From NCBI GenBank assembly GCA_030425145.1, contig JAUHVK010000005.1, positions 1 through 64,000 of the forward strand: a stretch of DNA of 64,000 bases, given 5' to 3'. Below the pieces are notes generated by a model. It had not been told where the DNA came from, made no database searches, and was given only the letters and a program-made list of their open reading frames with translations. Of this stretch, positions 1 through 64,000 are shown piece by piece. This DNA comes from Alphaproteobacteria bacterium. GTDB taxonomy: Bacteria > Pseudomonadota > Alphaproteobacteria > Rhodobacterales > Rhodobacteraceae. Each line of letters opens with the position of its first letter. Positions within the stretch are counted from its first letter, which is position 1. The position numbers and the translations under genes are program-made.

Positions 1-269
1 CTGAACCGCACAAATTGGCACCCTAACTGAACCAAAACAAAAGCGGGTGTCAGTTCGCCAAATGACGTCACGTATAACGTGTTGAGGCGTCATTCGCCGC
101 CCCACAAGGTAGAATGCCCCCGGGATGTCGCGCCATCCAGCAGCCTCTAGCCATCGGCAAATGTGCGAAATCGGAAAGAAAGTCTTACCAATTCTGCCAG
201 TTCGTACTGAAGTAGGTGTGGGTGTCTGGTGTTCACAGCACGGATACCTGCAAGTTATGGGAGGACTAC

Positions 270-1370
270 ATGACCAACAGAATTACCTCGCGGCGCGGTG
301 CGCTGCGTGCCATTGCGGGTGCCGGTGCAGCAACCCTTGCGGCGCCCCATATCGCAGGTGCTCAGGCCAACGGAACGACCTGGTAAATCCAGACCAGCTG
401 GCCGGGCGGTGTGGGGCTTCAGATCTTCAAGGATTGGTGCGCGACCATCCAGGAGAAGACAGGTGGTGAACTGGCGTTCCAAGCTTTCGGCGCGAATGAC
501 GTTGTAGGCGATTTCCAGCTATACGATGCGGTGAAAAACGGCGTTCTCGAAGCGGTGAACCCGTTCACGATCTACGCACAGGGCACCATTCCGGCGGCAA
601 CGTTCCTGACGTCCATTCCGCTGGGCCTGCGCAACCCGCACGAATTTGACGTGTTCTACTACGGCCTGGGAGGCATCGACATCGCCCGCGAGCTGTACGC
701 GGCACAGGGCTTGCACTTCGTTGGCCCGGTACACCACGGCCCGAACATCATCCACTCAAAGGTTCCGATCCGTTCGATCGACGACTTTGCGGGCCGCAAG
801 ATGCGCCTTCCGGGTGGTATGGTTGCCGAAGTCTTCAACCAGATCGGCGCTGAAACGACCGTTCTGCCGGGGTCCGAAATCTTCCCGGCGCTGGAAAAGG
901 GCACCATCGACGTTGCCGACTATGTCGGTCCGGCGGTCAACTATGCGCTCGGCTTCAGCCAGGTTACCGACTACATCGTGATGGGCCCTCCGGGCTTCAT
1001 GTCGCTGTACCAGCCGGTCGACATCATGGACATCACTGTGGGTCAGGCCGCATGGGACGCGCTGTCGCCGCAGATGAAGCAATTCGTCGAGATGGAAACC
1101 CATGTCTACTCCGACATGCACCACGCCGCGATCCAGAAGGCGGACCAGGAAGCCTGGGCCAAGTTCGAAGCGGACGGCACCGAGGTCACGCGCCTCAGCC
1201 AGGACGATGTGGAACTGATGACCGAAGTCGCCGTTCCGATCTGGTTCGACTACGCCAACCGCGATCCGAATGCGGCGCGTGTCTTCAAGATCCAGCTCGA
1301 CTACATGATGTCAGGCTCGCTCGGCTATGTTGATCCGGCCCTGACCGAAGGTCTGGAACTCAAGCTCTGA
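270..1370 (+). pseudogene. dctP: TRAP transporter substrate-binding protein DctP, interrupted by an in-frame TAA
   Basis: The ATG at 270 follows a good ribosome site (GGGAGGA at about 259-265). It begins a twin-arginine-type leader (SRRGALRAIAGAGAA, ending near AGAQA). After codon 38 (Trp) the frame meets TAA at 384-386. The same frame then reads straight on to a stop at 1370, giving a complete DctP body (366 codons in all, the family's usual size). The body has the GRKMRLPGG segment typical of TRAP binding proteins and resembles the TakP/2-oxoacid subgroup. The stop sits a few residues beyond the signal peptide, so a normal start would give only an exported stub. A restart inside the body would lack the Tat leader. 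dctQ and dctM follow intact. It is either a nonsense pseudogene, a sequencing error, or an unexplained recoding event. The 2-oxoacid or lactate-type ligand is a guess. Confidence 0.85.
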
Positions 1371-1393
1371 GGTCCTGAGACTTTCAAAAACTT

Positions 1394-1420
1394 CCGCCCG
1401 ATGCCCTGTGCGTCGGGCGG
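1394..1420 (+). terminator. Stem-loop between dctP and dctQ
   Basis: An 8-bp GC-rich perfect stem (CCGCCCGA at 1394-1401, TCGGGCGG at 1413-1420) with an 11-nt loop lies just after the dctP stop and is followed by CTCCCTTTAA. Such hairpins after TRAP binding-protein genes commonly act as partial terminators or mRNA stabilisers, so the periplasmic protein is made in excess over the membrane subunits. The weak T-run argues for attenuation rather than full termination. Confidence 0.5.
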
Positions 1421-1454
1421 CTCCCTTTAACATGACATCAATGAGGACCGCACC

Positions 1455-2768
1455 ATGCCGGGTCTCAGCTTTACGCTGCCACATTGGCTGTACTGGGTCG
1501 GACTGATCGTCTTTCCCCTGATCGCGATCGTTCTGTCGCGGCGACCTCAGCCCGAAGAAAAGCGCTACACACTGCCCCTAGCCTACATGATCGCCGTTGC
1601 CGGCGGGATTATCGGGCTGCACCGTTTCTACCTGAAAAGCATGCTCGGGGTGGTATATATTCCGATCTTCCTGTTCATCCTGTTCGCCAACGGACAGACG
1701 CAGGACGCGCGAACTGTGTTTTCCGACTATGAAAACCAGGTGCGTGTCGCGCAGCGGGTGCTTGACCGCGAAGAGGGGCGCGTAAACGAAGCGCGCGCTG
1801 ATCTTGCTGAATTGCAGACGGCCTATGACGCGACCGAAGAGGGTTCTTTCGCGCAAAAAAGTGCAGAGCGCCGGCTGACCCGGGCTAAGGACACGATTGC
1901 CAAAGGTGAAGATCGCCTGAAGGAAGCGCGAGTCACGGTCGAAGACATTACCCCGCTCCGAGAAGAAGCTGCGGCCAACCGCGCCTTTTGGGATAATGCG
2001 GCGGGGTATGCTTTCTACCTGATCTTGGCCCTTCTACTCTTAGACCTTTTCCTGCTTCCCGGCATAGTGAAACGCGCAAATGCGGCGCTTCCGGCGCATG
2101 AAGAAATGACCGAGGCAGAAAAGGCCCTGCGTGCGGCCGAGGCCGAAGAAGGCCCGAAACACGACCGCGACTATGCCGAGAACTGGATCGACAGGTTGTC
2201 ATTATTTTGCGGGGAATTCGTTGCCTATTGGGCGGTGATCGCGGTCTTCGCCTATTATTACGAAGTGCTGGCCCGTTACGTCTTCGGGTCCCCTACGAAC
2301 TGGGCGCACGAAGCCATGTATCTGATGTTCGGTATGCAGTACCTCATAGCAGGCGCTTACGCGATGTTGACCGAAAGCCATGTGCGCGTTGATATCTTCT
2401 ACGCTCCGCTTTCTAAACCGCGCAAAGCGTGGGTCGATCTGTTGACCTCCATTTTCTTCTTCATCTTTGCCGGGACTCTGCTCGTCACGTCGTGGATTTT
2501 CGCGATGGACGCCATTGCTGTGCCGTCGGGCAACGCAGTGATTTCGGATTGGGCGCGGGGACAGATCGGCTTTGGTGAGATGATCTCTGGCTTCGGACTG
2601 AACCAGTGGACAGACCCGAATATTCGTTGGGGCGAAATCAGCTTCAATGAATGGGAAGTGCCGCTGTGGCCGATGAAATGGGTGATGGTGATTGGCGGGC
2701 TTCTACTCGTCTTGCAGGGGATTTCGAAGATGTCGAAAGACATCCGCGAAATCGCACGGGGGAACTGA
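1455..2768 (+). CDS. dctQ: TRAP small permease (DctQ) with N-terminal TM2-like and coiled-coil extension
   Basis: This is the small membrane subunit of a TRAP transporter, 437 residues long, about twice the usual size. Residues about 10-75 hold hydrophobic segments around GGIIGLHRFYLKS, which matches the TM2-domain signature. About 85-165 is highly charged and probably coiled coil (heptad-like Glu/Arg/Ala). A further membrane segment at about 185-205 precedes a second charged stretch. About 245-430 is the DctQ four-helix unit (ARYVFGSPTNWAHE, then VRVDIFY). It lies between dctP and dctM, and dctM starts 3 nt after its stop. DctQ normally links DctM in the membrane. The function of the extension is unknown. 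Confidence 0.85.
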   Translation: MPGLSFTLPHWLYWVGLIVFPLIAIVLSRRPQPEEKRYTLPLAYMIAVAGGIIGLHRFYLKSMLGVVYIPIFLFILFANGQTQDARTVFSDYENQVRVAQRVLDREEGRVNEARADLAELQTAYDATEEGSFAQKSAERRLTRAKDTIAKGEDRLKEARVTVEDITPLREEAAANRAFWDNAAGYAFYLILALLLLDLFLLPGIVKRANAALPAHEEMTEAEKALRAAEAEEGPKHDRDYAENWIDRLSLFCGEFVAYWAVIAVFAYYYEVLARYVFGSPTNWAHEAMYLMFGMQYLIAGAYAMLTESHVRVDIFYAPLSKPRKAWVDLLTSIFFFIFAGTLLVTSWIFAMDAIAVPSGNAVISDWARGQIGFGEMISGFGLNQWTDPNIRWGEISFNEWEVPLWPMKWVMVIGGLLLVLQGISKMSKDIREIARGN

Positions 2769-2771
2769 TCG

Positions 2772-4127
2772 ATGGGTATCGATATCGGAATCGAGCTTCT
2801 TACGCTCATCATGTTCGGCAGCCTTCTGGCCCTGCTGATGGCGGGTCTTCCGCTGGCTTTCGTGACCGGTGGTCTGGCGTGCGTGTTCCTGTTCATCCTG
2901 GGCGACGCCCGTGCGCTGAACATCGTGCCAAGCCGCATCTTCCCGCTGATGACAAACTACCAGCTGTCGGCCATCCCGCTGTTCATCTTCATGGCGGCGA
3001 TGCTCGAACGGGCCGGGATCATCAACGATATGTTCGATGTGATCTACAAGGTGCTGGGTGGAGTCAAAGGTGGGCTTGCTGCAGCAACCATCATTGCGTC
3101 GCCAATCCTGGCAGCAATGGTGGGCGTGATCGGCGCGGCTGTGGTGACGATGGGCATCATTGCTTTGCCGGCGATGCTCAAGCGAAACTATGACCCGAAG
3201 ATCGCAATGGGTTCTATCATGGCGGGTGGTACACTTGGTATCCTGATCCCGCCCTCGATCCTTGCGATCATCTACGCGGTCGTGGCCGAGCAATCGGTGG
3301 GTGAGCTGTTCATCGGTGCAGTCATTCCAGGCCTACTGCTGTCGGGCATGTACATCGTCTACGTCACCCTGCGCTGCTACATCAATCCAGCACTTGGTCC
3401 GGCAATCCCGGTCGAAGAACGGGTCAGCAATGCTGAGAAGGTTCAACTGATTGGCAAGATGGCTGCCCCGATCACGCTCGTGGTCGTAGTGCTGGGCATC
3501 ATCTTCTCGGGTGTGGCAACGCCCGTGGAGGCAGCTGGCATCGGCACCTTCGGTGCGTTCATCGTCGCCGCGATCCATCGCAAGCTGGACTGGCCCACGG
3601 TGCGCGAGGCGTGCACCACCACGCTCAAGGCCAGCGCGATGGTCATCTGGATCATGTTCGGTGCAACGATCTTCGTCGGTCTCTACGTGCTGGAAGGTGG
3701 TCAGCAGTTCGTGCAGGACGCGCTAGCTGCAACGGGTCTCGGCCCCTGGGGCATCCTGATCCTCATGCAGGTCCTTCTGGTGATCCTGGGCATGTTCCTG
3801 GATTGGGTGGGTATCCTGCTGCTCTGTGTGCCGATCTTCGTGCCGATCATCAAGGTGCTGGGCGCGGCGGCCTTCGGCCTCGACAGCCCGGAAGACCTCG
3901 TTCTGTGGTTCGGGGTGCTATATCTGGTGAACATGCAGATGAGCTTTCTCTCGCCGCCCTTCGGCTATGCTCTGTTCTATCTGCGTGGCGTGGCACCGGC
4001 AGAAATTCCAATGACCGACATCTTCAAGTCGGCACTGCCGTTCCTCTTCTTGCAGATCGTGGGACTTGTGCTTTGCATGGTGTTCCCACAGATCATAACG
4101 TGGCTACCAAGGTTGGTTTACGGATAA
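2772..4127 (+). CDS. dctM: TRAP transporter large permease DctM
   Basis: A 451-residue, very hydrophobic protein with the about 12 membrane segments of the DctM/ion-transporter superfamily. It includes the conserved stretch GGTLGILIPPSILAIIYA near residue 155 and a matching second-half segment near LSPPFGYALFYLRG. It is the translocation channel that couples sodium or proton entry to release of substrate from the DctP protein. It follows dctQ by 3 nt and ends at a strong terminator, so it closes the operon. The gene looks intact even though the binding-protein gene upstream is interrupted. Confidence 0.93.
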   Translation: MGIDIGIELLTLIMFGSLLALLMAGLPLAFVTGGLACVFLFILGDARALNIVPSRIFPLMTNYQLSAIPLFIFMAAMLERAGIINDMFDVIYKVLGGVKGGLAAATIIASPILAAMVGVIGAAVVTMGIIALPAMLKRNYDPKIAMGSIMAGGTLGILIPPSILAIIYAVVAEQSVGELFIGAVIPGLLLSGMYIVYVTLRCYINPALGPAIPVEERVSNAEKVQLIGKMAAPITLVVVVLGIIFSGVATPVEAAGIGTFGAFIVAAIHRKLDWPTVREACTTTLKASAMVIWIMFGATIFVGLYVLEGGQQFVQDALAATGLGPWGILILMQVLLVILGMFLDWVGILLLCVPIFVPIIKVLGAAAFGLDSPEDLVLWFGVLYLVNMQMSFLSPPFGYALFYLRGVAPAEIPMTDIFKSALPFLFLQIVGLVLCMVFPQIITWLPRLVYG

Positions 4128-4134
4128 CACATGG

Positions 4135-4164
4135 AAAGCCCCGCTTTGGCGGGGCTTTTCTTTT
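4135..4164 (+). terminator. Rho-independent terminator of the dctPQM operon
   Basis: A perfect 10-bp stem (AAAGCCCCGC at 4135-4144, GCGGGGCTTT at 4149-4158) with a TTTG loop is followed by TTCTTTTC, 7 nt after the dctM stop. The A-rich left arm could also let it serve the convergent aminotransferase gene, although that gene ends about 50 nt away. Confidence 0.92.
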
Positions 4165-4216
4165 CAGATGAGGCAACTGCTTATTCCAGCCAGCTGAAGA
4201 ACAAGTTCAATCGCGA

Positions 4217-5539
4217 TCAGACGAAAACGTGGTCACAGGCAACCGCGAGTTTATCAACCACTTCGCCGATCTGTTCGTCGGAGATGATGAATGGTGGGGC
4301 AAGCAGCACGTGGTCGCCAAGATTGCCGTCCCGGGTGCCGCGCATCGGATAGCAGATTAGACCGGCCTCAAATGCGGCCTTCTTGAACCGGCCCGCAACA
4401 TTCTGGGCTGGCTCAAACGGCGTCTTGGTTTCTCGGTCTGCAACAAACTCTATCCCACGGAACAGACCTCTGCCTCTGATGTCGCCGACATGCGGATGCT
4501 GGCCAAAACGTTCCGACACGGCCTTCGACAATTTTTCACCCTGTTCCTGCACCTTTGGGACCAAACCACGTCCCAAGATCGCTTTTACAACTGCCAACGA
4601 GGTTGCGCAGGCAACAGGGTGACCCAGATAGGTGTGGCCGTGTTGAAAGAAGCCGGATCCTTTCGAGATCGCATCATAGATCCGGTCCGTACACAGCATT
4701 GCTCCAATTGGCTGATACCCAGCACCCAGCCCTTTTGCGATACACAGGATATCGGGGGTCACGTTTTCCGCATCGCAAGCGAACAAATGGCCCACGCGCC
4801 CCATGCCGCACATCACTTCGTCAAGGATGAGCAAGACACCATACTGATCGCAGATTTCCCGGATGCGTTGGAAATAGCCCTCCACTGCCGGAACTGCGCC
4901 CATCGTGGCACCGACAACGGGTTCGGCGACAAAAGCGATGACGCTGTCGCGGCCTAGCCGCAAAATTTCGTCTTCAAGTTCTTGGGCCACACGTTGCCCA
5001 TACGCAAAAGATGTCTCGTCCACGCCTCGGTCGACATACTCGTAACACGGCGCAATGTGCGAGACGTCCATCAAGATCGGTTCAAACTGCGCGCGCCGCC
5101 ACGCATTGCCTCCGGTCGCCAGCGCGCCGAGCGTATTGCCGTGATAGCTTTGTCGACGGGCGATCACGTGACGCCGCTGTGGTTCGCCGATTTCCAGAAA
5201 ATACTGGCGAGCGAGTTTCAAGGCCGCTTCCACCGCCTCGGACCCACCTGAAACAAAGTAGACGCGATCCAGATCGCCTGGGGCGTGTTGGATCAAAAGG
5301 TCTGCCAACGCCTCTGCGGGATCACTCGTGAAGAACCCTGTATGCGCATAAGCGAGGCTTTCGGCCTGATCCTTTATGGCTTGAACGATCTCGGGATCGC
5401 CATGCCCCAGACACGAGACCGCAGCGCCTCCGGAGCCGTCAAAATACTGTTTTCCGGCATCATCATAGAGATAACAACCATCCCCCCTGACCGCTTTTGC
5501 CGGAGGTGCGAGATTGTGGCGTGGGAAGACATGGCTCAT
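4217..5539 (-). CDS. Class III PLP-dependent aminotransferase
   Basis: A 440-residue fold-type I aminotransferase of the ornithine/omega-amino acid class. It carries DEVMCGMGRVGH and CIAKGLGAGYQPIGA, the latter with the lysine that forms the Schiff base with pyridoxal phosphate, and the early DGSGGAAVSCLGH segment. The start at 5539 is chosen because MSHVFPRHN is a typical N-terminus for the family. The frame is open upstream to 5638, but that extra 33-residue stretch looks non-coding. The amino donor cannot be read from sequence. It lies between two TRAP loci, so it may act on an imported amino or oxo acid, which is inference only. Confidence 0.88.
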   Translation of the reverse strand: MSHVFPRHNLAPPAKAVRGDGCYLYDDAGKQYFDGSGGAAVSCLGHGDPEIVQAIKDQAESLAYAHTGFFTSDPAEALADLLIQHAPGDLDRVYFVSGGSEAVEAALKLARQYFLEIGEPQRRHVIARRQSYHGNTLGALATGGNAWRRAQFEPILMDVSHIAPCYEYVDRGVDETSFAYGQRVAQELEDEILRLGRDSVIAFVAEPVVGATMGAVPAVEGYFQRIREICDQYGVLLILDEVMCGMGRVGHLFACDAENVTPDILCIAKGLGAGYQPIGAMLCTDRIYDAISKGSGFFQHGHTYLGHPVACATSLAVVKAILGRGLVPKVQEQGEKLSKAVSERFGQHPHVGDIRGRGLFRGIEFVADRETKTPFEPAQNVAGRFKKAAFEAGLICYPMRGTRDGNLGDHVLLAPPFIISDEQIGEVVDKLAVACDHVFV

Positions 5540-5804
5540 GGAACATACCGCGTAGACTTTGTTTGGTGGTTCACCATCCACAACACCAACTTGTTGATCA
5601 AAACACAAGCCGGACGCCTCGCTCGTGCGATTTATCATCCCCCTTAGGCTGGCCCAACGGGCGCGAATCGCGTTTTATGCTCGCCGGAACGTGCAAAAAG
5701 ACATTCAATCAAAGCACTTAGGCATGCGCGATGTCAGATGAATATGCATCAAACGCGTTTCCGTGTGACTGAGCCCCGGCTCATCAACTAACTGGGAGAA
5801 AACA

Positions 5805-6776
5805 ATGACCATGAAAAAAATCGCGGCGGGCCTCGTCGCTGCAGCCTCCATTACTTTCGGCGGTGCGGCCTTTGCGCAGGATCAGCAGTTCATCTCGATC
5901 GGGACTGGCGGCGTGACAGGTGTCTATTACCCGACCGGTGGCGCGATCTGCCGTCTGGTGAACCGCGACCGCAAGGAACACGGCATTCGCTGCGCCGTGG
6001 AATCCACCGGTGGTTCGGTCTACAACATCAACACGATCAAAGCAGGTGAGCTTGAGTTCGGGGTGGCGCAGTCCGACTGGCAGTACCACGCCTATAACGG
6101 CACATCCCGCTTTGCCGACAACCCGTTCCCGGAAATCCGCGCGATGTTCTCGGTCCACCCGGAACCGTTCACTTTGCTGGTGCGCGGCGACAGCGGCATC
6201 ACGTCGTTTGAAGAGCTCAAGGGCAAGCGCGTGAACGTCGGCAACCCCGGTTCTGGACAGCGCGCGACGATGGAAGTCGTGATGGAGGCCTTTGGCATCG
6301 GGATGGACGATTTCGCCCTCGCGACCGAATACAAGGGGTCGGAAATGGCCAAGCAGATCTGCGACGACAACATCGACGCGATGATCTACACCGTCGGCCA
6401 CCCGGCGGCGGCGATCCAGGAAGCGACCACAACCTGTGACGTGAAGCTGGTGTCGGTCGTCGGTGAGCCGATCGACAAGCTGGTGGCGGACAACCCGTTC
6501 TACCGCGTGGCGACGATTCCGGGCGGCATGTATGCGGGCAATGACGAGGCCGTCACCACCTTTGGCGTGGGCGCGACCTTTGTCACGAAGGAAAGCATCC
6601 CGGAAGAGACAGCGTATATCGTGGCCAAGGCCGTCATGTCGAACCTTGACGATTTCCGCGGTCTGCACCCGGCCTTTGCAAACCTCGATGCGGCCCAGAT
6701 GGTGAGCGACGGTCTGTCCGCCCCGCTGCACCCGGGCGCAGAGCGCGCATATAAAGAGCTTGGCCTGATCGACTAA
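5805..6776 (+). CDS. TAXI-family TRAP solute-binding protein
   Basis: A 323-residue periplasmic receptor with a Sec signal peptide (residues about 1-24, ending AAFAQ). The mature part opens with FISIGTGGVTGVYYPTGGAICRLVN, the hallmark of the TAXI group (TRAP-associated extracytoplasmic immunogenic proteins). The ATG is preceded by GGGAG. It is followed by a hairpin and then its fused permease, which is the standard arrangement. Ligands of this group include glutamate and other carboxylates, but the substrate here is not readable. Confidence 0.92.
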   Translation: MTMKKIAAGLVAAASITFGGAAFAQDQQFISIGTGGVTGVYYPTGGAICRLVNRDRKEHGIRCAVESTGGSVYNINTIKAGELEFGVAQSDWQYHAYNGTSRFADNPFPEIRAMFSVHPEPFTLLVRGDSGITSFEELKGKRVNVGNPGSGQRATMEVVMEAFGIGMDDFALATEYKGSEMAKQICDDNIDAMIYTVGHPAAAIQEATTTCDVKLVSVVGEPIDKLVADNPFYRVATIPGGMYAGNDEAVTTFGVGATFVTKESIPEETAYIVAKAVMSNLDDFRGLHPAFANLDAAQMVSDGLSAPLHPGAERAYKELGLID

Positions 6777-6804
6777 GGCGCGCCTTGTGACGAGCTAAGA
6801 TATC

Positions 6805-6838
6805 AACGCCGGCGCATCTTTTGGTGCGCCGGCGTTTT
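6805..6838 (+). terminator. Intercistronic hairpin between TAXI receptor and permease
   Basis: A perfect 12-bp stem (AACGCCGGCGCA at 6805-6816, TGCGCCGGCGTT at 6825-6836) with an 8-nt loop and a short T-run. It stands 28 nt after the receptor stop and 44 nt before the permease start. It probably attenuates transcription so that receptor exceeds permease. Confidence 0.8.
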
Positions 6839-6880
6839 GCCTGAAAACGACGCGAAAACCGCGCAGCAGGGGGACAACGC

Positions 6881-9499
6881 ATGAGTGAAACACGTACCGC
6901 CGATGAGATGGTGGCCGAGGCCGATACAGGTGCCCGTCAGGCCGGACCATTTGCCAACACACTGATCTTTGCGCTGTGCATCGCGTGGTCCCTGTTTCAG
7001 CTTTACATCGCATCCAAATTGCCCGGTGTTCTGGCGCAGGCCACAGGCATCGGTATTTTCGCCAATATCGTGGCGCAGGCGCGGTTTGTGCATCTGGCCT
7101 TTGCGATTGCCCTGGCGACACTGGCCTTTCCGATGTTCGGGCATCGCAACCGTATCCCCATTTATGACTGGGTGCTGATGATCGCGGGCGTTGCGGCCTG
7201 TCTTTACCTGGTCATTTTCCGGTTCGAGATTGCCGACCGGCCCGGCCTGTGGAGCACATCCGACATTGTCATGTCGGCCATCGGCATGACGGTCCTGATG
7301 ATCGCGGTTTTCCGGTCGCTGGGCCTGCCACTGGTCATTATCGCCTCGCTGTTCCTCGCGCTCGCGTTCTTTGGCGGCTATTCGCAATGGATCGGCAGCA
7401 TCACGAATTACGGCGGTTCGTCCTTCAGCAAGGCGATGGGCCATTACTGGATGCAGACTGAAGGCGTCTTTGGCGTGGCGCTGGGCGTGTCCACATCCAT
7501 GATCTTTCTCTTCGTTCTGTTCGGTGCACTGCTTGAAAAGGCGGGCGGAGGCAACTGGTTCATCAAGGTCGCGATCTCGTTGTTGGGTACCCTTCGCGGC
7601 GGGCCGGCAAAGGCGGCGGTGCTGTCGTCGATGATGACCGGTATGATCTCGGGGTCCTCCATCGCCAACACGGTCACGACCGGGACATTTACCATCCCGC
7701 TGATGAAGCGCATCGGCTTTTCGTCCGAGAAGGCAGGCGCTGTCGAGGTGGCGTCGTCGACCAACGGTCAGTTGACCCCTCCCGTCATGGGCGCGGCGGC
7801 GTTCCTGATGGTCGAATATGTGAATATTCCCTATATTGAGGTGATCAAACACGCCTTCCTGCCAGCGGTGATTTCCTACATCGCGCTCTTGTACATTGTG
7901 CATCTGGAAAGCCTCAAGCTGCGCCTTGAGGGTCTGAAAAAGCCCGGTCGACACATCGGCATCATGATGATCTTGATCCTGTTCCTCACCGGCTTTCTGG
8001 GTATGGCGGCGATCACCTTCCTTGTGATCGCATTCCGTTCCGCACTGGAACCGATAATGCCTGGGGCGACTGTTTACCCGGCGCTGGTGCTGTTGCTGAT
8101 CGCTTATTTGGCGCTTGTCTATGTCGCATCTCGGTTTCCGGACCTTGTGGTGGACGATCCGAATGCCAAAGCGGTTTCCGCACCGCGCCTTACGCCGACC
8201 TTCCTCGGCGGTGCCTATTTCGCGCTGCCGATCTTTGTTCTGGTCTGGAACCTCATGGTGCGGACTGAGCATCTTGACCGCCTGTCCCCAGCACTTTCCG
8301 CTTTCTGGGCAACCATGGCGATGATCATCGTAGCCGTGACCCACCGTCCGTTGAAGGCCATGTACCGAGGAGAGTCGGACTTTGCCAATCAGCTTATGAC
8401 GGGCGTGACCGAGTTCATTGCCGGGTTGGAAAGCGGCGCACGGAATATGATCGGCATTGGTGTCGCCACCGGTGCAGCTGGCATCATCGTGGGCACCATC
8501 TCTCTGACCGGGGCACACCAGATCATTGGCCAGGTGATCGAAGTGATCTCTGGCGGCAATCTGATCATCCTGCTGGTGCTCGTCGCCGTCCTGTCTCTGA
8601 TCCTTGGCATGGGTCTGCCGACCACGGCCAACTACATCGTGGTGTCATCTCTGATGGCGCCAGTGATCGTGTCGGTGGGCGCGCAAGCGGGGCTTATCGT
8701 GCCGCTGATCGCGGTGCATATGTTTGTGTTCTATTTCGGCATTCTTGCCGATGACACGCCGCCTGTGGGGCTTGCCGCCTATGCGGCTGCAGCGATTTCA
8801 CGCGGCGATCCGATCAAGACCGGCGTTCAGGGCTTTGCGTATGACATCCGCACTGCGCTCTTGCCGTTCATGTTTATCTTCAACACCGATCTTCTGCTGA
8901 TCGACGTCAGCCCATTGAAGGCAGTGTTCGTCTTTATCATCGCGCTCATCGCGATGCTGACCTTCGCGGCGGTGACCCAAGGCTACTTCATCGCGAAGAA
9001 CCGCAAATGGGAAGCTGTGGTCATGATGCTGGTCGTCTTTATGCTGTTCCGGCCGGGTTACTTTCTGGATCAGTGGGAGGACCGCTACGTGGACTACACC
9101 GGTCCGGCCGCATTGACGGCGATCGAAAGCGTCCCGGTCGGCACAGATGTGCGGTTGACCGTGTCAGCCCCGGATTTCGATACGGGTATCGTCGGCACTA
9201 AGACCATCGTCATCGCACCCGAAGCCGAAGGCAGTGGGCTTGACCGGCTGGACGCCTTTGGTCTGACGGTCATGGAAGAGGGCGATATGCTGCTGCTTGA
9301 CGAACCTTTCCCAGGTACGCCGTTCTTTGAGAGCCTTGGCAACGAATATGACTTCTACGGCGACGCACCCGCGCAGATCGTAATGGCGCAGGTGGAGAAT
9401 GACCGGATGCCGAAAGAGGTCTTTTTTATCCCCGCGCTGATCCTGCTTCTGATCATCGTCGGCCTGCAAAGCCGCCGCATGACCCAAGCGCCGTTCTGA
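6881..9499 (+). CDS. TRAP permease, fused 4TM/12TM, with C-terminal DUF3394-type region
   Basis: An 872-residue membrane protein in which the small (DctQ-like) and large (DctM-like) TRAP subunits are one chain, as is usual for TAXI systems. Residues about 20-180 hold the first membrane helices. The DctM-like part runs from about 195 to 690 (GGPAKAAVLSSMMTGMISGSS, then LGMGLPTTANYIVVSSL and DDTPPVGLAAYAAAAIS). The last about 170 residues are a mostly soluble domain of the DUF3394 type, ending in one more helix. It works with the receptor encoded just upstream. A UspA gene starts 11 nt after its stop and is probably cotranscribed. Confidence 0.93.
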   Translation: MSETRTADEMVAEADTGARQAGPFANTLIFALCIAWSLFQLYIASKLPGVLAQATGIGIFANIVAQARFVHLAFAIALATLAFPMFGHRNRIPIYDWVLMIAGVAACLYLVIFRFEIADRPGLWSTSDIVMSAIGMTVLMIAVFRSLGLPLVIIASLFLALAFFGGYSQWIGSITNYGGSSFSKAMGHYWMQTEGVFGVALGVSTSMIFLFVLFGALLEKAGGGNWFIKVAISLLGTLRGGPAKAAVLSSMMTGMISGSSIANTVTTGTFTIPLMKRIGFSSEKAGAVEVASSTNGQLTPPVMGAAAFLMVEYVNIPYIEVIKHAFLPAVISYIALLYIVHLESLKLRLEGLKKPGRHIGIMMILILFLTGFLGMAAITFLVIAFRSALEPIMPGATVYPALVLLLIAYLALVYVASRFPDLVVDDPNAKAVSAPRLTPTFLGGAYFALPIFVLVWNLMVRTEHLDRLSPALSAFWATMAMIIVAVTHRPLKAMYRGESDFANQLMTGVTEFIAGLESGARNMIGIGVATGAAGIIVGTISLTGAHQIIGQVIEVISGGNLIILLVLVAVLSLILGMGLPTTANYIVVSSLMAPVIVSVGAQAGLIVPLIAVHMFVFYFGILADDTPPVGLAAYAAAAISRGDPIKTGVQGFAYDIRTALLPFMFIFNTDLLLIDVSPLKAVFVFIIALIAMLTFAAVTQGYFIAKNRKWEAVVMMLVVFMLFRPGYFLDQWEDRYVDYTGPAALTAIESVPVGTDVRLTVSAPDFDTGIVGTKTIVIAPEAEGSGLDRLDAFGLTVMEEGDMLLLDEPFPGTPFFESLGNEYDFYGDAPAQIVMAQVENDRMPKEVFFIPALILLLIIVGLQSRRMTQAPF

Positions 9500-9510
9500 G
9501 GAGCCCCGAC

Positions 9511-9930
9511 ATGTTTTCCAAGATACTGGTTCCCGTAGATCTGTCTCTCGCAGATGAGACGAAAAAGCTGCTGACCAAAGCCAAGACGCTGTCTGAGCAA
9601 TGGGGCAGCGAAGTGCACGTGGTGTCCGTGATACCGAATGTCGGCATGCCAATCGTCGGATCATATATGGATGCAAATTTTGAGGAGAAGGCCAAGTCGG
9701 ATGCCGAAGCTGAATTGTCTCACCAAATCGCGGCATCAGGTTTGGTTGCGCAACACTACGTCCTCACAGGAACGGTTTACGATCGTGTGATTGCACTGTC
9801 GAACAAACTGGGCGTCGACTTGCTGCTGATCGCGGCGCACCAGCCGGACCTCAAGGATTACTTGTTGGGATCAAACGCGGCCCGTCTTGTGCGCCACTCG
9901 CACAAATCCGTCCTCGTCCTGCGGGATTGA
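9511..9930 (+). CDS. uspA: Universal stress protein, single UspA domain
   Basis: A 139-residue cytoplasmic protein beginning MFSKILVPVDLSL and ending with the nucleotide-binding segment LLGSNAARLVRHSHKSVLVLRD, the G-x9-G-S/T-like motif of ATP-binding Usp proteins. GGAG lies 9 nt before the ATG. UspA genes at the end of TRAP operons are known in other bacteria (TeaD with TeaABC in Halomonas), where the protein modulates transport. The same role here is inference from position. The next sequence is a kup remnant. Confidence 0.92.
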   Translation: MFSKILVPVDLSLADETKKLLTKAKTLSEQWGSEVHVVSVIPNVGMPIVGSYMDANFEEKAKSDAEAELSHQIAASGLVAQHYVLTGTVYDRVIALSNKLGVDLLLIAAHQPDLKDYLLGSNAARLVRHSHKSVLVLRD

Positions 9931-9952
9931 ATGCGACGATTGTCGACTGTCC

Positions 9953-10687
9953 GTCACCACGTTGCTCGCCTACCCAATGCTGCATCGCGCTTGGCGCTGT
10001 AATGCCGCGCTGGCGGGTGGGTTCATTCTGCCATTCGTGTTTATCGAACGTGCCTTCTTCGCCGCAAACCTGCTGAAGGTGCCCGATGGAGGGTACGTCC
10101 CGCTTCTTCTGGGTGCCGTACTTGTTGTGATGATGTGGACATGGAGTGTTGGCACGAAACAGATCTTTGACCGAAGCCGCACGGAGGCCGTGTCGCTTGA
10201 AGAGTTCATTCCGCGGATTGAGAAAGGCTCGGCGCTGCGTCCCCCCGGCGTCGTGGTGTTCCTGACCAGCGATGCGACAGCGACCCCGCCAGCGCTCTTG
10301 CACAACCTAAAGCACAATGGAGTGTTGCATGAGCATATCATCGTGGTGGCCGTAGAGACTGCGGACGCCCCCCGCTTCCCCGAAGCGGAGCGAGCCATCA
10401 TCGAGCAGCTCAGCGATCGGTTCGAGCGGGTGCGCTTCGGTTTCATGGAAACCCCGAACGTCAACCGCGCGCTTGGCGCTTGCCGTCGTCAGGGGCTCGA
10501 CTTCGAGGGTATGAAGACGTCCTTCTTCCTAGGCCGTCGCAAGTTGGTCTCGAACCCTGATGTGGGCATGCCGGGCTGGCAGGACCGGATCTACATCCTG
10601 ATGTCCCGCTTCGCGGCCGACCCGAGCGATTTCTACCATTTTCCGCGCGGTCGTGTCGTCGAGATGAGCTCTCAGGATGCGGTCTAA
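9953..10687 (+). pseudogene. kup: Remnant of Kup potassium transporter, C-terminal part only
   Basis: The frame from about 9953 reads a recognisable Kup C-terminal half. It has a membrane segment pair (VTTLLAY..., FFAANLLKVPDGGYVPLLLGAVL), then the cytoplasmic domain with GVVVFLTSDATATPPALLHNLKHN and VRFGFMETPNVNRAL. Full Kup proteins have about 630 residues. Only about 240 are present, and the roughly ten upstream membrane helices are absent. The frame opens within the end of the UspA gene, so no proper start or leader exists. The fragment fades into non-coding sequence on the left at about 9940. It is probably a deletion relic. A stable C-terminal protein made from a secondary start cannot be excluded. 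Confidence 0.85.
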
Positions 10688-11042
10688 GTCCTGCCGAGCC
10701 GGATGATTGAGGAGTCGGCGGAGTAACTCGCTCAGGGCCCCGAAAAATTCTGAGAAGTCTGAGAAATTCGAGGTGAACACACATGCGCCCAAGAAGGCCA
10801 ACGTGTGGTTCTGGTGTGAGGTGATAAACAGTACTGAGTGTGTTGAGTTGCCACGGTCCGCACAAGGTGGAACTCGGATGTTCGCGAAAACATTCCTGAT
10901 TGTCAGCAACAACAGTCATATTGCCGTCGACTTCCGTCATCCGAGCAAAGGCCTCAAACTCGTCGATAACGTTCATCGGTGCCTGGGTGACGTTCTCGAC
11001 GAGCGACAGCGCCATGGTGACGTCGCATAGGCATCACACCGA
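10688..11042. other. Intergenic debris between kup remnant and FNR box
   Basis: A 355-base stretch without an intact gene. The first 200 bases show nothing recognisable apart from A/G-rich runs near 10741-10770. The right-hand part holds the possible parB fragment listed separately. Together with the kup remnant it marks a site of past deletion or insertion. Confidence 0.6.
10893..11015 (-). pseudogene. Possible ParB/RepB-type partition protein fragment
   Basis: On the minus strand a short frame reads MALSLVENVTQAPMNV, then IDEFEAFARM. This resembles the ENxxRxxMxPxDEFEAFA helix region after the nuclease-like fold of plasmid-type ParB proteins. It is only about 40 residues long, preceded by an in-frame TGA at 11034-11036, and loses similarity after about residue 38. 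No parA or origin is nearby. It is best read as a scrap of a plasmid or integrative-element partition gene. Identification rests on one short motif. Confidence 0.4.
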
Positions 11043-11056
11043 TTGATCGCGATCAA
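11043..11056. promoter_or_regulatory. FNR/FixK-type box upstream of bactofilin-like gene
   Basis: TTGATCGCGATCAA is a perfect palindromic match to TTGAT-N4-ATCAA, the FNR/FixK consensus, ending 63 nt before the start at 11120. A FixK-like protein is encoded 2 kb away. It is the best of a series of such boxes between 11 and 35 kb. Confidence 0.82.
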
Positions 11057-11119
11057 TCTCTCTTGGCCCAAACGCGGTAGGGAGTCTTCATCCCTGACAG
11101 CTCGCTGAAGGAGTTTCTG

Positions 11120-12301
11120 ATGACCTTACATCGCTGCCTCGCCCCTTTTGCTTTGGCCTTGTGTGTGACGACAGGAGCGATTGCCGGAACGGACACAATG
11201 GAAAACGGTGGCGATACTTTTGTCACTGGTGGAACTGTGGCTAACACAATCGACACGCAGGGCGACACATTCGTCGCCGCCCGGTCCGCCGCAACGCGTG
11301 GCTCCTCGCAGGGGGATCTGCACGTCACAGGATTTGACGTCTCCGTCAGCGCCGATACGGCTGAGGATCTTTACGCCGCAGGAGTAACGGTGGTGATCCG
11401 GGGCAAAGTGGCCGAGGACCTCACCGCGGTCGGGTTCTCGGTGCGCACCGAAGATACCTCGAGCACACAGGGCAATGCGCGCCTCGTTGGCAATTCGTTG
11501 ACCATCGAAGGCCCGATTGACGGTGCCCTGACAGCGACCGGAACCGATGTTATCCTGAATGCGCCTGTTGCAGGCGACGTCCGCATCGTCGCGCACGAGA
11601 TCACCTTTGGTCCCGATGCAACCATCGGTGGCAACCTGAGCTACGCCAGCGGACGCGCAATAGACGTGCCTGAGCGCGTGGCGCCCTCGGCGCGCGTGAC
11701 TTTCGAGCAAATCGAACTGACCGACGCTTGGGAGGAATTCGATGAAGTCCGGCGGGAAATGCCGGTCATGCCAACGTTTATGTCATTGCTGTCGGGTTTC
11801 CTGATTTCGTTGCTCTTTTTCGTGGTGCTCGGCGCGATCTGCCTCGGCTTCCTGCCGAAACGTACAGAAGCGTTGCGCCGCAGGGTGGCGGATGCGCCGG
11901 GGAAAGCGGTTATGCTTGGGGTGATTGGGCTTTCGATGCTGATCGGACTGGTCCCGATCACCGCGATGACGATTATCGGCATACCATTTGTCCCCATCGC
12001 CCTTCTTGCGATCATTGTCGCCTGGGTGCTGGGATATGCGCTTGGAGCCTATAGCGTTGCTATGCGTGTCTGGATGGCCTTTGACGACGACGGGGAGGTC
12101 GGGAATGTTGGACGGCTCATCGTCTTTGCCGCAGCCATTGTCCTGATCGCGCTGCTGAACTTCATCCCGTTTGTTGGGTGGGTGGTGAACTACACGCTGG
12201 TGCTTCTTGGTGTCGGCGGCCTCACCGCCGCTGTCTTCAGCTACTTCATCGAAGACCCGGACGGCGCTCTCGATGTCGATATGACACCCGTAGAAGATTG
12301 A
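11120..12301 (+). CDS. Secreted/membrane protein with bactofilin-like repeats and C-terminal membrane helices
   Basis: A 393-residue protein with a signal peptide (residues about 1-22, ending AIAG). Residues about 25-190 form short Val/Gly/Asp/Thr-rich turns (DLYAAGVTVVIRGKVAEDLTAVG-like units) that read as a right-handed beta-solenoid, as in bactofilin or polymer-forming cytoskeletal domains. About 225-385 holds four or so membrane segments. The beta part would face the periplasm, unlike classical cytoplasmic bactofilins. It is preceded by a perfect FNR-type box and followed 22 nt later by a DUF2267 gene, so the two are probably one low-oxygen operon. The function is unknown. Confidence 0.75.
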   Translation: MTLHRCLAPFALALCVTTGAIAGTDTMENGGDTFVTGGTVANTIDTQGDTFVAARSAATRGSSQGDLHVTGFDVSVSADTAEDLYAAGVTVVIRGKVAEDLTAVGFSVRTEDTSSTQGNARLVGNSLTIEGPIDGALTATGTDVILNAPVAGDVRIVAHEITFGPDATIGGNLSYASGRAIDVPERVAPSARVTFEQIELTDAWEEFDEVRREMPVMPTFMSLLSGFLISLLFFVVLGAICLGFLPKRTEALRRRVADAPGKAVMLGVIGLSMLIGLVPITAMTIIGIPFVPIALLAIIVAWVLGYALGAYSVAMRVWMAFDDDGEVGNVGRLIVFAAAIVLIALLNFIPFVGWVVNYTLVLLGVGGLTAAVFSYFIEDPDGALDVDMTPVED

Positions 12302-12323
12302 GCTCACAGAAAGGAGGAATCTC

Positions 12324-12755
12324 ATGTCTGCACAGGGGCTCGAAACAATCGACAACGCCGCGCATACGACCCACGAATGGATCGGCGAACTGGCGGGACG
12401 GCTCGATTGGACATCAAAGCGCAACACGTTGCGACTGCTGCGCGTGACGATGCATCAGATCAGAGATCACCTGCACGTCAACGAAATGGCGCAGTTCTCA
12501 GCACAGCTGCCGCTTCTGATCCGGGGCATGTTTTTCGAAGGGTGGGTACCAAAACAAACACCAAACAAGGAACGGCACATTAAAGAATTTGTGCACGCAA
12601 TCGAAGAGCATGTTGGCAACGTCGAAGAATATCGCGGCCCCGAGGACATCACCCATGTGTTTCATCTGCTGAACGCGCATGTGTCCGAGGGCGAGATTTC
12701 GGATGTCCGGTCCAATCTTCCAAGAGACATTCGCGACTTCTGGCCCAGACCCTAA
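12324..12755 (+). CDS. DUF2267 domain protein
   Basis: A 143-residue soluble protein of the DUF2267 family. It has a helical N-terminal unit (WIGELAGRL...LRLLRVTMHQIRDHL) and the conserved LPLLIRGMFFEGW segment near residue 70, followed by HVFHLLNAHVSEGEISDVRSNLP, the duplicated second unit. An AGGAGG-like ribosome site precedes the ATG. Members of this family often sit in stress or hypoxia loci beside Usp and Hsp20 genes, but no biochemical role is established. It appears to share an FNR-controlled transcript with the preceding gene. Confidence 0.88.
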   Translation: MSAQGLETIDNAAHTTHEWIGELAGRLDWTSKRNTLRLLRVTMHQIRDHLHVNEMAQFSAQLPLLIRGMFFEGWVPKQTPNKERHIKEFVHAIEEHVGNVEEYRGPEDITHVFHLLNAHVSEGEISDVRSNLPRDIRDFWPRP

Positions 12756-12782
12756 AAAAGGAGCGACCCTAGCGGTCGCTCC
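12754..12782 (-). terminator. Terminator of the fixK-like gene
   Basis: A 9-bp stem (GGAGCGACC at 12760-12768, GGTCGCTCC at 12774-12782) with a 5-nt loop. On the minus strand it is followed by six T residues (A-run 12754-12759 on the plus strand). The T-run orientation assigns it to the minus-strand regulator gene. It also abuts the end of the convergent DUF2267 gene. Confidence 0.82.
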
Positions 12783-12809
12783 CGAAAGCCCGGACGGGTC
12801 AGTCGTCAA

Positions 12810-13481
12810 TCAGTCGCCACCTTCCGACAGCGCCAGAAGGGCGTCGGGACGAAGGATTTTGATTGTGTGAATATTTTCGATCGAGATGACGCCGCTCTTG
12901 CGAAGCTGGGTGAGCGTGCGGCACACGGTTTCGGTGGTGACACCCAGAAAATCGGCCACGTCAGTGCGCTGCATCGGCAATTCGAACTGGATGCTGCCAT
13001 CAATCTTCTTGCCCACACGCTGCGCCAGAACACCGAGGAAGGACGCAACCTTTTCCACGGCGGATTTCCGGCCAAGCATCATGAAATGGTCCTGCATCGC
13101 GCTGATTTCGCGCAATGCCGCCTGAAGCAGGTGCTGGTGAAGCTCTGGCGCGCCTTCACCGCTTTCGAGGGCGGAGCGGCGGATTGGTTGCAGACAGGAA
13201 TCTACCAGTGCGTCGCAATCGGTGTTGTGCAGCCCATTGGACGGAAACCCAACAATATCACCGGGGAACCCAAAGGCGATAACCTGACGACGGCCGTCTT
13301 CCAGCATACGGGTCACACGCAACAGGCCGGATTTGACCTGATACAGCCACTCGACTTCATCACCTTCAAAGAAAAGCGAGCCACCGGCGCGAACACGTGT
13401 GTCTTGCCCGATGTGGCGCATTTCGGCGAAGGTGGGAGTGGTTTCACAATTTGAAAATTCTGTAGGCAAAGTCACGTACAT
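12810..13481 (-). CDS. Crp/Fnr-family transcription regulator, FixK/DNR-like
   Basis: A 223-residue regulator. A cyclic-nucleotide-type beta-roll (FFEGDEVEWLYQVKSGLLRVTRMLEDGRRQVIAFGFPGDIVGF) is followed by a long dimer helix (AMQDHFMMLGRKSAVEKVASFL) and a winged helix (MQRTDVADFLGVTTETVCRTLTQL). The recognition helix keeps the Glu and Arg of the E-xx-S-R pattern, with Cys in place of Ser, so a TTGAT-type half site is expected. It lacks the N-terminal Cys cluster of FNR/FnrL and so should not bind a 4Fe-4S cluster, which fits FixK or DNR. The ATG at 13481 follows a G-rich ribosome site. A GTG at 13508 is possible but poorly spaced. It is the likely regulator of the boxes nearby. Confidence 0.87.
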   Translation of the reverse strand: MYVTLPTEFSNCETTPTFAEMRHIGQDTRVRAGGSLFFEGDEVEWLYQVKSGLLRVTRMLEDGRRQVIAFGFPGDIVGFPSNGLHNTDCDALVDSCLQPIRRSALESGEGAPELHQHLLQAALREISAMQDHFMMLGRKSAVEKVASFLGVLAQRVGKKIDGSIQFELPMQRTDVADFLGVTTETVCRTLTQLRKSGVISIENIHTIKILRPDALLALSEGGD

Positions 13482-13648
13482 TCGTCGGCCCCCCGAAATT
13501 GATTGCACTCCGGCGAAGGTGACCTAAGGTTGCAACAGGAGTTTCGTATCTTGGTAATGGAATGTAATTTTTTGTAATTTGAGATGAGCGGTAAGCCAGG
13601 TTCACAGGCGGGTCATTCGGATTGTCTTTGTTTTGTTGGGGGCGCGTC

Positions 13649-14398
13649 GTGAAAAACCAGACGATACTTGTGGTCGAAGACGATCCAAAGATTCGCACTC
13701 TATTGCGCAACGTCCTGGAAGGTGGGGGGTTCGACGTTGTCGAAGCCGGAACCGCGAGTGAAGTGATGGCTGCCCTGACCGAGCAATCAATTGCTCTGGT
13801 GACGCTTGATATCCAGCTTGGGAAGGACAATGGCCTCGACCTTGCCCGGGACATTCGGAAAACGTCGCCAGTCCCGATCATCATGGTAACGGGGCAGGAC
13901 GATGTGATCGACCGGGTTGTCGGGCTGGAAGTTGGAGCCGATGATTACATCACCAAACCGTTTCACGTCCGCGAGGTTGTTGCCCGCATTCGAAGCGTTT
14001 TGCGCCGTAGCGCGCAAAGTGAAACACAGACGCAGGAGAAACCGGCCGGTGAAGCGCTTTCCTTTGATAAAATGATCGCGCATCTGGACCGCATGGAACT
14101 CGTAGACCGCATGGGCAAGGATTGCGGGCTGACAAGCGGTGACTTCAAGCTGTTGACTGTCTTTCTCGAACGTCCTGGCCGTGTATTGTCGCGCGATCAG
14201 CTTATGGACCTGACGGGTGGCATCGAGCGCAATCCGCTGGACAGGGCCATCGACAATCAGGTCGCGCGCCTTCGCAAGAAGATCGAGCGCAACCCGTCCG
14301 AGCCGAAACTGATCAAAACCGTACGCGGGGTTGGGTATTTGTTCGCGGGTGACGTGAAAACGGTTCAGGACTCCGACTCCTCCAGCAAAAGCGCCTGA
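13649..14398 (+). CDS. OmpR-family response regulator
   Basis: A 249-residue two-component output protein. The receiver domain (residues about 5-118) has the acidic pair in VVEDD, the phospho-acceptor Asp in VTLDIQL, the Thr in MVTGQDD and the Lys in ITKPF. A linker is followed by the winged helix (about 140-240) ending LIKTVRGVGYLF. The start is GTG at 13649 after GGGGG. An in-frame TTG at 13622 is less likely. The gene is divergent from the FixK-like gene, and its 3' end overlaps the convergent hybrid kinase by 34 nt. Whether that kinase is its partner is not shown. Confidence 0.92.
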   Translation: MKNQTILVVEDDPKIRTLLRNVLEGGGFDVVEAGTASEVMAALTEQSIALVTLDIQLGKDNGLDLARDIRKTSPVPIIMVTGQDDVIDRVVGLEVGADDYITKPFHVREVVARIRSVLRRSAQSETQTQEKPAGEALSFDKMIAHLDRMELVDRMGKDCGLTSGDFKLLTVFLERPGRVLSRDQLMDLTGGIERNPLDRAIDNQVARLRKKIERNPSEPKLIKTVRGVGYLFAGDVKTVQDSDSSSKSA

Positions 14399-15918
14399 AG
14401 CCTGCGGGCCAAATCGGACTGTCGATACGGTTTGTGCAAAATCTCGTATTGCACCCCGTCAGCCAAGTTTTGCGTAACAACATCGCTTGCATAACCGGAG
14501 GTTAGCAGAAGCTTGATCTCCGGAAATTCCCGCGCGACTTTTTCAGCCAGGTCATAGCCATTCAAATCCCCCGGCATGACCAGATCGCTGAACAGGATAT
14601 CGACCTTGAGTCCATCTTTGAGCATCGCATAGGCCTGATCCCCGTCCGCTGCTTCTGCGGTTTGAAATCCGAGGTCTTCAATTCGCGCGAGTGAAAGCTT
14701 CCGAACCTTCGGATTGTCTTCAACAATCAGAACGGTCAGGCCTTTCCCGATCTGGGAACCCTCGGTCGCAGCCTTTCCGAACGATGTCACCGATTGAAAA
14801 TCGCCAACGTCAGGGAGGGCAGGGAAGTAGAGACCAAAACTCGTCCCCAGTCCCGGTTCGCTGTAGAGCGTGATGTGCCCGCCGGACTGGCCGACAAACC
14901 CGTAAACCATCGCAAGGCCAAGACCGGTTCCGCCTTTTTTCTCTTTCGTTGTGAAGAACGGCTCAAACGCTCGTTTCTGCGCCTCTTCGTCCATGCCGGC
15001 GCCATTGTCACTGACCGAAAGCCGGACATAGTCACCCGGCTTAACACCGATCTCTTGCGCGACATAGGAATCGTCAACGGTGACGTCATTAACCGCGATG
15101 AGCAACTCGCCCTTTTCGTCCATCGCGTCCCGCGCATTGAGCGCGAGGTTCATCAGCGCCGACTGGAATTGAACCGGGTCGATCATTACGTTGCGCAACT
15201 TCGGGGCGTATTCAGTTGTAATCCGCATCTGTGAGGCAAGCGTACGTTTCAGTATTGCCAGCGCATCTTCACACAGAGCACGCAAATCCGCTTCGACAGG
15301 CATCAGATTGCTCCGTCGCGCGAATACCAACAATCGGGACGTCAGATCGGCTCCCATCTCGGCGGCATCCAGGGCGTCTTCGATCAGCGCCGCCATCGCA
15401 TCATTCGGGTGACGCATCTGTAAGAGTTCAAGATTGCCGATAATGACGGTTAACAGATTGTTAAAATCATGCGCGATGCCGCCCGTCATCTTGCCGACAG
15501 CATCCATTCTTTGCGATCTGGAAAGCGCCTCTAGCGTCGCATTTCGCCGTGTCAGATCGTGCAGGATCGCAACAAACATGCGTTTGTCGTCAACCTGCGC
15601 ATTCCCAACCGAAAGATGAAGCGGAAAAACCGAACCGTCCTTACGCAGACCCTCCACATCTCGTCCGATGCCGATGATCCGCTTCTCGCCGGTCTCCTTG
15701 TGATGCCGGATAAATCCGTCATGCTGACCAGCAAGCGTTTCGGGCATCAGAATTTTGACATTGTACCCAATCAGTTCCTCGCTCGAACGCTGAAACATCG
15801 CGCAGGTTGCCGGGTTCACATCGACAATCACGCCGCTCTCATCAGCGAGCACAATTGCATCAACTGCCGCCTTGAGCACGGCGTCCAGCAGGGGGCCGCT
15901 CTGCACCTGGTTGTTCAT
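14365..15918 (-). CDS. PAS hybrid histidine kinase with C-terminal receiver
   Basis: A 517-residue cytoplasmic sensor without membrane helices. A PAS domain (about 8-125) is followed by a HisKA with the phospho-acceptor His in GGIAHDFNNLL (about residue 150), an HATPase domain (DNGAGMDEEAQKRAFEPFFTTKEKKGGTGLGL), and a receiver (about 395-512) with Asp in LFSDLVMPG and Lys in LHKPY. The PAS resembles FixL (NVKILMPE...HDGFI...GEKRIIGIGR), but an Arg stands where FixL has its haem-ligating His (my alignment by eye), so haem oxygen sensing is unlikely. The start at 15918 is preferred to the open frame up to 15969. It lies 72 nt downstream of the M50 protease gene and is probably cotranscribed with it. 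Confidence 0.9.
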   Translation of the reverse strand: MNNQVQSGPLLDAVLKAAVDAIVLADESGVIVDVNPATCAMFQRSSEELIGYNVKILMPETLAGQHDGFIRHHKETGEKRIIGIGRDVEGLRKDGSVFPLHLSVGNAQVDDKRMFVAILHDLTRRNATLEALSRSQRMDAVGKMTGGIAHDFNNLLTVIIGNLELLQMRHPNDAMAALIEDALDAAEMGADLTSRLLVFARRSNLMPVEADLRALCEDALAILKRTLASQMRITTEYAPKLRNVMIDPVQFQSALMNLALNARDAMDEKGELLIAVNDVTVDDSYVAQEIGVKPGDYVRLSVSDNGAGMDEEAQKRAFEPFFTTKEKKGGTGLGLAMVYGFVGQSGGHITLYSEPGLGTSFGLYFPALPDVGDFQSVTSFGKAATEGSQIGKGLTVLIVEDNPKVRKLSLARIEDLGFQTAEAADGDQAYAMLKDGLKVDILFSDLVMPGDLNGYDLAEKVAREFPEIKLLLTSGYASDVVTQNLADGVQYEILHKPYRQSDLARRLQALLLEESES

Positions 15919-15990
15919 ACCGCAACTTATCCTTCTCGCGCAGTTTGCCTGATCAGGCCCACGTCGCAAGGCTTCATTCCAGGAGAACTG

Positions 15991-17121
15991 CTAGTTCGAG
16001 GTCATAAGATCGGAAAGCTGCAGGTGTCGAACAAGATCCGAAAGCGAGATCACACCAAGAAGTTTGCCGTCTTTCACAACAAGAAATTTGCGCTGCCCTG
16101 TTGTTGTAATCTCATTCATCAGATCTTCGATGGAGACATCCGGATCAACAATCGGGCTGGCATTCAACTCTGCAAAGACATCCCCAACCCGCGTACTTTG
16201 CCAGTTTTCCCGGTCAATTCCCGACAACAAAGCGTGGTTGATGTGACCAAGGAGCACGTCATTTTCGACAACAGGCACAAAGCTAAGCCCATTTCGCAAT
16301 ACCACCTGATTGACGAAATCAGTGAGGTTGACGTCGGGCTCAACCGTGATGGGAGGCGTATTCATCAGATCGCGCACAGTCCGCTTATCAAATACAACTT
16401 TAGCAAGCTGTGACTGGTAACTTGATCGTGCGGCAACAAGAAGAAACCCGCCAATCATAATCTGCCACATGGCGGCTATGATCGCGCCCTGAAACAGCGA
16501 CATTATCCCAAATCCCATCAGGACGTAGGCGAAAAAGATGCCGGATTTCGCTGCTGTCTCCGTTGCGCTGAGCAGGTTTCCGGTTCGATGCCACATATAG
16601 GCCCTGAAAATACGCCCGCCGTCCAATGGGAAGGCCGGGACCAGATTAAAGATTGCGAGTACGAGATTAATGGTCGCGAGATACGAGAAGATGCTCGCCA
16701 CAATCGTCATTTCCCCGACAAAGGCTGCGATCCACGACAGGAACAAAAAGCTCACGGACAGCGCCATGCTCATGATTGGCCCAGCAATGGCGACGAGGAA
16801 CTCGACTTCCGGAGAACGTGGCTCAGATTCCATTTCGGCCACGCCGCCAAACAGAAACAGCGTAATTCCACCAATCGGAAGGCCATAGCGACGCGCGACC
16901 ACCGAATGTGCAAGCTCATGGAGCAGAAGGGACGCGAAGAACAGGATTGTGGCGGTGATGGCCATCGATACATAGACTGCCCCGGTTTCACCCGGCAATG
17001 CTGTAGGGAAGTAGTGTTGAGACAAGCTCCAGCTGATCAGCGCGAAGATAATCAGCCAACTCGGGTCGATTTTGATGTCAAACCCGCTGATTGAAAAGAG
17101 TTTCACCGCATTTGAAAACAT
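15991..17121 (-). CDS. Site-2-type M50 metalloprotease with tandem CBS domains
   Basis: A 376-residue membrane protease of the Rip3/SpoIVFB-like group. Zinc ligands are in LLHELAHSVVARRYG (HExxH at 68-72) and in NLVPAFPLDGGR (Asp ligand). About six membrane segments run to residue about 235. Two CBS domains follow (about 245-375: MNTPPITVEPDVNLTDFV, then SPIVDPDVSIEDLMNEI). CBS domains usually bind adenine nucleotides, so proteolysis may respond to energy state. A TTGAT-TTGC-CTCAA box lies 47 nt upstream. The hybrid kinase gene follows. The substrate is unknown. Confidence 0.92.
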   Translation of the reverse strand: MFSNAVKLFSISGFDIKIDPSWLIIFALISWSLSQHYFPTALPGETGAVYVSMAITATILFFASLLLHELAHSVVARRYGLPIGGITLFLFGGVAEMESEPRSPEVEFLVAIAGPIMSMALSVSFLFLSWIAAFVGEMTIVASIFSYLATINLVLAIFNLVPAFPLDGGRIFRAYMWHRTGNLLSATETAAKSGIFFAYVLMGFGIMSLFQGAIIAAMWQIMIGGFLLVAARSSYQSQLAKVVFDKRTVRDLMNTPPITVEPDVNLTDFVNQVVLRNGLSFVPVVENDVLLGHINHALLSGIDRENWQSTRVGDVFAELNASPIVDPDVSIEDLMNEITTTGQRKFLVVKDGKLLGVISLSDLVRHLQLSDLMTSN

Positions 17122-17168
17122 TTGAGTCCCTCACTTTCGCCAGCATATGACGGTGACCGGAACATCCC

Positions 17169-17182
17169 TTGATTTGCCTCAA
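17169..17182. promoter_or_regulatory. FNR/FixK-type box upstream of the M50 protease gene
   Basis: TTGATTTGCCTCAA (TTGAT-N4-CTCAA) differs from the FNR consensus at one position. It ends 47 nt before the minus-strand start at 17121, the same spacing as the related box before the phosphoribosyltransferase gene. Confidence 0.65.
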
Positions 17183-17300
17183 CTTGAGGCGCGGATTTCA
17201 GGTGCTCGGTTGATGATTTTGCGCGGTCTTTGCCGCAATCATCTCCAACACCTCCGGGGCAATAACAATCGGCAGCGAAAGACGTTGGCTGACACCCCAA

Positions 17301-18830
17301 CTATCGACGGTTTGACTGCTCACACCCCAAGGTAGAACAGACGCGTTCTATCGTTGCCTTTGGCGTTCCGAGCGCAGAGACTTTCTGCCAATCCGTCGGC
17401 GCATCCAATCCAGCACATTGCGCGCGAAGAACGGTTTCGTCGGCGTCCGAGGCATCCTTCTCCCGCATCGACACACGGTTAATAAGCACCTTTAGAGGCG
17501 CTTCGAGCCAGATCGTCTGCACCGCGACGTCCTGACTCATTCCTAGGTCCATGACCGACGCGCGCAGTTCAGGATCGAGAAAAGTCGCGTCAATCAGAAC
17601 CGAATGACCGGCCGAGAGGATTGCTTCGGCTCGGCTGAACAGGTGCGTGTAAACGGCCGCGCGCGCCGAAGGGCTGTAGCTTGTCGCGGGCGCGTGTGTT
17701 GTCTCTTTGAGACCCAATGCCGCCTTACGTTCGAGATCCGTGCGCAGATGTACAGCGCCGGGCGCTGCGCCGATGAATGGTGCGACATCACGCGCTATCG
17801 TGGTCTTGCCTGTCCCCGACAAACCGCCAATCACGACGAGTTTTGCGGGCGGTCGGGCAAGGAAGTTTCTTGCATTATCCAATGTGTTCATCGGTTCGGC
17901 GCCGGGCGCGGTGTGGGTCGCGGTGGACGTTTGCACCGCCACCATCGCGTGAATCGCAGACCGAACAGCGAGGAAAAGGGGCAGGGTGGCCAAACCGCTG
18001 TCTTCCGCTCCACCCGCTTCCAACAAATAAGCCGCAAGCACGATGTTGGCTGCACGGGTGAGACCGCGCCGATTGAGGTCCATCAGGAGAAAAGCGAGGT
18101 CGTAGAGCACGTCACAAGTGCCAAGCACCTCGTCGAACTCGAGCGCATCGAAGGGCACCGGCACCCCATCAAGCAGCACGATATTGCGCAGGTGCAAATC
18201 GCCATGACAGCGACGGACATGGCCGTCCTCGGCGCGTTTCCGGAGAAGCGGTGATACCCGGCGCCATTCGACACGAGCCGCCTGTGAGAAGGCCGCTATC
18301 CGCTCGCTCCCAAGCGCGTCGTGCATGCCTGCGAAAACGCGGCCCAGCTCGTCGAGGATGTCACCAATCAGGGCCGCCCCGTCCGCATCCCTGTGCGAGG
18401 CTTGCGCGTGGAACCGGAATAGTGCTTCGCCGAGATCATGCGCGAGGTTGTCGTCGATCCCGTGCCGATCGGCAATGACGGCTAGTTCGGCTTCTTTCGG
18501 AAACCGCCACATGCGCAGAACCCATTCAACTGGCTCACCTTCGCCGTCAAAGGCAAGTGTGCCATTTGGTTCTCGTGTGACGGCCACAACATCCCGATAG
18601 ATCATCGGGGCAAAGGGTTGATTCAGCGCCAGTTCACGCCGCAACATCGCCTCACGCAATGCCAGCGTGGAGAGGTCCATGTAGTCGTATGTGACGTCAC
18701 GTTTGATTTTCAGCGCGACCTCACCAGCGAGAAAGATGATCGCGCCATGCGTTTCTACAATTTCGACAGGACCGCCACCGGGGTGACCAGTAGCGGAGCT
18801 CAGAAGGGTGATCACGTCTTCTTGTGGCAT
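17301..18830 (-). CDS. Fused aminoglycoside-phosphotransferase-like kinase and P-loop ATPase
   Basis: A 509-residue two-domain protein. Residues about 1-325 are APH/choline-kinase-like, with RRCHGDLHLRNIVLLDG (catalytic loop) and PFDALEFDE. About 335-505 is a zeta-toxin/gluconate-kinase-like P-loop domain with GGLSGTGKTTIARDVA (Walker A) and LIDATFLD. The architecture is common in proteobacteria but its substrate is unknown. The ATG at 18830 (MPQEDVITLL) is preferred, since an upstream frame to 18935 would run through the regulatory box. A near relative of the first domain is encoded at 28410. Confidence 0.87.
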   Translation of the reverse strand: MPQEDVITLLSSATGHPGGGPVEIVETHGAIIFLAGEVALKIKRDVTYDYMDLSTLALREAMLRRELALNQPFAPMIYRDVVAVTREPNGTLAFDGEGEPVEWVLRMWRFPKEAELAVIADRHGIDDNLAHDLGEALFRFHAQASHRDADGAALIGDILDELGRVFAGMHDALGSERIAAFSQAARVEWRRVSPLLRKRAEDGHVRRCHGDLHLRNIVLLDGVPVPFDALEFDEVLGTCDVLYDLAFLLMDLNRRGLTRAANIVLAAYLLEAGGAEDSGLATLPLFLAVRSAIHAMVAVQTSTATHTAPGAEPMNTLDNARNFLARPPAKLVVIGGLSGTGKTTIARDVAPFIGAAPGAVHLRTDLERKAALGLKETTHAPATSYSPSARAAVYTHLFSRAEAILSAGHSVLIDATFLDPELRASVMDLGMSQDVAVQTIWLEAPLKVLINRVSMREKDASDADETVLRAQCAGLDAPTDWQKVSALGTPKATIERVCSTLGCEQSNRR

Positions 18831-18921
18831 GCCATTACCCCGACCGACCGGCTCAGCGGTGTCAAGCGCCAAGTTGCGCGCGTATCGTGATGGCAAGATG
18901 ACGGAACCGCGGCGCAATCCG

Positions 18922-18935
18922 TTGATCAAAATCAA
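18922..18935. promoter_or_regulatory. FNR/FixK-type box upstream of the APH-like/ATPase gene
   Basis: TTGATCAAAATCAA matches TTGAT-N4-ATCAA perfectly. It lies 91 nt upstream of the minus-strand start at 18830. The plus-strand DnaJ-family gene begins 402 nt away, so control of that gene is less likely. Confidence 0.75.
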
Positions 18936-19337
18936 TTCTTCCGGCGATCGAGCTTTGACAACTCTTCAACGTCAAACGAAGGGACGCTGGAAACGGAGGC
19001 ACAACGCCCTTTGCCGCCAGACCGGATCAATCCGGAGGCGGTGAGAGCCGGTTTCATTCTGCATGCCGGTCTTTGTCAGGAGATCAGTGGATCCACTGCC
19101 ACCGGGCTCCGGCCCCACTAGCTCCCGCCTGGGTCCGAATCCCCTCTGAGTACGATGCGCATCGCGGAAAGGAAATTCGCGTAAGTCCGTTACGAAACTA
19201 TGTGGCCAGCGTTCGGTGGCCGTTGCGGCGGAAACCCCTGTCTTTCGCAGGGATGCACGAAAATGACATGCATCAATTGCGATCATCCACTGTCGTGCGA
19301 GCATTCGTAGAGCGACTGGACTGCGGGCTTCAACGAT
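18936..19337. other. Intergenic stretch before cbpA
   Basis: About 400 bases between the FNR box and the cbpA start. I see no gene with coding character, no strong hairpin and no second box. The open minus-strand frame across it is the shadow of cbpA running on. It presumably holds the cbpA promoter. Confidence 0.5.
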
Positions 19338-20255
19338 ATGGATTTCAAGGATTACTACCAGACACTTGGCGTCTCTCGCGATGCCAGCGAGGAAGACATC
19401 AGAAAAGCCTACCGCAAACTCGCGCGGAAATATCATCCCGATATTGCTTCCGAAGCGGATGCCGAGACTCGGTTCAAGGAAGTGAACGAAGCCCACGAGG
19501 TCCTGAAAGACCCGGAGCGCAGGCGCGCCTATGATGAGTTGGGGCAAGCGCCGCCAGGTGGTCGGGGTTACCAGCCACCACCGGGTTGGGAAGGTGGTTT
19601 CGACTTCGCGGGCGCCGGACCGGACAGCGGCGAGACCTATAGCGATTTCTTCGAGACCTTGTTCCGACGCGGTGCGGCGTTTGGGGACGGGCGCGGGCAG
19701 GACAGTCATGCGCGGATCACAATCGATATCGAAGACGCCTATCGCGGCGCGAAGCGTGTGCTCAGTCTGCGGATGCCGGTTGTGGATCGGCATGGAAACG
19801 TGACGGTTGCGGACCGAAATATCTCGGTGACGATACCCAAGGGCATTCGCGAAGGGCAACATATTCGTTTGGCAGGGCAGGGCGGGCCAACATTTGAAGC
19901 CGGTTCCGCCGGTGATCTGTTTCTCGAAGTCAGCTTCGCGCCACATCCCGTCTATCGTGTTCACGGGGCTGATCTCTATCTTGATCTGCCAATAGCGCCC
20001 TGGGAAGCGGCACTTGGTGGTAAAGTGGTCATGCCGACGCCGGACGGAAAGGTGGAATTGCGCATCCCAAATAACGCGCGTACTGGCCAGAAACTGCGGT
20101 TGAAAGGGAAAGGGCTGCCCGGGCGGACCCCCGGAGACATCTTTGCGACACTGAAGATCGTCAATCCCAAAGTCTCGACCGATGAGGCCCGAGCGTTCTT
20201 TGAAGAGATGGCCAAGAAGATGCCATTCGATCCGCGTACGGAACTGGGAGGATAG
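19338..20255 (+). CDS. cbpA: DnaJ-class co-chaperone, curved-DNA-binding protein CbpA
   Basis: A 305-residue Hsp40. The J domain is at residues about 1-70 (DFKDYYQTLGVSRDASEEDIRKAYRKLARKYHPD, with the HPD triad). A Gly-rich linker follows, then the two-part C-terminal substrate-binding region (about 125-295, RITIDIEDAYRGAKRVL... and LYLDLPIAPWEAALGGKV). There is no zinc-finger CxxCxGxG region, so it is CbpA (type II) rather than DnaJ. It stimulates DnaK and can bind curved DNA in E. coli. The cbpM gene follows 4 nt after the stop, an operon that supports the call. Confidence 0.92.
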   Translation: MDFKDYYQTLGVSRDASEEDIRKAYRKLARKYHPDIASEADAETRFKEVNEAHEVLKDPERRRAYDELGQAPPGGRGYQPPPGWEGGFDFAGAGPDSGETYSDFFETLFRRGAAFGDGRGQDSHARITIDIEDAYRGAKRVLSLRMPVVDRHGNVTVADRNISVTIPKGIREGQHIRLAGQGGPTFEAGSAGDLFLEVSFAPHPVYRVHGADLYLDLPIAPWEAALGGKVVMPTPDGKVELRIPNNARTGQKLRLKGKGLPGRTPGDIFATLKIVNPKVSTDEARAFFEEMAKKMPFDPRTELGG

Positions 20256-20259
20256 CGGA

Positions 20260-20559
20260 ATGAAGAAAACCACAACCAGACCCGGAGTAGTCGAGGCGTT
20301 GTCGCTGGAAGACCTCTGCCGCTTTTGTCAGGCTGACGAAGCCTGGGTCATAGAACTGGTTGACGAAGGTGTGTTGGAGCCAGTTGTCGGGCCAGGACGG
20401 CACTTGCGTTTTGAAGGTGTGGCGATTTCAAGGGCGAAACGCGCACGCCGGTTGAACCGCGATCTTGGCATCAATGCCGCTGGCATCGCGATGGTGCTCG
20501 ATCTGCTGGACGAACGCGAAGCGATCATGCGCCGTCTGGCGCGTTATGAAAGCGATTGA
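20260..20559 (+). CDS. cbpM: Chaperone modulator CbpM
   Basis: A 99-residue MerR-like helical protein (LSLEDLCRFCQADEAWVIELVDEGVLEPV, then RAKRARRLNRDLGINAAGIAMVLDLLDE). CbpM binds the J domain of CbpA and blocks its action on DnaK and DNA. The ATG at 20260 follows GGGAGGA, and an open frame reaching upstream overlaps cbpA and is ignored. It starts 4 nt after cbpA and ends 3 nt before the next gene, so it is part of a tight three-gene unit. Confidence 0.88.
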   Translation: MKKTTTRPGVVEALSLEDLCRFCQADEAWVIELVDEGVLEPVVGPGRHLRFEGVAISRAKRARRLNRDLGINAAGIAMVLDLLDEREAIMRRLARYESD

Positions 20560-20562
20560 GCG

Positions 20563-21297
20563 GTGTGCTGGAGCCCCGAAGCCAGCGCCGCCATGGTAGC
20601 TCTCGGAGCGACCGCAACCTTTGTAACGCGACATCGTGGCGAACCGGTCGCGTTCTGGGGAACGCTTGGATATTTCACACTGATGGAAGCGTTACAGCTT
20701 GCGGGCTACGGGGTTTTGGACGCCTGTGGAACTCAAGCCAATCGCGCGGTGACAATCCTTTCTTATCTTCACATCGCGTTCCAACCGATCGTCATCAATA
20801 TTTTTGCGCTGCAACTTGTGCCTTCATCAGTCCGAGCAAAGGCGCGTATTTGGGTGCTCGCATGTGCCGTCGTCGCGTCGGGTGTCATACTGGTGCAACT
20901 TGTGCCAGTCGAGCAATTCGGACAATGCCTTCCGGGAACCCCGTTGTGTGGCGCGCAGTTTTGCACGGTGTCCGGCAATTGGCACATCGCCTGGAACATT
21001 CCTTATAACGGTTTAATGGTGCCGTTTGATAACCTGATCGGAACCAATTTCGGATTTCCAACCTACATGGCTTCGGTCTTCCTGTTGCCTCTCGCCTACG
21101 GTGCTTGGCGGTTTGTCCTGTTGCATGCAGCTGCAGGGCCGATCTTCGCATCACTGACAACAAATAACCCAAACGAGATGCCAGCCGTCTGGTGCCTGTT
21201 CTCGATTGCCATTCTGCTGATCTCATTGAGCCCGGCAGTTCGCCGCGTGGTCACGGCTGAGAGCTGGTGGAGTAAGAAAAACGGCGGCGCAGCCTAA
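20563..21297 (+). CDS. DUF5765-type multi-pass membrane protein
   Basis: A 244-residue protein with about seven membrane helices, beginning MCWSPEASAAMVALGATATF and containing a Cys-rich external-looking segment (QCLPGTPLCGAQFCTVSGNWHIAWNIPYNG). This matches the DUF5765 family as I remember it. It starts with GTG 3 nt after the cbpM stop, so its translation is likely coupled. No function is established. The cysteines could form disulfides. Confidence 0.75.
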   Translation: MCWSPEASAAMVALGATATFVTRHRGEPVAFWGTLGYFTLMEALQLAGYGVLDACGTQANRAVTILSYLHIAFQPIVINIFALQLVPSSVRAKARIWVLACAVVASGVILVQLVPVEQFGQCLPGTPLCGAQFCTVSGNWHIAWNIPYNGLMVPFDNLIGTNFGFPTYMASVFLLPLAYGAWRFVLLHAAAGPIFASLTTNNPNEMPAVWCLFSIAILLISLSPAVRRVVTAESWWSKKNGGAA

Positions 21298-21335
21298 CGA
21301 TCAATCCGCAAGGAACCAGACGTATTTCGCTTGTT

Positions 21336-22175
21336 CTACTTGCTGAAGAGCACCGGCAATGTTGCGCCGTCCAGAAGCGCATAGGTTGTCGCGCCCATGA
21401 CAAAATCGTAGGCGCGGGAATGGCCAAGTGCCCCGGTGACGATCAGATCCGCACCTCTTTCAAAGGCAACCTTGCTGATTACGTCGGCAATCGAGTCGCT
21501 ACCCGGTACGCGGTTTTCCAGGGTCGCCTTGAGCCCGTGGCGCGACAGCGTTTCCGCCAAAACGATGCCGTCGGAATCCCTCAAAAGGTCCCTTTCATGG
21601 GACCCGACCCGAAGGACCGTTACAGACGCACCTTCCCTGGTCACCGCGAGCATATCATGCGCGGCACGAGCCGACTCGCGCGTATCGCTCCACCCAAGGA
21701 CGACATTGGAGCCGATCTCGGGCCCGTCATAGGCATTTGGAATGATCAACACAGGTCGCCCGCTTTCACGGATAACCTGCACCTGCACATTCCGCTGGTC
21801 CGCGCGGTCCACGTCGCGGTCTTCCTGCGCCATCACAACCAGATCAACCGCGCGGGCGCTTTCCACCATCCGTTCACCGGCTGAGACAGCCTCAGCACGG
21901 AGCAGTCGGAATTCACTTGGAAAGATCTCGTTTTGGGTATGTTTCAGGAAGATGTCCTTAATCTTGGCCGCTTCTTCCTTCTGGCTTTCGTTGAACGCGA
22001 AAAACGCACCGTCCGGAAGGTGGATAGCAATCCCCGGATAGACCAGCAGAGCTTCTACCGTGTGCAACCCGATCAGATGCGCGTTGTGTCTGCGCGCCAA
22101 TAAAACGGCTTGCTTCATCAGGTTGTGGGAATGTTCAACCGTGGTGAGGCACACAAGCAGGGTTTTCATATGCAT
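21336..22175 (-). CDS. Tandem-domain universal stress protein
   Basis: A 279-residue protein of two UspA units. The first (about 1-150) begins MKTLLVCLTTVEHSHNLMKQA. The second (about 155-279) carries the nucleotide-binding pattern GADLIVTGALGHSRAYDFVMGATTYALLDGATLPVLFSK. GGGAGG lies 7 nt before the ATG. An FNR-type box (TTGAC-GACG-ATCAA) lies 75 nt upstream and is shared with the divergent cation antiporter gene. Two-domain Usp proteins are frequent members of hypoxia regulons. Confidence 0.92.
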   Translation of the reverse strand: MHMKTLLVCLTTVEHSHNLMKQAVLLARRHNAHLIGLHTVEALLVYPGIAIHLPDGAFFAFNESQKEEAAKIKDIFLKHTQNEIFPSEFRLLRAEAVSAGERMVESARAVDLVVMAQEDRDVDRADQRNVQVQVIRESGRPVLIIPNAYDGPEIGSNVVLGWSDTRESARAAHDMLAVTREGASVTVLRVGSHERDLLRDSDGIVLAETLSRHGLKATLENRVPGSDSIADVISKVAFERGADLIVTGALGHSRAYDFVMGATTYALLDGATLPVLFSK

Positions 22176-22250
22176 GAAAGACCTCCCTTTGCGGTGGATG
22201 TGGTTCGGACACCGTCGGAGCGATAGGTATCACGCGTCGCTCTCTCCAGA

Positions 22251-22264
22251 TTGACGACGATCAA
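22251..22264. promoter_or_regulatory. FNR-type box in the usp / antiporter divergent promoter
   Basis: TTGACGACGATCAA (TTGAC-N4-ATCAA) lies 75 nt from both the minus-strand Usp start (22175) and the plus-strand antiporter start (22340), so it could serve either or both genes. Confidence 0.65.
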
Positions 22265-22339
22265 TTGACGCGTTGTCGTGCTCTTTAGAGGCTTGAGCGA
22301 AGTCAACGCACCGCCACCAAAACCGGAGCAACATAAGGA

Positions 22340-23377
22340 ATGACCATTCCTTCGACGTCTCTGACCGAAAGCATCCTGCTTTTTCTTCTTGCGGCGGGTG
22401 TCGTCTGGGCGGCCGGGGCGCGGCTGGCCTATCTTGCCGACACCCTGGCTGATCGCTTTGCCCTGGCGAAATCCCTGATGGGTCTTCTGGTGTTGTCACT
22501 GGCGACGTCCCTTCCCGAAGTTGCGACGACGCTCACCGCAGCCGTTCAGGAATCGCGCGACCTTGTTCTGAACAACCTCTTTGGCGGGATCGCGCTGCAA
22601 ACTGCCATTCTGGCAATGTCTGACTTCTGGGCGCGGGGACCGATAACCAATTATCCGCGCAAGGCAAATCACGCGCTTGAGGCAACGCTGCTGGTTTTTC
22701 TGCTGTCCATGACCCTGGTCATAACCAATCTCGGCAAAACGCTGGTTCTGTTCGGGGTCGGGATGGGCAGCGTGAGCATTGCCGTTGCCTATGCGGGGTC
22801 GATCTGGATTCTAAGGAGATATGACGATTCCAGTGATTGGGTTCCGGTTGATCTGCCTGATCCCGAACCCTTGCCCTTTCCCGCACCATTCGGGCTTCAG
22901 GACAAAAAGAACGACACTCTGATCCTGCAAGCTATCGCGGCGAGCGTGGCGATCCTCGTATTCGGGCTATTGCTTGTTCTCTTTGCCGAGCGGGTCGCCG
23001 AGCAATCCGGCCTCGGCACAGGATTCATCGGGGTCACATTTCTCGCTGCGGCCACGTCATTGCCGGAGTTGACGACCAGTCTGACAGCCGTCCGGATCGG
23101 CGCATACACCATGGCGATCTCGAATATCTTCGGCAGTAATCTGATCATGCTTGTTCTGGTTTTTCCGGCAGACATTCTGTTTCGCGCCGGGCCGATCCTG
23201 CAAGATACGTCACCCACCGTGGAGCTTGCATTGGCGTTTGGCATTGTGGTGACGGCAATCTACCTGACAGGGCTCATCATCCGCAGAAAGCCGCGGATCG
23301 GATCCGTTGGATTGGACTCCGTTCTCGTGCTCGTCGCGTTCCTTGCAAGCATAGTTGCCTATTATTCGGCGCGGTGA
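22340..23377 (+). CDS. CaCA-family sodium/calcium-type antiporter
   Basis: A 345-residue inner-membrane protein with about ten helices and two inverted alpha repeats: LVLSLATSLPEVATTLTAAVQ (about residues 50-70) and FLAAATSLPELTTSLTAVRIGAYTMAISNIFGSNLI (about 233-268). The SLPE and GSN signatures mark the cation-binding core of the YrbG/NCX superfamily. It exchanges Ca2+ or a related cation for Na+ or H+. The exact ion is not readable. It is divergent from the tandem Usp gene across an FNR-type box. Confidence 0.92.
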   Translation: MTIPSTSLTESILLFLLAAGVVWAAGARLAYLADTLADRFALAKSLMGLLVLSLATSLPEVATTLTAAVQESRDLVLNNLFGGIALQTAILAMSDFWARGPITNYPRKANHALEATLLVFLLSMTLVITNLGKTLVLFGVGMGSVSIAVAYAGSIWILRRYDDSSDWVPVDLPDPEPLPFPAPFGLQDKKNDTLILQAIAASVAILVFGLLLVLFAERVAEQSGLGTGFIGVTFLAAATSLPELTTSLTAVRIGAYTMAISNIFGSNLIMLVLVFPADILFRAGPILQDTSPTVELALAFGIVVTAIYLTGLIIRRKPRIGSVGLDSVLVLVAFLASIVAYYSAR

Positions 23378-23456
23378 GCGCTGAGGAGAATGTGGCGCAA
23401 TGGGACTGCCGCATTTCTCGAAAGACGAACCTCGAAGCGACGATTCACCCAAGGGA

Positions 23457-23470
23457 TTGATCTCGCGCAA
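23457..23470. promoter_or_regulatory. Weak FNR-like site before the BMP operon
   Basis: TTGATCTCGCGCAA has a perfect left half (TTGAT) but a degenerate right half (CGCAA). It ends 61 nt before the ATG at 23532, a spacing like that of the better boxes. It could be chance. Confidence 0.3.
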
Positions 23471-23531
23471 TCGACCGACGCAACGCCGCCATACTCTGAC
23501 ACGCAGATCAAATCGGAGGAGGACCCACGCC

Positions 23532-24560
23532 ATGGGTATTATGAGACAAAAGCCGCTTTTGGCTTTAGCTGTCGGTTTGCTTGCCTTGTTCGGAGCCACA
23601 ACATCAGAAGCCTTCACCGCCTGTCAGGTAACCGATACGGGCGGCATCGACGACAACAGTTTTAACCAAACGGCCTGGAAAGGCGTGCTGGATGCCCAGG
23701 AAGCGTTTGGCATCGAGGGACGTTTCCTCGAGTCACAGGCTGAAACGGATTATGATGCCAATATCAACTCGCTGATCGGCGGTGCCTGCGACGTCATCTT
23801 TACCATTGGGTTCCTGTTGGGTGATGCGACCGAGAAAGCCGCACGTGCCAATCCGGATCAACCGTTTTCGATCGTCGACTTCGCCTACGATCCCGAGATC
23901 CCCAACGTTCTGGGCCAGGTCTATGCAACCGACGAAGCCGCTTTCCTCGCGGGATACTTGGCCGCTGGCATGACCGAGACCAAGATCCTTGGTACGTTTG
24001 GCGGTATCAACATTCCACCGGTGACGATCTTTATGGATGGCTTCGTGCGCGGCGCGAACCATTGGAACGCCGAGAAGGGTGATACCGTGACAGTACTGGG
24101 CTGGGATCTCGAATCCAGAGAAGGGCTTTTCACCAACAACTTCGACAATCTCGATGACGGTCGTGCCTTTGCGCAGAACCTTTACGACGAGGGTGCAGAT
24201 ATCGTCCTTCCTGTTGCAGGTCCGGTCGGGTTGGGGTCAGCCACGCTGGCGGATGAGTTGGGAACCGAAAAGCTCAAGATCATCGGCGTTGATGCGGATC
24301 TCTTCTTCACCGACTCTGAGCGGCAGCATGTGTATCTGACTTCGATCATGAAGCGCATGGACTCGACGGTTGCTCAGGTCATTGAGAAGACGATGAAGGG
24401 TGAGTTTGCCGGTGGGCTATTGGTCGGGACGTTGGAAAACGGCGGTGTCGGCATCGCACCATTCCACGACATGGACTCAATTGTGCCGGACGACCTGAAG
24501 GCAGAACTGCAAGCGCTGCAAGCAGGGATCATAGACGGCAGAATCTCGGTCTCTGACTGA
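23532..24560 (+). CDS. BMP-family ABC transporter substrate-binding protein (nucleoside type)
   Basis: A 342-residue periplasmic receptor. It has a signal peptide (about 1-27, ending TSEA), then the BMP/PnrA fold opening FTACQVTDTGGIDDNSFNQTAWKGV, which is diagnostic of basic-membrane-protein receptors for purine and pyrimidine nucleosides. There is no lipobox, so it should be soluble. GGAGGAGG precedes the ATG with 9-nt spacing. An open frame extends upstream to 23400 but lacks this site. It heads an operon with an ATPase, two permeases and a kinase. Confidence 0.92.
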   Translation: MGIMRQKPLLALAVGLLALFGATTSEAFTACQVTDTGGIDDNSFNQTAWKGVLDAQEAFGIEGRFLESQAETDYDANINSLIGGACDVIFTIGFLLGDATEKAARANPDQPFSIVDFAYDPEIPNVLGQVYATDEAAFLAGYLAAGMTETKILGTFGGINIPPVTIFMDGFVRGANHWNAEKGDTVTVLGWDLESREGLFTNNFDNLDDGRAFAQNLYDEGADIVLPVAGPVGLGSATLADELGTEKLKIIGVDADLFFTDSERQHVYLTSIMKRMDSTVAQVIEKTMKGEFAGGLLVGTLENGGVGIAPFHDMDSIVPDDLKAELQALQAGIIDGRISVSD

Positions 24561-24564
24561 ACCA

Positions 24565-26076
24565 ATGCGGGTTGAACTCCGAAATATCACCAAGCGCTTC
24601 GGTCCGGTTGTCGCCAACAAGGGCGTAAACCTGACGATCGAACCGGGCGAGGTGCTTGGTCTTCTGGGCGAAAACGGCGCGGGCAAATCCACGCTGATGA
24701 ACGTCCTCTGCGGGCTCTACAGCCCGACTGAGGGTGAGATATTCATCGACGGAAAACAGGTGACATTCGACGGCCCCGGAGATGCAATTCGCGCCGGGAT
24801 CGGCATGGTCCACCAGCACTTCATGCTTGTTCCGGTCTTTACGGTGGCCGAAAACGTGGTGCTTGGCATCGAACCGGTAGGGCGGGCGGATCACCTTGAT
24901 CTTGCCACCGCCCGTGCCGAGGTTCGGTGTCTGAGTGAGGACTATGGGCTTGCGGTTGACCCAAACGCGGTCATCGAAAACCTGCCGGTCGGTGTTCAGC
25001 AGCGGGTCGAGATCATCAAGGTTCTTTATCGCGAAGCGAATGTTTTGATCCTGGATGAACCGACAGCGGTGCTGACGCCTCAAGAGGTGGACGAGTTCTT
25101 TCAGATCGTTCGGTCGCTCTGCGAGGCCGGTAAAGCCATCGTGTTCATCACACACAAACTGAACGAGATCCTCGACATCTCGGACCGGATCGCTGTGATC
25201 CGGCGTGGGGAGATCGTCGGCAGCGGCGATCCCAAAGAGCTGACCAGGCCTGATCTTGCCGAAATGATGGTTGGCCACCCGGTGGATTTCGACGTTGACC
25301 GCGCGCCCTTTGCGCCGGGCGAAGTCATCCTTGACGTTGAGGGCTTGACGGTGCTGCTCAGCGATGGGGCGGTTGCGGTTGACGATCTGTCTTTGCAGGT
25401 CAGAAGCGGTGAAGTGGTCGGCATTGCGGGTGTTCAGGGCAACGGGCAATCGGCATTGATCGAAGCGCTTGCCGGGCTGAGCCGTCCGGTTGCAGGCCAT
25501 GTGCGATTTGACGGCAAAGACATCACCTTTGCCTCACCACGCGAACGCCATCGGATGGGCATCGCGCACATCCCCGAGGACCGCCAGCGCGCGGGCCTGA
25601 TCGGGACCTTCACAGTGGCCGAGAACATGGTGCTCGACAGCTATTATGGGCCACCCTATGCGAGCGGAACCAGTATCGACTGGTCCAAGGTTCACGCTGA
25701 AGCTGCGGGCATTGCAGACCAATTTGACGTGCGGACCCCATCGGTGCGTGCAGACGCTGCGCATCTTTCGGGCGGCAACCAGCAGAAACTGGTCGTGGCC
25801 CGCGAACTGTCGCGCGACACACGATTTGTTATAGCGGGCCAGCCAACGCGCGGTCTGGACGTCGGATCCATCGCCTATATCCACTCGCGCCTGATGGCCG
25901 CGCGGGATGAAGGTGACGGGTTGTTGATCGTGTCGTCAGAGCTTGACGAGATCATGGCGGTGTCCGACCGGATCCTCGTGATGTTTAAGGGAAGGATCGT
26001 CGCTGAATACGCGCCGCACGAAACCGCAGTGGACAAAGGCACAATCGGGCTTGCGATGGCGGGGGTGGCAACATGA
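24565..26076 (+). CDS. Dual-domain ABC ATPase of the nucleoside transporter
   Basis: A 503-residue protein with two ABC cassettes. The first has a canonical Walker A (GENGAGKST, near residue 33), VGVQQRVEIIKVL as its signature and LILDEPTAVLT as Walker B. The second has a degenerate Walker A (GVQGNGQS, Lys replaced by Gln), an intact LSGGNQQKLVVAREL signature and a modified Walker B (FVIAGQPTRGLD). This asymmetry is normal for BMP/sugar importers. It starts 4 nt after the receptor gene and overlaps the next permease gene by 4 nt. Confidence 0.95.
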   Translation: MRVELRNITKRFGPVVANKGVNLTIEPGEVLGLLGENGAGKSTLMNVLCGLYSPTEGEIFIDGKQVTFDGPGDAIRAGIGMVHQHFMLVPVFTVAENVVLGIEPVGRADHLDLATARAEVRCLSEDYGLAVDPNAVIENLPVGVQQRVEIIKVLYREANVLILDEPTAVLTPQEVDEFFQIVRSLCEAGKAIVFITHKLNEILDISDRIAVIRRGEIVGSGDPKELTRPDLAEMMVGHPVDFDVDRAPFAPGEVILDVEGLTVLLSDGAVAVDDLSLQVRSGEVVGIAGVQGNGQSALIEALAGLSRPVAGHVRFDGKDITFASPRERHRMGIAHIPEDRQRAGLIGTFTVAENMVLDSYYGPPYASGTSIDWSKVHAEAAGIADQFDVRTPSVRADAAHLSGGNQQKLVVARELSRDTRFVIAGQPTRGLDVGSIAYIHSRLMAARDEGDGLLIVSSELDEIMAVSDRILVMFKGRIVAEYAPHETAVDKGTIGLAMAGVAT

Positions 26077-27185
26077 GCGATGCAACAACCAATGCAACTC
26101 AAGGTCACCTGCTGGGCCGGACTCAGGTCGAAGATCTGTTTATCGTACCTGCCTTCGCGCTCGTGGCGGCGCTGATCATCGGCACGGTGGTCATGCTGGC
26201 AACAGGTGTCACTCTGTCCACCATCGGTCAGTCATATGTGGCTCTGCTGCGCGGCTCGGTCGGGTCGGTGAACGCGGTGTCCGAAACCCTGACCGCCGCC
26301 TTGCCCCTGATCCTTGCGGGGTTGGGGCTCGCCCTCGGGTTCAGGGCCGGGTTGTTCAACATCGGGGCCGAAGGACAGATCATCATGGGCGGCCTGGCCG
26401 CTGTAGTGGCTGGCGTCGCGCTTGGTGATCTTCCCAAAGTGTTTGCGCTTCCCGGTGCGCTGGCCGCCGGTGCCTTGGTTGGCGCATTCTACGCAAGTAT
26501 CGCCGGGTGGCTGAAAGCGGCTACGGGTGCGCATGAGGTCATCTCGACTATCATGCTGAACCTGATCTCCTACCGTCTTCTCGATTATCTCCTCCGCACA
26601 CCGTTGATTCAGAAAGAAGGTCGCGCTGACCCCATTTCCAAATCAGTGCCTGACGCGGCGGAACTGCCAAAGCTACTGACCTTCATCGACGTCAACCTGC
26701 GGCTCCATGCCGGAATTTTTCTGACGCTTGTCATGGTGTTTGTGGCCTATTGGCTTCTGTTTCGGAGTAAGCTGGGTTTCGAATTCCGCGCGAGTGGCGA
26801 GAACCCGATTGCGGCCCGCGTGGCCGGGATGAACGCGAGTCTGACGATCGTATTGGCGATGGCCATTGCCGGATCCCTCGCCGGTCTGGCGGGTGCAAAT
26901 CAGACGCTTGGCGTGCTTGACCGCGCGACACCCGGCTTTTCTGCCGGCATTGGGTTTGACGCGATCGCGGTGGCCCTGCTTGGGCGATCACATCCCATCG
27001 GTGTGCTTTTTGCGGGTCTGCTTTTTGGAGCGCTGGAAGCGGGCGGGAGGCAGATGCAGGTGGATGCGGGGGTGAGCATTGATCTTATCGGGATCATCCA
27101 GTCGCTTGTCATCGTGTTCATCGCCGCGCCGCTGCTGGTCAAAGCCATATTCCCTTGGGGTTTCAAAAGGAGCGGAACGCCATGA
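26073..27185 (+). CDS. Nucleoside ABC transporter permease (NupP/YufP-like)
   Basis: A 370-residue membrane protein of the branched-chain/BMP permease superfamily (about ten helices). It has GLGLALGFRAGLFNIGAEGQIIMGG near residue 90 and the cytoplasmic coupling stretch EFRASGENPIAARVAGMN near 240. The start overlaps the ATPase stop as ATGA. It forms one half of the membrane channel with the next gene product. Confidence 0.94.
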   Translation: MSDATTNATQGHLLGRTQVEDLFIVPAFALVAALIIGTVVMLATGVTLSTIGQSYVALLRGSVGSVNAVSETLTAALPLILAGLGLALGFRAGLFNIGAEGQIIMGGLAAVVAGVALGDLPKVFALPGALAAGALVGAFYASIAGWLKAATGAHEVISTIMLNLISYRLLDYLLRTPLIQKEGRADPISKSVPDAAELPKLLTFIDVNLRLHAGIFLTLVMVFVAYWLLFRSKLGFEFRASGENPIAARVAGMNASLTIVLAMAIAGSLAGLAGANQTLGVLDRATPGFSAGIGFDAIAVALLGRSHPIGVLFAGLLFGALEAGGRQMQVDAGVSIDLIGIIQSLVIVFIAAPLLVKAIFPWGFKRSGTP

Positions 27186-28423
27186 CCGTGCTTCTTGACA
27201 AGGCTCGCCAAAGGCAAACTCAGGTGACGGGTTTCATTCTGCTTGCGCTCGCGCTCCTTCTTGCGCTGTTCCTCGCGCCGGGGGCGGTGGGTGACGCCAC
27301 ATTCCGATTGTCCCGGCCCAATGACGTTTGGCCGGTACCCAACCTCATCGTGCCCGGCGGCGTCTTTGTATATGTTGCGTCGGCTTTCATGGCGTTTCTT
27401 GGCGTACGTCTTTTCCTGAGTGGAGGTGCAAAATGGGCCCCTCTGATCCTCGGGATTGGCCTTGCTGTGGCCGTGGCGGCGTTCCTCGTCTGGGCGACGG
27501 CGGGCAAGTCCTTTTCCCTTACCGGGATGTTGCAGGCCAGCCTCGTTCGCGCAGTGCCAATCGCGCTTGGTGGATTGGCGGGCGTTCTGTCCGAACGTGT
27601 TGCAGTTGTGAACATCGGTATCGAGGGAATGCTGCTGGCCGGGGCGTTCACCGGAGCACTCGTCGGGTCGCTTGCGGGTGGTCTCGCCGGTCTGGCCGCC
27701 GCAGTGGCGGTTGGGGGTGTGTTCGGATTTGCACTTGCGGCGCTGGTTGTGACCTACCGGATGGACCAGATCATTGCAGGGGTTTTCATCAATCTCTTTG
27801 TTCTTGGCGTGACCAGTTACGTCTCAAGTCAGGTCTTCCAGGAATACCGCGCGTTGAACAATGCGCCGGTGTTCCGTGCCATCGAAATCCCGATCCTCAG
27901 CGATCTGCCGGTCATTGGTCCGGTACTGTTCAGCCAGAACATCTTTGTCTACGGCGCTTTTATACTTGCGGGTATCGCAACTTATTACCTGTTCCACACA
28001 CGCCACGGGCTTCGGGCGCGGGCAGTGGGTGAACACCCCAGAGCGGCGGATACGTTGGGGATCAATGTCTACCGGACACGCTACATAAACGTCACCGTCG
28101 CGGGTATGGTCGCTGGATTTGGCGGGGCATGGTTCACATTGGGCTCGGTTGGCCGCTTTGACGAAGGTATGACCGGGGGCAGGGGGTTCATCGGCCTTGC
28201 CGCGATGATCTTTGGACGCTGGCACCCGGTTGGAGCACTGCTTGCCGCTCTGGTCTTCGGATTTGCGGATTCGCTTCAGCAGAAACTCGCGCTTCTCGGC
28301 ACGCCGATCCCGTCGGAGTTCCTTGCCATGGCACCCTATATTGCAACGATTGTCGTCGTAGCAGGTGTGGTCGGGCGCGCCCGGGCACCGGCGGCTGATG
28401 GTAAGCCTTATGTCAAAGAGTGA
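27182..28423 (+). CDS. Nucleoside ABC transporter permease (NupQ/YufQ-like)
   Basis: A 413-residue permease with the paralogous signature SERVAVVNIGIEGMLLAGAFTG and the coupling helix LRARAVGEHPRAADTLGIN. The ATG at 27182 overlaps the previous stop as ATGA. An in-frame ATG upstream at 27155 lies inside the preceding gene. The N-terminal about 100 residues add helices compared with the shorter partner. The 3' end overlaps the start of the following kinase gene by 14 nt, showing that this operon continues into that gene. Confidence 0.93.
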   Translation: MTVLLDKARQRQTQVTGFILLALALLLALFLAPGAVGDATFRLSRPNDVWPVPNLIVPGGVFVYVASAFMAFLGVRLFLSGGAKWAPLILGIGLAVAVAAFLVWATAGKSFSLTGMLQASLVRAVPIALGGLAGVLSERVAVVNIGIEGMLLAGAFTGALVGSLAGGLAGLAAAVAVGGVFGFALAALVVTYRMDQIIAGVFINLFVLGVTSYVSSQVFQEYRALNNAPVFRAIEIPILSDLPVIGPVLFSQNIFVYGAFILAGIATYYLFHTRHGLRARAVGEHPRAADTLGINVYRTRYINVTVAGMVAGFGGAWFTLGSVGRFDEGMTGGRGFIGLAAMIFGRWHPVGALLAALVFGFADSLQQKLALLGTPIPSEFLAMAPYIATIVVVAGVVGRARAPAADGKPYVKE

Positions 28424-29462
28424 TTTGGTTGCAGAAGTCGAGCAGCTCCTATCAGTACAATCGACCGTCGAAATCAAGGAAACATCGAAATCGTGGGTCT
28501 TTCTGACGGAAGACCGGGTCTACAAACTAAAAAAACAGATCCGGGACGAGTTGCAGGACCTGACGCCGCTTCGCGCACGACACGATAATGCCTTGTCGGA
28601 GGTCGATCTCAACCGCCGCCTGGCACCGGACACTTACACTGGTGTGGTGCGCCTGGGTCGTCAGGCGCGCGATGGGCTGGTCATCGACGATCCGGAGGCT
28701 GAGACCATCGACTGGCTGGTCGAAATGCGCCGCTTGCCGCAAGATCAAATGCTTGACGTCCTGATCGCAGACGGTGCGTCCCGGCAGGAATTGAGCAAGG
28801 GCATTTTGAGACTGGTCCCAATTCTGACCGGGTTTTACCAAACGGCACCAGCCACGAGACTGACTGCATCCGAGTTAATGACGGTGCTGGAAAGCCAGAT
28901 TTCCTTAGCACGCGACGTTCTGCTAAACTCTGCTTTTGCCCAGTATCATGGTGTCGCGACCGAGGTAATTGGCAAGATTGAAGCCTTATGGCCAGACATC
29001 AATGTAGAGTTTCAGAAGCGCGTTGACGCGGGCGCATTTGTGGAAGGTCACGGAGACCTGCGGCCCGAACATATCTGCTTGACCAAAAGCCCGGTCATCT
29101 ATGATTGTCTCGAATTCAACCGGACGCTGCGACTTGTCGATCCGTACAGCGAGCTTTCGTTTTTCGGGCTCGAATGTACCGTGTTTGGTGCCGATTGGAT
29201 TGGTCCGTTTCTCATGAACGCGCTAGAGCCCGATCTTGGTCCACGACCGGGGGGTTTTCTCATGGCCGTTTACGAGGCATACCACGCCGTAATGCGCGCG
29301 CGGCTTTGTCTGGCGCATCTGCTTCAGGAGCACCCGAGAACGCCGAAGAAATGGCCACCGCTTGGGACCTCCTATCTTGAGATCGCCAAGCGCCGGCTGG
29401 ATCAGGCCTGCATCAACTCCAGAAGCCGGGACGCGAGAGCGGGGATGCCGGAGACGATGTGA
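28410..29462 (+). CDS. Aminoglycoside-phosphotransferase-like kinase of unknown substrate
   Basis: A 350-residue APH-fold protein: SWVFLTEDRVYKLKKQ (ATP-binding lysine region), then GAFVEGHGDLRPEHICL (catalytic Asp in the Brenner loop) and VIYDCLEFNRTLRLVDPYSELSF (metal-binding Asp). It resembles the first domain of the fused kinase at 17301 but lacks the ATPase half. It is translationally linked to the nucleoside transporter (14-nt overlap), so phosphorylation of an imported nucleoside-like compound is possible, though unproven. Its 3' end runs 61 nt into the convergent PRPP synthetase gene. Confidence 0.85.
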   Translation: MSKSDLVAEVEQLLSVQSTVEIKETSKSWVFLTEDRVYKLKKQIRDELQDLTPLRARHDNALSEVDLNRRLAPDTYTGVVRLGRQARDGLVIDDPEAETIDWLVEMRRLPQDQMLDVLIADGASRQELSKGILRLVPILTGFYQTAPATRLTASELMTVLESQISLARDVLLNSAFAQYHGVATEVIGKIEALWPDINVEFQKRVDAGAFVEGHGDLRPEHICLTKSPVIYDCLEFNRTLRLVDPYSELSFFGLECTVFGADWIGPFLMNALEPDLGPRPGGFLMAVYEAYHAVMRARLCLAHLLQEHPRTPKKWPPLGTSYLEIAKRRLDQACINSRSRDARAGMPETM

Positions 29463-30337
29463 GCGCCGGTGGCGCGCGCTGTCGAAACGCTGTCGCTGAC
29501 CATGACGCGCGACAATTCCGGTGTTTCAAATAGAGTTTCCGAGCCTTGCGCAAAAAGCCCATGCGCCGCAACGGCCACGCACTCATACGCCCCAAACTCC
29601 AGCGCGGCGCGGGCGGCGGAAAGGAGTGTGCCACCCGAAACAATCATGTCATCGACAATGATCACACGCTTGCCTGCGACATCCCCCGCAAACGCACCAC
29701 TCGTGCGGATACCGCCGCTGCGGCGTTTGTCGCGGAAGGCGAATTCCACGGGCTCACCGAGTTCGGTTTCCAGTGCTTCGCGAAACAGTTGCGCGCGCTT
29801 GATTCCGCCGGGGTCGGGCGACATCACGCAAAGCGGTTTGTCGGCAAGGTCTCTTGCGATCTCACCGACAAAGACTGTCGCCATCTCCAGATGCAGGGTT
29901 TCACACCGAAACGCGTTTTGGAACGCCATCACGTTATGGGCTTCAAGTGTCATCAGACGGTCGCAACCGGTGGCTTCGATTATCTGCGCCACATAGCGCA
30001 GCGTCAGCGGGTCAAAGGGTTTTGTCCGGCGGTCCTTGCGTCCGTAACAGAGATACGGGCAGATCACGGTGATCCGTGCCGCTCCGTGGTCCCGCAGCAC
30101 TGACATGAAGAACAGAAGGCGACACAGGCGGTCATGTACCGAAAGCCCATCAGCGCTGTGAAGCGATTGAACAACGTAAATATCAGCGTCGCGAACTGGT
30201 GTGAGGGGCCGTAGTTTGAACTCGCCATCTTCAAATGATCGCACCTCAAGTGGCGCAAGCGTCGTGTTCAAAGCCTGTGCAAGCGGCGCACCTATGTCGT
30301 GGGCTTCCGGAAGGGCGAAAAGCAGCATGACACTCAC
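29402..30337 (-). CDS. Ribose-phosphate pyrophosphokinase (PRPP synthetase family)
   Basis: A 311-residue enzyme of the Prs family: FEDGEFKLRPLTPVRDADIYVVQSL at the N-terminus, ICPYLCYGRKDRRTKPFDPLT (ATP loop), VMSPDPGGIKRA, and the PRPP loop VIIVDDMIVSGGTLLSAA. It makes PRPP from ribose 5-phosphate and ATP. Sequence details such as the CYGRKDRR motif suggest an accessory class rather than the main housekeeping Prs. The GTG start overlaps the stop of the upstream phosphoribosyltransferase gene (GTGA), giving tight coupling. An ATG 9 nt further in is the alternative. Confidence 0.9.
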   Translation of the reverse strand: MSVMLLFALPEAHDIGAPLAQALNTTLAPLEVRSFEDGEFKLRPLTPVRDADIYVVQSLHSADGLSVHDRLCRLLFFMSVLRDHGAARITVICPYLCYGRKDRRTKPFDPLTLRYVAQIIEATGCDRLMTLEAHNVMAFQNAFRCETLHLEMATVFVGEIARDLADKPLCVMSPDPGGIKRAQLFREALETELGEPVEFAFRDKRRSGGIRTSGAFAGDVAGKRVIIVDDMIVSGGTLLSAARAALEFGAYECVAVAAHGLFAQGSETLFETPELSRVMVSDSVSTARATGAHIVSGIPALASRLLELMQA

Positions 30338-31002
30338 GCGGCACCATGCGGTGCAAAGCGATCCACGGTTTGACGTACAGTGGCGTCATCGACCTGGGGA
30401 AAGCTGCGATAAGCCCCGCCGACGGCGCCGAAAAACTGCAAGTCGCTGAGGCAGATCACAGTGTCGACCAACCCGTCGAGATCCCGTTCAAGACTGGTCG
30501 GCCCGACGGGCAAGGCCACAATGATGCGCGCCGGTTCTTCGCCCCGAAGAGCGGCAAGCGACGCACGAAGTGTTGCACCCGTAGCAACGCCGTCATCAAC
30601 CACAACAACCGTCTTGCCTTTGATGGGCAACGGCGCGCGGCCCTCCAAATAGGTTTTGCGCCGTCGTTCGATTTCGGGAAGCAGATCTCGTCCCATCGCC
30701 TCAACTTCGGCACGCGATAACCGGTGATGCCTGGCAATCGCGTCATTTACCACAAATCGCGGGGTGGCACCGTCCGTCACCGCGCCAAGCGCAAGCTCCG
30801 GATGGCCGGGGGTTCCGATCTTGCGAACAAGGATGAGATCAAGGGGCAGATTGTGCGCTTCGCAAATCTCAGCAGCCACCGGAACGCCACCACGGGGCAA
30901 GGCCAGAACAACGGTTTCATCCGGATCAAGAGGCGGAAGAGCCACAGCCAATTGCTGACCCGCGTCAACGCGGTCTCGGAATATCAGGGGGTTTCCGGCC
31001 AT
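30334..31002 (-). CDS. Phosphoribosyltransferase-family protein
   Basis: A 222-residue type I PRTase. FRDRVDAGQQLA leads to LALPRGGVPVAAEI, and the PRPP-binding signature VVVVDDGVATGATLRASLAAL lies near residue 130. It is of the ComF/YbdM-like erm-associated class, whose substrate is unknown. A TTGAT-AATT-CTCAA box lies 46 nt upstream. Since the PRPP synthetase gene overlaps its stop, enzyme and PRPP supply are made together, pointing to base or nucleoside salvage. The specific base cannot be read. Confidence 0.9.
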   Translation of the reverse strand: MAGNPLIFRDRVDAGQQLAVALPPLDPDETVVLALPRGGVPVAAEICEAHNLPLDLILVRKIGTPGHPELALGAVTDGATPRFVVNDAIARHHRLSRAEVEAMGRDLLPEIERRRKTYLEGRAPLPIKGKTVVVVDDGVATGATLRASLAALRGEEPARIIVALPVGPTSLERDLDGLVDTVICLSDLQFFGAVGGAYRSFPQVDDATVRQTVDRFAPHGAA

Positions 31003-31048
31003 GGCTCATCCTTCAGAAACAAATTAGGCTGCGATTCAGTGCACAGCC

Positions 31049-31062
31049 TTGATAATTCTCAA
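31049..31062. promoter_or_regulatory. FNR/FixK-type box upstream of the PRTase-PRPP synthetase operon
   Basis: TTGATAATTCTCAA (TTGAT-N4-CTCAA) ends 46 nt before the minus-strand start at 31002. It has the same half-site variant and nearly the same spacing as the box before the M50 protease gene. Confidence 0.68.
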
Positions 31063-31072
31063 TGCAAAACCG

Positions 31073-31759
31073 TCAGGGCAGGTCGCGCAAGTCGAGGCTG
31101 AAATCCTCGTTCACCCGGTAGACTTTCTTGTTCGGAATCTCGTCCCAAACATCGAATTGCGTGACGGGCTCAGAGGCAAATTCAACCGCGCGGTAGCTTC
31201 GCTTTGGTTCATCGTGCACATGTGGTTTCTTGCAGATCGGGCACTCGAACGCGTGGTCGCGAAAAAGATGCACGAGGCTTCTGTTGTATCGCGATCCCAC
31301 CATCTGCTCACCATCCGTGAGAACAATGTTCAAGCCGGGCCGCGCATCCGGGTCGATGGCATCGACCCATGCGATGATCTGTGACAGCCCGCGTTGCACA
31401 ATCTCCAGAAGCCCATGTTCCGGATGACGCAGAAAGAGGCTCATCAGGTAGCGAAAGATGTGTTCGCTATCGGTCTGCCCCTCAACACCATTGCGGTGGA
31501 TTGGGTCCATCGATTCGAGCAATGCATGTCTGAACTCATCAAAATGCGGCACAGTGCCGTTATGGGCAAAGATTCAGCGCCCATAGTGAAACGGATGAGT
31601 GTTTTCGATGCTTATGGGACCAACCGTAGCGCGGCGCACGTGGGCGACGACGGTCTTTGCATAGACCTTCGACGCCTTTTGACTGAAATGTCCTCCGTGA
31701 AATGCCGCCCATATTTGTCTTTCGATGGCCGAGATCCGGGCTTGCCTTGAACCAATGCT
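31073..31759 (-). pseudogene. Class II glutamine amidotransferase, broken by two stops and N-truncated
   Basis: The minus-strand frame reads the body of a YafJ-like Ntn-type glutamine amidotransferase: KTVVAHVRRATVG, then ENTHPFHYGR, a TGA at 31574-31576, and on through IFAHNGTVPHFDEF to GVEGQTDSEHIFRYLM and the natural end at 31073. Family members have Trp (TGG) where the TGA stands. Further upstream a TAG (31760-31762) interrupts the same frame. The N-terminal segment with the catalytic Cys (MCR...) is missing beyond it. A GTG just after the TGA (31552) could start a 159-residue fragment, but it would lack the active site. This is a clear pseudogene unless the assembly is wrong. Confidence 0.82.
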
Positions 31760-32047
31760 CTACCGGTCAGGGATGTCGCACGAGGGCATCGTCATTGTGG
31801 CCCCGCCGACATCCGACGCGGACCCACAAGTCACGCTAATGGCCATGGCAGACAGTCAGAAAAGAGCGGAGCACATGATGGAAACCGCCGTCAAACGGCT
31901 TCAATTGTGAAAGGGACCGCCATGCACAAGAATTCCAATCAATCCCGGTTTCGCCACCGTCACCGCTGGGTCTTGGCCTCTTCCCAGTACCTGTCATCCC
32001 AAACTGTCGGTTGGCTAACGCTTCGGCGTCCGAAACTTTCGGTCAGG

Positions 32048-32061
32048 TTGATTGATCTCAA
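32048..32061. promoter_or_regulatory. FNR/FixK-type box upstream of pfkB
   Basis: TTGATTGATCTCAA (TTGAT-N4-CTCAA) ends 36 nt before the proposed pfkB ATG at 32098. It is one mismatch from the consensus and has the same CTCAA half as two other boxes of this region. Confidence 0.62.
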
Positions 32062-32097
32062 TTGCAGCGTGCCTCTATGGGCGCATTCTGTAGTTCA

Positions 32098-33063
32098 ATG
32101 AAAACGCAAGCCATCTCCGAGATCCTGACGGTCACCCTTAACCCTGCATTGGATTACGCCACGACGGTTCCGAGGATCGTCGCAAATCGAAAGCTCTACT
32201 GCGGACCAGCCCGGGTTGATCCGGGTGGTGGTGGTGTGAATGTTGCGCGGGCTGTTGGCAGGCTGGGCGGAATGGCGACCGCGCTTGTTGTCACCGGCGG
32301 TGCCACCGGGAAAAAACTGATGACACTGCTGTCAACTGAACCCGGCGTTCGCACCGTGCCGTTTGAGGTGGCGGGAGAAACGCGTTTCAGCTTTGCGGCA
32401 ACCGATGATGAAACCGGCGATCAGCAACGCTTCAGCCTTCCCGGCGAGGCTCTGACGGCGATGGAGCGCACCAATCTCCTGAAAGCCATTAAAGACGCCA
32501 CGCCCCGCGATGGTCTGGTAGTGTTGAGTGGAGGTATCGCGCCGGGGCTGCCCGACGACTTTCTCAAGAGAATTCAATCCAAAATCCGTTCAAGGTCGCC
32601 GCGAATTGTTGTGGATACCTCGCGCGCGCCGCTGCGGTCCCTGATCGAAACTCCTATCGCGCCGCTGTTTCTTCTCAGGGTGGACCAGAAAGAAGCCGCT
32701 CAGGCCGCGCAGCATTCCATGGACACCTTGGCAGACAGTCTGTTGTTTGCGCGCACTCTTGTTGCGCGTAGCGTCGCGCATCATGTCGTGACAGGACGTG
32801 GTGCCGAAGGATCGCTTATGGTGACGCCAGACCGGGCCTTTCTTTGCCACGCACCTCAGGTCCCCGTCAAAAGCAAGATTGGGGCAGGGGATGCGCTTGT
32901 CGGCGCCATGGTTCTGGCCTTTGCGCGCCACGACCCGCCCGAACAGGCCCTGAAATGGGGTGTCGCCGCCGCAAGCGCGACGGTTGGTACAGAAGGAACC
33001 GCGCTTTGCGACCTCGAAACTGTGACGGCGCTGTTGCACGACTGCTATATTGAAGCGATCTGA
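32098..33063 (+). CDS. pfkB: PfkB-family sugar kinase, probable 6-phosphofructokinase II / 1-phosphofructokinase
   Basis: A 321-residue ribokinase-fold enzyme. It opens ILTVTLNPALDYAT and has PGGGGVNVARAVGRLG (sugar site), then the C-terminal anion-hole motif KIGAGDALVGAMVLAFA with the catalytic Asp. The N-terminus is characteristic of the Pfk-2/LacC/FruK branch, which phosphorylates fructose 6-phosphate, tagatose 6-phosphate or fructose 1-phosphate. The ATG at 32098 has no strong ribosome site. In-frame alternatives are an ATG at 32077 and a TTG at 32062. An FNR-type box just upstream suggests induction when oxygen is low, when glycolytic flux would matter. Confidence 0.87.
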   Translation: MKTQAISEILTVTLNPALDYATTVPRIVANRKLYCGPARVDPGGGGVNVARAVGRLGGMATALVVTGGATGKKLMTLLSTEPGVRTVPFEVAGETRFSFAATDDETGDQQRFSLPGEALTAMERTNLLKAIKDATPRDGLVVLSGGIAPGLPDDFLKRIQSKIRSRSPRIVVDTSRAPLRSLIETPIAPLFLLRVDQKEAAQAAQHSMDTLADSLLFARTLVARSVAHHVVTGRGAEGSLMVTPDRAFLCHAPQVPVKSKIGAGDALVGAMVLAFARHDPPEQALKWGVAAASATVGTEGTALCDLETVTALLHDCYIEAI

Positions 33064-33086
33064 AATTATGAGGCGGGCTAGCTGAG

Positions 33087-34868
33087 ATGGGTCTCGAGGT
33101 CGCGTTTGTCATTGTCCTGTTGTCAGTCGCTATCATAGCGATTTCTCTGGAATTGGTCGCCGTCGACGTAATGGCGCTGGCCTTGCTGGTCGCGGTGGTT
33201 GCAACGGGCATCCTTCCGGTCGACGCCGCGCTGTCGGGTTTTTCCAGCGAGGTCGTGATCATCCTCGGGTCAGTATTTGTATTGGCTGGGACAATGACCC
33301 GGGCGGAACTTCCCGAAGAGGTGGCAGAGGCCCTGATGAAGGCCACAGGCAAAGGAGAACGCTCCGGTCTTGCGATGGTCATGGGTGTCTCGGCTGCGCT
33401 TTCGATGTTGCTCAGCAACACCAGCACAAGCTCTGTCCTGACCCCTGCCGTTCTGCAATACGCGAAACGCTCGGGCACCAGTGCAAGCCGCCTGCTCATG
33501 CCAATGGCATTCGCGTCGCTTATGGGTGGGACAATGGTGCTTATCGGCACCTCCACCAACCTGTCGGCCAGCGGTATGATCACCGGGCTTGGGATGGAGC
33601 CATACGCGTTTTTTGAATTCTTTGTCGTAGGTGGGGTCGTCACCCTTTCCGGGATCGCCTTCATGGTTCTGATCGGACGACACCTGATCCCCGACCGGCG
33701 GCCGCTCGATCTGGTGGAAGATTACGGCATGAGCGGATACCTCGCCGTTCTGAAATTTGGTGACGGTTCCGAGTCTGAACGCACGCAAATAGAAGATCTG
33801 GATCTTGCAGCGCTGGAATTGGAGCCGCTGGCGGTTATTCGCAACAATATCCGACTTGCCGCCAATCCATTGCGCCAGCTGCGCCACGGGGATCGTTTGA
33901 TCGTTCGGGGAACTGTAGACGGGCTGTTGCGGGCGAAGGACGACAAGCGCTTTGACATCGAAACGGATTCTGAACGCGACAACCAGGGTGTGCGGCCCGA
34001 CGATGCCGGACTCGGTGAAGCGGTCGTCATGCCCCATTCCCGCCTCGTCGGACAGCTGCTTGGACGCACCACGTTCTTTCGCCGCCGCCGGTTGAAGGTT
34101 CTGGCCGTCCACCGAAAAGGGCGCGCCTTCGCGGCCAAACTTAGCAATCTGCAACTTCAGGCCGGGGACGTGCTTCTGGTGCAAGGGGCGACCGAAGATC
34201 TCGAAAACCTTAGAGGGAATCCCGATTTGTGGGGTCTGGCGGCGGTCGAAGCGCCGAGACCCACCCTCGTACAGGGGTTTATTGCAGCAGGCTTGCTGGC
34301 ACTGAGCGTCGTCCTGTCGGGGTTTGGTCTATTGCCGCTTTCTATCGCGTTGCTTGCCTCTTGCCTGATCCTCATCTTTGGCGGGATCGTATCTGCACAA
34401 GACGCGTACCGGATGATTGACTGGCGTCTGCTTGTCATGATTGCCAGCATGACGGGCTTTGGACTGGCGATCTTTGAGACCGGCGCGGCCAGTCTGGTGG
34501 CAAATCTGATCGTCGATTGGGTTGCCCCTTTTGGAGTCACGGCCAGCCTGCTGGCACTTGGCGTTGTAACGATTGCGTTGACCCAGCCCATGTCAAACGC
34601 GGCTGCGGTTCTGACCGTGGTTCCGGTGGCCGTGTCGACGGCTGGCATACTTGGCATCGATCCCCGTCCTGCCGTGGTTATGGTGACGCTTGCCGGCTCT
34701 CTCTCGTTCATCGCGCCACTCGAACCGGCGTTGATGATCGTCTACGGGCCGGGGCGATACCGCTTCGTGGATTTTGTCCGGGTGGGAGGACCGTTAACGC
34801 TGCTGACTTTGGGCGTTCTGGTTTATCTTGTTCCGGTGATCTGGCCTCTCCATCCGGCATCTTTCTAG
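33087..34868 (+). CDS. SLC13-family permease with two TrkA-C (RCK C-terminal) domains
   Basis: A 593-residue inner-membrane protein. The first membrane half (about 1-205) holds SNTSTSSVLTPAVLQYAKRSG and the substrate-site segment GGTMVLIGTSTNLSASGM (the S-N-T-like signature). Two soluble TrkA-C modules occupy about 210-390 (GDRLIVRGTVDGLL, AGDVLLVQGATEDL). The second membrane half has TQPMSNAAAVLTVVPVA. Members move dicarboxylates, sulfate or other anions with Na+. The substrate here is unknown. It starts 24 nt after pfkB and may be cotranscribed. Confidence 0.92.
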   Translation: MGLEVAFVIVLLSVAIIAISLELVAVDVMALALLVAVVATGILPVDAALSGFSSEVVIILGSVFVLAGTMTRAELPEEVAEALMKATGKGERSGLAMVMGVSAALSMLLSNTSTSSVLTPAVLQYAKRSGTSASRLLMPMAFASLMGGTMVLIGTSTNLSASGMITGLGMEPYAFFEFFVVGGVVTLSGIAFMVLIGRHLIPDRRPLDLVEDYGMSGYLAVLKFGDGSESERTQIEDLDLAALELEPLAVIRNNIRLAANPLRQLRHGDRLIVRGTVDGLLRAKDDKRFDIETDSERDNQGVRPDDAGLGEAVVMPHSRLVGQLLGRTTFFRRRRLKVLAVHRKGRAFAAKLSNLQLQAGDVLLVQGATEDLENLRGNPDLWGLAAVEAPRPTLVQGFIAAGLLALSVVLSGFGLLPLSIALLASCLILIFGGIVSAQDAYRMIDWRLLVMIASMTGFGLAIFETGAASLVANLIVDWVAPFGVTASLLALGVVTIALTQPMSNAAAVLTVVPVAVSTAGILGIDPRPAVVMVTLAGSLSFIAPLEPALMIVYGPGRYRFVDFVRVGGPLTLLTLGVLVYLVPVIWPLHPASF

Positions 34869-34895
34869 CTTCAGGCCCAAGGACCAGATCGGCAA

Positions 34896-34909
34896 TTGAG
34901 GTCGCTCAA
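34896..34909. promoter_or_regulatory. FNR-like palindrome upstream of the Host_attach-family gene
   Basis: TTGAGGTCGCTCAA (TTGAG-N4-CTCAA) is a perfect palindrome, extended by AAT/ATT on its flanks (34894-34911). Both half sites carry the G/C variant. It lies 153 nt before the ATG at 35063, further than the other boxes, so an intervening leader or a different regulator is possible. Confidence 0.5.
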
Positions 34910-35062
34910 TTGCTCTGTTCCGCCAACCGCTATGGTCAACGCATCGACCAATGATGTGGGTACTTATGACCAAACCCGGGGGCCTTTCAAAGGCAGTCGC
35001 GCTGTCCGCGGGCATGAACCGCTCCGGTCGCAAAATGTCCCTCAGAACAAGGAGAGCGAGAC

Positions 35063-35503
35063 ATGAAACAGAAGAAAACTTGGGTCGTTGTGGCAAATGG
35101 CGACAAGGCGCGCCTATTTGATCTGCCAGCACGCAACACTCCACTGGTGCCTTTGGATGATCATGTTTGGAAAGCGCCGGAGATCCATGAATATGCCGAC
35201 ACTCAGGGCATGTCACATTCAAGCGTAGGATCATCGCAACGGCGCATGGCTCCGCGCACTGAGCCCGACGACCAGGCGCTCGACGCATTTGCCCGCGATA
35301 TCAGCGAAAAACTCTCAGCGGCCCGCAAGCGCGAGGAGTTCGAACGTCTGGCGCTTGCCGCCGCGCCGAGGCTCATGGGGTATCTGCGAGAGCATCTGGA
35401 TTCTGACGTCAAAGCGACAATCTGGATGGAGATTGACCGGGACTTTACACACCTTCCGCTGGACGAGCTACGCAAGGTACTTGAGCCACATCTTAACTCG
35501 TAG
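35063..35503 (+). CDS. Host_attach-family protein (archaeo-eukaryotic release-factor-like)
   Basis: A 146-residue soluble protein: KTWVVVANGDKARLFDL at the N-terminus and the conserved tail REEFERLALAAAPRLMGYLREHLD, as in the PF10116 family. That family was named for a role in Rhizobium or Agrobacterium host attachment and was later grouped with bacterial eRF1-like proteins. The ribosome site GGAGAGCGAG precedes the ATG. Its 3' end overlaps the convergent ACP gene by 11 nt. The role here is not readable. Location in the FNR-box island suggests stress physiology. Confidence 0.87.
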   Translation: MKQKKTWVVVANGDKARLFDLPARNTPLVPLDDHVWKAPEIHEYADTQGMSHSSVGSSQRRMAPRTEPDDQALDAFARDISEKLSAARKREEFERLALAAAPRLMGYLREHLDSDVKATIWMEIDRDFTHLPLDELRKVLEPHLNS

Positions 35504-35732
35504 CGCTGCTGAGGTAACGCGCGAGATCGTTGAACGTGCGCATCTGCGGATAGTCGGCCTCGGGCATTGGAATGCCGAACCGTTTGCCAAGCGCGGTAAC
35601 GAGGTTGAGGAAATCCATGGAGTCGATGTCAAATTCTTCCCGCAGGTCCGCGCTACGATCTATGTCTGCCAGTTCCACATCCGGCGCGATCTTGAATAGC
35701 TCTTCGGAGAGGGCAGTTTCCGTTTCGGTCAT
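35493..35732 (-). CDS. Acyl carrier protein
   Basis: A 79-residue helical, acidic carrier with the phosphopantetheine site FDIDSMDFLNL (Ser38). It is not the fatty-acid AcpP, since the DSMD variant and divergent flanks suggest a dedicated carrier. Its ATG overlaps the E2 stop (ATGA), so it is the last gene of the synthetase-E1-E2-ACP operon. It may carry the acyl group generated by the dehydrogenase, which would be an unusual use. No ketosynthase or thioesterase is adjacent. Confidence 0.9.
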   Translation of the reverse strand: MTETETALSEELFKIAPDVELADIDRSADLREEFDIDSMDFLNLVTALGKRFGIPMPEADYPQMRTFNDLARYLSSATS

Positions 35733-37090
35733 AGTTCCTCCGGGGTTTGCAAATTTCTGTCGATGGCGCGCAGAAACAGTGCGCCACGATGGCCATCGCT
35801 GACGCGATGGTCAGCGGCGAGTGTGAAGGTCGCCATGGTTCGGACGGCCAGTTCACCGTTTACCACGGCAGGCCGCGCGCGCGCCGCGCCCATACCCACG
35901 ATGGCAACCTGCGGTGGGTAAATGACGCCAAAGACTGCATCTGTTCCGCGTTCTCCAAGGCTGGTGAGTGTGATGGTTGCATCCGACAACTCGCGTGCGC
36001 GAAAGCGGCCCGCGCGGACACGCTTCGTCAGATCACGCAGGTTGAGCATCAGGTCGTTCAGGCTCAGACTTTCGGCGTCAAATAGCGCAGGAGCGACCAG
36101 CCCGCCGGAGCGTACATTGATGGCAAAGCCGAGGTTCACAGGTTTCGATGGATGAAAGCTGTTATTCGAGTAATGGCCGTTGAACTCAGGGAATTTTGCT
36201 GTCGCTGCGGCAACGGCTTTGGCGCAGACAGCGCCCATGAGCAGGCGATCCGCCGGTTCGCGCTTGGCATTTTCTGTGGCAACGAAGCGCTCGGCGATGG
36301 TCAGGTCGATGTCATGTGACAGGTAGTAATGAGGGATTTCCTTTTTGGAACGCGCCATCGCAGCGGCAATCGCGGTTCGAAAATCGGTCGCGACGCGGCC
36401 TGATTTGGAGGCGTCAATTGCTTCGATATCTCGTCGCGTGATCGTATCCGAAGTGCCCTTGGCAAACGCGCTTACATCGATGCCGCGTTCAGCGGCGAGC
36501 CGTCTGGCTGCGGGTGTGATGCGGGGTCGAACCTGAGAGGTCGCTTCATGCTGAAACGGGACAATCTCGGGCGGGAACTCGGGTTCGATATGCGTGGGGA
36601 TCGGGATTTCCTGAGGCGTATCATTGGGATCGGGCACGGGGGCTTCAGGCAATTCAGGCGGTCCGGGCACAATCTCCGGCTCTACAGGTTTGGGATGAAA
36701 CGGCTCGACTTCCGGTGGTGTCGGAACCGTCTCGGGTGGTGCTTCAGGTTCCTCGGGAATGTCTGGCTCCGTCTCTGGAGGAACAGGGACTGTTTCCGGC
36801 GGTGCCGGTGGCGTTTCGGATGGGGAAGGCTCCTCGGGTGACGGCTCGACTTCCTCTCCTCCACGGATCAGCGCTAGCGGCGCACCTACGGGCACAGTTT
36901 GCCCGATTTCCACCAACCAGCGGTCGAATGTGCCATTTTCATAGACTTCGATCTCGATCACACCTTTCTGTGTCTCCACTGCGCCAATGACATCGCCGGA
37001 CCGCAACGTGTCGCCGGACGCCACGGCCTTTTCGACAAGTGTGCCTGCCTCCATGTCCGAACCAAGCGATGGCATTCGAAACTCGCTCAT
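35729..37090 (-). CDS. Dihydrolipoamide acyltransferase (E2) of a 2-oxoacid dehydrogenase complex
   Basis: A 453-residue protein. One lipoyl domain (about 2-75) has the lipoylated Lys42 in ETQKG. A long Pro/Glu linker (about 80-190) is built on PPET/PEVEP-type repeats. The peripheral-subunit-binding domain (about 190-228) reads [17 protein letters not shown]. The catalytic domain (about 230-453) ends with [15 protein letters not shown], the HxxxDG acyltransferase site. The ATG at 37090 overlaps the E1 stop as ATGA, so the upstream in-frame extension to 37198 is rejected. The acyl group is unknown: acetyl, branched-chain and acetoin types share these motifs. No E3 gene lies in the window. Confidence 0.92.
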
Positions 37091-39092
37091 AGCTTGGCAT
37101 CCACCAAGCGGCGCGCGGCTTCGATGATCTTGTCTGTTTGCGGAATTGCGGCCTGTTCCAGATGGCGCGGATAAGGGATCGGCACTTCCTCGCTGCACAC
37201 ACGGGCTAGCGGCGCATCGAGCTCAAAGAACGCATCCTCGGCAAGGCGCATACCGATTTCCGCTGCAATGCTCCCGCTGCGCCAGCCTTCATCGACAATC
37301 AAAGCGCGCCGGGTTTTGGTCACCGATGCAATAACCGTTTCCATGTCGAGTGGACGAAGCGATCTGAGGTCGATCACATCTGAACTGATCTGGTGTTCCT
37401 GCCAGAGCCGCTCAGCCGCGATCAACGTCTTTTGCAGCGAACCGCCATAAGTGATGAGAGAAATGTCATCGCCGACATGCCGCAACATGGCGCGGTCGAT
37501 ATCGACCGGTCCGGCGTTTTCGGCAAGGGAGCCCTCCATGTTGTAGAGCATGACATTTTCAAAGATCAGAACCGGATCTGGGTCCTCAAGCGCGGTCCAT
37601 AGCATCCCGCGTGCGTCTTCGACGGTTGCAGGTGTCAGGACACGTAGTCCGGGAATATGCGCGTACCAGCCTTCCAGACTGTGCGAATGTTGTGCCGCGA
37701 GTTGCTTGCCAGCCCCCGTCGCCATGCGGATCACAAGTGGCACCTCGAACTGGTTGTTGGACATGTGCCTGAGTGTGGCGGCGGTATTGAGGATCTGGTC
37801 GAGCGCGAGAAGCGAGAAATTCACCGTCATCAATTCGACAATCGGGCGCATTCCAGCCATCGCAGCGCCTATTCCGGCACCGGTAAAACCTGATTCTGAA
37901 AGAGGCGTGTCGCGGATGCGGTCCGGGCCAAACTTGTCCAGCAATCCCATGCTGACCGCGTAACACCCTCCATACCGTCCGACATCCTCACCCATCAGAA
38001 ACACGCGCGGGTCTTGGGTCATTGCGGCGTCAATCGCTTCGCGTGTCGCGTCACGGTACGTGATAGTGCGCATTTTCTCCGCCAGCGCAGGCGGTGGAGG
38101 TGGAGGCGGGCGCTCCGGCGACGTGACGTAGCGCGTCAAGGTCTCAACCGGTTCGTCATTGCCCGCCTCGGCAAACGCAACCGCCTCTGCGATTTCGGCG
38201 TCGACCTCTGCCGTCAGTTCGTCGATTTCGGACTGATGCAAAAGGCCGTTCTCGGTGAGCCATGACTGGAACCGGACAACCGGCCCCTTCTCCCGCCATT
38301 GGGCAACTTCCTCCTTTGAACGGTAAAGCTGTGCATCGAACATGGAGTGGGGGCGGAAGCGATAGGTCTTACACTCCAAAAAATACGGCTCGCCGGTTTT
38401 GGCGATGTGGGAAAGGGCCTTGCGGGCGGCGGCTTCGACCGCGACAACATCCATCCCATCCACCGATACCGCAGCCATGCCATAGCTTGCCGCTTTCGCG
38501 GTTATATCGGTTTCGCTTTCCGTCAGGTCCAATGCCGACCCCATTGCGTAACCGTTGTTTTCGCAAACAAACAGCACAGGCAGTCGCCAAAGGGCCGCCA
38601 GGTTCATGCTTTCGTGAAACTCGCCTTCCGCAACAGCGCCTTCGCCAAAGAAACACGCGGTCACGTGACCGCTTTCCTCCATCCGGTCGGCCAGCCCAAG
38701 CCCAACCGCCATCGGCAAACCGCCGCCAACAATGGCATTTCCGCCATAGAAATTGTGCTTGTCGCTGAACAGATGCATCGAGCCGCCGCGCCCGCCGGCG
38801 CAGCCTTCCACCTTGCCAAACATCTCAGCCAGAACGGCCCCCATCGGGATGCCTCGGGCCAGCGCGTGACCATGCTCGCGATAGGTCGCAACAACCCGAT
38901 CAGCAGGCCCTAGAAGCGGTATAATTCCAGCCGCGATGGCCTCTTCCCCGTCATAGAGATGCAGAAACCCACGGATTTTTTCTTTGGTGTAAAGCTCGGC
39001 GCATTTTGCCTCGAACCGCCGGATGCGAACCATCTCTTTCAACTGCGCGCGCACATGGGCATGATCAAGGCGGGGTTTGACGCTTGTCGGTG

Positions 39093-39096
<4 letters not shown>
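37087..39096 (-). CDS. Fused E1 alpha-beta subunit of a 2-oxoacid dehydrogenase
   Basis: A 669-residue thiamine-diphosphate enzyme in which the two usual E1 chains are joined. The alpha part (about 1-325) contains [21 protein letters not shown] and the ThDP-binding segment [22 protein letters not shown]...[11 protein letters not shown] Pro-run linker ([16 protein letters not shown]) leads to the beta part (about 345-669), with [26 protein letters not shown] and [21 protein letters not shown]. The ThDP motif has GEG instead of the common GDG. It decarboxylates a 2-oxoacid and acylates the E2 lipoyl group. The start overlaps the upstream synthetase stop (ATGA). Confidence 0.93.
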
Positions 39097-40838
<1,742 letters not shown>

Positions 40839-41009
40839 CTGGAAACCTGAAGTCGCTCCGTTTTTGGGACATTAGCGGAGGACGAGATATCCGGGATGAC
40901 ATACGTCAATTGCCGATCAAATGGCGTAGCCCGACAACGAAGCGCCATGTGGCAGTCTTCAATACTCAAAGAACATCAGACGCCTGCCCTTTCGTTCAAT
41001 CTGCCACGA

Positions 41010-41197
41010 GCGACCGATGCCAAAATCGTCGTGAACTGGCCAGTTGGCCGCGTAACCGAAGGCATCGACGCGCATATCGACGACCTCAAGGCCTTTTTCA
41101 CCTTCGCGCCCGATCGGATCGAACAGCACCCGATCCGATCGGGCGCTGACATGGTCGTGACAGGACCAGACGCGCTCGCCTTCAGGGCGCGAAGCGA
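41010..41197 (+). pseudogene. Possible remnant of a SnoaL-like (NTF2-fold) protein gene
   Basis: The 340-base gap between the synthetase and LysR genes has no intact gene. One plus-strand frame reads NWPVGRVTEGIDAHIDDLKAFFTFAPD, then RIEQHPIRSG and ADMVVTGP. This looks like the middle of an ester-cyclase/SnoaL-type NTF2-fold protein with small deletions, cut off where the LysR 3' end begins. The call is made from memory of the family and could be chance. Confidence 0.33.
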
Positions 41198-42081
41198 AAG
41201 GTTGCCGCCCGGGCCTGGATCCTGTCTCGGATATAGGCTGCCACCCGCCGAATCCTCGGGTTGTCGCGATCGTCCTCGCCGTACAGGAGCCAATAGCCAC
41301 GGGTGAAGGCGATCTCTTCGGGCAGAACCGTGACCAGCCCGCGCCCCGATGCCATGAAGCACGGCAGGACTCCTAGGCCGGCCCCGGCCAGCACCGCGTC
41401 GAGTTGGGCCTGAACCGTGGCGGCCTTGTAGCGGGTGGTGATCCCGGCGTGGATCAGGCGGTTGAAATCGAGTTCACGGGTGTAGAGCAGCTCGTCGACA
41501 TATCCGACGAAGGGCAGGCCCGCGAGCGCCTCGCGGGTGTCCGGCAGGCCGCGGTTCGTCAGGAATTCCGGTGCCGCGTAGAGACGTAGATCATAATCGC
41601 AGAGGCGCTGCATCACCAACCGCCCGGTCTTCGGCCGATCGAGGCTCACCGCGATATCCACGTCGCGGTTCCACAGCTTGTGACTGATTGGAACCGGCAC
41701 CAGCTCGATCGTCAGGTCAGGTTCCTCGGCGCACAGCCCGGGCAAAACCCTTGACAGCACCGCGTTGCCGAACCCGTCCGGCGCGCCCACCCGCACTTTT
41801 CCGCTCAGCCTGCCGGCTCGCTGAAACAGGTCGCAGATCGTTTCGGCGCGCGCCTCCATCTCCTCTGCCAAGGGGATCAGCGCCGCGCCGGCCTCTGTCG
41901 GGACAAGCCCGTCGCTGCCGGGTTCAAAGAGCCGGTTCTGCAGTCTCGCTTCAATCCGGGCGATATGGCGCGCGACGGTGGTGTGGCTCACACCGAGCCG
42001 CTTGCCAGCCCGACTCATGCGGCCGGCGCGCACGGTTGCCAGGAAGTATCGAATGTCGTTCCAGTCGAGTGTGTAAGGCAT
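41182..42081 (-). CDS. LysR-family transcription regulator
   Basis: A 299-residue regulator: N-terminal winged helix (WNDIRYFLATVRAGRMSRAGKRLGVSHTTVARHIARIEARLQNRLFE, residues about 6-52) and a periplasmic-binding-protein-like effector domain (about 90-290). GGAGGTG precedes the ATG at 42081. The frame stays open far upstream across the divergent gene, but that part is antisense shadow. It is divergent from a GMC oxidoreductase gene with a 120-nt shared promoter and probably controls it. The inducer is unknown. The pair looks more GC-rich than its surroundings. Confidence 0.93.
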   Translation of the reverse strand: MPYTLDWNDIRYFLATVRAGRMSRAGKRLGVSHTTVARHIARIEARLQNRLFEPGSDGLVPTEAGAALIPLAEEMEARAETICDLFQRAGRLSGKVRVGAPDGFGNAVLSRVLPGLCAEEPDLTIELVPVPISHKLWNRDVDIAVSLDRPKTGRLVMQRLCDYDLRLYAAPEFLTNRGLPDTREALAGLPFVGYVDELLYTRELDFNRLIHAGITTRYKAATVQAQLDAVLAGAGLGVLPCFMASGRGLVTVLPEEIAFTRGYWLLYGEDDRDNPRIRRVAAYIRDRIQARAATFRFAP

Positions 42082-42106
42082 CTGCACCTCCAGTCTCCGG
42101 ATCATC

Positions 42107-42135
42107 TTGCACGAATTTAGACACGGGATGTGCAA
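42107..42135. promoter_or_regulatory. Candidate LysR operator
   Basis: An inverted repeat TTGCAC (42107-42112) and GTGCAA (42130-42135) with a 17-nt spacer lies in the middle of the 120-nt LysR/GMC intergenic region. LysR sites are usually imperfect dyads of this overall size, so it is the best candidate operator seen. Confidence 0.5.
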
Positions 42136-42201
42136 TTTTGTCAGTTTCCTGCGCCGGTGCCTACCCGCAGAATGGCCGAAGCGGAAACTGGGAGCGGCGA
42201 A

Positions 42202-43809
42202 ATGCAGGACTTTGGAACCTATGACTACGTGATTGTCGGGGCGGGCAGCGCTGGTTGTGTCCTGGCCAACCGGCTGAGCGAAAACCCGAAAACCCGCGTG
42301 CTGTTGCTCGAGGCCGGCGGCAAGGACAATTACCACTGGATCCATATCCCGGTCGGCTACCTCTACTGCATCGGCAACCCGCGCACCGACTGGGGCTACA
42401 AGACCCAAGCCTGCGACGGACTCGGCGGGCGTGAACTTCTCTACCCGCGCGGCCGCGTACTCGGAGGCTGTTCCTCGATCAACGGTATGCTCTACCTGCG
42501 CGGCCAGGCTGCCGACTACGACGGCTGGCGCCAGATGGGGCTCGCTGGCTGGGGGTGGGACGACGTGCTGCCCTATTTCCGGAAATCGGAGGACTATTTC
42601 GGCGGCGCCGATGAGATGCACGGGACGGGCGGCGAGTGGCGGGTCGAGGAGGCGCGGGTGCGATGGGAGATCCTCGATGCCTGGGCCGCAGCCGCGATCG
42701 AGGCGGGCATACCGCCGAGCGCCGACTTCAACCGGGGGGACAATCACGGCGTGGGATACTTCAAGGTCAACCAGCGCAAGGGCTGGCGCTGGAGCACGGC
42801 GAAAGGGTTTCTGCGGCCGGCGCGCAATCGTGCAAATCTCACAGTGTTGACCCACGCCCAGGCCGAGCGCGTGCTGTTCTCGGGCCGCCGGGCCACAGGC
42901 GTGCAGCTCCGACGCAACGGCGCACCGGGCCAGGCGATGGCGTCGGCCGAGGTGATCCTGGCGTCCGGCGCGATCGGCTCGCCACAACTTCTGCAACTCT
43001 CCGGAATCGGGCCGGGCGCCCATCTGCAGAGCCTCGGCATTGAGGTATTGCACGATCAACCCGGCGTCGGTGCCAACCTCCAGGATCACCTGCAGATCCG
43101 TTGCGCCTACAAGGTGACAAATGCCAAGACCCTCAACACCATGGCCAACTCGCTCTTCGGCAAGGCAAAGATTGGTTTGGAGTACCTGGCAAATCGCTCC
43201 GGCCCGATGGCGGCGGCGCCGAGTCAGCTCGGGGCCTTCGCCCACTCTTCCCCCGATATCGCCACACCCGATCTTGAATACCATGTCCAGCCGGTCACGC
43301 TCGACGCCTTCGGCCAGCCGCCGCACGATTTCCCCGCCATTACTGCGAGCGTCTGCAATCTGCGCCCGGAGAGCCGCGGACACGTCCGGATCACCTCGCG
43401 CGATCCGATGGTGCATCCCGAGATCCAGCCCAACTACCTCTCGACCGAGGGTGACCGCGCCGTCGCCGCCCGGGCGATCCGTCTCACCCGCAAGATCATG
43501 GCCCAGCCGGCGCTCGTCCGCTTCGCTCCGGAAGAATTCAAACCCGGGCCGCAGTACAGTACCGATGCCGAGCTCGCCATCGGCGCGGGCCAGGTCGGCA
43601 CGACGATCTTCCACCCCGTCGGCACCGCCCGCATGGGGACCGACCCGCAGGCCGTGGTCGACGGCGAGCTTCGAGTGAACGGGGTCACCGGCCTGCGCGT
43701 GGTCGATGCCTCGGTGATGCCGCGGATCACCTCAGGCAACACCAATTCGCCAACCATCATGATCGCCGAGAAAGCCGCCGACATGATCCGAGGGAAAGTG
43801 CCGGCATGA
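42202..43809 (+). CDS. GMC-family FAD oxidoreductase (choline dehydrogenase-like)
   Basis: A 535-residue flavoenzyme: FAD-binding YDYVIVGAGSAGCVLANRLSE (residues about 6-26), LYPRGRVLGGCSSINGMLYLRG (GMC signature 1), ASGAIGSPQLLQLSGIGPG (signature 2), and the C-terminal active site TIFHPVGTARMG (His) with TSGNTNSPTIM (Asn). It oxidises an alcohol to an aldehyde. Choline is only one possibility, since no betB or choline transporter is adjacent. The ATG at 42202 follows GGGAG. In-frame ATGs further upstream (42130, 42172) lack such a site. Confidence 0.92.
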   Translation: MQDFGTYDYVIVGAGSAGCVLANRLSENPKTRVLLLEAGGKDNYHWIHIPVGYLYCIGNPRTDWGYKTQACDGLGGRELLYPRGRVLGGCSSINGMLYLRGQAADYDGWRQMGLAGWGWDDVLPYFRKSEDYFGGADEMHGTGGEWRVEEARVRWEILDAWAAAAIEAGIPPSADFNRGDNHGVGYFKVNQRKGWRWSTAKGFLRPARNRANLTVLTHAQAERVLFSGRRATGVQLRRNGAPGQAMASAEVILASGAIGSPQLLQLSGIGPGAHLQSLGIEVLHDQPGVGANLQDHLQIRCAYKVTNAKTLNTMANSLFGKAKIGLEYLANRSGPMAAAPSQLGAFAHSSPDIATPDLEYHVQPVTLDAFGQPPHDFPAITASVCNLRPESRGHVRITSRDPMVHPEIQPNYLSTEGDRAVAARAIRLTRKIMAQPALVRFAPEEFKPGPQYSTDAELAIGAGQVGTTIFHPVGTARMGTDPQAVVDGELRVNGVTGLRVVDASVMPRITSGNTNSPTIMIAEKAADMIRGKVPA

Positions 43810-44104
43810 GGTGAAAATCCGTTGGGAACTCGGACGCATGCAGGGTGTATCCACCCCACCTTTTAGCTGCGTCTGCGAACAAATGATGCAACAGCAATGG
43901 CTGTGGTCGCACAAGTCCGGTTTGTCCCGCAGTGCCGGCCTTCAAGGTTCCTCATTTTTCGCGCACGCGGCGAATGGCGGGGTCAGTGACGCCACGATGC
44001 AGAGGAATGGCGACATACCGAAGGTCCACAGTGGGCGGGCCTCATACAGGTGAGTTCACCAACTCTTCTTGCGAAGCTGTGGTCATCATGGCGAACGCCA
44101 GTTT

Positions 44105-45076
44105 TCAGTCTGGAAGTATGACGACGATCCCGGTCTTCTGCTCAGTTTCGACATAGCGGAACGCATCTACAATGTCTTCGAGGGCGTAGTACCTGTCGAA
44201 GACCCCCCGGTATTCGCCGCGTGCCATCAGTTCGGCGAGATGGCGAATGAAGCCCGGCGCATTCTCTGGGAAAGGAATGCGTACGCGGCGGCTGCCGGTG
44301 ATCCCAAACCATGTGCTAAGTACGATATTGGACCAGCCCGGACCCAGATCCGTCGCGGAAAACACCCCATCCTTGTTCAGCAAGGGTCGGCAGGCTCGCC
44401 AAGATGTCTTTCCAACGGCATCGAAAACAAGGTCAAACCTCTCTCCGATTTTCGTGAAATCCTCGGTCTCGTAGTTTACGATGTGATCAGCGCCGAGGTT
44501 TTTGGCCAGCTCGAGATGCCGCGTGCCCACAACGGCCACCACAAAAGCCCCTCTGGCTTTGGCAAGCTGGACCGCGGCTGTCCCGATTGCTCCGGAGGCT
44601 CCATAAATTAGGCACCTATCGCCCTTGGAAAGCATGTCGGTCGTTCCGCTGGCATACCAGGCACCTTCCCCAACGACGGCCTGATCGAACGGAAGAATGT
44701 CGGGAATGTGCGCAATCGCACCATCAGCCGGAATGCAGAGATACTCGGCATGTGCCCCAAAATTCTCGGGAGAGATCCCAAAAACCCGGTCACCTACTTT
44801 GAAACTCGAGACGCCATCACCAACGGCATCGACGACGCCCGCGAAATCCATCCCGAGCGTTTGCATCTTCGGCTTGAGAAGCCCGGTCATCAAGCGGGCG
44901 AAGAACGGGTGCCCGCGTAACGTGGCTGTGTCCGTTCTGCCGACAGTTGCCACATGCACTTCCAGCCTGACCTCGCCTGCCGATGGCTCCGGTACCGCCA
45001 CTCGACGGATCGACTGGATTTCGGGAGGCCCATAGCGGTCAATAACCGCGGCTTTCATGGTTTTGCGGTTTTTCAT
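44105..45076 (-). CDS. MDR-superfamily NAD(P)-dependent reductase (quinone oxidoreductase-like)
   Basis: A 323-residue medium-chain dehydrogenase/reductase: GroES-like N-terminal domain (MKAAVIDRYGPPEIQSIRRVAVPEP, about 7-125) and Rossmann domain with LIYGASGAIGTAAVQLAKARGAFVVAV near residue 155. The zinc-ligand Cys cluster of alcohol dehydrogenases is absent, so it should be a zinc-independent NADPH reductase of quinones or enoyl compounds. The start at 45076 has no clear ribosome site, and ATG 45058 is equally possible. It is divergent from the small 2TM-protein operon. Confidence 0.9.
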   Translation of the reverse strand: MKNRKTMKAAVIDRYGPPEIQSIRRVAVPEPSAGEVRLEVHVATVGRTDTATLRGHPFFARLMTGLLKPKMQTLGMDFAGVVDAVGDGVSSFKVGDRVFGISPENFGAHAEYLCIPADGAIAHIPDILPFDQAVVGEGAWYASGTTDMLSKGDRCLIYGASGAIGTAAVQLAKARGAFVVAVVGTRHLELAKNLGADHIVNYETEDFTKIGERFDLVFDAVGKTSWRACRPLLNKDGVFSATDLGPGWSNIVLSTWFGITGSRRVRIPFPENAPGFIRHLAELMARGEYRGVFDRYYALEDIVDAFRYVETEQKTGIVVILPD

Positions 45077-45218
45077 GGTGCAAGTGTATCAGGATCCGCC
45101 CTCATACCCGAGAGTATCCTAGCCGTTTCGACGCCGGCCTTGATTTTCCTCAATTCGCCCGTCCGCATCTTGGCCCAGACTAGGCTATCTACACCAAGAG
45201 CGATGGAGGGACCGGAAC

Positions 45219-45509
45219 ATGAAACATCCGGATGGCCATCAGATGGCTGGCGGCCGCGCAAAGGCGAGACGTGAGTTCTTCGTTCATGCCGTCGTTTACG
45301 TCGCGGTCATAATGCTTCTGATCTTGATCAATCTCACAACTCGGCCCGGAACATTGTGGTTCATCTGGCCGCTGCTCGGTTGGGGTCTTGCGGTCGCGTT
45401 GCATTTTGCACGGGTATTCCTGCTGCCTGATGAGACGCAAACTGCTGGTCCATCGGCCAGCTGGACGTCGCAATGGGCTGACCACAACCGAAGCGGCACA
45501 CCGCGATAG
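45219..45509 (+). CDS. Small 2TM-domain membrane protein
   Basis: A 96-residue protein with a basic N-terminus (GGRAKARREFFVHAVVYVAVIMLLILINL) and a second helix (TLWFIWPLLGWGLAVALHFARVFLL), the pattern of the 2TM family often attached to histidine kinases or found alone. GGAGGGACC precedes the ATG. It lies 13 nt upstream of the saccharopine-dehydrogenase-like gene and is likely its leader gene in the operon. No function is known. Confidence 0.82.
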   Translation: MKHPDGHQMAGGRAKARREFFVHAVVYVAVIMLLILINLTTRPGTLWFIWPLLGWGLAVALHFARVFLLPDETQTAGPSASWTSQWADHNRSGTPR

Positions 45510-45522
45510 CGGAAGGCGGGTC

Positions 45523-46779
45523 ATGCAGAACCGCGAATTCGACATCGTTCTCTGGGGTGCCACCGGCGCTACCGGGTGCCGAGCAGCCGATCACCTTGCG
45601 CGGAGATGTGGGGGTAGCGGCCTCAGGCTGGCGATTGGCGGGCGCAATCGAGAGAAATTAGAGGTCACGCGCCAAAGTTCTCCTGACAAGGACTCTGTGA
45701 AGGCCATCCTTGTTGGCGACAGCCACGACGACGCGTTCCTGCGCAAGATGACGGCCGGCACGCGCGTGGTCGTGTCGACAGTAGGGCCCTTCGCGCTTCA
45801 TGGCAGCGCGTTGGTGGCCGCATGCGTCGCGACCGGCACCCATTATTGCGACCTGACTGCTGAACCGCAGTGGATGCGGGCGATGATCGACGCGCATCAG
45901 GGCCGCGCCCGCGAAACCGGGGCGCGTATTGTGCATTCCTGCGGGCATGATTCCATTCCATCGGATCTTGGTGTGCAGTTCCTGCAAGAAGCCGCGATGG
46001 CACGGTTCGGCGCGCCGTGTCACCATATCGCGACCCGCGTGGCGCAGATGAAGGGCGCCTTCAGCGGTGGCACAGCCGCGAGTTTCGTCAACGCAATGAA
46101 GCTGCGCGAAACCGATCCCGGCTTCGAAGCATTGTCGCTTGACCCATATGCACTCTGCCCACAGGGCGAGCGCGACGGACCCGACGGCCCGGACCGCATG
46201 ATGCCCTTGCAAGTGACTTGGGACCCGGAGCTCCGGGCCTGGACCAAGCCCTATTTCATGGGGCCGATGAATGCCAAGGTGGTCCGTCGCAGTAACGCGA
46301 TCATGGGGTATCCTTACGGACGCGACTTCAGCTACGAGGAAACGGCTCTTACCAGGGGTGGTGTCGGCGGCTGGTTTGCAGCGGTGCGTGGCACCGTGTT
46401 CAGTCGCTTGTTTCTGAAAGCCATGGCGAATCCTTCGACACGGGCATGGCTGCAGCGCCATGTCCTGCCGAAGTCAGGCGAAGGCCCAGACAAGGAAGTG
46501 CGCGAGGCCGGGTCATACGAGATTGTGCTGGTCGGCAAAGCGCGCGACCGCGATGTTCTGATGGCAAAAATTGCCGGGCAAGGTGATCCGGGCGTACGCT
46601 CGACGACTCTGATGTTGACCGAGGCGGCTATTTGTCTTGCCGAAGATGCCGAAAACCTGCCGGTCGGTGGAGGCTTCTGGACACCGGCTTCCGCGATGGG
46701 GCCGCGTCTGCGCGACCGCGTTTCCGAACACGCGGGCCTTAGTTTCGAAATTATCGACAATTGGAGGACCGAACGATGA
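45523..46779 (+). CDS. Saccharopine dehydrogenase-like NAD(P)-binding protein (trans-acting enoyl reductase type)
   Basis: A 418-residue protein with an N-terminal Rossmann fold (FDIVLWGATGATGCRAADHLARR) and HYCDLTAEPQWMRAMID near residue 105, as in the mycobacterial trans-acting enoyl reductase/SCCPDH branch rather than lysine-pathway enzymes. GGAAGG precedes the ATG at 45523. Its stop overlaps the next start (ATGA). Relatives reduce lipid-linked double bonds, so with the following CrtI-like enzyme a lipid- or isoprenoid-modifying pair is plausible. That is inference from neighbourhood. Confidence 0.85.
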   Translation: MQNREFDIVLWGATGATGCRAADHLARRCGGSGLRLAIGGRNREKLEVTRQSSPDKDSVKAILVGDSHDDAFLRKMTAGTRVVVSTVGPFALHGSALVAACVATGTHYCDLTAEPQWMRAMIDAHQGRARETGARIVHSCGHDSIPSDLGVQFLQEAAMARFGAPCHHIATRVAQMKGAFSGGTAASFVNAMKLRETDPGFEALSLDPYALCPQGERDGPDGPDRMMPLQVTWDPELRAWTKPYFMGPMNAKVVRRSNAIMGYPYGRDFSYEETALTRGGVGGWFAAVRGTVFSRLFLKAMANPSTRAWLQRHVLPKSGEGPDKEVREAGSYEIVLVGKARDRDVLMAKIAGQGDPGVRSTTLMLTEAAICLAEDAENLPVGGGFWTPASAMGPRLRDRVSEHAGLSFEIIDNWRTER

Positions 46780-48329
46780 CTGATCGCAGTCAAAACGAGT
46801 GGGATGTTATCGTCGTCGGATCGGGCATGGGTGGATTGACCGCCGCAGCCGCTTTGGCGAAGCTCGGACACAAGGTGCTTCTACTGGAGCAATACAAAAT
46901 CCTTGGCGGCTTGACCCACAGCTTCACGATCGACGGATTTCAATGGGATGCGGGCATCCACTACCTCAACTGCGTCGCCCCGGAAGATCGTGAGCACCGC
47001 ATTCTGGACTGGTTGTCGGACACGCCAATCCATTTGGCCTCGATGGGTGCAGTCTACGACAACCTGCATATCGGTGAATCCGCACCACTTGCTCTGTCCC
47101 GCCCCTATGAAGCACAGGCGCGAGACCTCAAGGATCGGTTTCCGGACGAGGCAGAGGCCATCGACAAATGGATCGCCGCGTTGAAAGAGGGTCGGGAGCT
47201 CGCACGAAGAGTCACGTCGACCCGCGCAATGCCCGAGGTTGTCGGCCATGCGATAAAATGGTGGCACGGCAAAGCCATCGACCGCTGGGGCCGGCGCACG
47301 ACGCAGGAGGTCATCGACGAGATCACCGACAACCCCGGTCTCGCAGCGGCCCTTGCCGCGCAATGGTTCGACCACGGCGGACGGCCCAGCAAGGCTAGCT
47401 TCGCTTTTCATGCTCTGATCACGGCGTCCTATCTGGAAAGTGGCGCTTGGTATCCCAAGGGCGGTGGCGCGGCTATTGCCAAGCATATCCTGCCGACGAT
47501 CACGAAGGCAGGCGGTGAAGCAAGGGCGGACACAAAGGTCGAGACGCTGCTGATTGAAGACAACCGGGTCGTTGGCGTGCGCACGGCGGGAGGGGAGGAG
47601 ATCCGAGCAGCCAAGTTAATATCGGATATCGGAGCGCGCGAGACGGTTAACCATCTTCTGCCCGAGGGATGCGGACACCAGGAATGGATCGACGAGATCA
47701 ATGCCCTGCCGCACTCGGTCGCCCATTTCAGTCTGTTCGTTGGTTTCGAAGGTGATATCCAGCGCGCGGGTGCGACACGGTCAAATCACTGGATCTATCC
47801 AGACGAAAAGGTCGATGTCATCTGGACCGACGTGCCAGACACGCAACCTCCCGGCTTGTTCGTGTCATTCGCCTCATTGAAGGACCCCGACCACGACCCC
47901 GGGCCGTCGCAAAGATACGCGGGCGAAATCGTCGCTTGGGCTGACTGGTCGGTTGTCGAAAAATGGGCCGACATGCCACCGGGTGCACGAGGGGATGGCT
48001 ACCGTGCGTTCAAGTCCAGCGTCGAAGACGCAATGTTCGCGCTTTTCGAGGCCTATTTCCCGGAATTGGCCAAGCTTGTCGTGTTCCGCAATCTGTCGAC
48101 ACCGCTTACAACCCACGCAATCACGGGGCATCACAAGGGAGCGTTCTATGGCATCGACACGACTCCTGACCGCTTGATGAGTGAAACGCTACAAACCCAA
48201 ACGCCCGTCCCGGGTCTGATCATTGCTGGTCAGGATGTCCTGTCGCCCGGAATCCCCGGCGCGCTTTGGGGCGGTATTCTGGCCGCGGCGACAGTCGATC
48301 CAATGCTGTTTCGACAACTCCCCAGCTAA
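46776..48329 (+). CDS. CrtI/retinol-saturase-like FAD-dependent oxidoreductase
   Basis: A 517-residue flavoprotein: dinucleotide site WDVIVVGSGMGGLTAAAALAKLGHKVLLLEQ (residues about 10-40) and C-terminal GLIIAGQDVLSPGIPGALWGGILAA, the second FAD contact of phytoene desaturase and carotenoid isomerase/retinol saturase proteins. GGAGG lies 8 nt before the ATG, which overlaps the previous stop (ATGA). No other carotenoid gene is in the window, so a carotenoid substrate is not supported by context. It acts with the neighbouring reductase-like protein on an unknown, probably lipophilic, compound. Confidence 0.87.
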   Translation: MTDRSQNEWDVIVVGSGMGGLTAAAALAKLGHKVLLLEQYKILGGLTHSFTIDGFQWDAGIHYLNCVAPEDREHRILDWLSDTPIHLASMGAVYDNLHIGESAPLALSRPYEAQARDLKDRFPDEAEAIDKWIAALKEGRELARRVTSTRAMPEVVGHAIKWWHGKAIDRWGRRTTQEVIDEITDNPGLAAALAAQWFDHGGRPSKASFAFHALITASYLESGAWYPKGGGAAIAKHILPTITKAGGEARADTKVETLLIEDNRVVGVRTAGGEEIRAAKLISDIGARETVNHLLPEGCGHQEWIDEINALPHSVAHFSLFVGFEGDIQRAGATRSNHWIYPDEKVDVIWTDVPDTQPPGLFVSFASLKDPDHDPGPSQRYAGEIVAWADWSVVEKWADMPPGARGDGYRAFKSSVEDAMFALFEAYFPELAKLVVFRNLSTPLTTHAITGHHKGAFYGIDTTPDRLMSETLQTQTPVPGLIIAGQDVLSPGIPGALWGGILAAATVDPMLFRQLPS

Positions 48330-48436
48330 GCGACGCTGGGTAGGGGTAGACCTTTGCGATTAAAGCAGATGCTCACCACGCGCGCGGAAAGCCATTCCAA
48401 GTTGCACCAAAGCGGGGGGCGATATTGGGAAAAGAG

Positions 48437-48982
48437 ATGAAGGAGCAAGAGACGCGAAAGATGCCACGGATATTCTGGTTCTTTCTTGCGGCGATGATGC
48501 TGCCCTGGCTTGGCATGAATATCTGGTCCGCCCCGAAGATCGAGGCCTTGTCCGGCGGACTGCGCCTCCCGGAGATGCGATTGACCGGCTATTCCTTTGA
48601 GGACTTGCAGGCCTTCCTCGCTGCGATTGGTGATGAGGGGAGGGACTTTTATCTGGGCGTGCAACTTTGGCTGGACATGCTCTTTCCTCCGCTATTGGCG
48701 GCGGTCCTGTTCCTTTGTTTTCGCTGGTTGTATCCCGGCTTTGCCGGGCGGATCATCGGGACGGCGTCCCTATCATCTGTTGTAATCGATTATCTCGAAA
48801 ATGCCGCACTGGCGGTGATACTACGCGCCGGTCCCGAAGCTTTGACACTCGAAATGGCGGCAGAGGCCAACCAGTGGACCATAGCGAAGTGGACACTTGC
48901 GCAAGTCGGTCTCGCGGCGCTGATCATTGGTATCGGGCTTCGGATACGCCGACGATGGATGGCGAAACGCGTTCGGCCATAA
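48437..48982 (+). CDS. Four-helix membrane protein of unknown function
   Basis: A 181-residue protein with four membrane segments (IFWFFLAAMMLPWLGMNIW, LDMLFPPLLAAVLFLCFRW, IIGTASLSSVVIDYLENAALAVIL, AQVGLAALIIGIGL) and Asp/Glu in the third. It follows the CrtI-like gene by 107 nt on the same strand and probably belongs to that operon. The ATG at 48437 is chosen, with an in-frame TTG at 48425 and ATG at 48461 as alternatives. I do not recognise the family. Confidence 0.75.
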   Translation: MKEQETRKMPRIFWFFLAAMMLPWLGMNIWSAPKIEALSGGLRLPEMRLTGYSFEDLQAFLAAIGDEGRDFYLGVQLWLDMLFPPLLAAVLFLCFRWLYPGFAGRIIGTASLSSVVIDYLENAALAVILRAGPEALTLEMAAEANQWTIAKWTLAQVGLAALIIGIGLRIRRRWMAKRVRP

Positions 48983-49272
48983 GTATGCCGTCGGTCGCTG
49001 GCGCTGTCCCCAACTGGCAATCAGACCAGTGGTTTTCGTGTGCATTAAACTGCTGCGGCATTTATGGAACACACATCCGGACTATCGCAGGATGCCGAGA
49101 GTTACCCGGGCCTTGGCGATCTCAACAATATGGCACATGGTGCACGTAAAACACCTGTCACCAGACGGCGGCCAGGAAGTCTGCAGCCCCGCAGAAGCCC
49201 GGCGCGAGGCGCCACGTGGGAGCAGGGCTGCGCGGGCCGGAAACCGCGCTGCGCACCGGAGTTGGGGGAGAC

Positions 49273-49986
49273 ATGAGACATTTTGTTGCCCTTGGTTTTG
49301 CAAGTCTCTTCTCTCTGACAGCGCTCGTGCAGGCCCAGGACCAGGCCGCGCAGGGGGGTGATCCCCCCGCCTATCACTGCCCGTCTGCTGATCTGCAGGT
49401 CTTTGCAGTTGATCCGGATCTGGCGCGCCACATCTGTGAGGTCGAGGAGCAGGCCGCGCCTGCCCTCGCCGCCTGTGGCATGCCGGATCGTTCGCCGCTC
49501 GACATCTACGTGGTTCAGCGGATCGAAGCGGTCGGCCCCCATTGTCTGGGCACCTATGTCTGCGCAACAGATGAAATCGCCGTTGTTGCCCCGGACCAGC
49601 TTGCCACGCTCGAGGTGCTCTCCGACATTTACCGCTCCATGCAGGTGGCGGATCTCTTCGATAGCCTTGTGGTGCATGAGATCACCCATGCTCGCTTGAC
49701 CAAGGCCCTGCAGGGAGAGGAACTGAGCGTCGCCTCCCATGAATATATTGCCTATGCGATGCAGTTTGCCTCGCTGCCGGACAGCGTTCGGCAAAGCCTT
49801 GCCGCGGGACGCAGCACGGAACCGGTAGACCGGTCCAGAATCAACGAATTGACACTCTTCTTTGGAGGGCCCGATGCCTTTGCGCCTCTTGTCTGGCGAC
49901 ACTTTCAGGCGGAAGGAAATGGCTGTGGTTTTGTAAAATCACTAATCGACGGCTCCACGATCTTGGGTCTGCCACCGGACAGTTGA
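49273..49986 (+). CDS. Secreted protein with HEXXH zincin motif (DUF6639-like)
   Basis: A 237-residue exported protein. The signal peptide is at about 1-22 (MRHFVALGFASLFSLTALVQAQ). Four or more Cys lie in the mature part (YHCPSADL, HICEVEE, AACGMP, HCLGTYVCATDEI) and could form disulfides. The helix SLVVHEITHARLTKAL carries HEXXH, followed about 25 residues later by SHEYIAYAMQF. This is the layout of a gluzincin-like metallopeptidase, but the third metal ligand is not certain. It resembles a DUF of roseobacters as I remember it. GGGGGAG precedes the ATG. It stands alone. Confidence 0.8.
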   Translation: MRHFVALGFASLFSLTALVQAQDQAAQGGDPPAYHCPSADLQVFAVDPDLARHICEVEEQAAPALAACGMPDRSPLDIYVVQRIEAVGPHCLGTYVCATDEIAVVAPDQLATLEVLSDIYRSMQVADLFDSLVVHEITHARLTKALQGEELSVASHEYIAYAMQFASLPDSVRQSLAAGRSTEPVDRSRINELTLFFGGPDAFAPLVWRHFQAEGNGCGFVKSLIDGSTILGLPPDS

Positions 49987-50179
49987 GACCAGGTCTCCCG
50001 CGACACCCCATCATCGCCCAGCCCGGCACAGGGCAGACAAATCTCACGCAGGTGGAGGGTGGACTCTTATCCGGATGGGAGGGTGGCCAACACAGCGTTT
50101 CCAAACACTGTGCGATGAGTGTGCAATGCACGAACTTAAAACTGCGCTATGCGCAAGTGGATTGTTTTTATGGATAAAG

Positions 50180-50254
50180 TGGTGCCCGGGGGCGGAATCG
50201 AACCACCGACACGAGGATTTTCAATCCACTGCTCTACCCCTGAGCTACCCGGGC
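50180..50254 (-). tRNA. tRNA-Phe (GAA)
   Basis: The minus strand folds as a tRNA. The acceptor stem is GCCCGGG/CCCGGGC, the D-arm AGCTCAGGGGTAGAGC, the anticodon stem GGATT...AATCC with loop TTGAAAA (anticodon GAA, Phe), the T-arm has GGTTCGATTCC, and CCA is encoded (50180-50182). Length is 75 nt. Confidence 0.95.
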
Positions 50255-50418
50255 ACGGGTGAACGAACATCGTTCGGGTGGCGGCGTTCTATGTGACGGT
50301 TTGGGGCGTGTCCAGTGGCTTTTCGCCTCAAAATGCAAAAACAAACATCAAGTTGAAATTGCCTGGCAATGCGATCGCCTAACCTTGTCTTCCTGTGCCA
50401 GATCGTCAAGCTGTTCAG

Positions 50419-51024
50419 ATGGCACCAAGCTTTGAATTTGAAGATGATTTGCGCGCGCGTGGGCTCTGTCGCATCGCGGGCGTGGACGAGGCCGGGCGCG
50501 GTCCTTTGGCGGGGCCGGTGGTTGCATCGGCTGTTGTCCTCGACACCGGAAATATTCCGGCGGGGCTGAATGACTCGAAAGCTTTGTCCGCGAAAAAGCG
50601 CGGCGCAGCCCTTGATATGATACTGGCCACGGCAGACGTCGGGATCGGTGTGGCGAGCGTAGAGGAGATCGACGAGATCAACATCCTGCGCGCCAGCCAC
50701 CTAGCCATGGTGCGCGCAATTGAGGCATTGTCGTCGCCTCCGGATCACGTGCTGATCGACGGAAATCTCGTGCCAAGAGAGCTTTCTCTTCCAGCGACCC
50801 CGATTGTGAAGGGGGACAGCCGGTCGCTCAGCATTGCGGCGGCCTCAATTGTGGCCAAAACAAGGCGCGACGCGATCATGTGGGATTTGGCGCAACAGTA
50901 TCCAGGCTACGGCTGGGAACGGAACCAGGGTTACCCCACGAAATGTCACAAAGAAGCCCTTCGAAATCTTGGTGTGACCCCACACCATAGACGTTCGTTC
51001 AAACCGGTGCACAATATCTTGTGA
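50419..51024 (+). CDS. rnhB: Ribonuclease HII
   Basis: A 201-residue enzyme that cleaves RNA in RNA-DNA hybrids and removes misincorporated ribonucleotides. It contains [23 protein letters not shown] (catalytic Asp-Glu pair), VLIDGNLVP (Asp) and [19 protein letters not shown] (Asp). It ends in [12 protein letters not shown]. The ATG at 50419 is chosen. A GTG at 50395 would add eight residues and neither has a clear ribosome site. It lies upstream of ccrM, a linkage seen in other alphaproteobacteria. Confidence 0.95.
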
Positions 51025-51046
51025 CAAGGCAAAAACGTAACTGCTT

Positions 51047-52243
<1,197 letters not shown>

Positions 52244-52298
52244 CACTCTTCAAACACCGCCGGTGCCTGCGGTCATGATCCCGCGGCACTACACCTTG

Positions 52299-52326
52299 CC
52301 CCGCCGAATTAACGGCGGGGTTTTTT
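52299..52326 (+). terminator. Rho-independent terminator of ccrM
   Basis: An 8-bp GC stem (CCCCGCCG at 52299-52306, CGGCGGGG at 52313-52320), 6-nt loop and a run of six T residues, 55 nt after the ccrM stop. Confidence 0.93.
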
Positions 52327-52454
52327 GACTCTGGTCTGATGCTCAATAGGCGTGTGGACAAATTGCATGGCACGCGGGCAGCGGTGGCTTATAACGTTGC
52401 GAACTGGCCTCTTTACCAAGATGGGCCAGACCAGACTTTGAGGGAGGATCTTGA

Positions 52455-53228
52455 ATGAAATGGGCCAGAGCACAGGCGTCCGACGGAACCGCCATGATTG
52501 GTGTGATTGTCGAAGAGGCGTTTCACCCACGAGCGGAGCTTGGCGCCGACACGGTAACGGGTGATCCGATCGCCTTGGCGGACGTCACGCTTCTGCCTCC
52601 CGTGCAGCCGGGTAAATTCATCGGCCTGTGGAACAACTTCAAAGCCGCCGCCGAGAAGGGCGGGTATGAGCATCCGACACACCCTTTGTATTTCTTCAAG
52701 GCAGACACCTCTTTGTCCGGTCCCGGAGCCTCAGTCGAGATCCCGGAATCTGCGGGCAGGGTCGTATTCGAAGGTGAATTGGGGATTGTCATCGGCAGCA
52801 CCTGCAAGAACGCCAACGCGGCCGAGGCCGAAGCGGCCATCTTCGGCTATACCTGCGTCAATGATTTCACGTCACTCGATATCTTGAATGCAGATCCGTC
52901 TTTCCCGCAATGGACCCGCTCCAAAAGCTTTGACGGGTTTGGCAATGTCGGTCCGGTGATCGACACCGAAGTCGATTGGGCGGATTTGACCATCACGGTG
53001 CTGGTCAATGGCCGAGAGCGCCAATCCTATCCGGCATCTGACATGATCCTGCCCCCGGCCGAGATTGTTCGTCTCTTGTCTCAGGATATGACTCTTAATC
53101 CCGGCGATGTGATCGCCTGTGGCACGTCTGTCGGCGCACGTCCGGTCAAGGCGGGTATGGAGGTCGATGTCGTGATCGAGGGCATCGGTACACTAAGGTC
53201 ATCCTTGGCATCACCTGCCGAAGCCTGA
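52455..53228 (+). CDS. Fumarylacetoacetate hydrolase-family protein
   Basis: A 257-residue FAH-fold enzyme. The C-terminal catalytic domain has the metal ligands in VVFEGELGIVIG and the conserved GYTCVNDFTSLDI...TRSKSFDGFGNVGPVI, plus LNPGDVIACGTSVGARPVKAGMEVDVVIEGIGTL at the end. Such proteins hydrolyse or decarboxylate acylpyruvate-type diketo acids (as in HpcE/FAHD1). GGGAGG precedes the ATG. It appears monocistronic, so the pathway is not given by context. Confidence 0.92.
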   Translation: MKWARAQASDGTAMIGVIVEEAFHPRAELGADTVTGDPIALADVTLLPPVQPGKFIGLWNNFKAAAEKGGYEHPTHPLYFFKADTSLSGPGASVEIPESAGRVVFEGELGIVIGSTCKNANAAEAEAAIFGYTCVNDFTSLDILNADPSFPQWTRSKSFDGFGNVGPVIDTEVDWADLTITVLVNGRERQSYPASDMILPPAEIVRLLSQDMTLNPGDVIACGTSVGARPVKAGMEVDVVIEGIGTLRSSLASPAEA

Positions 53229-53304
53229 TGGTACGAGTGTCTGCCCGAGATGCTTCCTAAGGCAGCTTTTCTCACTTATCTGCCACAAAAAACCGTGAAC
53301 GACG

Positions 53305-53334
53305 CAATAGCGCATTGAACTCAATGCGCTATTG
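53305..53334. repeat. Perfect 12-bp inverted repeat after the FAH gene
   Basis: CAATAGCGCATT (53305-53316) and AATGCGCTATTG (53323-53334) are exact reverse complements around a 6-nt loop. No T-run follows, so it is not a classical terminator. It could be a Rho-dependent 3' end hairpin, an operator upstream of the L,D-transpeptidase gene, or both. Confidence 0.6.
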
Positions 53335-53414
53335 GCAGTTTCAATACAGGTAGAATAGTAATCGCTCTCTGGCTCCGTGCGCTGACGGGGCCAATTCGAC
53401 TGGAAAGGCTGCCC

Positions 53415-54062
53415 ATGTTTACTCGTCGCCAATTTATTGTTTCTGCCGTCTCCACACTTGCCGCACCGGCTCTAGTCAGCCCTGCGCTTGCTGCACCGAG
53501 TGAATGGGACAAGTGGGACGAACAGATCACCCCGGCGAATTTTGATCTCGGCTCCAGCAACCCTTGGGGTCTGCACCCCCGGTACCTTCCGCAGCAAGTG
53601 CGCGCCAACGATGGTCTGACGCCCGGTGACATTCATGTCGATGCGGTTGCCCGTTACCTCTACCACATTCAGGATGACGGCACCGCAATGCGCTATGGTG
53701 TGGCGATTGGACGGGACGGGCTGTACGAGCCGGGGGTCTATTCCATCCGCCGCAAGGCAAAATGGCCGGGCTGGACGCCGACACCAGCGATGATCAATCG
53801 CGAACCCGACAAATATGCTCGTTGGGAAGAGGGGATGCCCCCGGGACCGGAAAACGCATTGGGCTCGCGCGCGCTGTATCTCTACGTCGGAAGCCGAGAC
53901 ACCTATCTGCGCATCCACGGCACACCTGCACCGCGCTCCATTGGCACGCGGGCAAGCTCGGGCTGCGTGCGCATGGTAATGGCGCATATCAACACGCTCT
54001 ACGATCAGGTGGATACCGGCGTCACCGCGTATCTTTACCCGACCGACGGCGGCAGGCTGTAA
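53415..54062 (+). CDS. L,D-transpeptidase (YkuD domain)
   Basis: A 215-residue exported enzyme. The N-terminus MFTRRQFIVSAVSTLAAPALVSPALAAP is a signal peptide of twin-arginine type. The YkuD domain (about 75-210) ends with HGTPAPRSIGTRASSGCVRM, holding the catalytic His and Cys. It makes or attaches 3-3 peptidoglycan cross-links, or links lipoproteins to peptidoglycan. It is one of several paralogues usual in Rhodobacteraceae. The next gene, a small lipoprotein, is convergent, 12 nt away. Confidence 0.93.
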   Translation: MFTRRQFIVSAVSTLAAPALVSPALAAPSEWDKWDEQITPANFDLGSSNPWGLHPRYLPQQVRANDGLTPGDIHVDAVARYLYHIQDDGTAMRYGVAIGRDGLYEPGVYSIRRKAKWPGWTPTPAMINREPDKYARWEEGMPPGPENALGSRALYLYVGSRDTYLRIHGTPAPRSIGTRASSGCVRMVMAHINTLYDQVDTGVTAYLYPTDGGRL

Positions 54063-54074
54063 CGTTTTTAAGGA

Positions 54075-54341
54075 TCAGCTTTGCGGGCGCACGCAGATCG
54101 GATTGCCATTGGTGGTCCGAAGCGGCAATTCCGTTGTCTCGACCGGGCCTTGATGGGTGTACCAATAGCAGCCGTCTTCGGACTTAATGCGCGCGGTGGT
54201 GAGATCCTGGAAAGGCGCCGCAATTGAAGCGACGGATTCAGGCACAGTGACAATTCCAGACCCTGAACTGGGCACCGGTTCGCAAGCCGCAAGGGCCAGC
54301 AGGGTCAGGGGGGCCGCAAGTAAAACCTTGGCTCTGGTCAT
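54075..54341 (-). CDS. Small outer-membrane-type lipoprotein of unknown function
   Basis: An 88-residue protein with a lipoprotein signal (MTRAKVLLAAPLTLLALAACEP; lipobox LAAC). The short mature domain has two further Cys (DGCYWYTHQGP and NPICVRPQS) likely to pair. The ATG at 54341 is preferred to a GTG at 54365. It is convergent with the L,D-transpeptidase gene. The family is not recognised. Confidence 0.75.
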   Translation of the reverse strand: MTRAKVLLAAPLTLLALAACEPVPSSGSGIVTVPESVASIAAPFQDLTTARIKSEDGCYWYTHQGPVETTELPLRTTNGNPICVRPQS

Positions 54342-54610
54342 GTCGCACTCATTCCGCTGTGTCACGTGTCACAAGAAAGTTGCACTAGTCACCGAATGCC
54401 GCAAGCCTGTGCACGCCTAAGGCTTCAAAAGCATGGCACGGAAGCCGCAACTTCCCCGCAGGCCGACGCTTGGCCGAGGTTTGGCGAAACGGTAATCTGC
54501 TGGTTTTCCAATGCGGTGCGGCCATTGAAGTTCCCGAAAGACGATGTGTAGATAGGCGCAACAGCGGTGGGTATACCTGCCTGTCGCGTCTTTCCCTGAA
54601 CGGAGACCTT

Positions 54611-55483
54611 GTGGACATTCGCGCAATCCTCATGGGACTGGCCTTTGCTGCCATGTGGTCCTCGGCCTTCACCTCGGCACGGATTATCGTGGCGGATGCG
54701 CCGCCGCTGATGGCCTTGGCTCTGCGCTTTGCCATCTCGGGGGCGCTCGCTGTCGTGATCGCTCGTGCGATGGGCCAAACCTGGCACCTGACACGCAACC
54801 AGTGGAAAGCGACGATCATCTTCGGCATCTGCCAGAACGCGCTCTATCTCGGTCTCAACTTTGTCGCCATGCAACGGATCGAGGCATCTCTTGCCGCAAT
54901 CATCGCGTCCTCCATGCCGCTCCTCGTGGGCGTTGCGGGATGGCTGTTCGCAGGGCAGAGGATCTCGGTTCTGGGGGTCATCGGCCTGATTGCCGGTTTC
55001 TGCGGTGTGGTGATCATCATGAGCGCCCGTCTGAGCGCCGGCGCAGACCTCTACGGGGTGGCTCTATGCATTCTAGGCGTGATTTCCCTGACCGTTGCGA
55101 CCCTGTCTCTGCGCAATGCCAGCTCGGGAGGCAATTTCATGATGGTGGTCGGCTTGCAAATGCTGATCGGCAGCGCCGTGCTCTGGCCCGCCGGGCTTTG
55201 GTTGGAAACGGCTGACGTCACCATTTCCGCCAAACTGGTACTGGCCTTCCTCTACACGACGCTCGTTCCGGGGCTTGCCGCGACACTCGTATGGTTCTGG
55301 TTGGTCAACCGCATCGGCGCGGTCAAGGCGGCCACCTTCCACTTCCTCAACCCCTTCCTCGGGGTCGCCATCGCAGCCGTCATCCTGTCCGAAAAGCTCG
55401 GCTCCACCGATATTCTCGGCGTGATCATCATCACCTTCGGAATCCTTGCGGTTCAGATTTCCCGCCAGACGGTCAAGACCTGA
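54611..55483 (+). CDS. EamA/DMT-family transporter
   Basis: A 290-residue inner-membrane protein with ten predicted helices in two EamA repeats. The first begins ILMGLAFAAMWSSAFTSARII and the second near residue 145 (LYGVALCILGVISLTVATLSLR). PFLGVAIAAVILSEKLGSTDILGVIIITFG ends it. The GTG at 54611 follows CGGAGA. The open frame further upstream (to 54470) is not membrane-like and is rejected. Such carriers export amino acids or metabolites, with substrate unknown. It is convergent with aroC, 7 nt apart. Confidence 0.9.
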   Translation: MDIRAILMGLAFAAMWSSAFTSARIIVADAPPLMALALRFAISGALAVVIARAMGQTWHLTRNQWKATIIFGICQNALYLGLNFVAMQRIEASLAAIIASSMPLLVGVAGWLFAGQRISVLGVIGLIAGFCGVVIIMSARLSAGADLYGVALCILGVISLTVATLSLRNASSGGNFMMVVGLQMLIGSAVLWPAGLWLETADVTISAKLVLAFLYTTLVPGLAATLVWFWLVNRIGAVKAATFHFLNPFLGVAIAAVILSEKLGSTDILGVIIITFGILAVQISRQTVKT

Positions 55484-55490
55484 GCCGCGC

Positions 55491-56594
55491 TCAGCCGATC
55501 TTGCCCCGGTTCTCGCCGATCTGACCCCGGTGCAGCAGCAGGTGGTCGAGGATCACGCACGCCATCATCGCCTCGCCGACCGGAACCGCCCGGATGCCGA
55601 CGCAAGGGTCGTGACGACCCTTGGTGATTATCTCGGTTTCCTGCCCGGACTTTGTAATGGTCTTGCGTGTGCTCAGGATCGACGAGGTCGGTTTGACCGC
55701 AAAGCGCACGACGACGTCCTGACCCGTCGAGATGCCGCCAAGAATGCCGCCTGCGTGGTTTGAGGAGAACTTCGGCTTTCCATCATTCCCCATGTAAATC
55801 TCGTCGGCGTTTTCCGTCCCGGTCAGCATGGCCGAGGCCATACCTTCGCCGATTTCCACACCCTTCACAGCGTTGATGCTCATCATCGCTGCGGCAAGAT
55901 CAGTGTCCAGCTTGCCATAGATCGGCGCGCCAAGCCCCGCAGGTACACCACGCGCCACCACTTCGATGATCGCGCCGACGCTTTCGCCCGATTTGCGCAA
56001 CCCGTCGAGATATTCTGCCCAGTCCGCTGCCGCTTTGGCATCGGGCACCCAGAAGGGGTTGTTCTCAATCTCGTCCCAGTCGAACCGCTCTCGATCAATC
56101 TGGTGCGGACCCATCTGGGTCATGTAGCCAGTGATCTGCACGCCGGGCAGCAGCGCCTTGATCGCCTCACGCGCAAGACCGCCAGCCGCCACACGGGCCG
56201 CCGTTTCCCGCGCCGAGGACCGCCCGCCCCCGCGATAATCGCGGATACCGTATTTCTGCCAATAAGTGATATCGGCATGGCCGGGGCGGAACTTTTCCAT
56301 GATGTCGGAATAGTCCTTCGACCGCTGGTCGGTGTTTTCGATCATCAACTGAACCGGCGTCCCGGTGGTCTGACCTTCGAACACACCGGAGAGGATCTTT
56401 ACCTCGTCCGGTTCACGCCGCTGGGTGGTGTATTTGTTCTGCCCGGGTTTCCGACGGTCGAGCCAGTGCTGGATCATACCCGCGTCGATCGGAACTCCCG
56501 GCGGACAACCATCCACAGTCGCGCCAAGCGCAGGCCCGTGGCTTTCACCCCAAGTGGTGACACGGAAGAGATGTCCAAATGTGTTCAGGCTCAT
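55491..56594 (-). CDS. aroC: Chorismate synthase
   Basis: A 367-residue enzyme of the usual length that converts 5-enolpyruvylshikimate 3-phosphate to chorismate with reduced FMN, the last step of the shikimate pathway. Signatures seen: [24 protein letters not shown] at the N-terminus, [18 protein letters not shown] (FMN/phosphate site), and [30 protein letters not shown] in the C-terminal third. It is a single gene here, and its upstream region faces the TPP riboswitch of the divergent thi operon. Confidence 0.96.
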
Positions 56595-56781
56595 GGCGGT
56601 CTCCTTGGCTCTGCTGTGTCCTAGGGCAGGGCGGGTCCGGTCTCAAGGTGTTTCGAATGGGCTGCGCCCATCCGATCCGTGCGAGGGGTTCCACCCCTCG
56701 CGCTCCCCGAGGTATTTTTGAAACAGAGAAGATCGGACCTGTTTGTTCTTGAAGACTCCACTGCACAGGGCTACCTCTTCG

Positions 56782-56866
56782 CGTACCTCGGGGTGCCGGA
56801 CAGCCGGCTGAGATGCTTCAAGCGAACCCGTTGAACCTGAACCAGTTAACACTGGCGGAGGGAAGG
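56782..56866 (+). ncRNA. TPP riboswitch (THI element)
   Basis: The leader of thiB carries the conserved TPP aptamer blocks in order: CTCGGGGTGCCG (about 56787-56798), GGCTGAGATG (56806-56815), ACCCGTTGAACCTGA (56826-56840) and the closing part CACTGGCGGAGGGAA (56850-56864). Binding of thiamine pyrophosphate should lower expression of the thiBPQ importer. The thiB ATG is 50 nt downstream, so sequestration of the ribosome site (ACAGGAGAA) is the likely mechanism. Confidence 0.93.
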
Positions 56867-56915
56867 TCTGGATACGCTCCTGCTTTGCCCTCTCGTCGCA
56901 AAACAGGAGAATGCC

Positions 56916-57905
56916 ATGAAACCGGCCCTGACCTTTGCTGCGGGACTTCTTGCGTCAACCACTCTGGTGGCTGCACAGGACAAACCCGTTCTGACCGTAT
57001 ACGCGGGCGACTACGTTGTTTCGGAATGGGGCCCCGGGCCCAAGATCGAAGAGATGTTCGAAGCGCAATGCGCCTGCGATCTGCAATTCAAGCCGGGCGA
57101 TCTCTTGCCCCGGATCCTGCTGGAAGGTGAGCAGACCGATGCGGATATCGTCTTTGGCCTCAACACCGACGTGACCAAGCGCGCCCGCGAAAGCGGCTTG
57201 TTCGCGCCGCACGGGCAGGACACCTCGAGCCTGACCCTGCCGGTCGAATGGACCGATGACGTGTTCCTGCCCTACAATTACGGCCACACTGCCTTCATCT
57301 ACAACGAAGAGCGGATCTCGGACGTGCCCGAAAGCTTTGATGCGCTGCTGAACGCGACGGATGATCTGAAGATCGTAATCCAGGACCCGCGCTCGTCGAT
57401 TTCCGGCCTCGCCCTCGTGCTCTGGGTCAAGGCGATCTATGGCGATGAGGCGGAACAGGTCTGGGAAAAGCTCGCCCCGAAAATCCTCACCGTCACCAAA
57501 GGCTGGTCGGAAAGCTATGGCCTTTTCACCGATGGTGAGGCGGACATGGTACTGAGCTACACGACCTCGCCTGCCTATCACATCATCGCTGAAGAGGACC
57601 GCACCAAGAAAGCGGCGATCTTCCCGGAAGGGCATTACTTCATGGTGGAGTTGTCGGCCAAGGTGGCGGGCACCGACGTGCCGGAGCTGGCAGATCAGTT
57701 CCTGGAATTCCAGCTCTCCGAAGAGTTCCAGACCATGATCGCCACCGGCAACTGGTCCTTCCCGGCTAAGCTTGATGCCGCGAAATGGCCCGACGGGTTC
57801 AAGGAATTGAACCTGCCGGAAAAGGTGCTGTTCTATTCCGAGGACGATGCCGCGGCCCTGCGTGATGAAACGGTTGAAGAATGGCGGCGCGCCCTGTCTC
57901 AATAA
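56916..57905 (+). CDS. thiB: Thiamine ABC transporter substrate-binding protein
   Basis: A 329-residue periplasmic receptor for thiamine and its phosphates: signal peptide 1-20 (ending LVAAQ), then KPVLTVYAGDYVVSEWGPGPKIEEMFEAQCACDLQF, FNYG-type segment LPYNYGHTAFIYN and IQDPRSSISGLALVLWVKAIYG, all typical of ThiB/TbpA. It lies directly under the TPP riboswitch. The following permease gene begins 25 nt before its stop, so translation is coupled. Confidence 0.94.
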   Translation: MKPALTFAAGLLASTTLVAAQDKPVLTVYAGDYVVSEWGPGPKIEEMFEAQCACDLQFKPGDLLPRILLEGEQTDADIVFGLNTDVTKRARESGLFAPHGQDTSSLTLPVEWTDDVFLPYNYGHTAFIYNEERISDVPESFDALLNATDDLKIVIQDPRSSISGLALVLWVKAIYGDEAEQVWEKLAPKILTVTKGWSESYGLFTDGEADMVLSYTTSPAYHIIAEEDRTKKAAIFPEGHYFMVELSAKVAGTDVPELADQFLEFQLSEEFQTMIATGNWSFPAKLDAAKWPDGFKELNLPEKVLFYSEDDAAALRDETVEEWRRALSQ

Positions 57906-59392
57906 TCGCGGCTTTGACCGTGGCCGGTCTTGTGATTGGCCCGGTTGCGGCGGTGATCCTGCGGGCCGAGGCGTTCGGCGGGTTCCGCCCCGCGGACTGG
58001 CAGGCGCTGCGGTTCACGCTGCTGCAGGCCACACTGTCGGCATTGCTCAGTGTGCTCTTCGCCATCCCTGTGGCACGCGCGCTGGCGCGGCGGCAATTTC
58101 CGGGGCGCGGGATGTTGGTGGCGCTCTTGGGGGCGCCTTTCATCCTGCCGGTGATCGTCGCAGTGCTGGGGCTGCTTGCCGTGTTCGGCCAATCCGGGCT
58201 TCTCAATCGCGCGTTGGAACCCTTGGGTCTGCCCGAATTGCAGATCTACGGCCTGCAGGGTGTGCTTCTTGCGCATGTGTTTTTCAACCTGCCCTTGGCG
58301 ACCCGTCTGATCCTTCAGGGCTGGCTGGCCATCCCGGCAGAGCAATTCCGTCTGGCCGCCACACTGGGCATGGGGCGCCGCGCCATGTGGCGCGCGGTTG
58401 AGGCACCGATGCTGCGACGGATCGTGCCAGGAGCCTTTGCGGTGGTCTTCGTGATTTGTCTCTCGTCCTTTGCCGTCGCGCTCACGCTGGGGGGCGGTCC
58501 ACGGGCGACGACGTTGGAACTGGCGATTTATCAGTCAATGCGCTTCGATTTTGATCTCGCCCGCGCGGCGATGCTCGGCCTTCTGCAACTGGGTTTGGCG
58601 CTCTCTGCCGGGTTGATCGCGCTGCGCGTGACCGCAGTGCCGGTCGCCGCCAAGGGGCTTGACCGTCGTGTTCCGCGATGGGACCGTACGGATCGGCGCG
58701 CCATCTGTACGGATGCGTTCTGGGTCGGCCTCGCGGCGTTGTTCCTACTGACACCGTTGGCGATGGTCACGTTCAACGGCCTTTCCGGGATCACGACGCT
58801 CGGCGCATCGGTCTGGCAGGCGGCGGGGCATTCGATCCTTGTGGCGCTCGGCTCGACCGCGCTCTGCCTGCTTTGGGCGCTGCCCTTGGCCACCCGCTGG
58901 GGCGAATGGCTTGGCCTTTCCGGGATCGCTTTGTCGCCTCTTGTGCTGGGGATCGGCCTTTTCCTGATCGTGCGGCCATTCGCCAATCCATTCGAACTGG
59001 CGCTCTACGTGACCGCCACGGTCAACGCCTTTGTCAGCCTGCCCTTCGTGCTGCGTATCCTGCGCCCCGAGGCTGAGGCGATTCGCACCGATTACACCCG
59101 TTTGCGGGCCGCGTTGGGGCTGTCTGGCTGGGCCTGGCTGCGCTGGGTGTTTCTGCCCCGCTTGAAGCGACCACTGGGGTTTGCTGCGGGCCTGACGGCG
59201 GCCCTGTCGATGGGCGACCTCGGCGTGATCGCGCTTTTTGCCGACCCGGACCGTGCAACATTGCCTCTGAAGGTCTACCAGTTGATGGGGGCCTACCGGA
59301 TGGAACAGGCGGCTGGGGGTGCGCTGTTGCTATTGCTGCTCAGCTTGGGCCTGTTCTGGATGTTCGACAGGGGAGGGCGCGTTGGCTCTTGA
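57881..59392 (+). CDS. thiP: Thiamine ABC transporter permease
   Basis: A 503-residue inner-membrane protein with two tandem permease modules of about six helices each, as in the AfuB/ThiP family. EAA-type coupling loops are seen in QFRLAATLGMGRRAMWRAVEAPMLRR (about 165-190) and YTRLRAALGLSGWAWLRWVFLPRLKRP (about 405-430). It overlaps thiB upstream by 25 nt and thiQ downstream by 11 nt. Confidence 0.94.
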   Translation: MAARPVSIIAALTVAGLVIGPVAAVILRAEAFGGFRPADWQALRFTLLQATLSALLSVLFAIPVARALARRQFPGRGMLVALLGAPFILPVIVAVLGLLAVFGQSGLLNRALEPLGLPELQIYGLQGVLLAHVFFNLPLATRLILQGWLAIPAEQFRLAATLGMGRRAMWRAVEAPMLRRIVPGAFAVVFVICLSSFAVALTLGGGPRATTLELAIYQSMRFDFDLARAAMLGLLQLGLALSAGLIALRVTAVPVAAKGLDRRVPRWDRTDRRAICTDAFWVGLAALFLLTPLAMVTFNGLSGITTLGASVWQAAGHSILVALGSTALCLLWALPLATRWGEWLGLSGIALSPLVLGIGLFLIVRPFANPFELALYVTATVNAFVSLPFVLRILRPEAEAIRTDYTRLRAALGLSGWAWLRWVFLPRLKRPLGFAAGLTAALSMGDLGVIALFADPDRATLPLKVYQLMGAYRMEQAAGGALLLLLLSLGLFWMFDRGGRVGS

Positions 59393-60089
59393 GCTTGATC
59401 ATATCGAAGCCCGATCCGGCACGTTTGCTCTGACCGCTGATCTCACCGTCGACGCGGGCGCGCGGGTGGCGATCATTGGGGCGTCGGGGTCGGGCAAGTC
59501 CACTTTGCTCGATGTGATTGCGGGCTTCCTGCCGGTGCAGTCAGGTGCCTTGCGCTGGAAGGGCGATGGCATCACGGGAATGTCTCCGGCGGAACGGCCT
59601 GTCAGCATTCTGTTTCAGGACACCAATCTCTTTCCGCATCTGACCATCGGGCAAAACCTTGCGCTGGCGCTCAACCCCGCGACCGGGCGGATCCGCGATG
59701 GCGATGCCGCGCGTATCGACGATTCTTTGGCACGCGTAGGTCTTGCAGGATTTGCCGAGCGTCGTCTCTCTGAGATGTCAGGTGGTCAGCAAAGCCGTGC
59801 GGCGCTTGCCCGGGTGCTGTTGCAGGGTCGGCCCGTTTTGCTTTTGGACGAGCCCTTTGCGGCGCTTGGGCCGTCGCTCAAGGCCGAGATGCTGGACCTC
59901 GTGTCAGAGGTGGCCGAGGCGGAAGGTTTGACCGTTTTGCTGGTGTCGCATGATCCGCAGGATGCGCGTCGGTTCGCTGCGCAAACCATCGTGGTCGAAG
60001 AGGGCCACGTCAGCGCGCCTGAAGAGACTGCACATCTGCTGGACAACCCGCCGCCCGGGCTACGTGCCTATCTCGGTGGGACTGGTTAG
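59382..60089 (+). CDS. thiQ: Thiamine ABC transporter ATPase
   Basis: A 235-residue ABC ATPase: Walker A GASGSGKSTLLDVIAGF, Q-loop ILFQDTNLFPHLT, signature MSGGQQSRAALARVLLQ and Walker B VLLLDEPFAALGP. The usual ThiQ length and the sequence LALELDHIEARSG point to a TTG start at 59382, preceded by GGGGAGG. The frame is open 63 nt further upstream but that stretch is inside thiP. It powers the ThiBPQ importer. Confidence 0.93.
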   Translation: MALELDHIEARSGTFALTADLTVDAGARVAIIGASGSGKSTLLDVIAGFLPVQSGALRWKGDGITGMSPAERPVSILFQDTNLFPHLTIGQNLALALNPATGRIRDGDAARIDDSLARVGLAGFAERRLSEMSGGQQSRAALARVLLQGRPVLLLDEPFAALGPSLKAEMLDLVSEVAEAEGLTVLLVSHDPQDARRFAAQTIVVEEGHVSAPEETAHLLDNPPPGLRAYLGGTG

Positions 60090-60116
60090 GCCAAACCCGA
60101 CTACCTGATCCATAAA

Positions 60117-60145
60117 AAAAGCCCCGCCGGATTGGCGAGGCTTTT
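60117..60145. terminator. Bidirectional terminator between thiQ and petC
   Basis: A 12-position stem (AAAAGCCCCGCC at 60117-60128, GGCGAGGCTTTT at 60134-60145) with one C-A mismatch and a 5-nt loop. It has an A-run on the left and T-run on the right, so it can terminate both the thi operon and the convergent pet operon. Confidence 0.88.
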
Positions 60146-60164
60146 GTATGTCTGTCCGAGAGGA

Positions 60165-60953
60165 TCAATCCTTCGCGCGGGCCTTGACCGGCGCCCAGAG
60201 GCGCTTGTTGGTCAGGTAAAGCAGAACCGACAGAACTGTCAGGAAGAGAACCCCGACAAAACCGGCCTGCTTGCGGGCCATCAGCTTGGGTTCAGCCGCC
60301 CACATCAGGAAGGCCGCGACGTCTTTGGCCTGCTGTTCGACCGATGCTTCGGTGCCGTCGGAGTATTCCACGTCATCGCCGTAGAGAGGCGGTGCCATCG
60401 AAATCCAGCCACCCGGGAACGCTGTGTTCTCGTAGAGGATGGTTCCGGCTTCTTCCTTTTCCTCACCGGTATAACCGTGCAGGAGCGACGCGATGTACTC
60501 GGGGCCGCCCATGCCTTTGAAGAACTGGTTGATGCCAAGGCCGTAGGGGCCGTGGAAGCCGGCACGGGCCTTTGCCATCAGGCTGAGGTCCGGTGCGCCA
60601 GCCGCAGTGTTGGCCGGGAAGTTGTCTGTCGGACGTGCCGGACGGAAGTCTTCCAGCTCTTCGTCGTAGACTTCAAAGAACTGCTCCGCATAGGCGCGGA
60701 CCTGATCTTCCGGCATGCCGGGGCCGTCTTCAGCGTGCAGGGTCCGCAGCGGGACGTACTGCATGCCGTGGCACGAGGAACACACCTGGGTGTAGACCTG
60801 CAGGCCACGCTGAAGCTGTGCCTGATCGAAGGTGCCGAACGGGCCTTCGAACGAGAAGTCGAAGTTTTCGATGTGGCCCGATGCTCCGGCGGCAAATGCG
60901 CCGGAGACGGGAGCCAGAGCCAAAGTGGCTGCGAGGGCAAGTTTCTTAAGCAT
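60165..60953 (-). CDS. petC: Cytochrome c1 of the bc1 complex
   Basis: A 262-residue haem protein: signal peptide about 1-21 (ending GAFAA), covalent haem site CSSCH (Cys58, Cys61, His62) followed by [10 protein letters not shown], an [12 protein letters not shown] segment holding the Met haem ligand region, and a C-terminal membrane anchor ([18 protein letters not shown]). It passes electrons from the Rieske protein to soluble or membrane cytochrome c. It is the third gene of petABC, 17 nt after petB. Confidence 0.96.
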
Positions 60954-60970
60954 TGTTCGCTTGTCCTTTC

Positions 60971-62317
60971 TTACTCGGCCGGGGTCGCTGCAGTAGCGCC
61001 GTCGTTGGTCGAGGACTTGCCATAGTGCGCCTTGAAGTCGTCTTCGATTGTTTCCGGCTGCGGCAGCGGCTTTTCAAGCACACCAAGCAGCGGCAGGATC
61101 ACGAGGAAGTAGGCGAACCAGTAGGTGGACCCCAGAAGGGCGATGTAGGGGTAGATGCCTTCTGCCGGCATTGCGCCAACCCACATCAGCACGAAGAAGT
61201 TCACCACGAAGAGCCAGAACCACCACTTGAACATCGGGCGGTAGCGACCGGAGCGCACCGAGGATGTATCAAGCCACGGCACCAGTGCCATCACGATGAT
61301 CGCGCCGAACATCGCCAGAACACCGAAGAACTTCGCATCGACGATACCGCCGGTCAGGAAGTTGGCCGCGATCACGACCCATACTTCGGAGTCGAAGGCT
61401 CGCAGGATCGCGTAGAACGGCAGGAAGTACCATTCCGGAACGATGTGCGCCGGTGTCACCAGCGGGTTCGCTTCGATGTAGTTGTCCGGGTGGCCAAGGT
61501 AGTTCGGCATGAAGCCGACCACAGCAAAGAACACCACCAGGATCACGGCGAGCGCGAACAGGTCCTTGATCACGAAATACGGCCAGAACGGCAGGGTGTC
61601 TTTCTCTGCGTCTGCCTTCGATGTGCGGCGCACTTCAACACCGGTCGGGTTGTTGTTGCCCGTGGTGTGGAAGGCCCAGATGTGCACGATCACGAGACCG
61701 GCAATCACGAAGGGCAGGAGGTAGTGCAGCGAGAAGAAGCGGTTCAGCGTGGCGTTGTCCACGGCCGGTCCGCCCAGCAGCCATGTCTGGATCGATTCAC
61801 CGATAAGCGGGATCGCACCAAAGAGGCCGGTGATCACGGTTGCGCCCCAGAAGGACATCTGACCCCAAGGCAGAACGTAACCCATGAAGGCGGTGCCCAT
61901 CATCAGGAGGTAGATCAGCATGCCGACGATCCACGTGATCTCGCGAGGGGCCTTGTAGGAGCCGTAGTAGAGACCGCGGAAGATGTGTGCGTAAACCGCG
62001 ATGAAGAACAGCGAAGCGCCGTTCATATGCAGGTAGCGCAGCATCGCGCCGCCGTTCACGTTACGCATGATGTGCTCGATCGAGCCGAAGGCCAGATCGA
62101 CATGCGGTGTGTAGTGCATCACCAGAACGATCCCGGTGATGATCTGCAGCGCCAGACAGAAAGTCAGAACGATGCCCCAGATCCACATCCAGTTCAGGTT
62201 CTTGGGTGTGGGGATCATCAGGGTGTCATAAAGCAGTCCGACGATCGGGAGCCGCGAGTGCAGCCACTTTTCCCCGCCGGTAGACGGCTCGTAATGGTCG
62301 TGAGGAATTCCAGACAT
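60971..62317 (-). CDS. petB: Cytochrome b of the bc1 complex
   Basis: A 448-residue membrane protein with eight helices. The two haem groups are ligated by His pairs in [22 protein letters not shown] (His97, His111) and [22 protein letters not shown] (His198, His212). The Qo-site [14 protein letters not shown] is intact. Its length is as in Rhodobacter. It lies between petA (12 nt upstream) and petC. Confidence 0.97.
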
Positions 62318-62329
62318 TCGCGCGTCTCC

Positions 62330-62908
62330 TTATCCCAGCAGGATGGTTGTTTCGTCGACGAACTCGGCAGGGGGCACCGGGAGGTTTTCCGGCGCCGGCC
62401 CTTTGCGGATCCGGCCAGACGTGTCGTAGTGCGACCCGTGGCAGGGGCAGAACCAGCCGCCAACGCCGCCATCAAGCGCATAATCGCCAGCATTGCCCAG
62501 CGGCACACAGCCGAGGTGCGTACACACGCCCATCTGAACCAGCCATTCTCCGGCTTCGTCCATGGCGCGGTTTTCATCGGTCGCTTCGGCCGAACCATCG
62601 CGGTTCGCGTTGCGGGCAACCGGGTCGACAAGATCGGAAATGTCGACGCTGCGCGCTTCTTCAATCTCTGCTCCGGTGCGGCGGCGGATAAAGACCGGCT
62701 TGCCGAGCCATTTGACAGTGATCTGAGAGCCTTCCGCTACGCCCGACACGTCCACGCGAATCGAGGACAGGGCCAAAACATCGGCCGAAGGGTTCATCTG
62801 ATTGACCAGAGGCCAAACTGCGGCACCGGTCGCAACTGCGCCTGCGCCGGCCGTTGCGTAGTACAGGAAGTCCCTCCGGGTGCCTTCGTGGTGTTCTGCG
62901 TTGGACAC
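62330..62908 (-). CDS. petA: Rieske iron-sulfur subunit of the bc1 complex
   Basis: A 192-residue protein. The twin-arginine leader/anchor [28 protein letters not shown] (residues about 9-36) stays in the membrane. The 2Fe-2S ligands are in CTHLGC (Cys129, His131) and CPCHGSHYD (Cys154, His157), with the disulfide Cys134/Cys156. The GTG start at 62908 gives the [15 protein letters not shown]-terminus usual for Rhodobacter and follows GGAG by 8 nt. A longer open frame to 62947 is rejected. First gene of petABC. Confidence 0.96.
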
Positions 62909-63129
62909 GAGGTTATCTCCATTTAACGGCCGTTCGTCTGGCCACAATACGGGTTAGGCCGCCCGAAGGGGCGGCGTTCCGAGCCGCTGTTTAGCGGGCT
63001 ACCCCCTAGCCGTCCACCTCCAGAACACCTAGGTTAGGGATAAGCGCCGAAGTGTCGCGGTAAATGGCACTGACCTTGCAGTTACGGCGTGGTAGTGACG
63101 CGAAAAAAAGACGAATTGGACGGCTCACC

Positions 63130-63798
63130 ATGCAGAAAATGATTCTGTCAGGTATCATTGCAATCAGCACCTCCGCTGTCGCCGCTCCGGCGCTGGCAGA
63201 TATGGAGCTGTCAATCTACACCGGTTGGCAGACATCGCCGCACAGCCGCCTCTATGGTGACTATCCGGGCACCGGTGCTGACATCGACGCGCTGATCGGC
63301 TGGGAAGGCCGCTCCTTTGAGATGCCGCCGTATTACGGTTTGCGTGGCACATGGTGGAAAAACGAAAAGATTGGCTTCGGGCTCGAGTTTACACATGCCA
63401 AGGTCTACGCCCCCGACGATGAGAAAGCCGCGATCGGCTTCTCAGATCTTGAATTCACCGATGGCCTCAACATCCTGACTGTCAACGCCTACCAGCGCTG
63501 GCCCGGTCTTTGGGCGCAGGGTGCAGTCACACCTTATGTCGGTGGTGGCGTCGGCATCGCCGTGCCGCATGTTGATGTGGACACGACCACTGGCATCGAC
63601 ACCTACGAGCTTCAGGTCACCGGCCCGGCTGCGCGCCTGACTGCCGGAGTGAGCTATGACATCAACGATCGCTTTGCGGTTTTTGGTGAATACCAGTTCA
63701 CCTATTCCAGCAATACCGTTGATCTGCCTGAGGGCGGGTCGCTGGAAACCGACATCAAGACAAACGCGCTCAATATCGGTCTGACGCTTAAGTTCTAA
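63130..63798 (+). CDS. Outer-membrane beta-barrel protein, lipid A oxidase (LpxQ)-like
   Basis: A 222-residue protein with a signal peptide (about 1-23, ending PALAD). Alternating-strand barrel sequence follows: MELSIYTGWQTSPHSRL, SFEMPPYYGLRGTWW, GFGLEFTHAKVYAPDD, LEFTDGLNILTVNAYQRWPG, VTPYVGGGVGIAVPHVDV and the C-terminal LNIGLTLKF with terminal Phe. These blocks match Rhizobium LpxQ, which oxidises the proximal lipid A glucosamine to aminogluconate, as I recall it. Activity is not proven by sequence. The start at 63130 is chosen for the signal peptide. Its end overlaps the convergent ATPase gene by 11 nt. Confidence 0.78.
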   Translation: MQKMILSGIIAISTSAVAAPALADMELSIYTGWQTSPHSRLYGDYPGTGADIDALIGWEGRSFEMPPYYGLRGTWWKNEKIGFGLEFTHAKVYAPDDEKAAIGFSDLEFTDGLNILTVNAYQRWPGLWAQGAVTPYVGGGVGIAVPHVDVDTTTGIDTYELQVTGPAARLTAGVSYDINDRFAVFGEYQFTYSSNTVDLPEGGSLETDIKTNALNIGLTLKF

Positions 63799-64000
63799 AC
63801 GATTCTACTAGGCGTATTTCGTCAAAACCTTCCTCGGCCGAGGGCGGCTGGTAGTGTCTTGCAAACTGACGAAACTGCGCTTCAGTGGCCGCAAACGCAT
63901 GTGCGCCGTCACTGTTGCGCGCCTTGAGCCGCGCAAGACACACCTCATCGGGGACATCCAGCACATGTATGATGCTCCCAGCCTTTCCAGCGGTGGCCAC
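63788..64000 (-). CDS. P-loop ATPase/kinase-like protein, C-terminal part (runs off the window)
   Basis: Only the last 70 codons are present. The gene continues beyond 64000. The visible part reads IHVLDVPDEVCLARLKARNSDGAHAFAATEAQFRQFARHYQPPSAEEGF, typical of the lid and C-terminal region of the small AAA/zeta-toxin-like kinases (LDVPDEVxxxRLxxRN) that phosphorylate small molecules. The Walker A lies outside the window. The substrate is unknown. Confidence 0.75.
   Translation of the reverse strand: MATAGKAGSIIHVLDVPDEVCLARLKARNSDGAHAFAATEAQFRQFARHYQPPSAEEGFDEIRLVESFRT

Follow-up and report, generated by a model that had tools for sequence, protein, structure and literature searches.

Do the FNR/FixK-type sites in an island of stress and metabolic genes in a Rhodobacteraceae genome mark a regulon, and what would control it? 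The island covers 23.9 kb of the window (the whole stretch of 64,000 nucleotides that was analysed), for which gene families, site statistics, the conservation of box and K-box positions and gene co-occurrence were computed. Judging by sequence, we consider it likely that the island forms a low-oxygen regulon served by an hFixL-FxkR-FixK sensing circuit of its own.

A genome-wide scan of the 4.91-Mb genome counted 113 TTGA-N6-TCAA sites and 42 TTGAYN4RTCAA sites, where the reversed patterns gave 22 and 5; TTGATN4CTCAA occurred nine times, four of them inside the 64-kb window. The original prediction had named seven boxes in the island, at 11043, 17169, 18922, 22251, 31049, 32048 and 34896. All were recovered at these positions, as was the spacing of 46-47 nt to the start codon given for the boxes at 17169 and 31049, and an eighth, absent from that list, was found at 22293. 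The eight loose TTGA-N6-TCAA sites compare with 0.51 predicted from the rest of the genome (Poisson P 7e-8; ~3e-5 once corrected for ~410 windows), and the three TTGATN4CTCAA sites with 0.03 (P 4e-6). Among the 51 sites listed in full (42 + 9), six fell in the island, while no 23.9-kb stretch elsewhere held more than three; a count of at least six was reached in 0.05% of 20,000 random placements. The equal density genome-wide named as the outcome fatal to the prediction was therefore not found.

Two further boxes lie beyond the range first described, at 45140 and 52240, the latter with a 4-base overlap with the end of a methylase gene. The window total of 10 sites compares with a mean of 1.1 per 64 kb and a maximum of 4 in 60 simulations with an order-2 Markov model fitted to the window. 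All eight island boxes are intergenic in our gene list, for which the starts 18836 (kinase) and 32080 (PfkB) were our choice; the intergenic share of the island is 11%. That a reader simply picked out common palindromic TTGA/TCAA words is a reading favoured by the discovery of the boxes by eye and by the bad placement of the 34896 site. It is already refuted for the whole set by the genome and simulation controls and by the cross-genus conservation described below, and can for practical purposes be dismissed. The boxes and the genes around them are as follows.

11043..11056, + strand: box, at -77 relative to the gene for the beta-helix membrane protein
11120..12301, + strand: membrane protein, predicted beta-helix (strands 25 to 197) plus C-terminal helices; no Pfam family
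12324..12755, + strand: DUF2267 protein (Pfam PF10025)
15991..17121, - strand: M50 protease with CBS pair (Pfam); precedes hFixL in the same direction
17169..17182, - strand: box TTGAGGCAAATCAA, read toward the M50-CBS/hFixL operon, at -61
17301..18836, - strand: APH + AAA_33 kinase (Pfam)
18922..18935, - strand: box, at -99, upstream of the APH-AAA kinase
21336..22175, - strand: tandem universal stress protein (Pfam Usp, two stretches)
22251..22264, + strand: box in the gap from which the Usp and exchanger genes diverge
22293..22306, + strand: second box TTGAGCGAAGTCAA, at -47 relative to the exchanger gene
22340..23377, + strand: Na/Ca exchanger family protein (Pfam PF01699)
29402..31002, - strand: PRPP synthetase-like and phosphoribosyltransferase (PRTase) genes, with a 4-nt overlap (Pfam, NCBIfam)
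31049..31062, - strand: box TTGAGAATTATCAA, toward the PRTase gene, at -60
32048..32061, + strand: box upstream of PfkB, 36 nt ahead of ATG 32098 (our choice of start)
32062..33063, + strand: PfkB-type hexose kinase (Pfam; NCBIfam TIGR03168 above cut-off)
33087..34868, + strand: CitMHS/SLC13-type transporter with TrkA_C (Pfam), 23 nt downstream of PfkB
34896..34909, + strand: weak box, beginning 167 nt ahead of Host_attach
35063..35503, + strand: Host_attach / baeRF family 12 protein (Pfam)
35729..40838, - strand: operon of 2-oxoacid dehydrogenase E2, E1 and acyl-CoA synthetase (Pfam)
45140..45153, - strand: box TTGAGGAAAATCAA, facing gene 44105-45076 (zinc-type alcohol dehydrogenase), beyond the range of the earlier note

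The first gene had been called bactofilin-like. Its AlphaFold2 model (mean pLDDT 77.9, pTM 0.51) is a beta-helix with helices, yet a Foldseek search against the PDB gave no match at E 0.001 and, up to E 10, weaker hits that numbered 91; we therefore dropped the bactofilin identity and use the label 'beta-helix membrane protein' instead. The list of controlled genes stood in part: Host_attach lies a long way from its box, and the SLC13-type gene lacks one of its own (box in 0/2 genomes). A weak point is that the APH-AAA kinase gene, read in its longest TTG-initiated frame, runs into the 18922 box. The true start of PfkB is probably at 32077 or 32098.

Conservation was assessed in a 198-genome family sample, with genomes counted singly and kinship ignored. 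For several genes the sites are held at set positions across genera, which supports the proposal of FNR/FixK-type sites and a shared regulon. All 11 close orthologs of the beta-helix protein gene (own included) have a box at -59 to -78. The M50-CBS orthologs have one within 300 nt in 14/20 cases and at -61 to -72 in 10/20 (own included); eight of these ten carry a TTGAG distal half. Among five exchanger orthologs the box is at -46 to -48 in four and at -122 in the fifth. Boxes also precede PRTase in 2/3 genomes, PfkB in 2/3 and Host_attach in 4/6, the three other than the window's own lying at -65 to -71.

A narrower reading holds that only a subset of the true sites matters, the 'island' being a loose neighbourhood with a few box-controlled genes among unrelated transport genes (Bmp/ABC, APH2). 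It fits the Bmp, ABC, DUF5765 and MerR-like genes, which have boxes in 1/4, 0/4, 0/3 and 1/4 genomes, and the weak conservation at Usp (box in 5/11 genomes, none within reach in 6/11), at DUF2267 (own box in 5/14, none within reach in 9/14, and none of its own in the window) and at the APH-AAA kinase (box within 300 nt in 8/28, own included; none within reach in 20/28). The last count ruled out the APH-AAA kinase as a core target, and it was retained as a local one. Such a reading sits poorly with eight sites in 24 kb where 0.5 were expected, and with the 6.8-fold odds ratio in relatives, in which 29 of 59 island-family genes had a box upstream compared with 41 of 331 other genes of the same stretches (P 1e-9). 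We judge it unlikely as an account of the island; for the core genes it is compatible with the low-oxygen regulon that we prefer.

The 2-oxoacid dehydrogenase/acyl-CoA synthetase operon is a possible further target. The exact box was found in 0/5 genomes; a one-mismatch box lies at 40896-40909, at -71, and one at -68 to -71 was present in 3/4 close orthologs, as compared with 0.7% of random places. The operon adjoins the module in two sampled genomes (G116, G193) and on a Tropicibacter plasmid.

Which protein would act at these boxes? The island encodes a candidate regulator together with genes resembling a rhizobial sensing cascade.

12810..13481, - strand: FixK-type Crp/Fnr regulator (Pfam cNMP_binding + HTH_Crp_2)
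13554..13578, - strand: K-box-like direct repeats ATTACA-N4-ATTACA-N4-ATTACC, in the fixK-fxkR gap
13649..14398, + strand: FxkR-like OmpR-type response regulator (Pfam Response_reg + Trans_reg_C); start codon our choice
14365..15918, - strand: hFixL-like hybrid kinase with FixL-like PAS, HisKA, HATPase and receiver (Pfam)

The first of these bears out the FixK-like regulator originally placed in the middle of the island. Its start was set at MYVT, common to relatives, and its recognition helix reads ETVCR. The best PDB match was FixK2 (4i2o, E 2.8e-32), and matches to the NCBIfam FixK and FnrL models fell below cut-offs. A search of the protein for CX2CX5-8C found no such motif, and hence no N-terminal Fe-S cysteine cluster; a recognition-helix cysteine, at the position of the redox-active cysteine of FixK2, was present in 5/18 genomes. 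Identity was 36% (117 bits) to Rhizobium FixK9b and 35% (129 bits) to the FnrL of the same genome. Orthology with rhizobial FixK is thus uncertain, because FixK9b is no closer than the genome's own FnrL. The TTGAG half-site was tried as a FixK-specific signature and rejected: TTGAG-N4-ATCAA had a median of 9 per genome with the kinase versus 3 without, and canonical TTGAT-N4-ATCAA 10.5 versus 6, so that the TTGAG share was not different (summed ratio 0.78 vs 0.69, P 0.35).

The hybrid kinase, flagged separately before, is 44% identical to hFixL9 of Rhizobium 3841 over ~500 residues and has FixL PAS structures among its structural matches. It is probably an oxygen sensor, since the FxkR-like and hFixL-like genes adjoin fixK and a K-box-like repeat lies in the gap. 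His66 and Arg86, 20 residues apart, which we take to be the heme ligand and the distal Arg of a FixL-like PAS, are present in the window's kinase and kept in 20/22 kinase genomes. The kinases of the other two (G074, G173) have neither residue, yet fixK and fxkR are retained; heme sensing is therefore not universal in the module. The FxkR-like regulator shows 48% identity with Rhizobium 3841 fxkR9 and is the best of 28 fxkR9 matches in the genome, the next reaching 45%.

The K-box was scanned in the degenerate form RWTACN-N4-RWTAC, the window halves being ATTACA, not GTTACA. Three matches were found in the window, two of them in the 13554..13578 repeat, with 0.18 expected. The pattern occurred in 17 of 19 fixK-fxkR gaps from kinase genomes of the family sample, and 23 of its 25 hits in 790 kb of retrieved sequence fell in such gaps. 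The same scan also marked both K-box places that PMC7888657 describes on pRL9, with one repeat apiece.

The kinase is carried by 22/198 sampled genomes overall, versus 16/20 of those with M50-CBS and 10/11 of those with a strong beta-helix-protein match; the APH-AAA kinase co-occurs with it weakly (6/18 strong hits, P 0.007). Three of the 22 kinase genomes had no fixK in the examined stretch, and two of these no fxkR either. A contig search of further genomes returned mostly other hybrid kinases among the 80 loci listed, and a single one of these loci had matches to two or more of eleven further island proteins. Sulfitobacter sp. DSM 110093, which is non-pathogenic, is a carrier, with plasmid pDSM110093_a; SK012 is not a clean carrier.

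The genome also encodes a separate FnrL, at C63, with CX2CX7C and a box in its flank; this FnrL could bind the same boxes as FixK. Boxes of this type also stand before other genes of the genome: a COX1-family oxidase gene, fixG, cydA and, next to fnrL, a radical-SAM gene. The boxes might then serve only FnrL (or a DNR-type regulator), with the island fixK, fxkR and hFixL as neighbours that have other targets. This would accord with the oxidase and fixG boxes, with the direct activation of Usp genes by FnrL in Dinoroseobacter shibae (available part of PMC5398030), with FNR, FixK and DNR motifs that are virtually identical as published (PMC2908626, in part), and with the persistence of boxes in some kinase-free genomes (M50-CBS, 2/4; the beta-helix gene of G188). 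It would leave unaccounted for the strong co-occurrence of the kinase with island genes (16/20, 10/11), the conserved repeat in the fixK gap and the boxes before the sensor operon itself, and we regard it as improbable.

In the island circuit that we favour, hFixL would sense falling oxygen and activate the OmpR-type FxkR, which would bind the K-box-like repeat at 13554-13578 and switch fixK on. FixK, lacking Fe-S cysteines, would bind TTGA-N6-TCAA boxes and activate the surrounding stress, transport and metabolic genes, and the circuit would amplify itself through the box before the M50-CBS/hFixL operon. When oxygen falls further, these boxes are probably bound by FnrL, the global regulator that carries the cluster. 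The recurrence of a box at set distances before the sensor operon (10/20 at -61 to -72) suggests positive feedback; the gap between M50-CBS and hFixL is 21-72 nt, depending on the chosen start, and the hFixL gene was preceded directly by a box in 8/22 stretches. FixK autoregulation through a box was ruled out for the exact pattern, which was found within 350 nt upstream of fixK in 0/19 genomes. We infer heme binding, phosphotransfer, DNA binding, the direction of regulation, feedback and a role in surviving oxygen and energy limitation.

If this is true, a cascade known from symbiotic nitrogen fixers would be placed in other bacteria, with marine-sediment isolates among the named carriers, and would control survival genes rather than nitrogenase. 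Since the sensor operon would be under its own output, entry into the low-oxygen state is predicted to be switch-like and possibly bistable. Several proteins without an assigned function would gain a place as boxed targets, namely the beta-helix membrane protein, DUF2267, M50-CBS and, as a local case, the APH-AAA kinase, and the role of DosR-like gene sets could be asked in a setting outside mycobacteria.

The hFixL-FxkR-FixK system of Rhizobium etli and R. leguminosarum, the logic of which was measured in Rhizobium (PMC7888657, in part), shares with the island a hybrid kinase with a heme PAS (putative in the island), FxkR, a cysteine-free FixK, a K-box and anaerobox targets, which in the island are predicted (available parts of PMC7888657 and PMC4999443). 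It differs in that the targets here form a stress and energy island and that the box here precedes the sensor operon, whereas in Rlv3841 the authors, in the part available, propose an anaerobox repressing fxkR9. In the 99.94% complete genome the best nifH match reached 31 bits, where the cut-off is 394, so that coupling to nitrogen fixation, which is context in rhizobia and no requirement of the mechanism, was not found here.

Among 50 genomes, Rhodobacterales had only FnrN, according to the available part of PMC4999443, and 76 FixK-type proteins were counted in 44 alphaproteobacterial species (PMC2908626, in part). A search of titles and abstract openings of non-subscription papers found no description of an hFixL-FxkR-FixK circuit in Rhodobacterales. 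The FnrL/FNR regulon of this order is alike in DNA motif and in its oxidase and Usp targets, but senses oxygen directly by Fe-S and has no kinase or K-box stage. The lxa locus of Burkholderia cenocepacia, compared by annotation names, likewise brings Usp genes together with a phosphofructokinase. The regulator suggested for it is of Crp/Fnr type, and in B. dolosa the homologue has FixLJ upstream of it. The locus differs from the island in having FixLJ rather than hFixL-FxkR, with no sensor circuit seen inside the locus in the available part of the source (PMC6127331). The island regulators are of OmpR, PAS and Crp/Fnr type by Pfam.

DosR of Mycobacterium, by comparison, is NarL-type and works with the GAF-heme kinases DosS/DosT, a set that the island does not have. 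The DosR regulon includes APH-AAA (Rv2004c) and PRTase (Rv2030c) proteins, and its Rip3 has a CBS part. The DosR resemblance first proposed holds for gene families, among them the metalloprotease Rip3 (Rv2625c), PfkB (Rv2029c) and Usp proteins (PMC5309233, in part), and fails for the regulators, which are of other families. Somewhat short of an even chance, and put forward tentatively, is that the island is a self-amplifying, plasmid-mobile low-oxygen survival module of Rhodobacterales with a DosR-like dormancy and energy gene set, in which a gene content of DosR type independently acquired a different kind of oxygen switch and FixK is perhaps a cysteine-free FNR derivative separate from rhizobial FixK. 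We read the island as a rhizobial-type oxygen circuit placed on a set of stress genes, a known kind of system in variant form.

The island (11043-34909) contained eight TTGA-N6-TCAA sites, all intergenic in our gene list: the seven FNR/FixK-type boxes of the original prediction, each at its predicted position, and one more at 22293. The genome (4,914,890 bases in 111 contigs, 99.94% complete) carried 113 such sites and 22 matches to the reversed pattern. At the density of the remaining genome, 0.51 sites would be expected in 23,867 bases (Poisson P 7e-8; about 3e-5 after correction), which argues against equal density genome-wide and for the predicted cluster. Clustering was tested with the 51 fully mapped sites, the loose pattern serving for density comparison rather than as a full map; six fell in the island stretch and at most three in any other 23.9-kb stretch. 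The strict form TTGAYN4RTCAA occurred 42 times in the genome, three of them in the island, and the variant TTGATN4CTCAA nine times; the island has three of these nine copies, and a further one stands at 45140. This last site (45140-45153, TTGAG-N4-ATCAA) lies beyond the predicted range, 63 nt upstream of where a zinc-type alcohol dehydrogenase gene begins.

Beyond the window the genome has 39 strict sites, of which 25 were inspected. Five of these fall within a predicted frame; others stand upstream of fixG, cydA, a gene for a COX1-family oxidase and, next to fnrL, one for a radical-SAM protein. Ten proteins encoded beside the inspected sites were scanned; besides these four they comprise an MFS and a sulphur transporter, an ABC protein, a ChaC-like protein, a second Crp/Fnr protein and one that matched no family.

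Three adjoining genes of the island appear to have the composition of a known oxygen cascade.

Genes of the putative circuit
12810-13481, FixK-type Crp/Fnr protein; closest solved structure FixK2
13649-14398, FxkR-like OmpR-type response regulator; 48% identical to Rhizobium 3841 FxkR9
14365-15918, hFixL-like kinase (PAS-HisKA-HATPase-receiver); shares 44% of about 500 residues with hFixL9

The first of these is the FixK-like regulator that had been predicted in the island, and its protein sequence holds no Fe-S cysteine cluster. In its recognition helix, ETVCR, the Cys stands where the deposited FixK2 chain has a Ser; we take this Cys to align with FixK2 C183 and the crystal to be the C183S form. 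Cys was found in 5/18 recovered FixK helices and Ser in the rest. The island FixK is 36% identical to FixK9b and 35% to FnrL of its own genome, a separate protein with a cysteine cluster. FnrL has a motif in common with FixK and may be the main binder of the boxes; TTGAG as a FixK-specific half-site signature was tested and found unsupported. The FxkR-like protein was the top of 28 genome matches to FxkR9. In the kinase, PAS residues His66 and Arg86 are kept in 20 of the 22 genomes that carry it; the kinases of G074 (L063) and G173 (L057) have lost both of these FixL-type pocket residues, and the module there may respond to another signal. The best genome match to nifH scored 31 bits against a cut-off of 394, so that none lay above it.

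According to PMC7888657, the Rhizobium order runs from hFixL to FxkR to fixK via a K-box, GTTACA-N4-GTTACA, and ends on anaeroboxes, TTGAT-N4-ATCAA. For the Rhodobacterales it covers, PMC4999443 reports FnrN only, and the island-type circuit seems not to be described there. The fixK-fxkR gap of the window contains ATTACA-N4-ATTACA-N4-ATTACC at 13554-13578, and K-box-like matches in the 64 kb number three (0.18 expected). The pattern RWTACN-N4-RWTAC was sought in the gap plus 100 nt on each side in the 19 of 22 kinase genomes, window included, whose fetched stretch carries fixK as well as fxkR. It occurred in 17/19 gaps, and 23 of its 25 matches across 790 kb fell there. The gap of G184 is exceptionally long (about 1.3 kb); those of G079 and G036 gave no pattern match, and a near match by eye. 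On pRL9, PMC7888657 assigns K-boxes to two places, and the scan returned a single repeat at each.

Co-occurrence was assessed in 198 genomes of the family, which is probably Rhodobacteraceae-like, one per genus. The hFixL-like kinase (above about 370 bits) was found in 22; 170 passed E 1e-60 with the kinase query, and, as judged by identity and coverage, the weaker matches belong to other hybrid kinases. With kinship ignored, the kinase accompanied M50-CBS in 16 of 20 genomes (P 2e-15), the beta-helix membrane protein (>300 bits) in 10 of 11 (P 3e-10) and the APH-AAA kinase in 6 of 18 strong matches (P 0.007).

TTGA-N6-TCAA boxes upstream of orthologs (own genome included; negative distances are upstream of the gene start)
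Beta-helix membrane protein: 11/11 close orthologs, -59 to -78; weaker homologs 2/15
M50-CBS: 14/20 within 300 nt; 12/16 with kinase, 2/4 without
hFixL directly: 8/22 stretches, one further at a contig edge
Exchanger 5/5; Host_attach 4/6; PRTase 2/3; PfkB 2/3
Usp 5/11; DUF2267 5/14; APH-AAA kinase 8/28
Bmp 1/4; MerR-like 1/4
SLC13 0/2; PRPP synthetase 0/2; DUF5765 0/3; ABC 0/4; E1 0/4; ACS 0/5
fixK 0/19; fxkR 0/20

Among mechanically called genes of those stretches, an upstream box was present for 29/59 of the island families vs 41/331 of the others. At ten loci that lack the exact box (L193-L196, L199, L202, L224, L226, L231, L232), TTGAT-N4-NGCAA occurs at -56 to -128 of the corresponding genes and may represent a variant half-site.

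The M50-CBS box is often kept across orthologs: ten lie at -61 to -72, eight of these being TTGAG-N4-(A/G)TCAA in gene sense, and four more range from -92 to -254. The M50-CBS gene is followed by hFixL after 21-72 nt, and the box of hFixL itself stands at -66 to -84 in 7 of the 8 stretches having one. If FixK binds these boxes, as we infer, the circuit output would raise its own sensor. In contrast, for Rlv3841 the authors of PMC7888657 propose an anaerobox repressing fxkR9.

Upstream of the acyl-CoA synthetase/dehydrogenase operon (35729-40838) there is no exact box; at -68 to -71, three of four close orthologs have a box that departs from the pattern by one base, such a box occurring at 0.7% of random places, the range having been picked post hoc. 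On a Tropicibacter oceani plasmid and in G116 and G193 this operon is a neighbour of the module, so the regulon may reach beyond the predicted end at 35503.

The kinase matched 716 plasmid records (40 listed), of which three from Rhodobacterales were examined, besides pRL9. Only the plasmid of Sulfitobacter sp. DSM 110093 (L238), typed mobilizable, had the whole module among these three: kinase, FxkR, FixK, three Usp genes and a CBS gene, with the circuit beside ccoNOQP/ccoGHIS and Usp genes, one K-box repeat in the fixK-fxkR gap and two elsewhere in the record. On the Tropicibacter oceani plasmid the kinase occurs with the synthetase/dehydrogenase operon, and neither fixK nor fxkR was found within the 34 kb read. 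What matches the kinase in Sulfitobacter sp. SK012 is the C-terminal portion of a CheB-type gene, 4.5 kb long, which adjoins a shortened FxkR-like gene, with an APH-AAA kinase; a beta-helix-protein homolog lies at another place on the plasmid. Because the hFixL-like gene of G187 (C3) bridges both ends of a 119-kb contig, this contig suggests a circular replicon bearing the module.

Other genes in the window
28365-29462 (+), APH-like by eye, no Pfam match; closes a Bmp/ABC transport operon and overlaps, tail to tail, the PRPP synthetase gene
31073-31552 (-), class-II glutamine amidotransferase-like frame matching the C-terminal half of the Pfam profile only, below cut-off; it looks interrupted upstream and is perhaps a broken gene
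51140-52243 (+), N6/N4 DNA methylase with RAMA domain, presumably CcrM-like, near a tRNA-Phe gene at 50180

The APH-AAA kinase and PRTase of the island presumably have parallels in the DosR regulon. The likeness to that regulon raised in the original prediction holds at the family level, M50 protease, PfkB and Usp being common to both (PMC5309233), and does not extend to classing the island as DosR. The lxa locus of Burkholderia cenocepacia, a low-oxygen locus, includes several Usp genes and a phosphofructokinase, as given in PMC6127331. We class the island with neither the DosR regulon nor the lxa locus.
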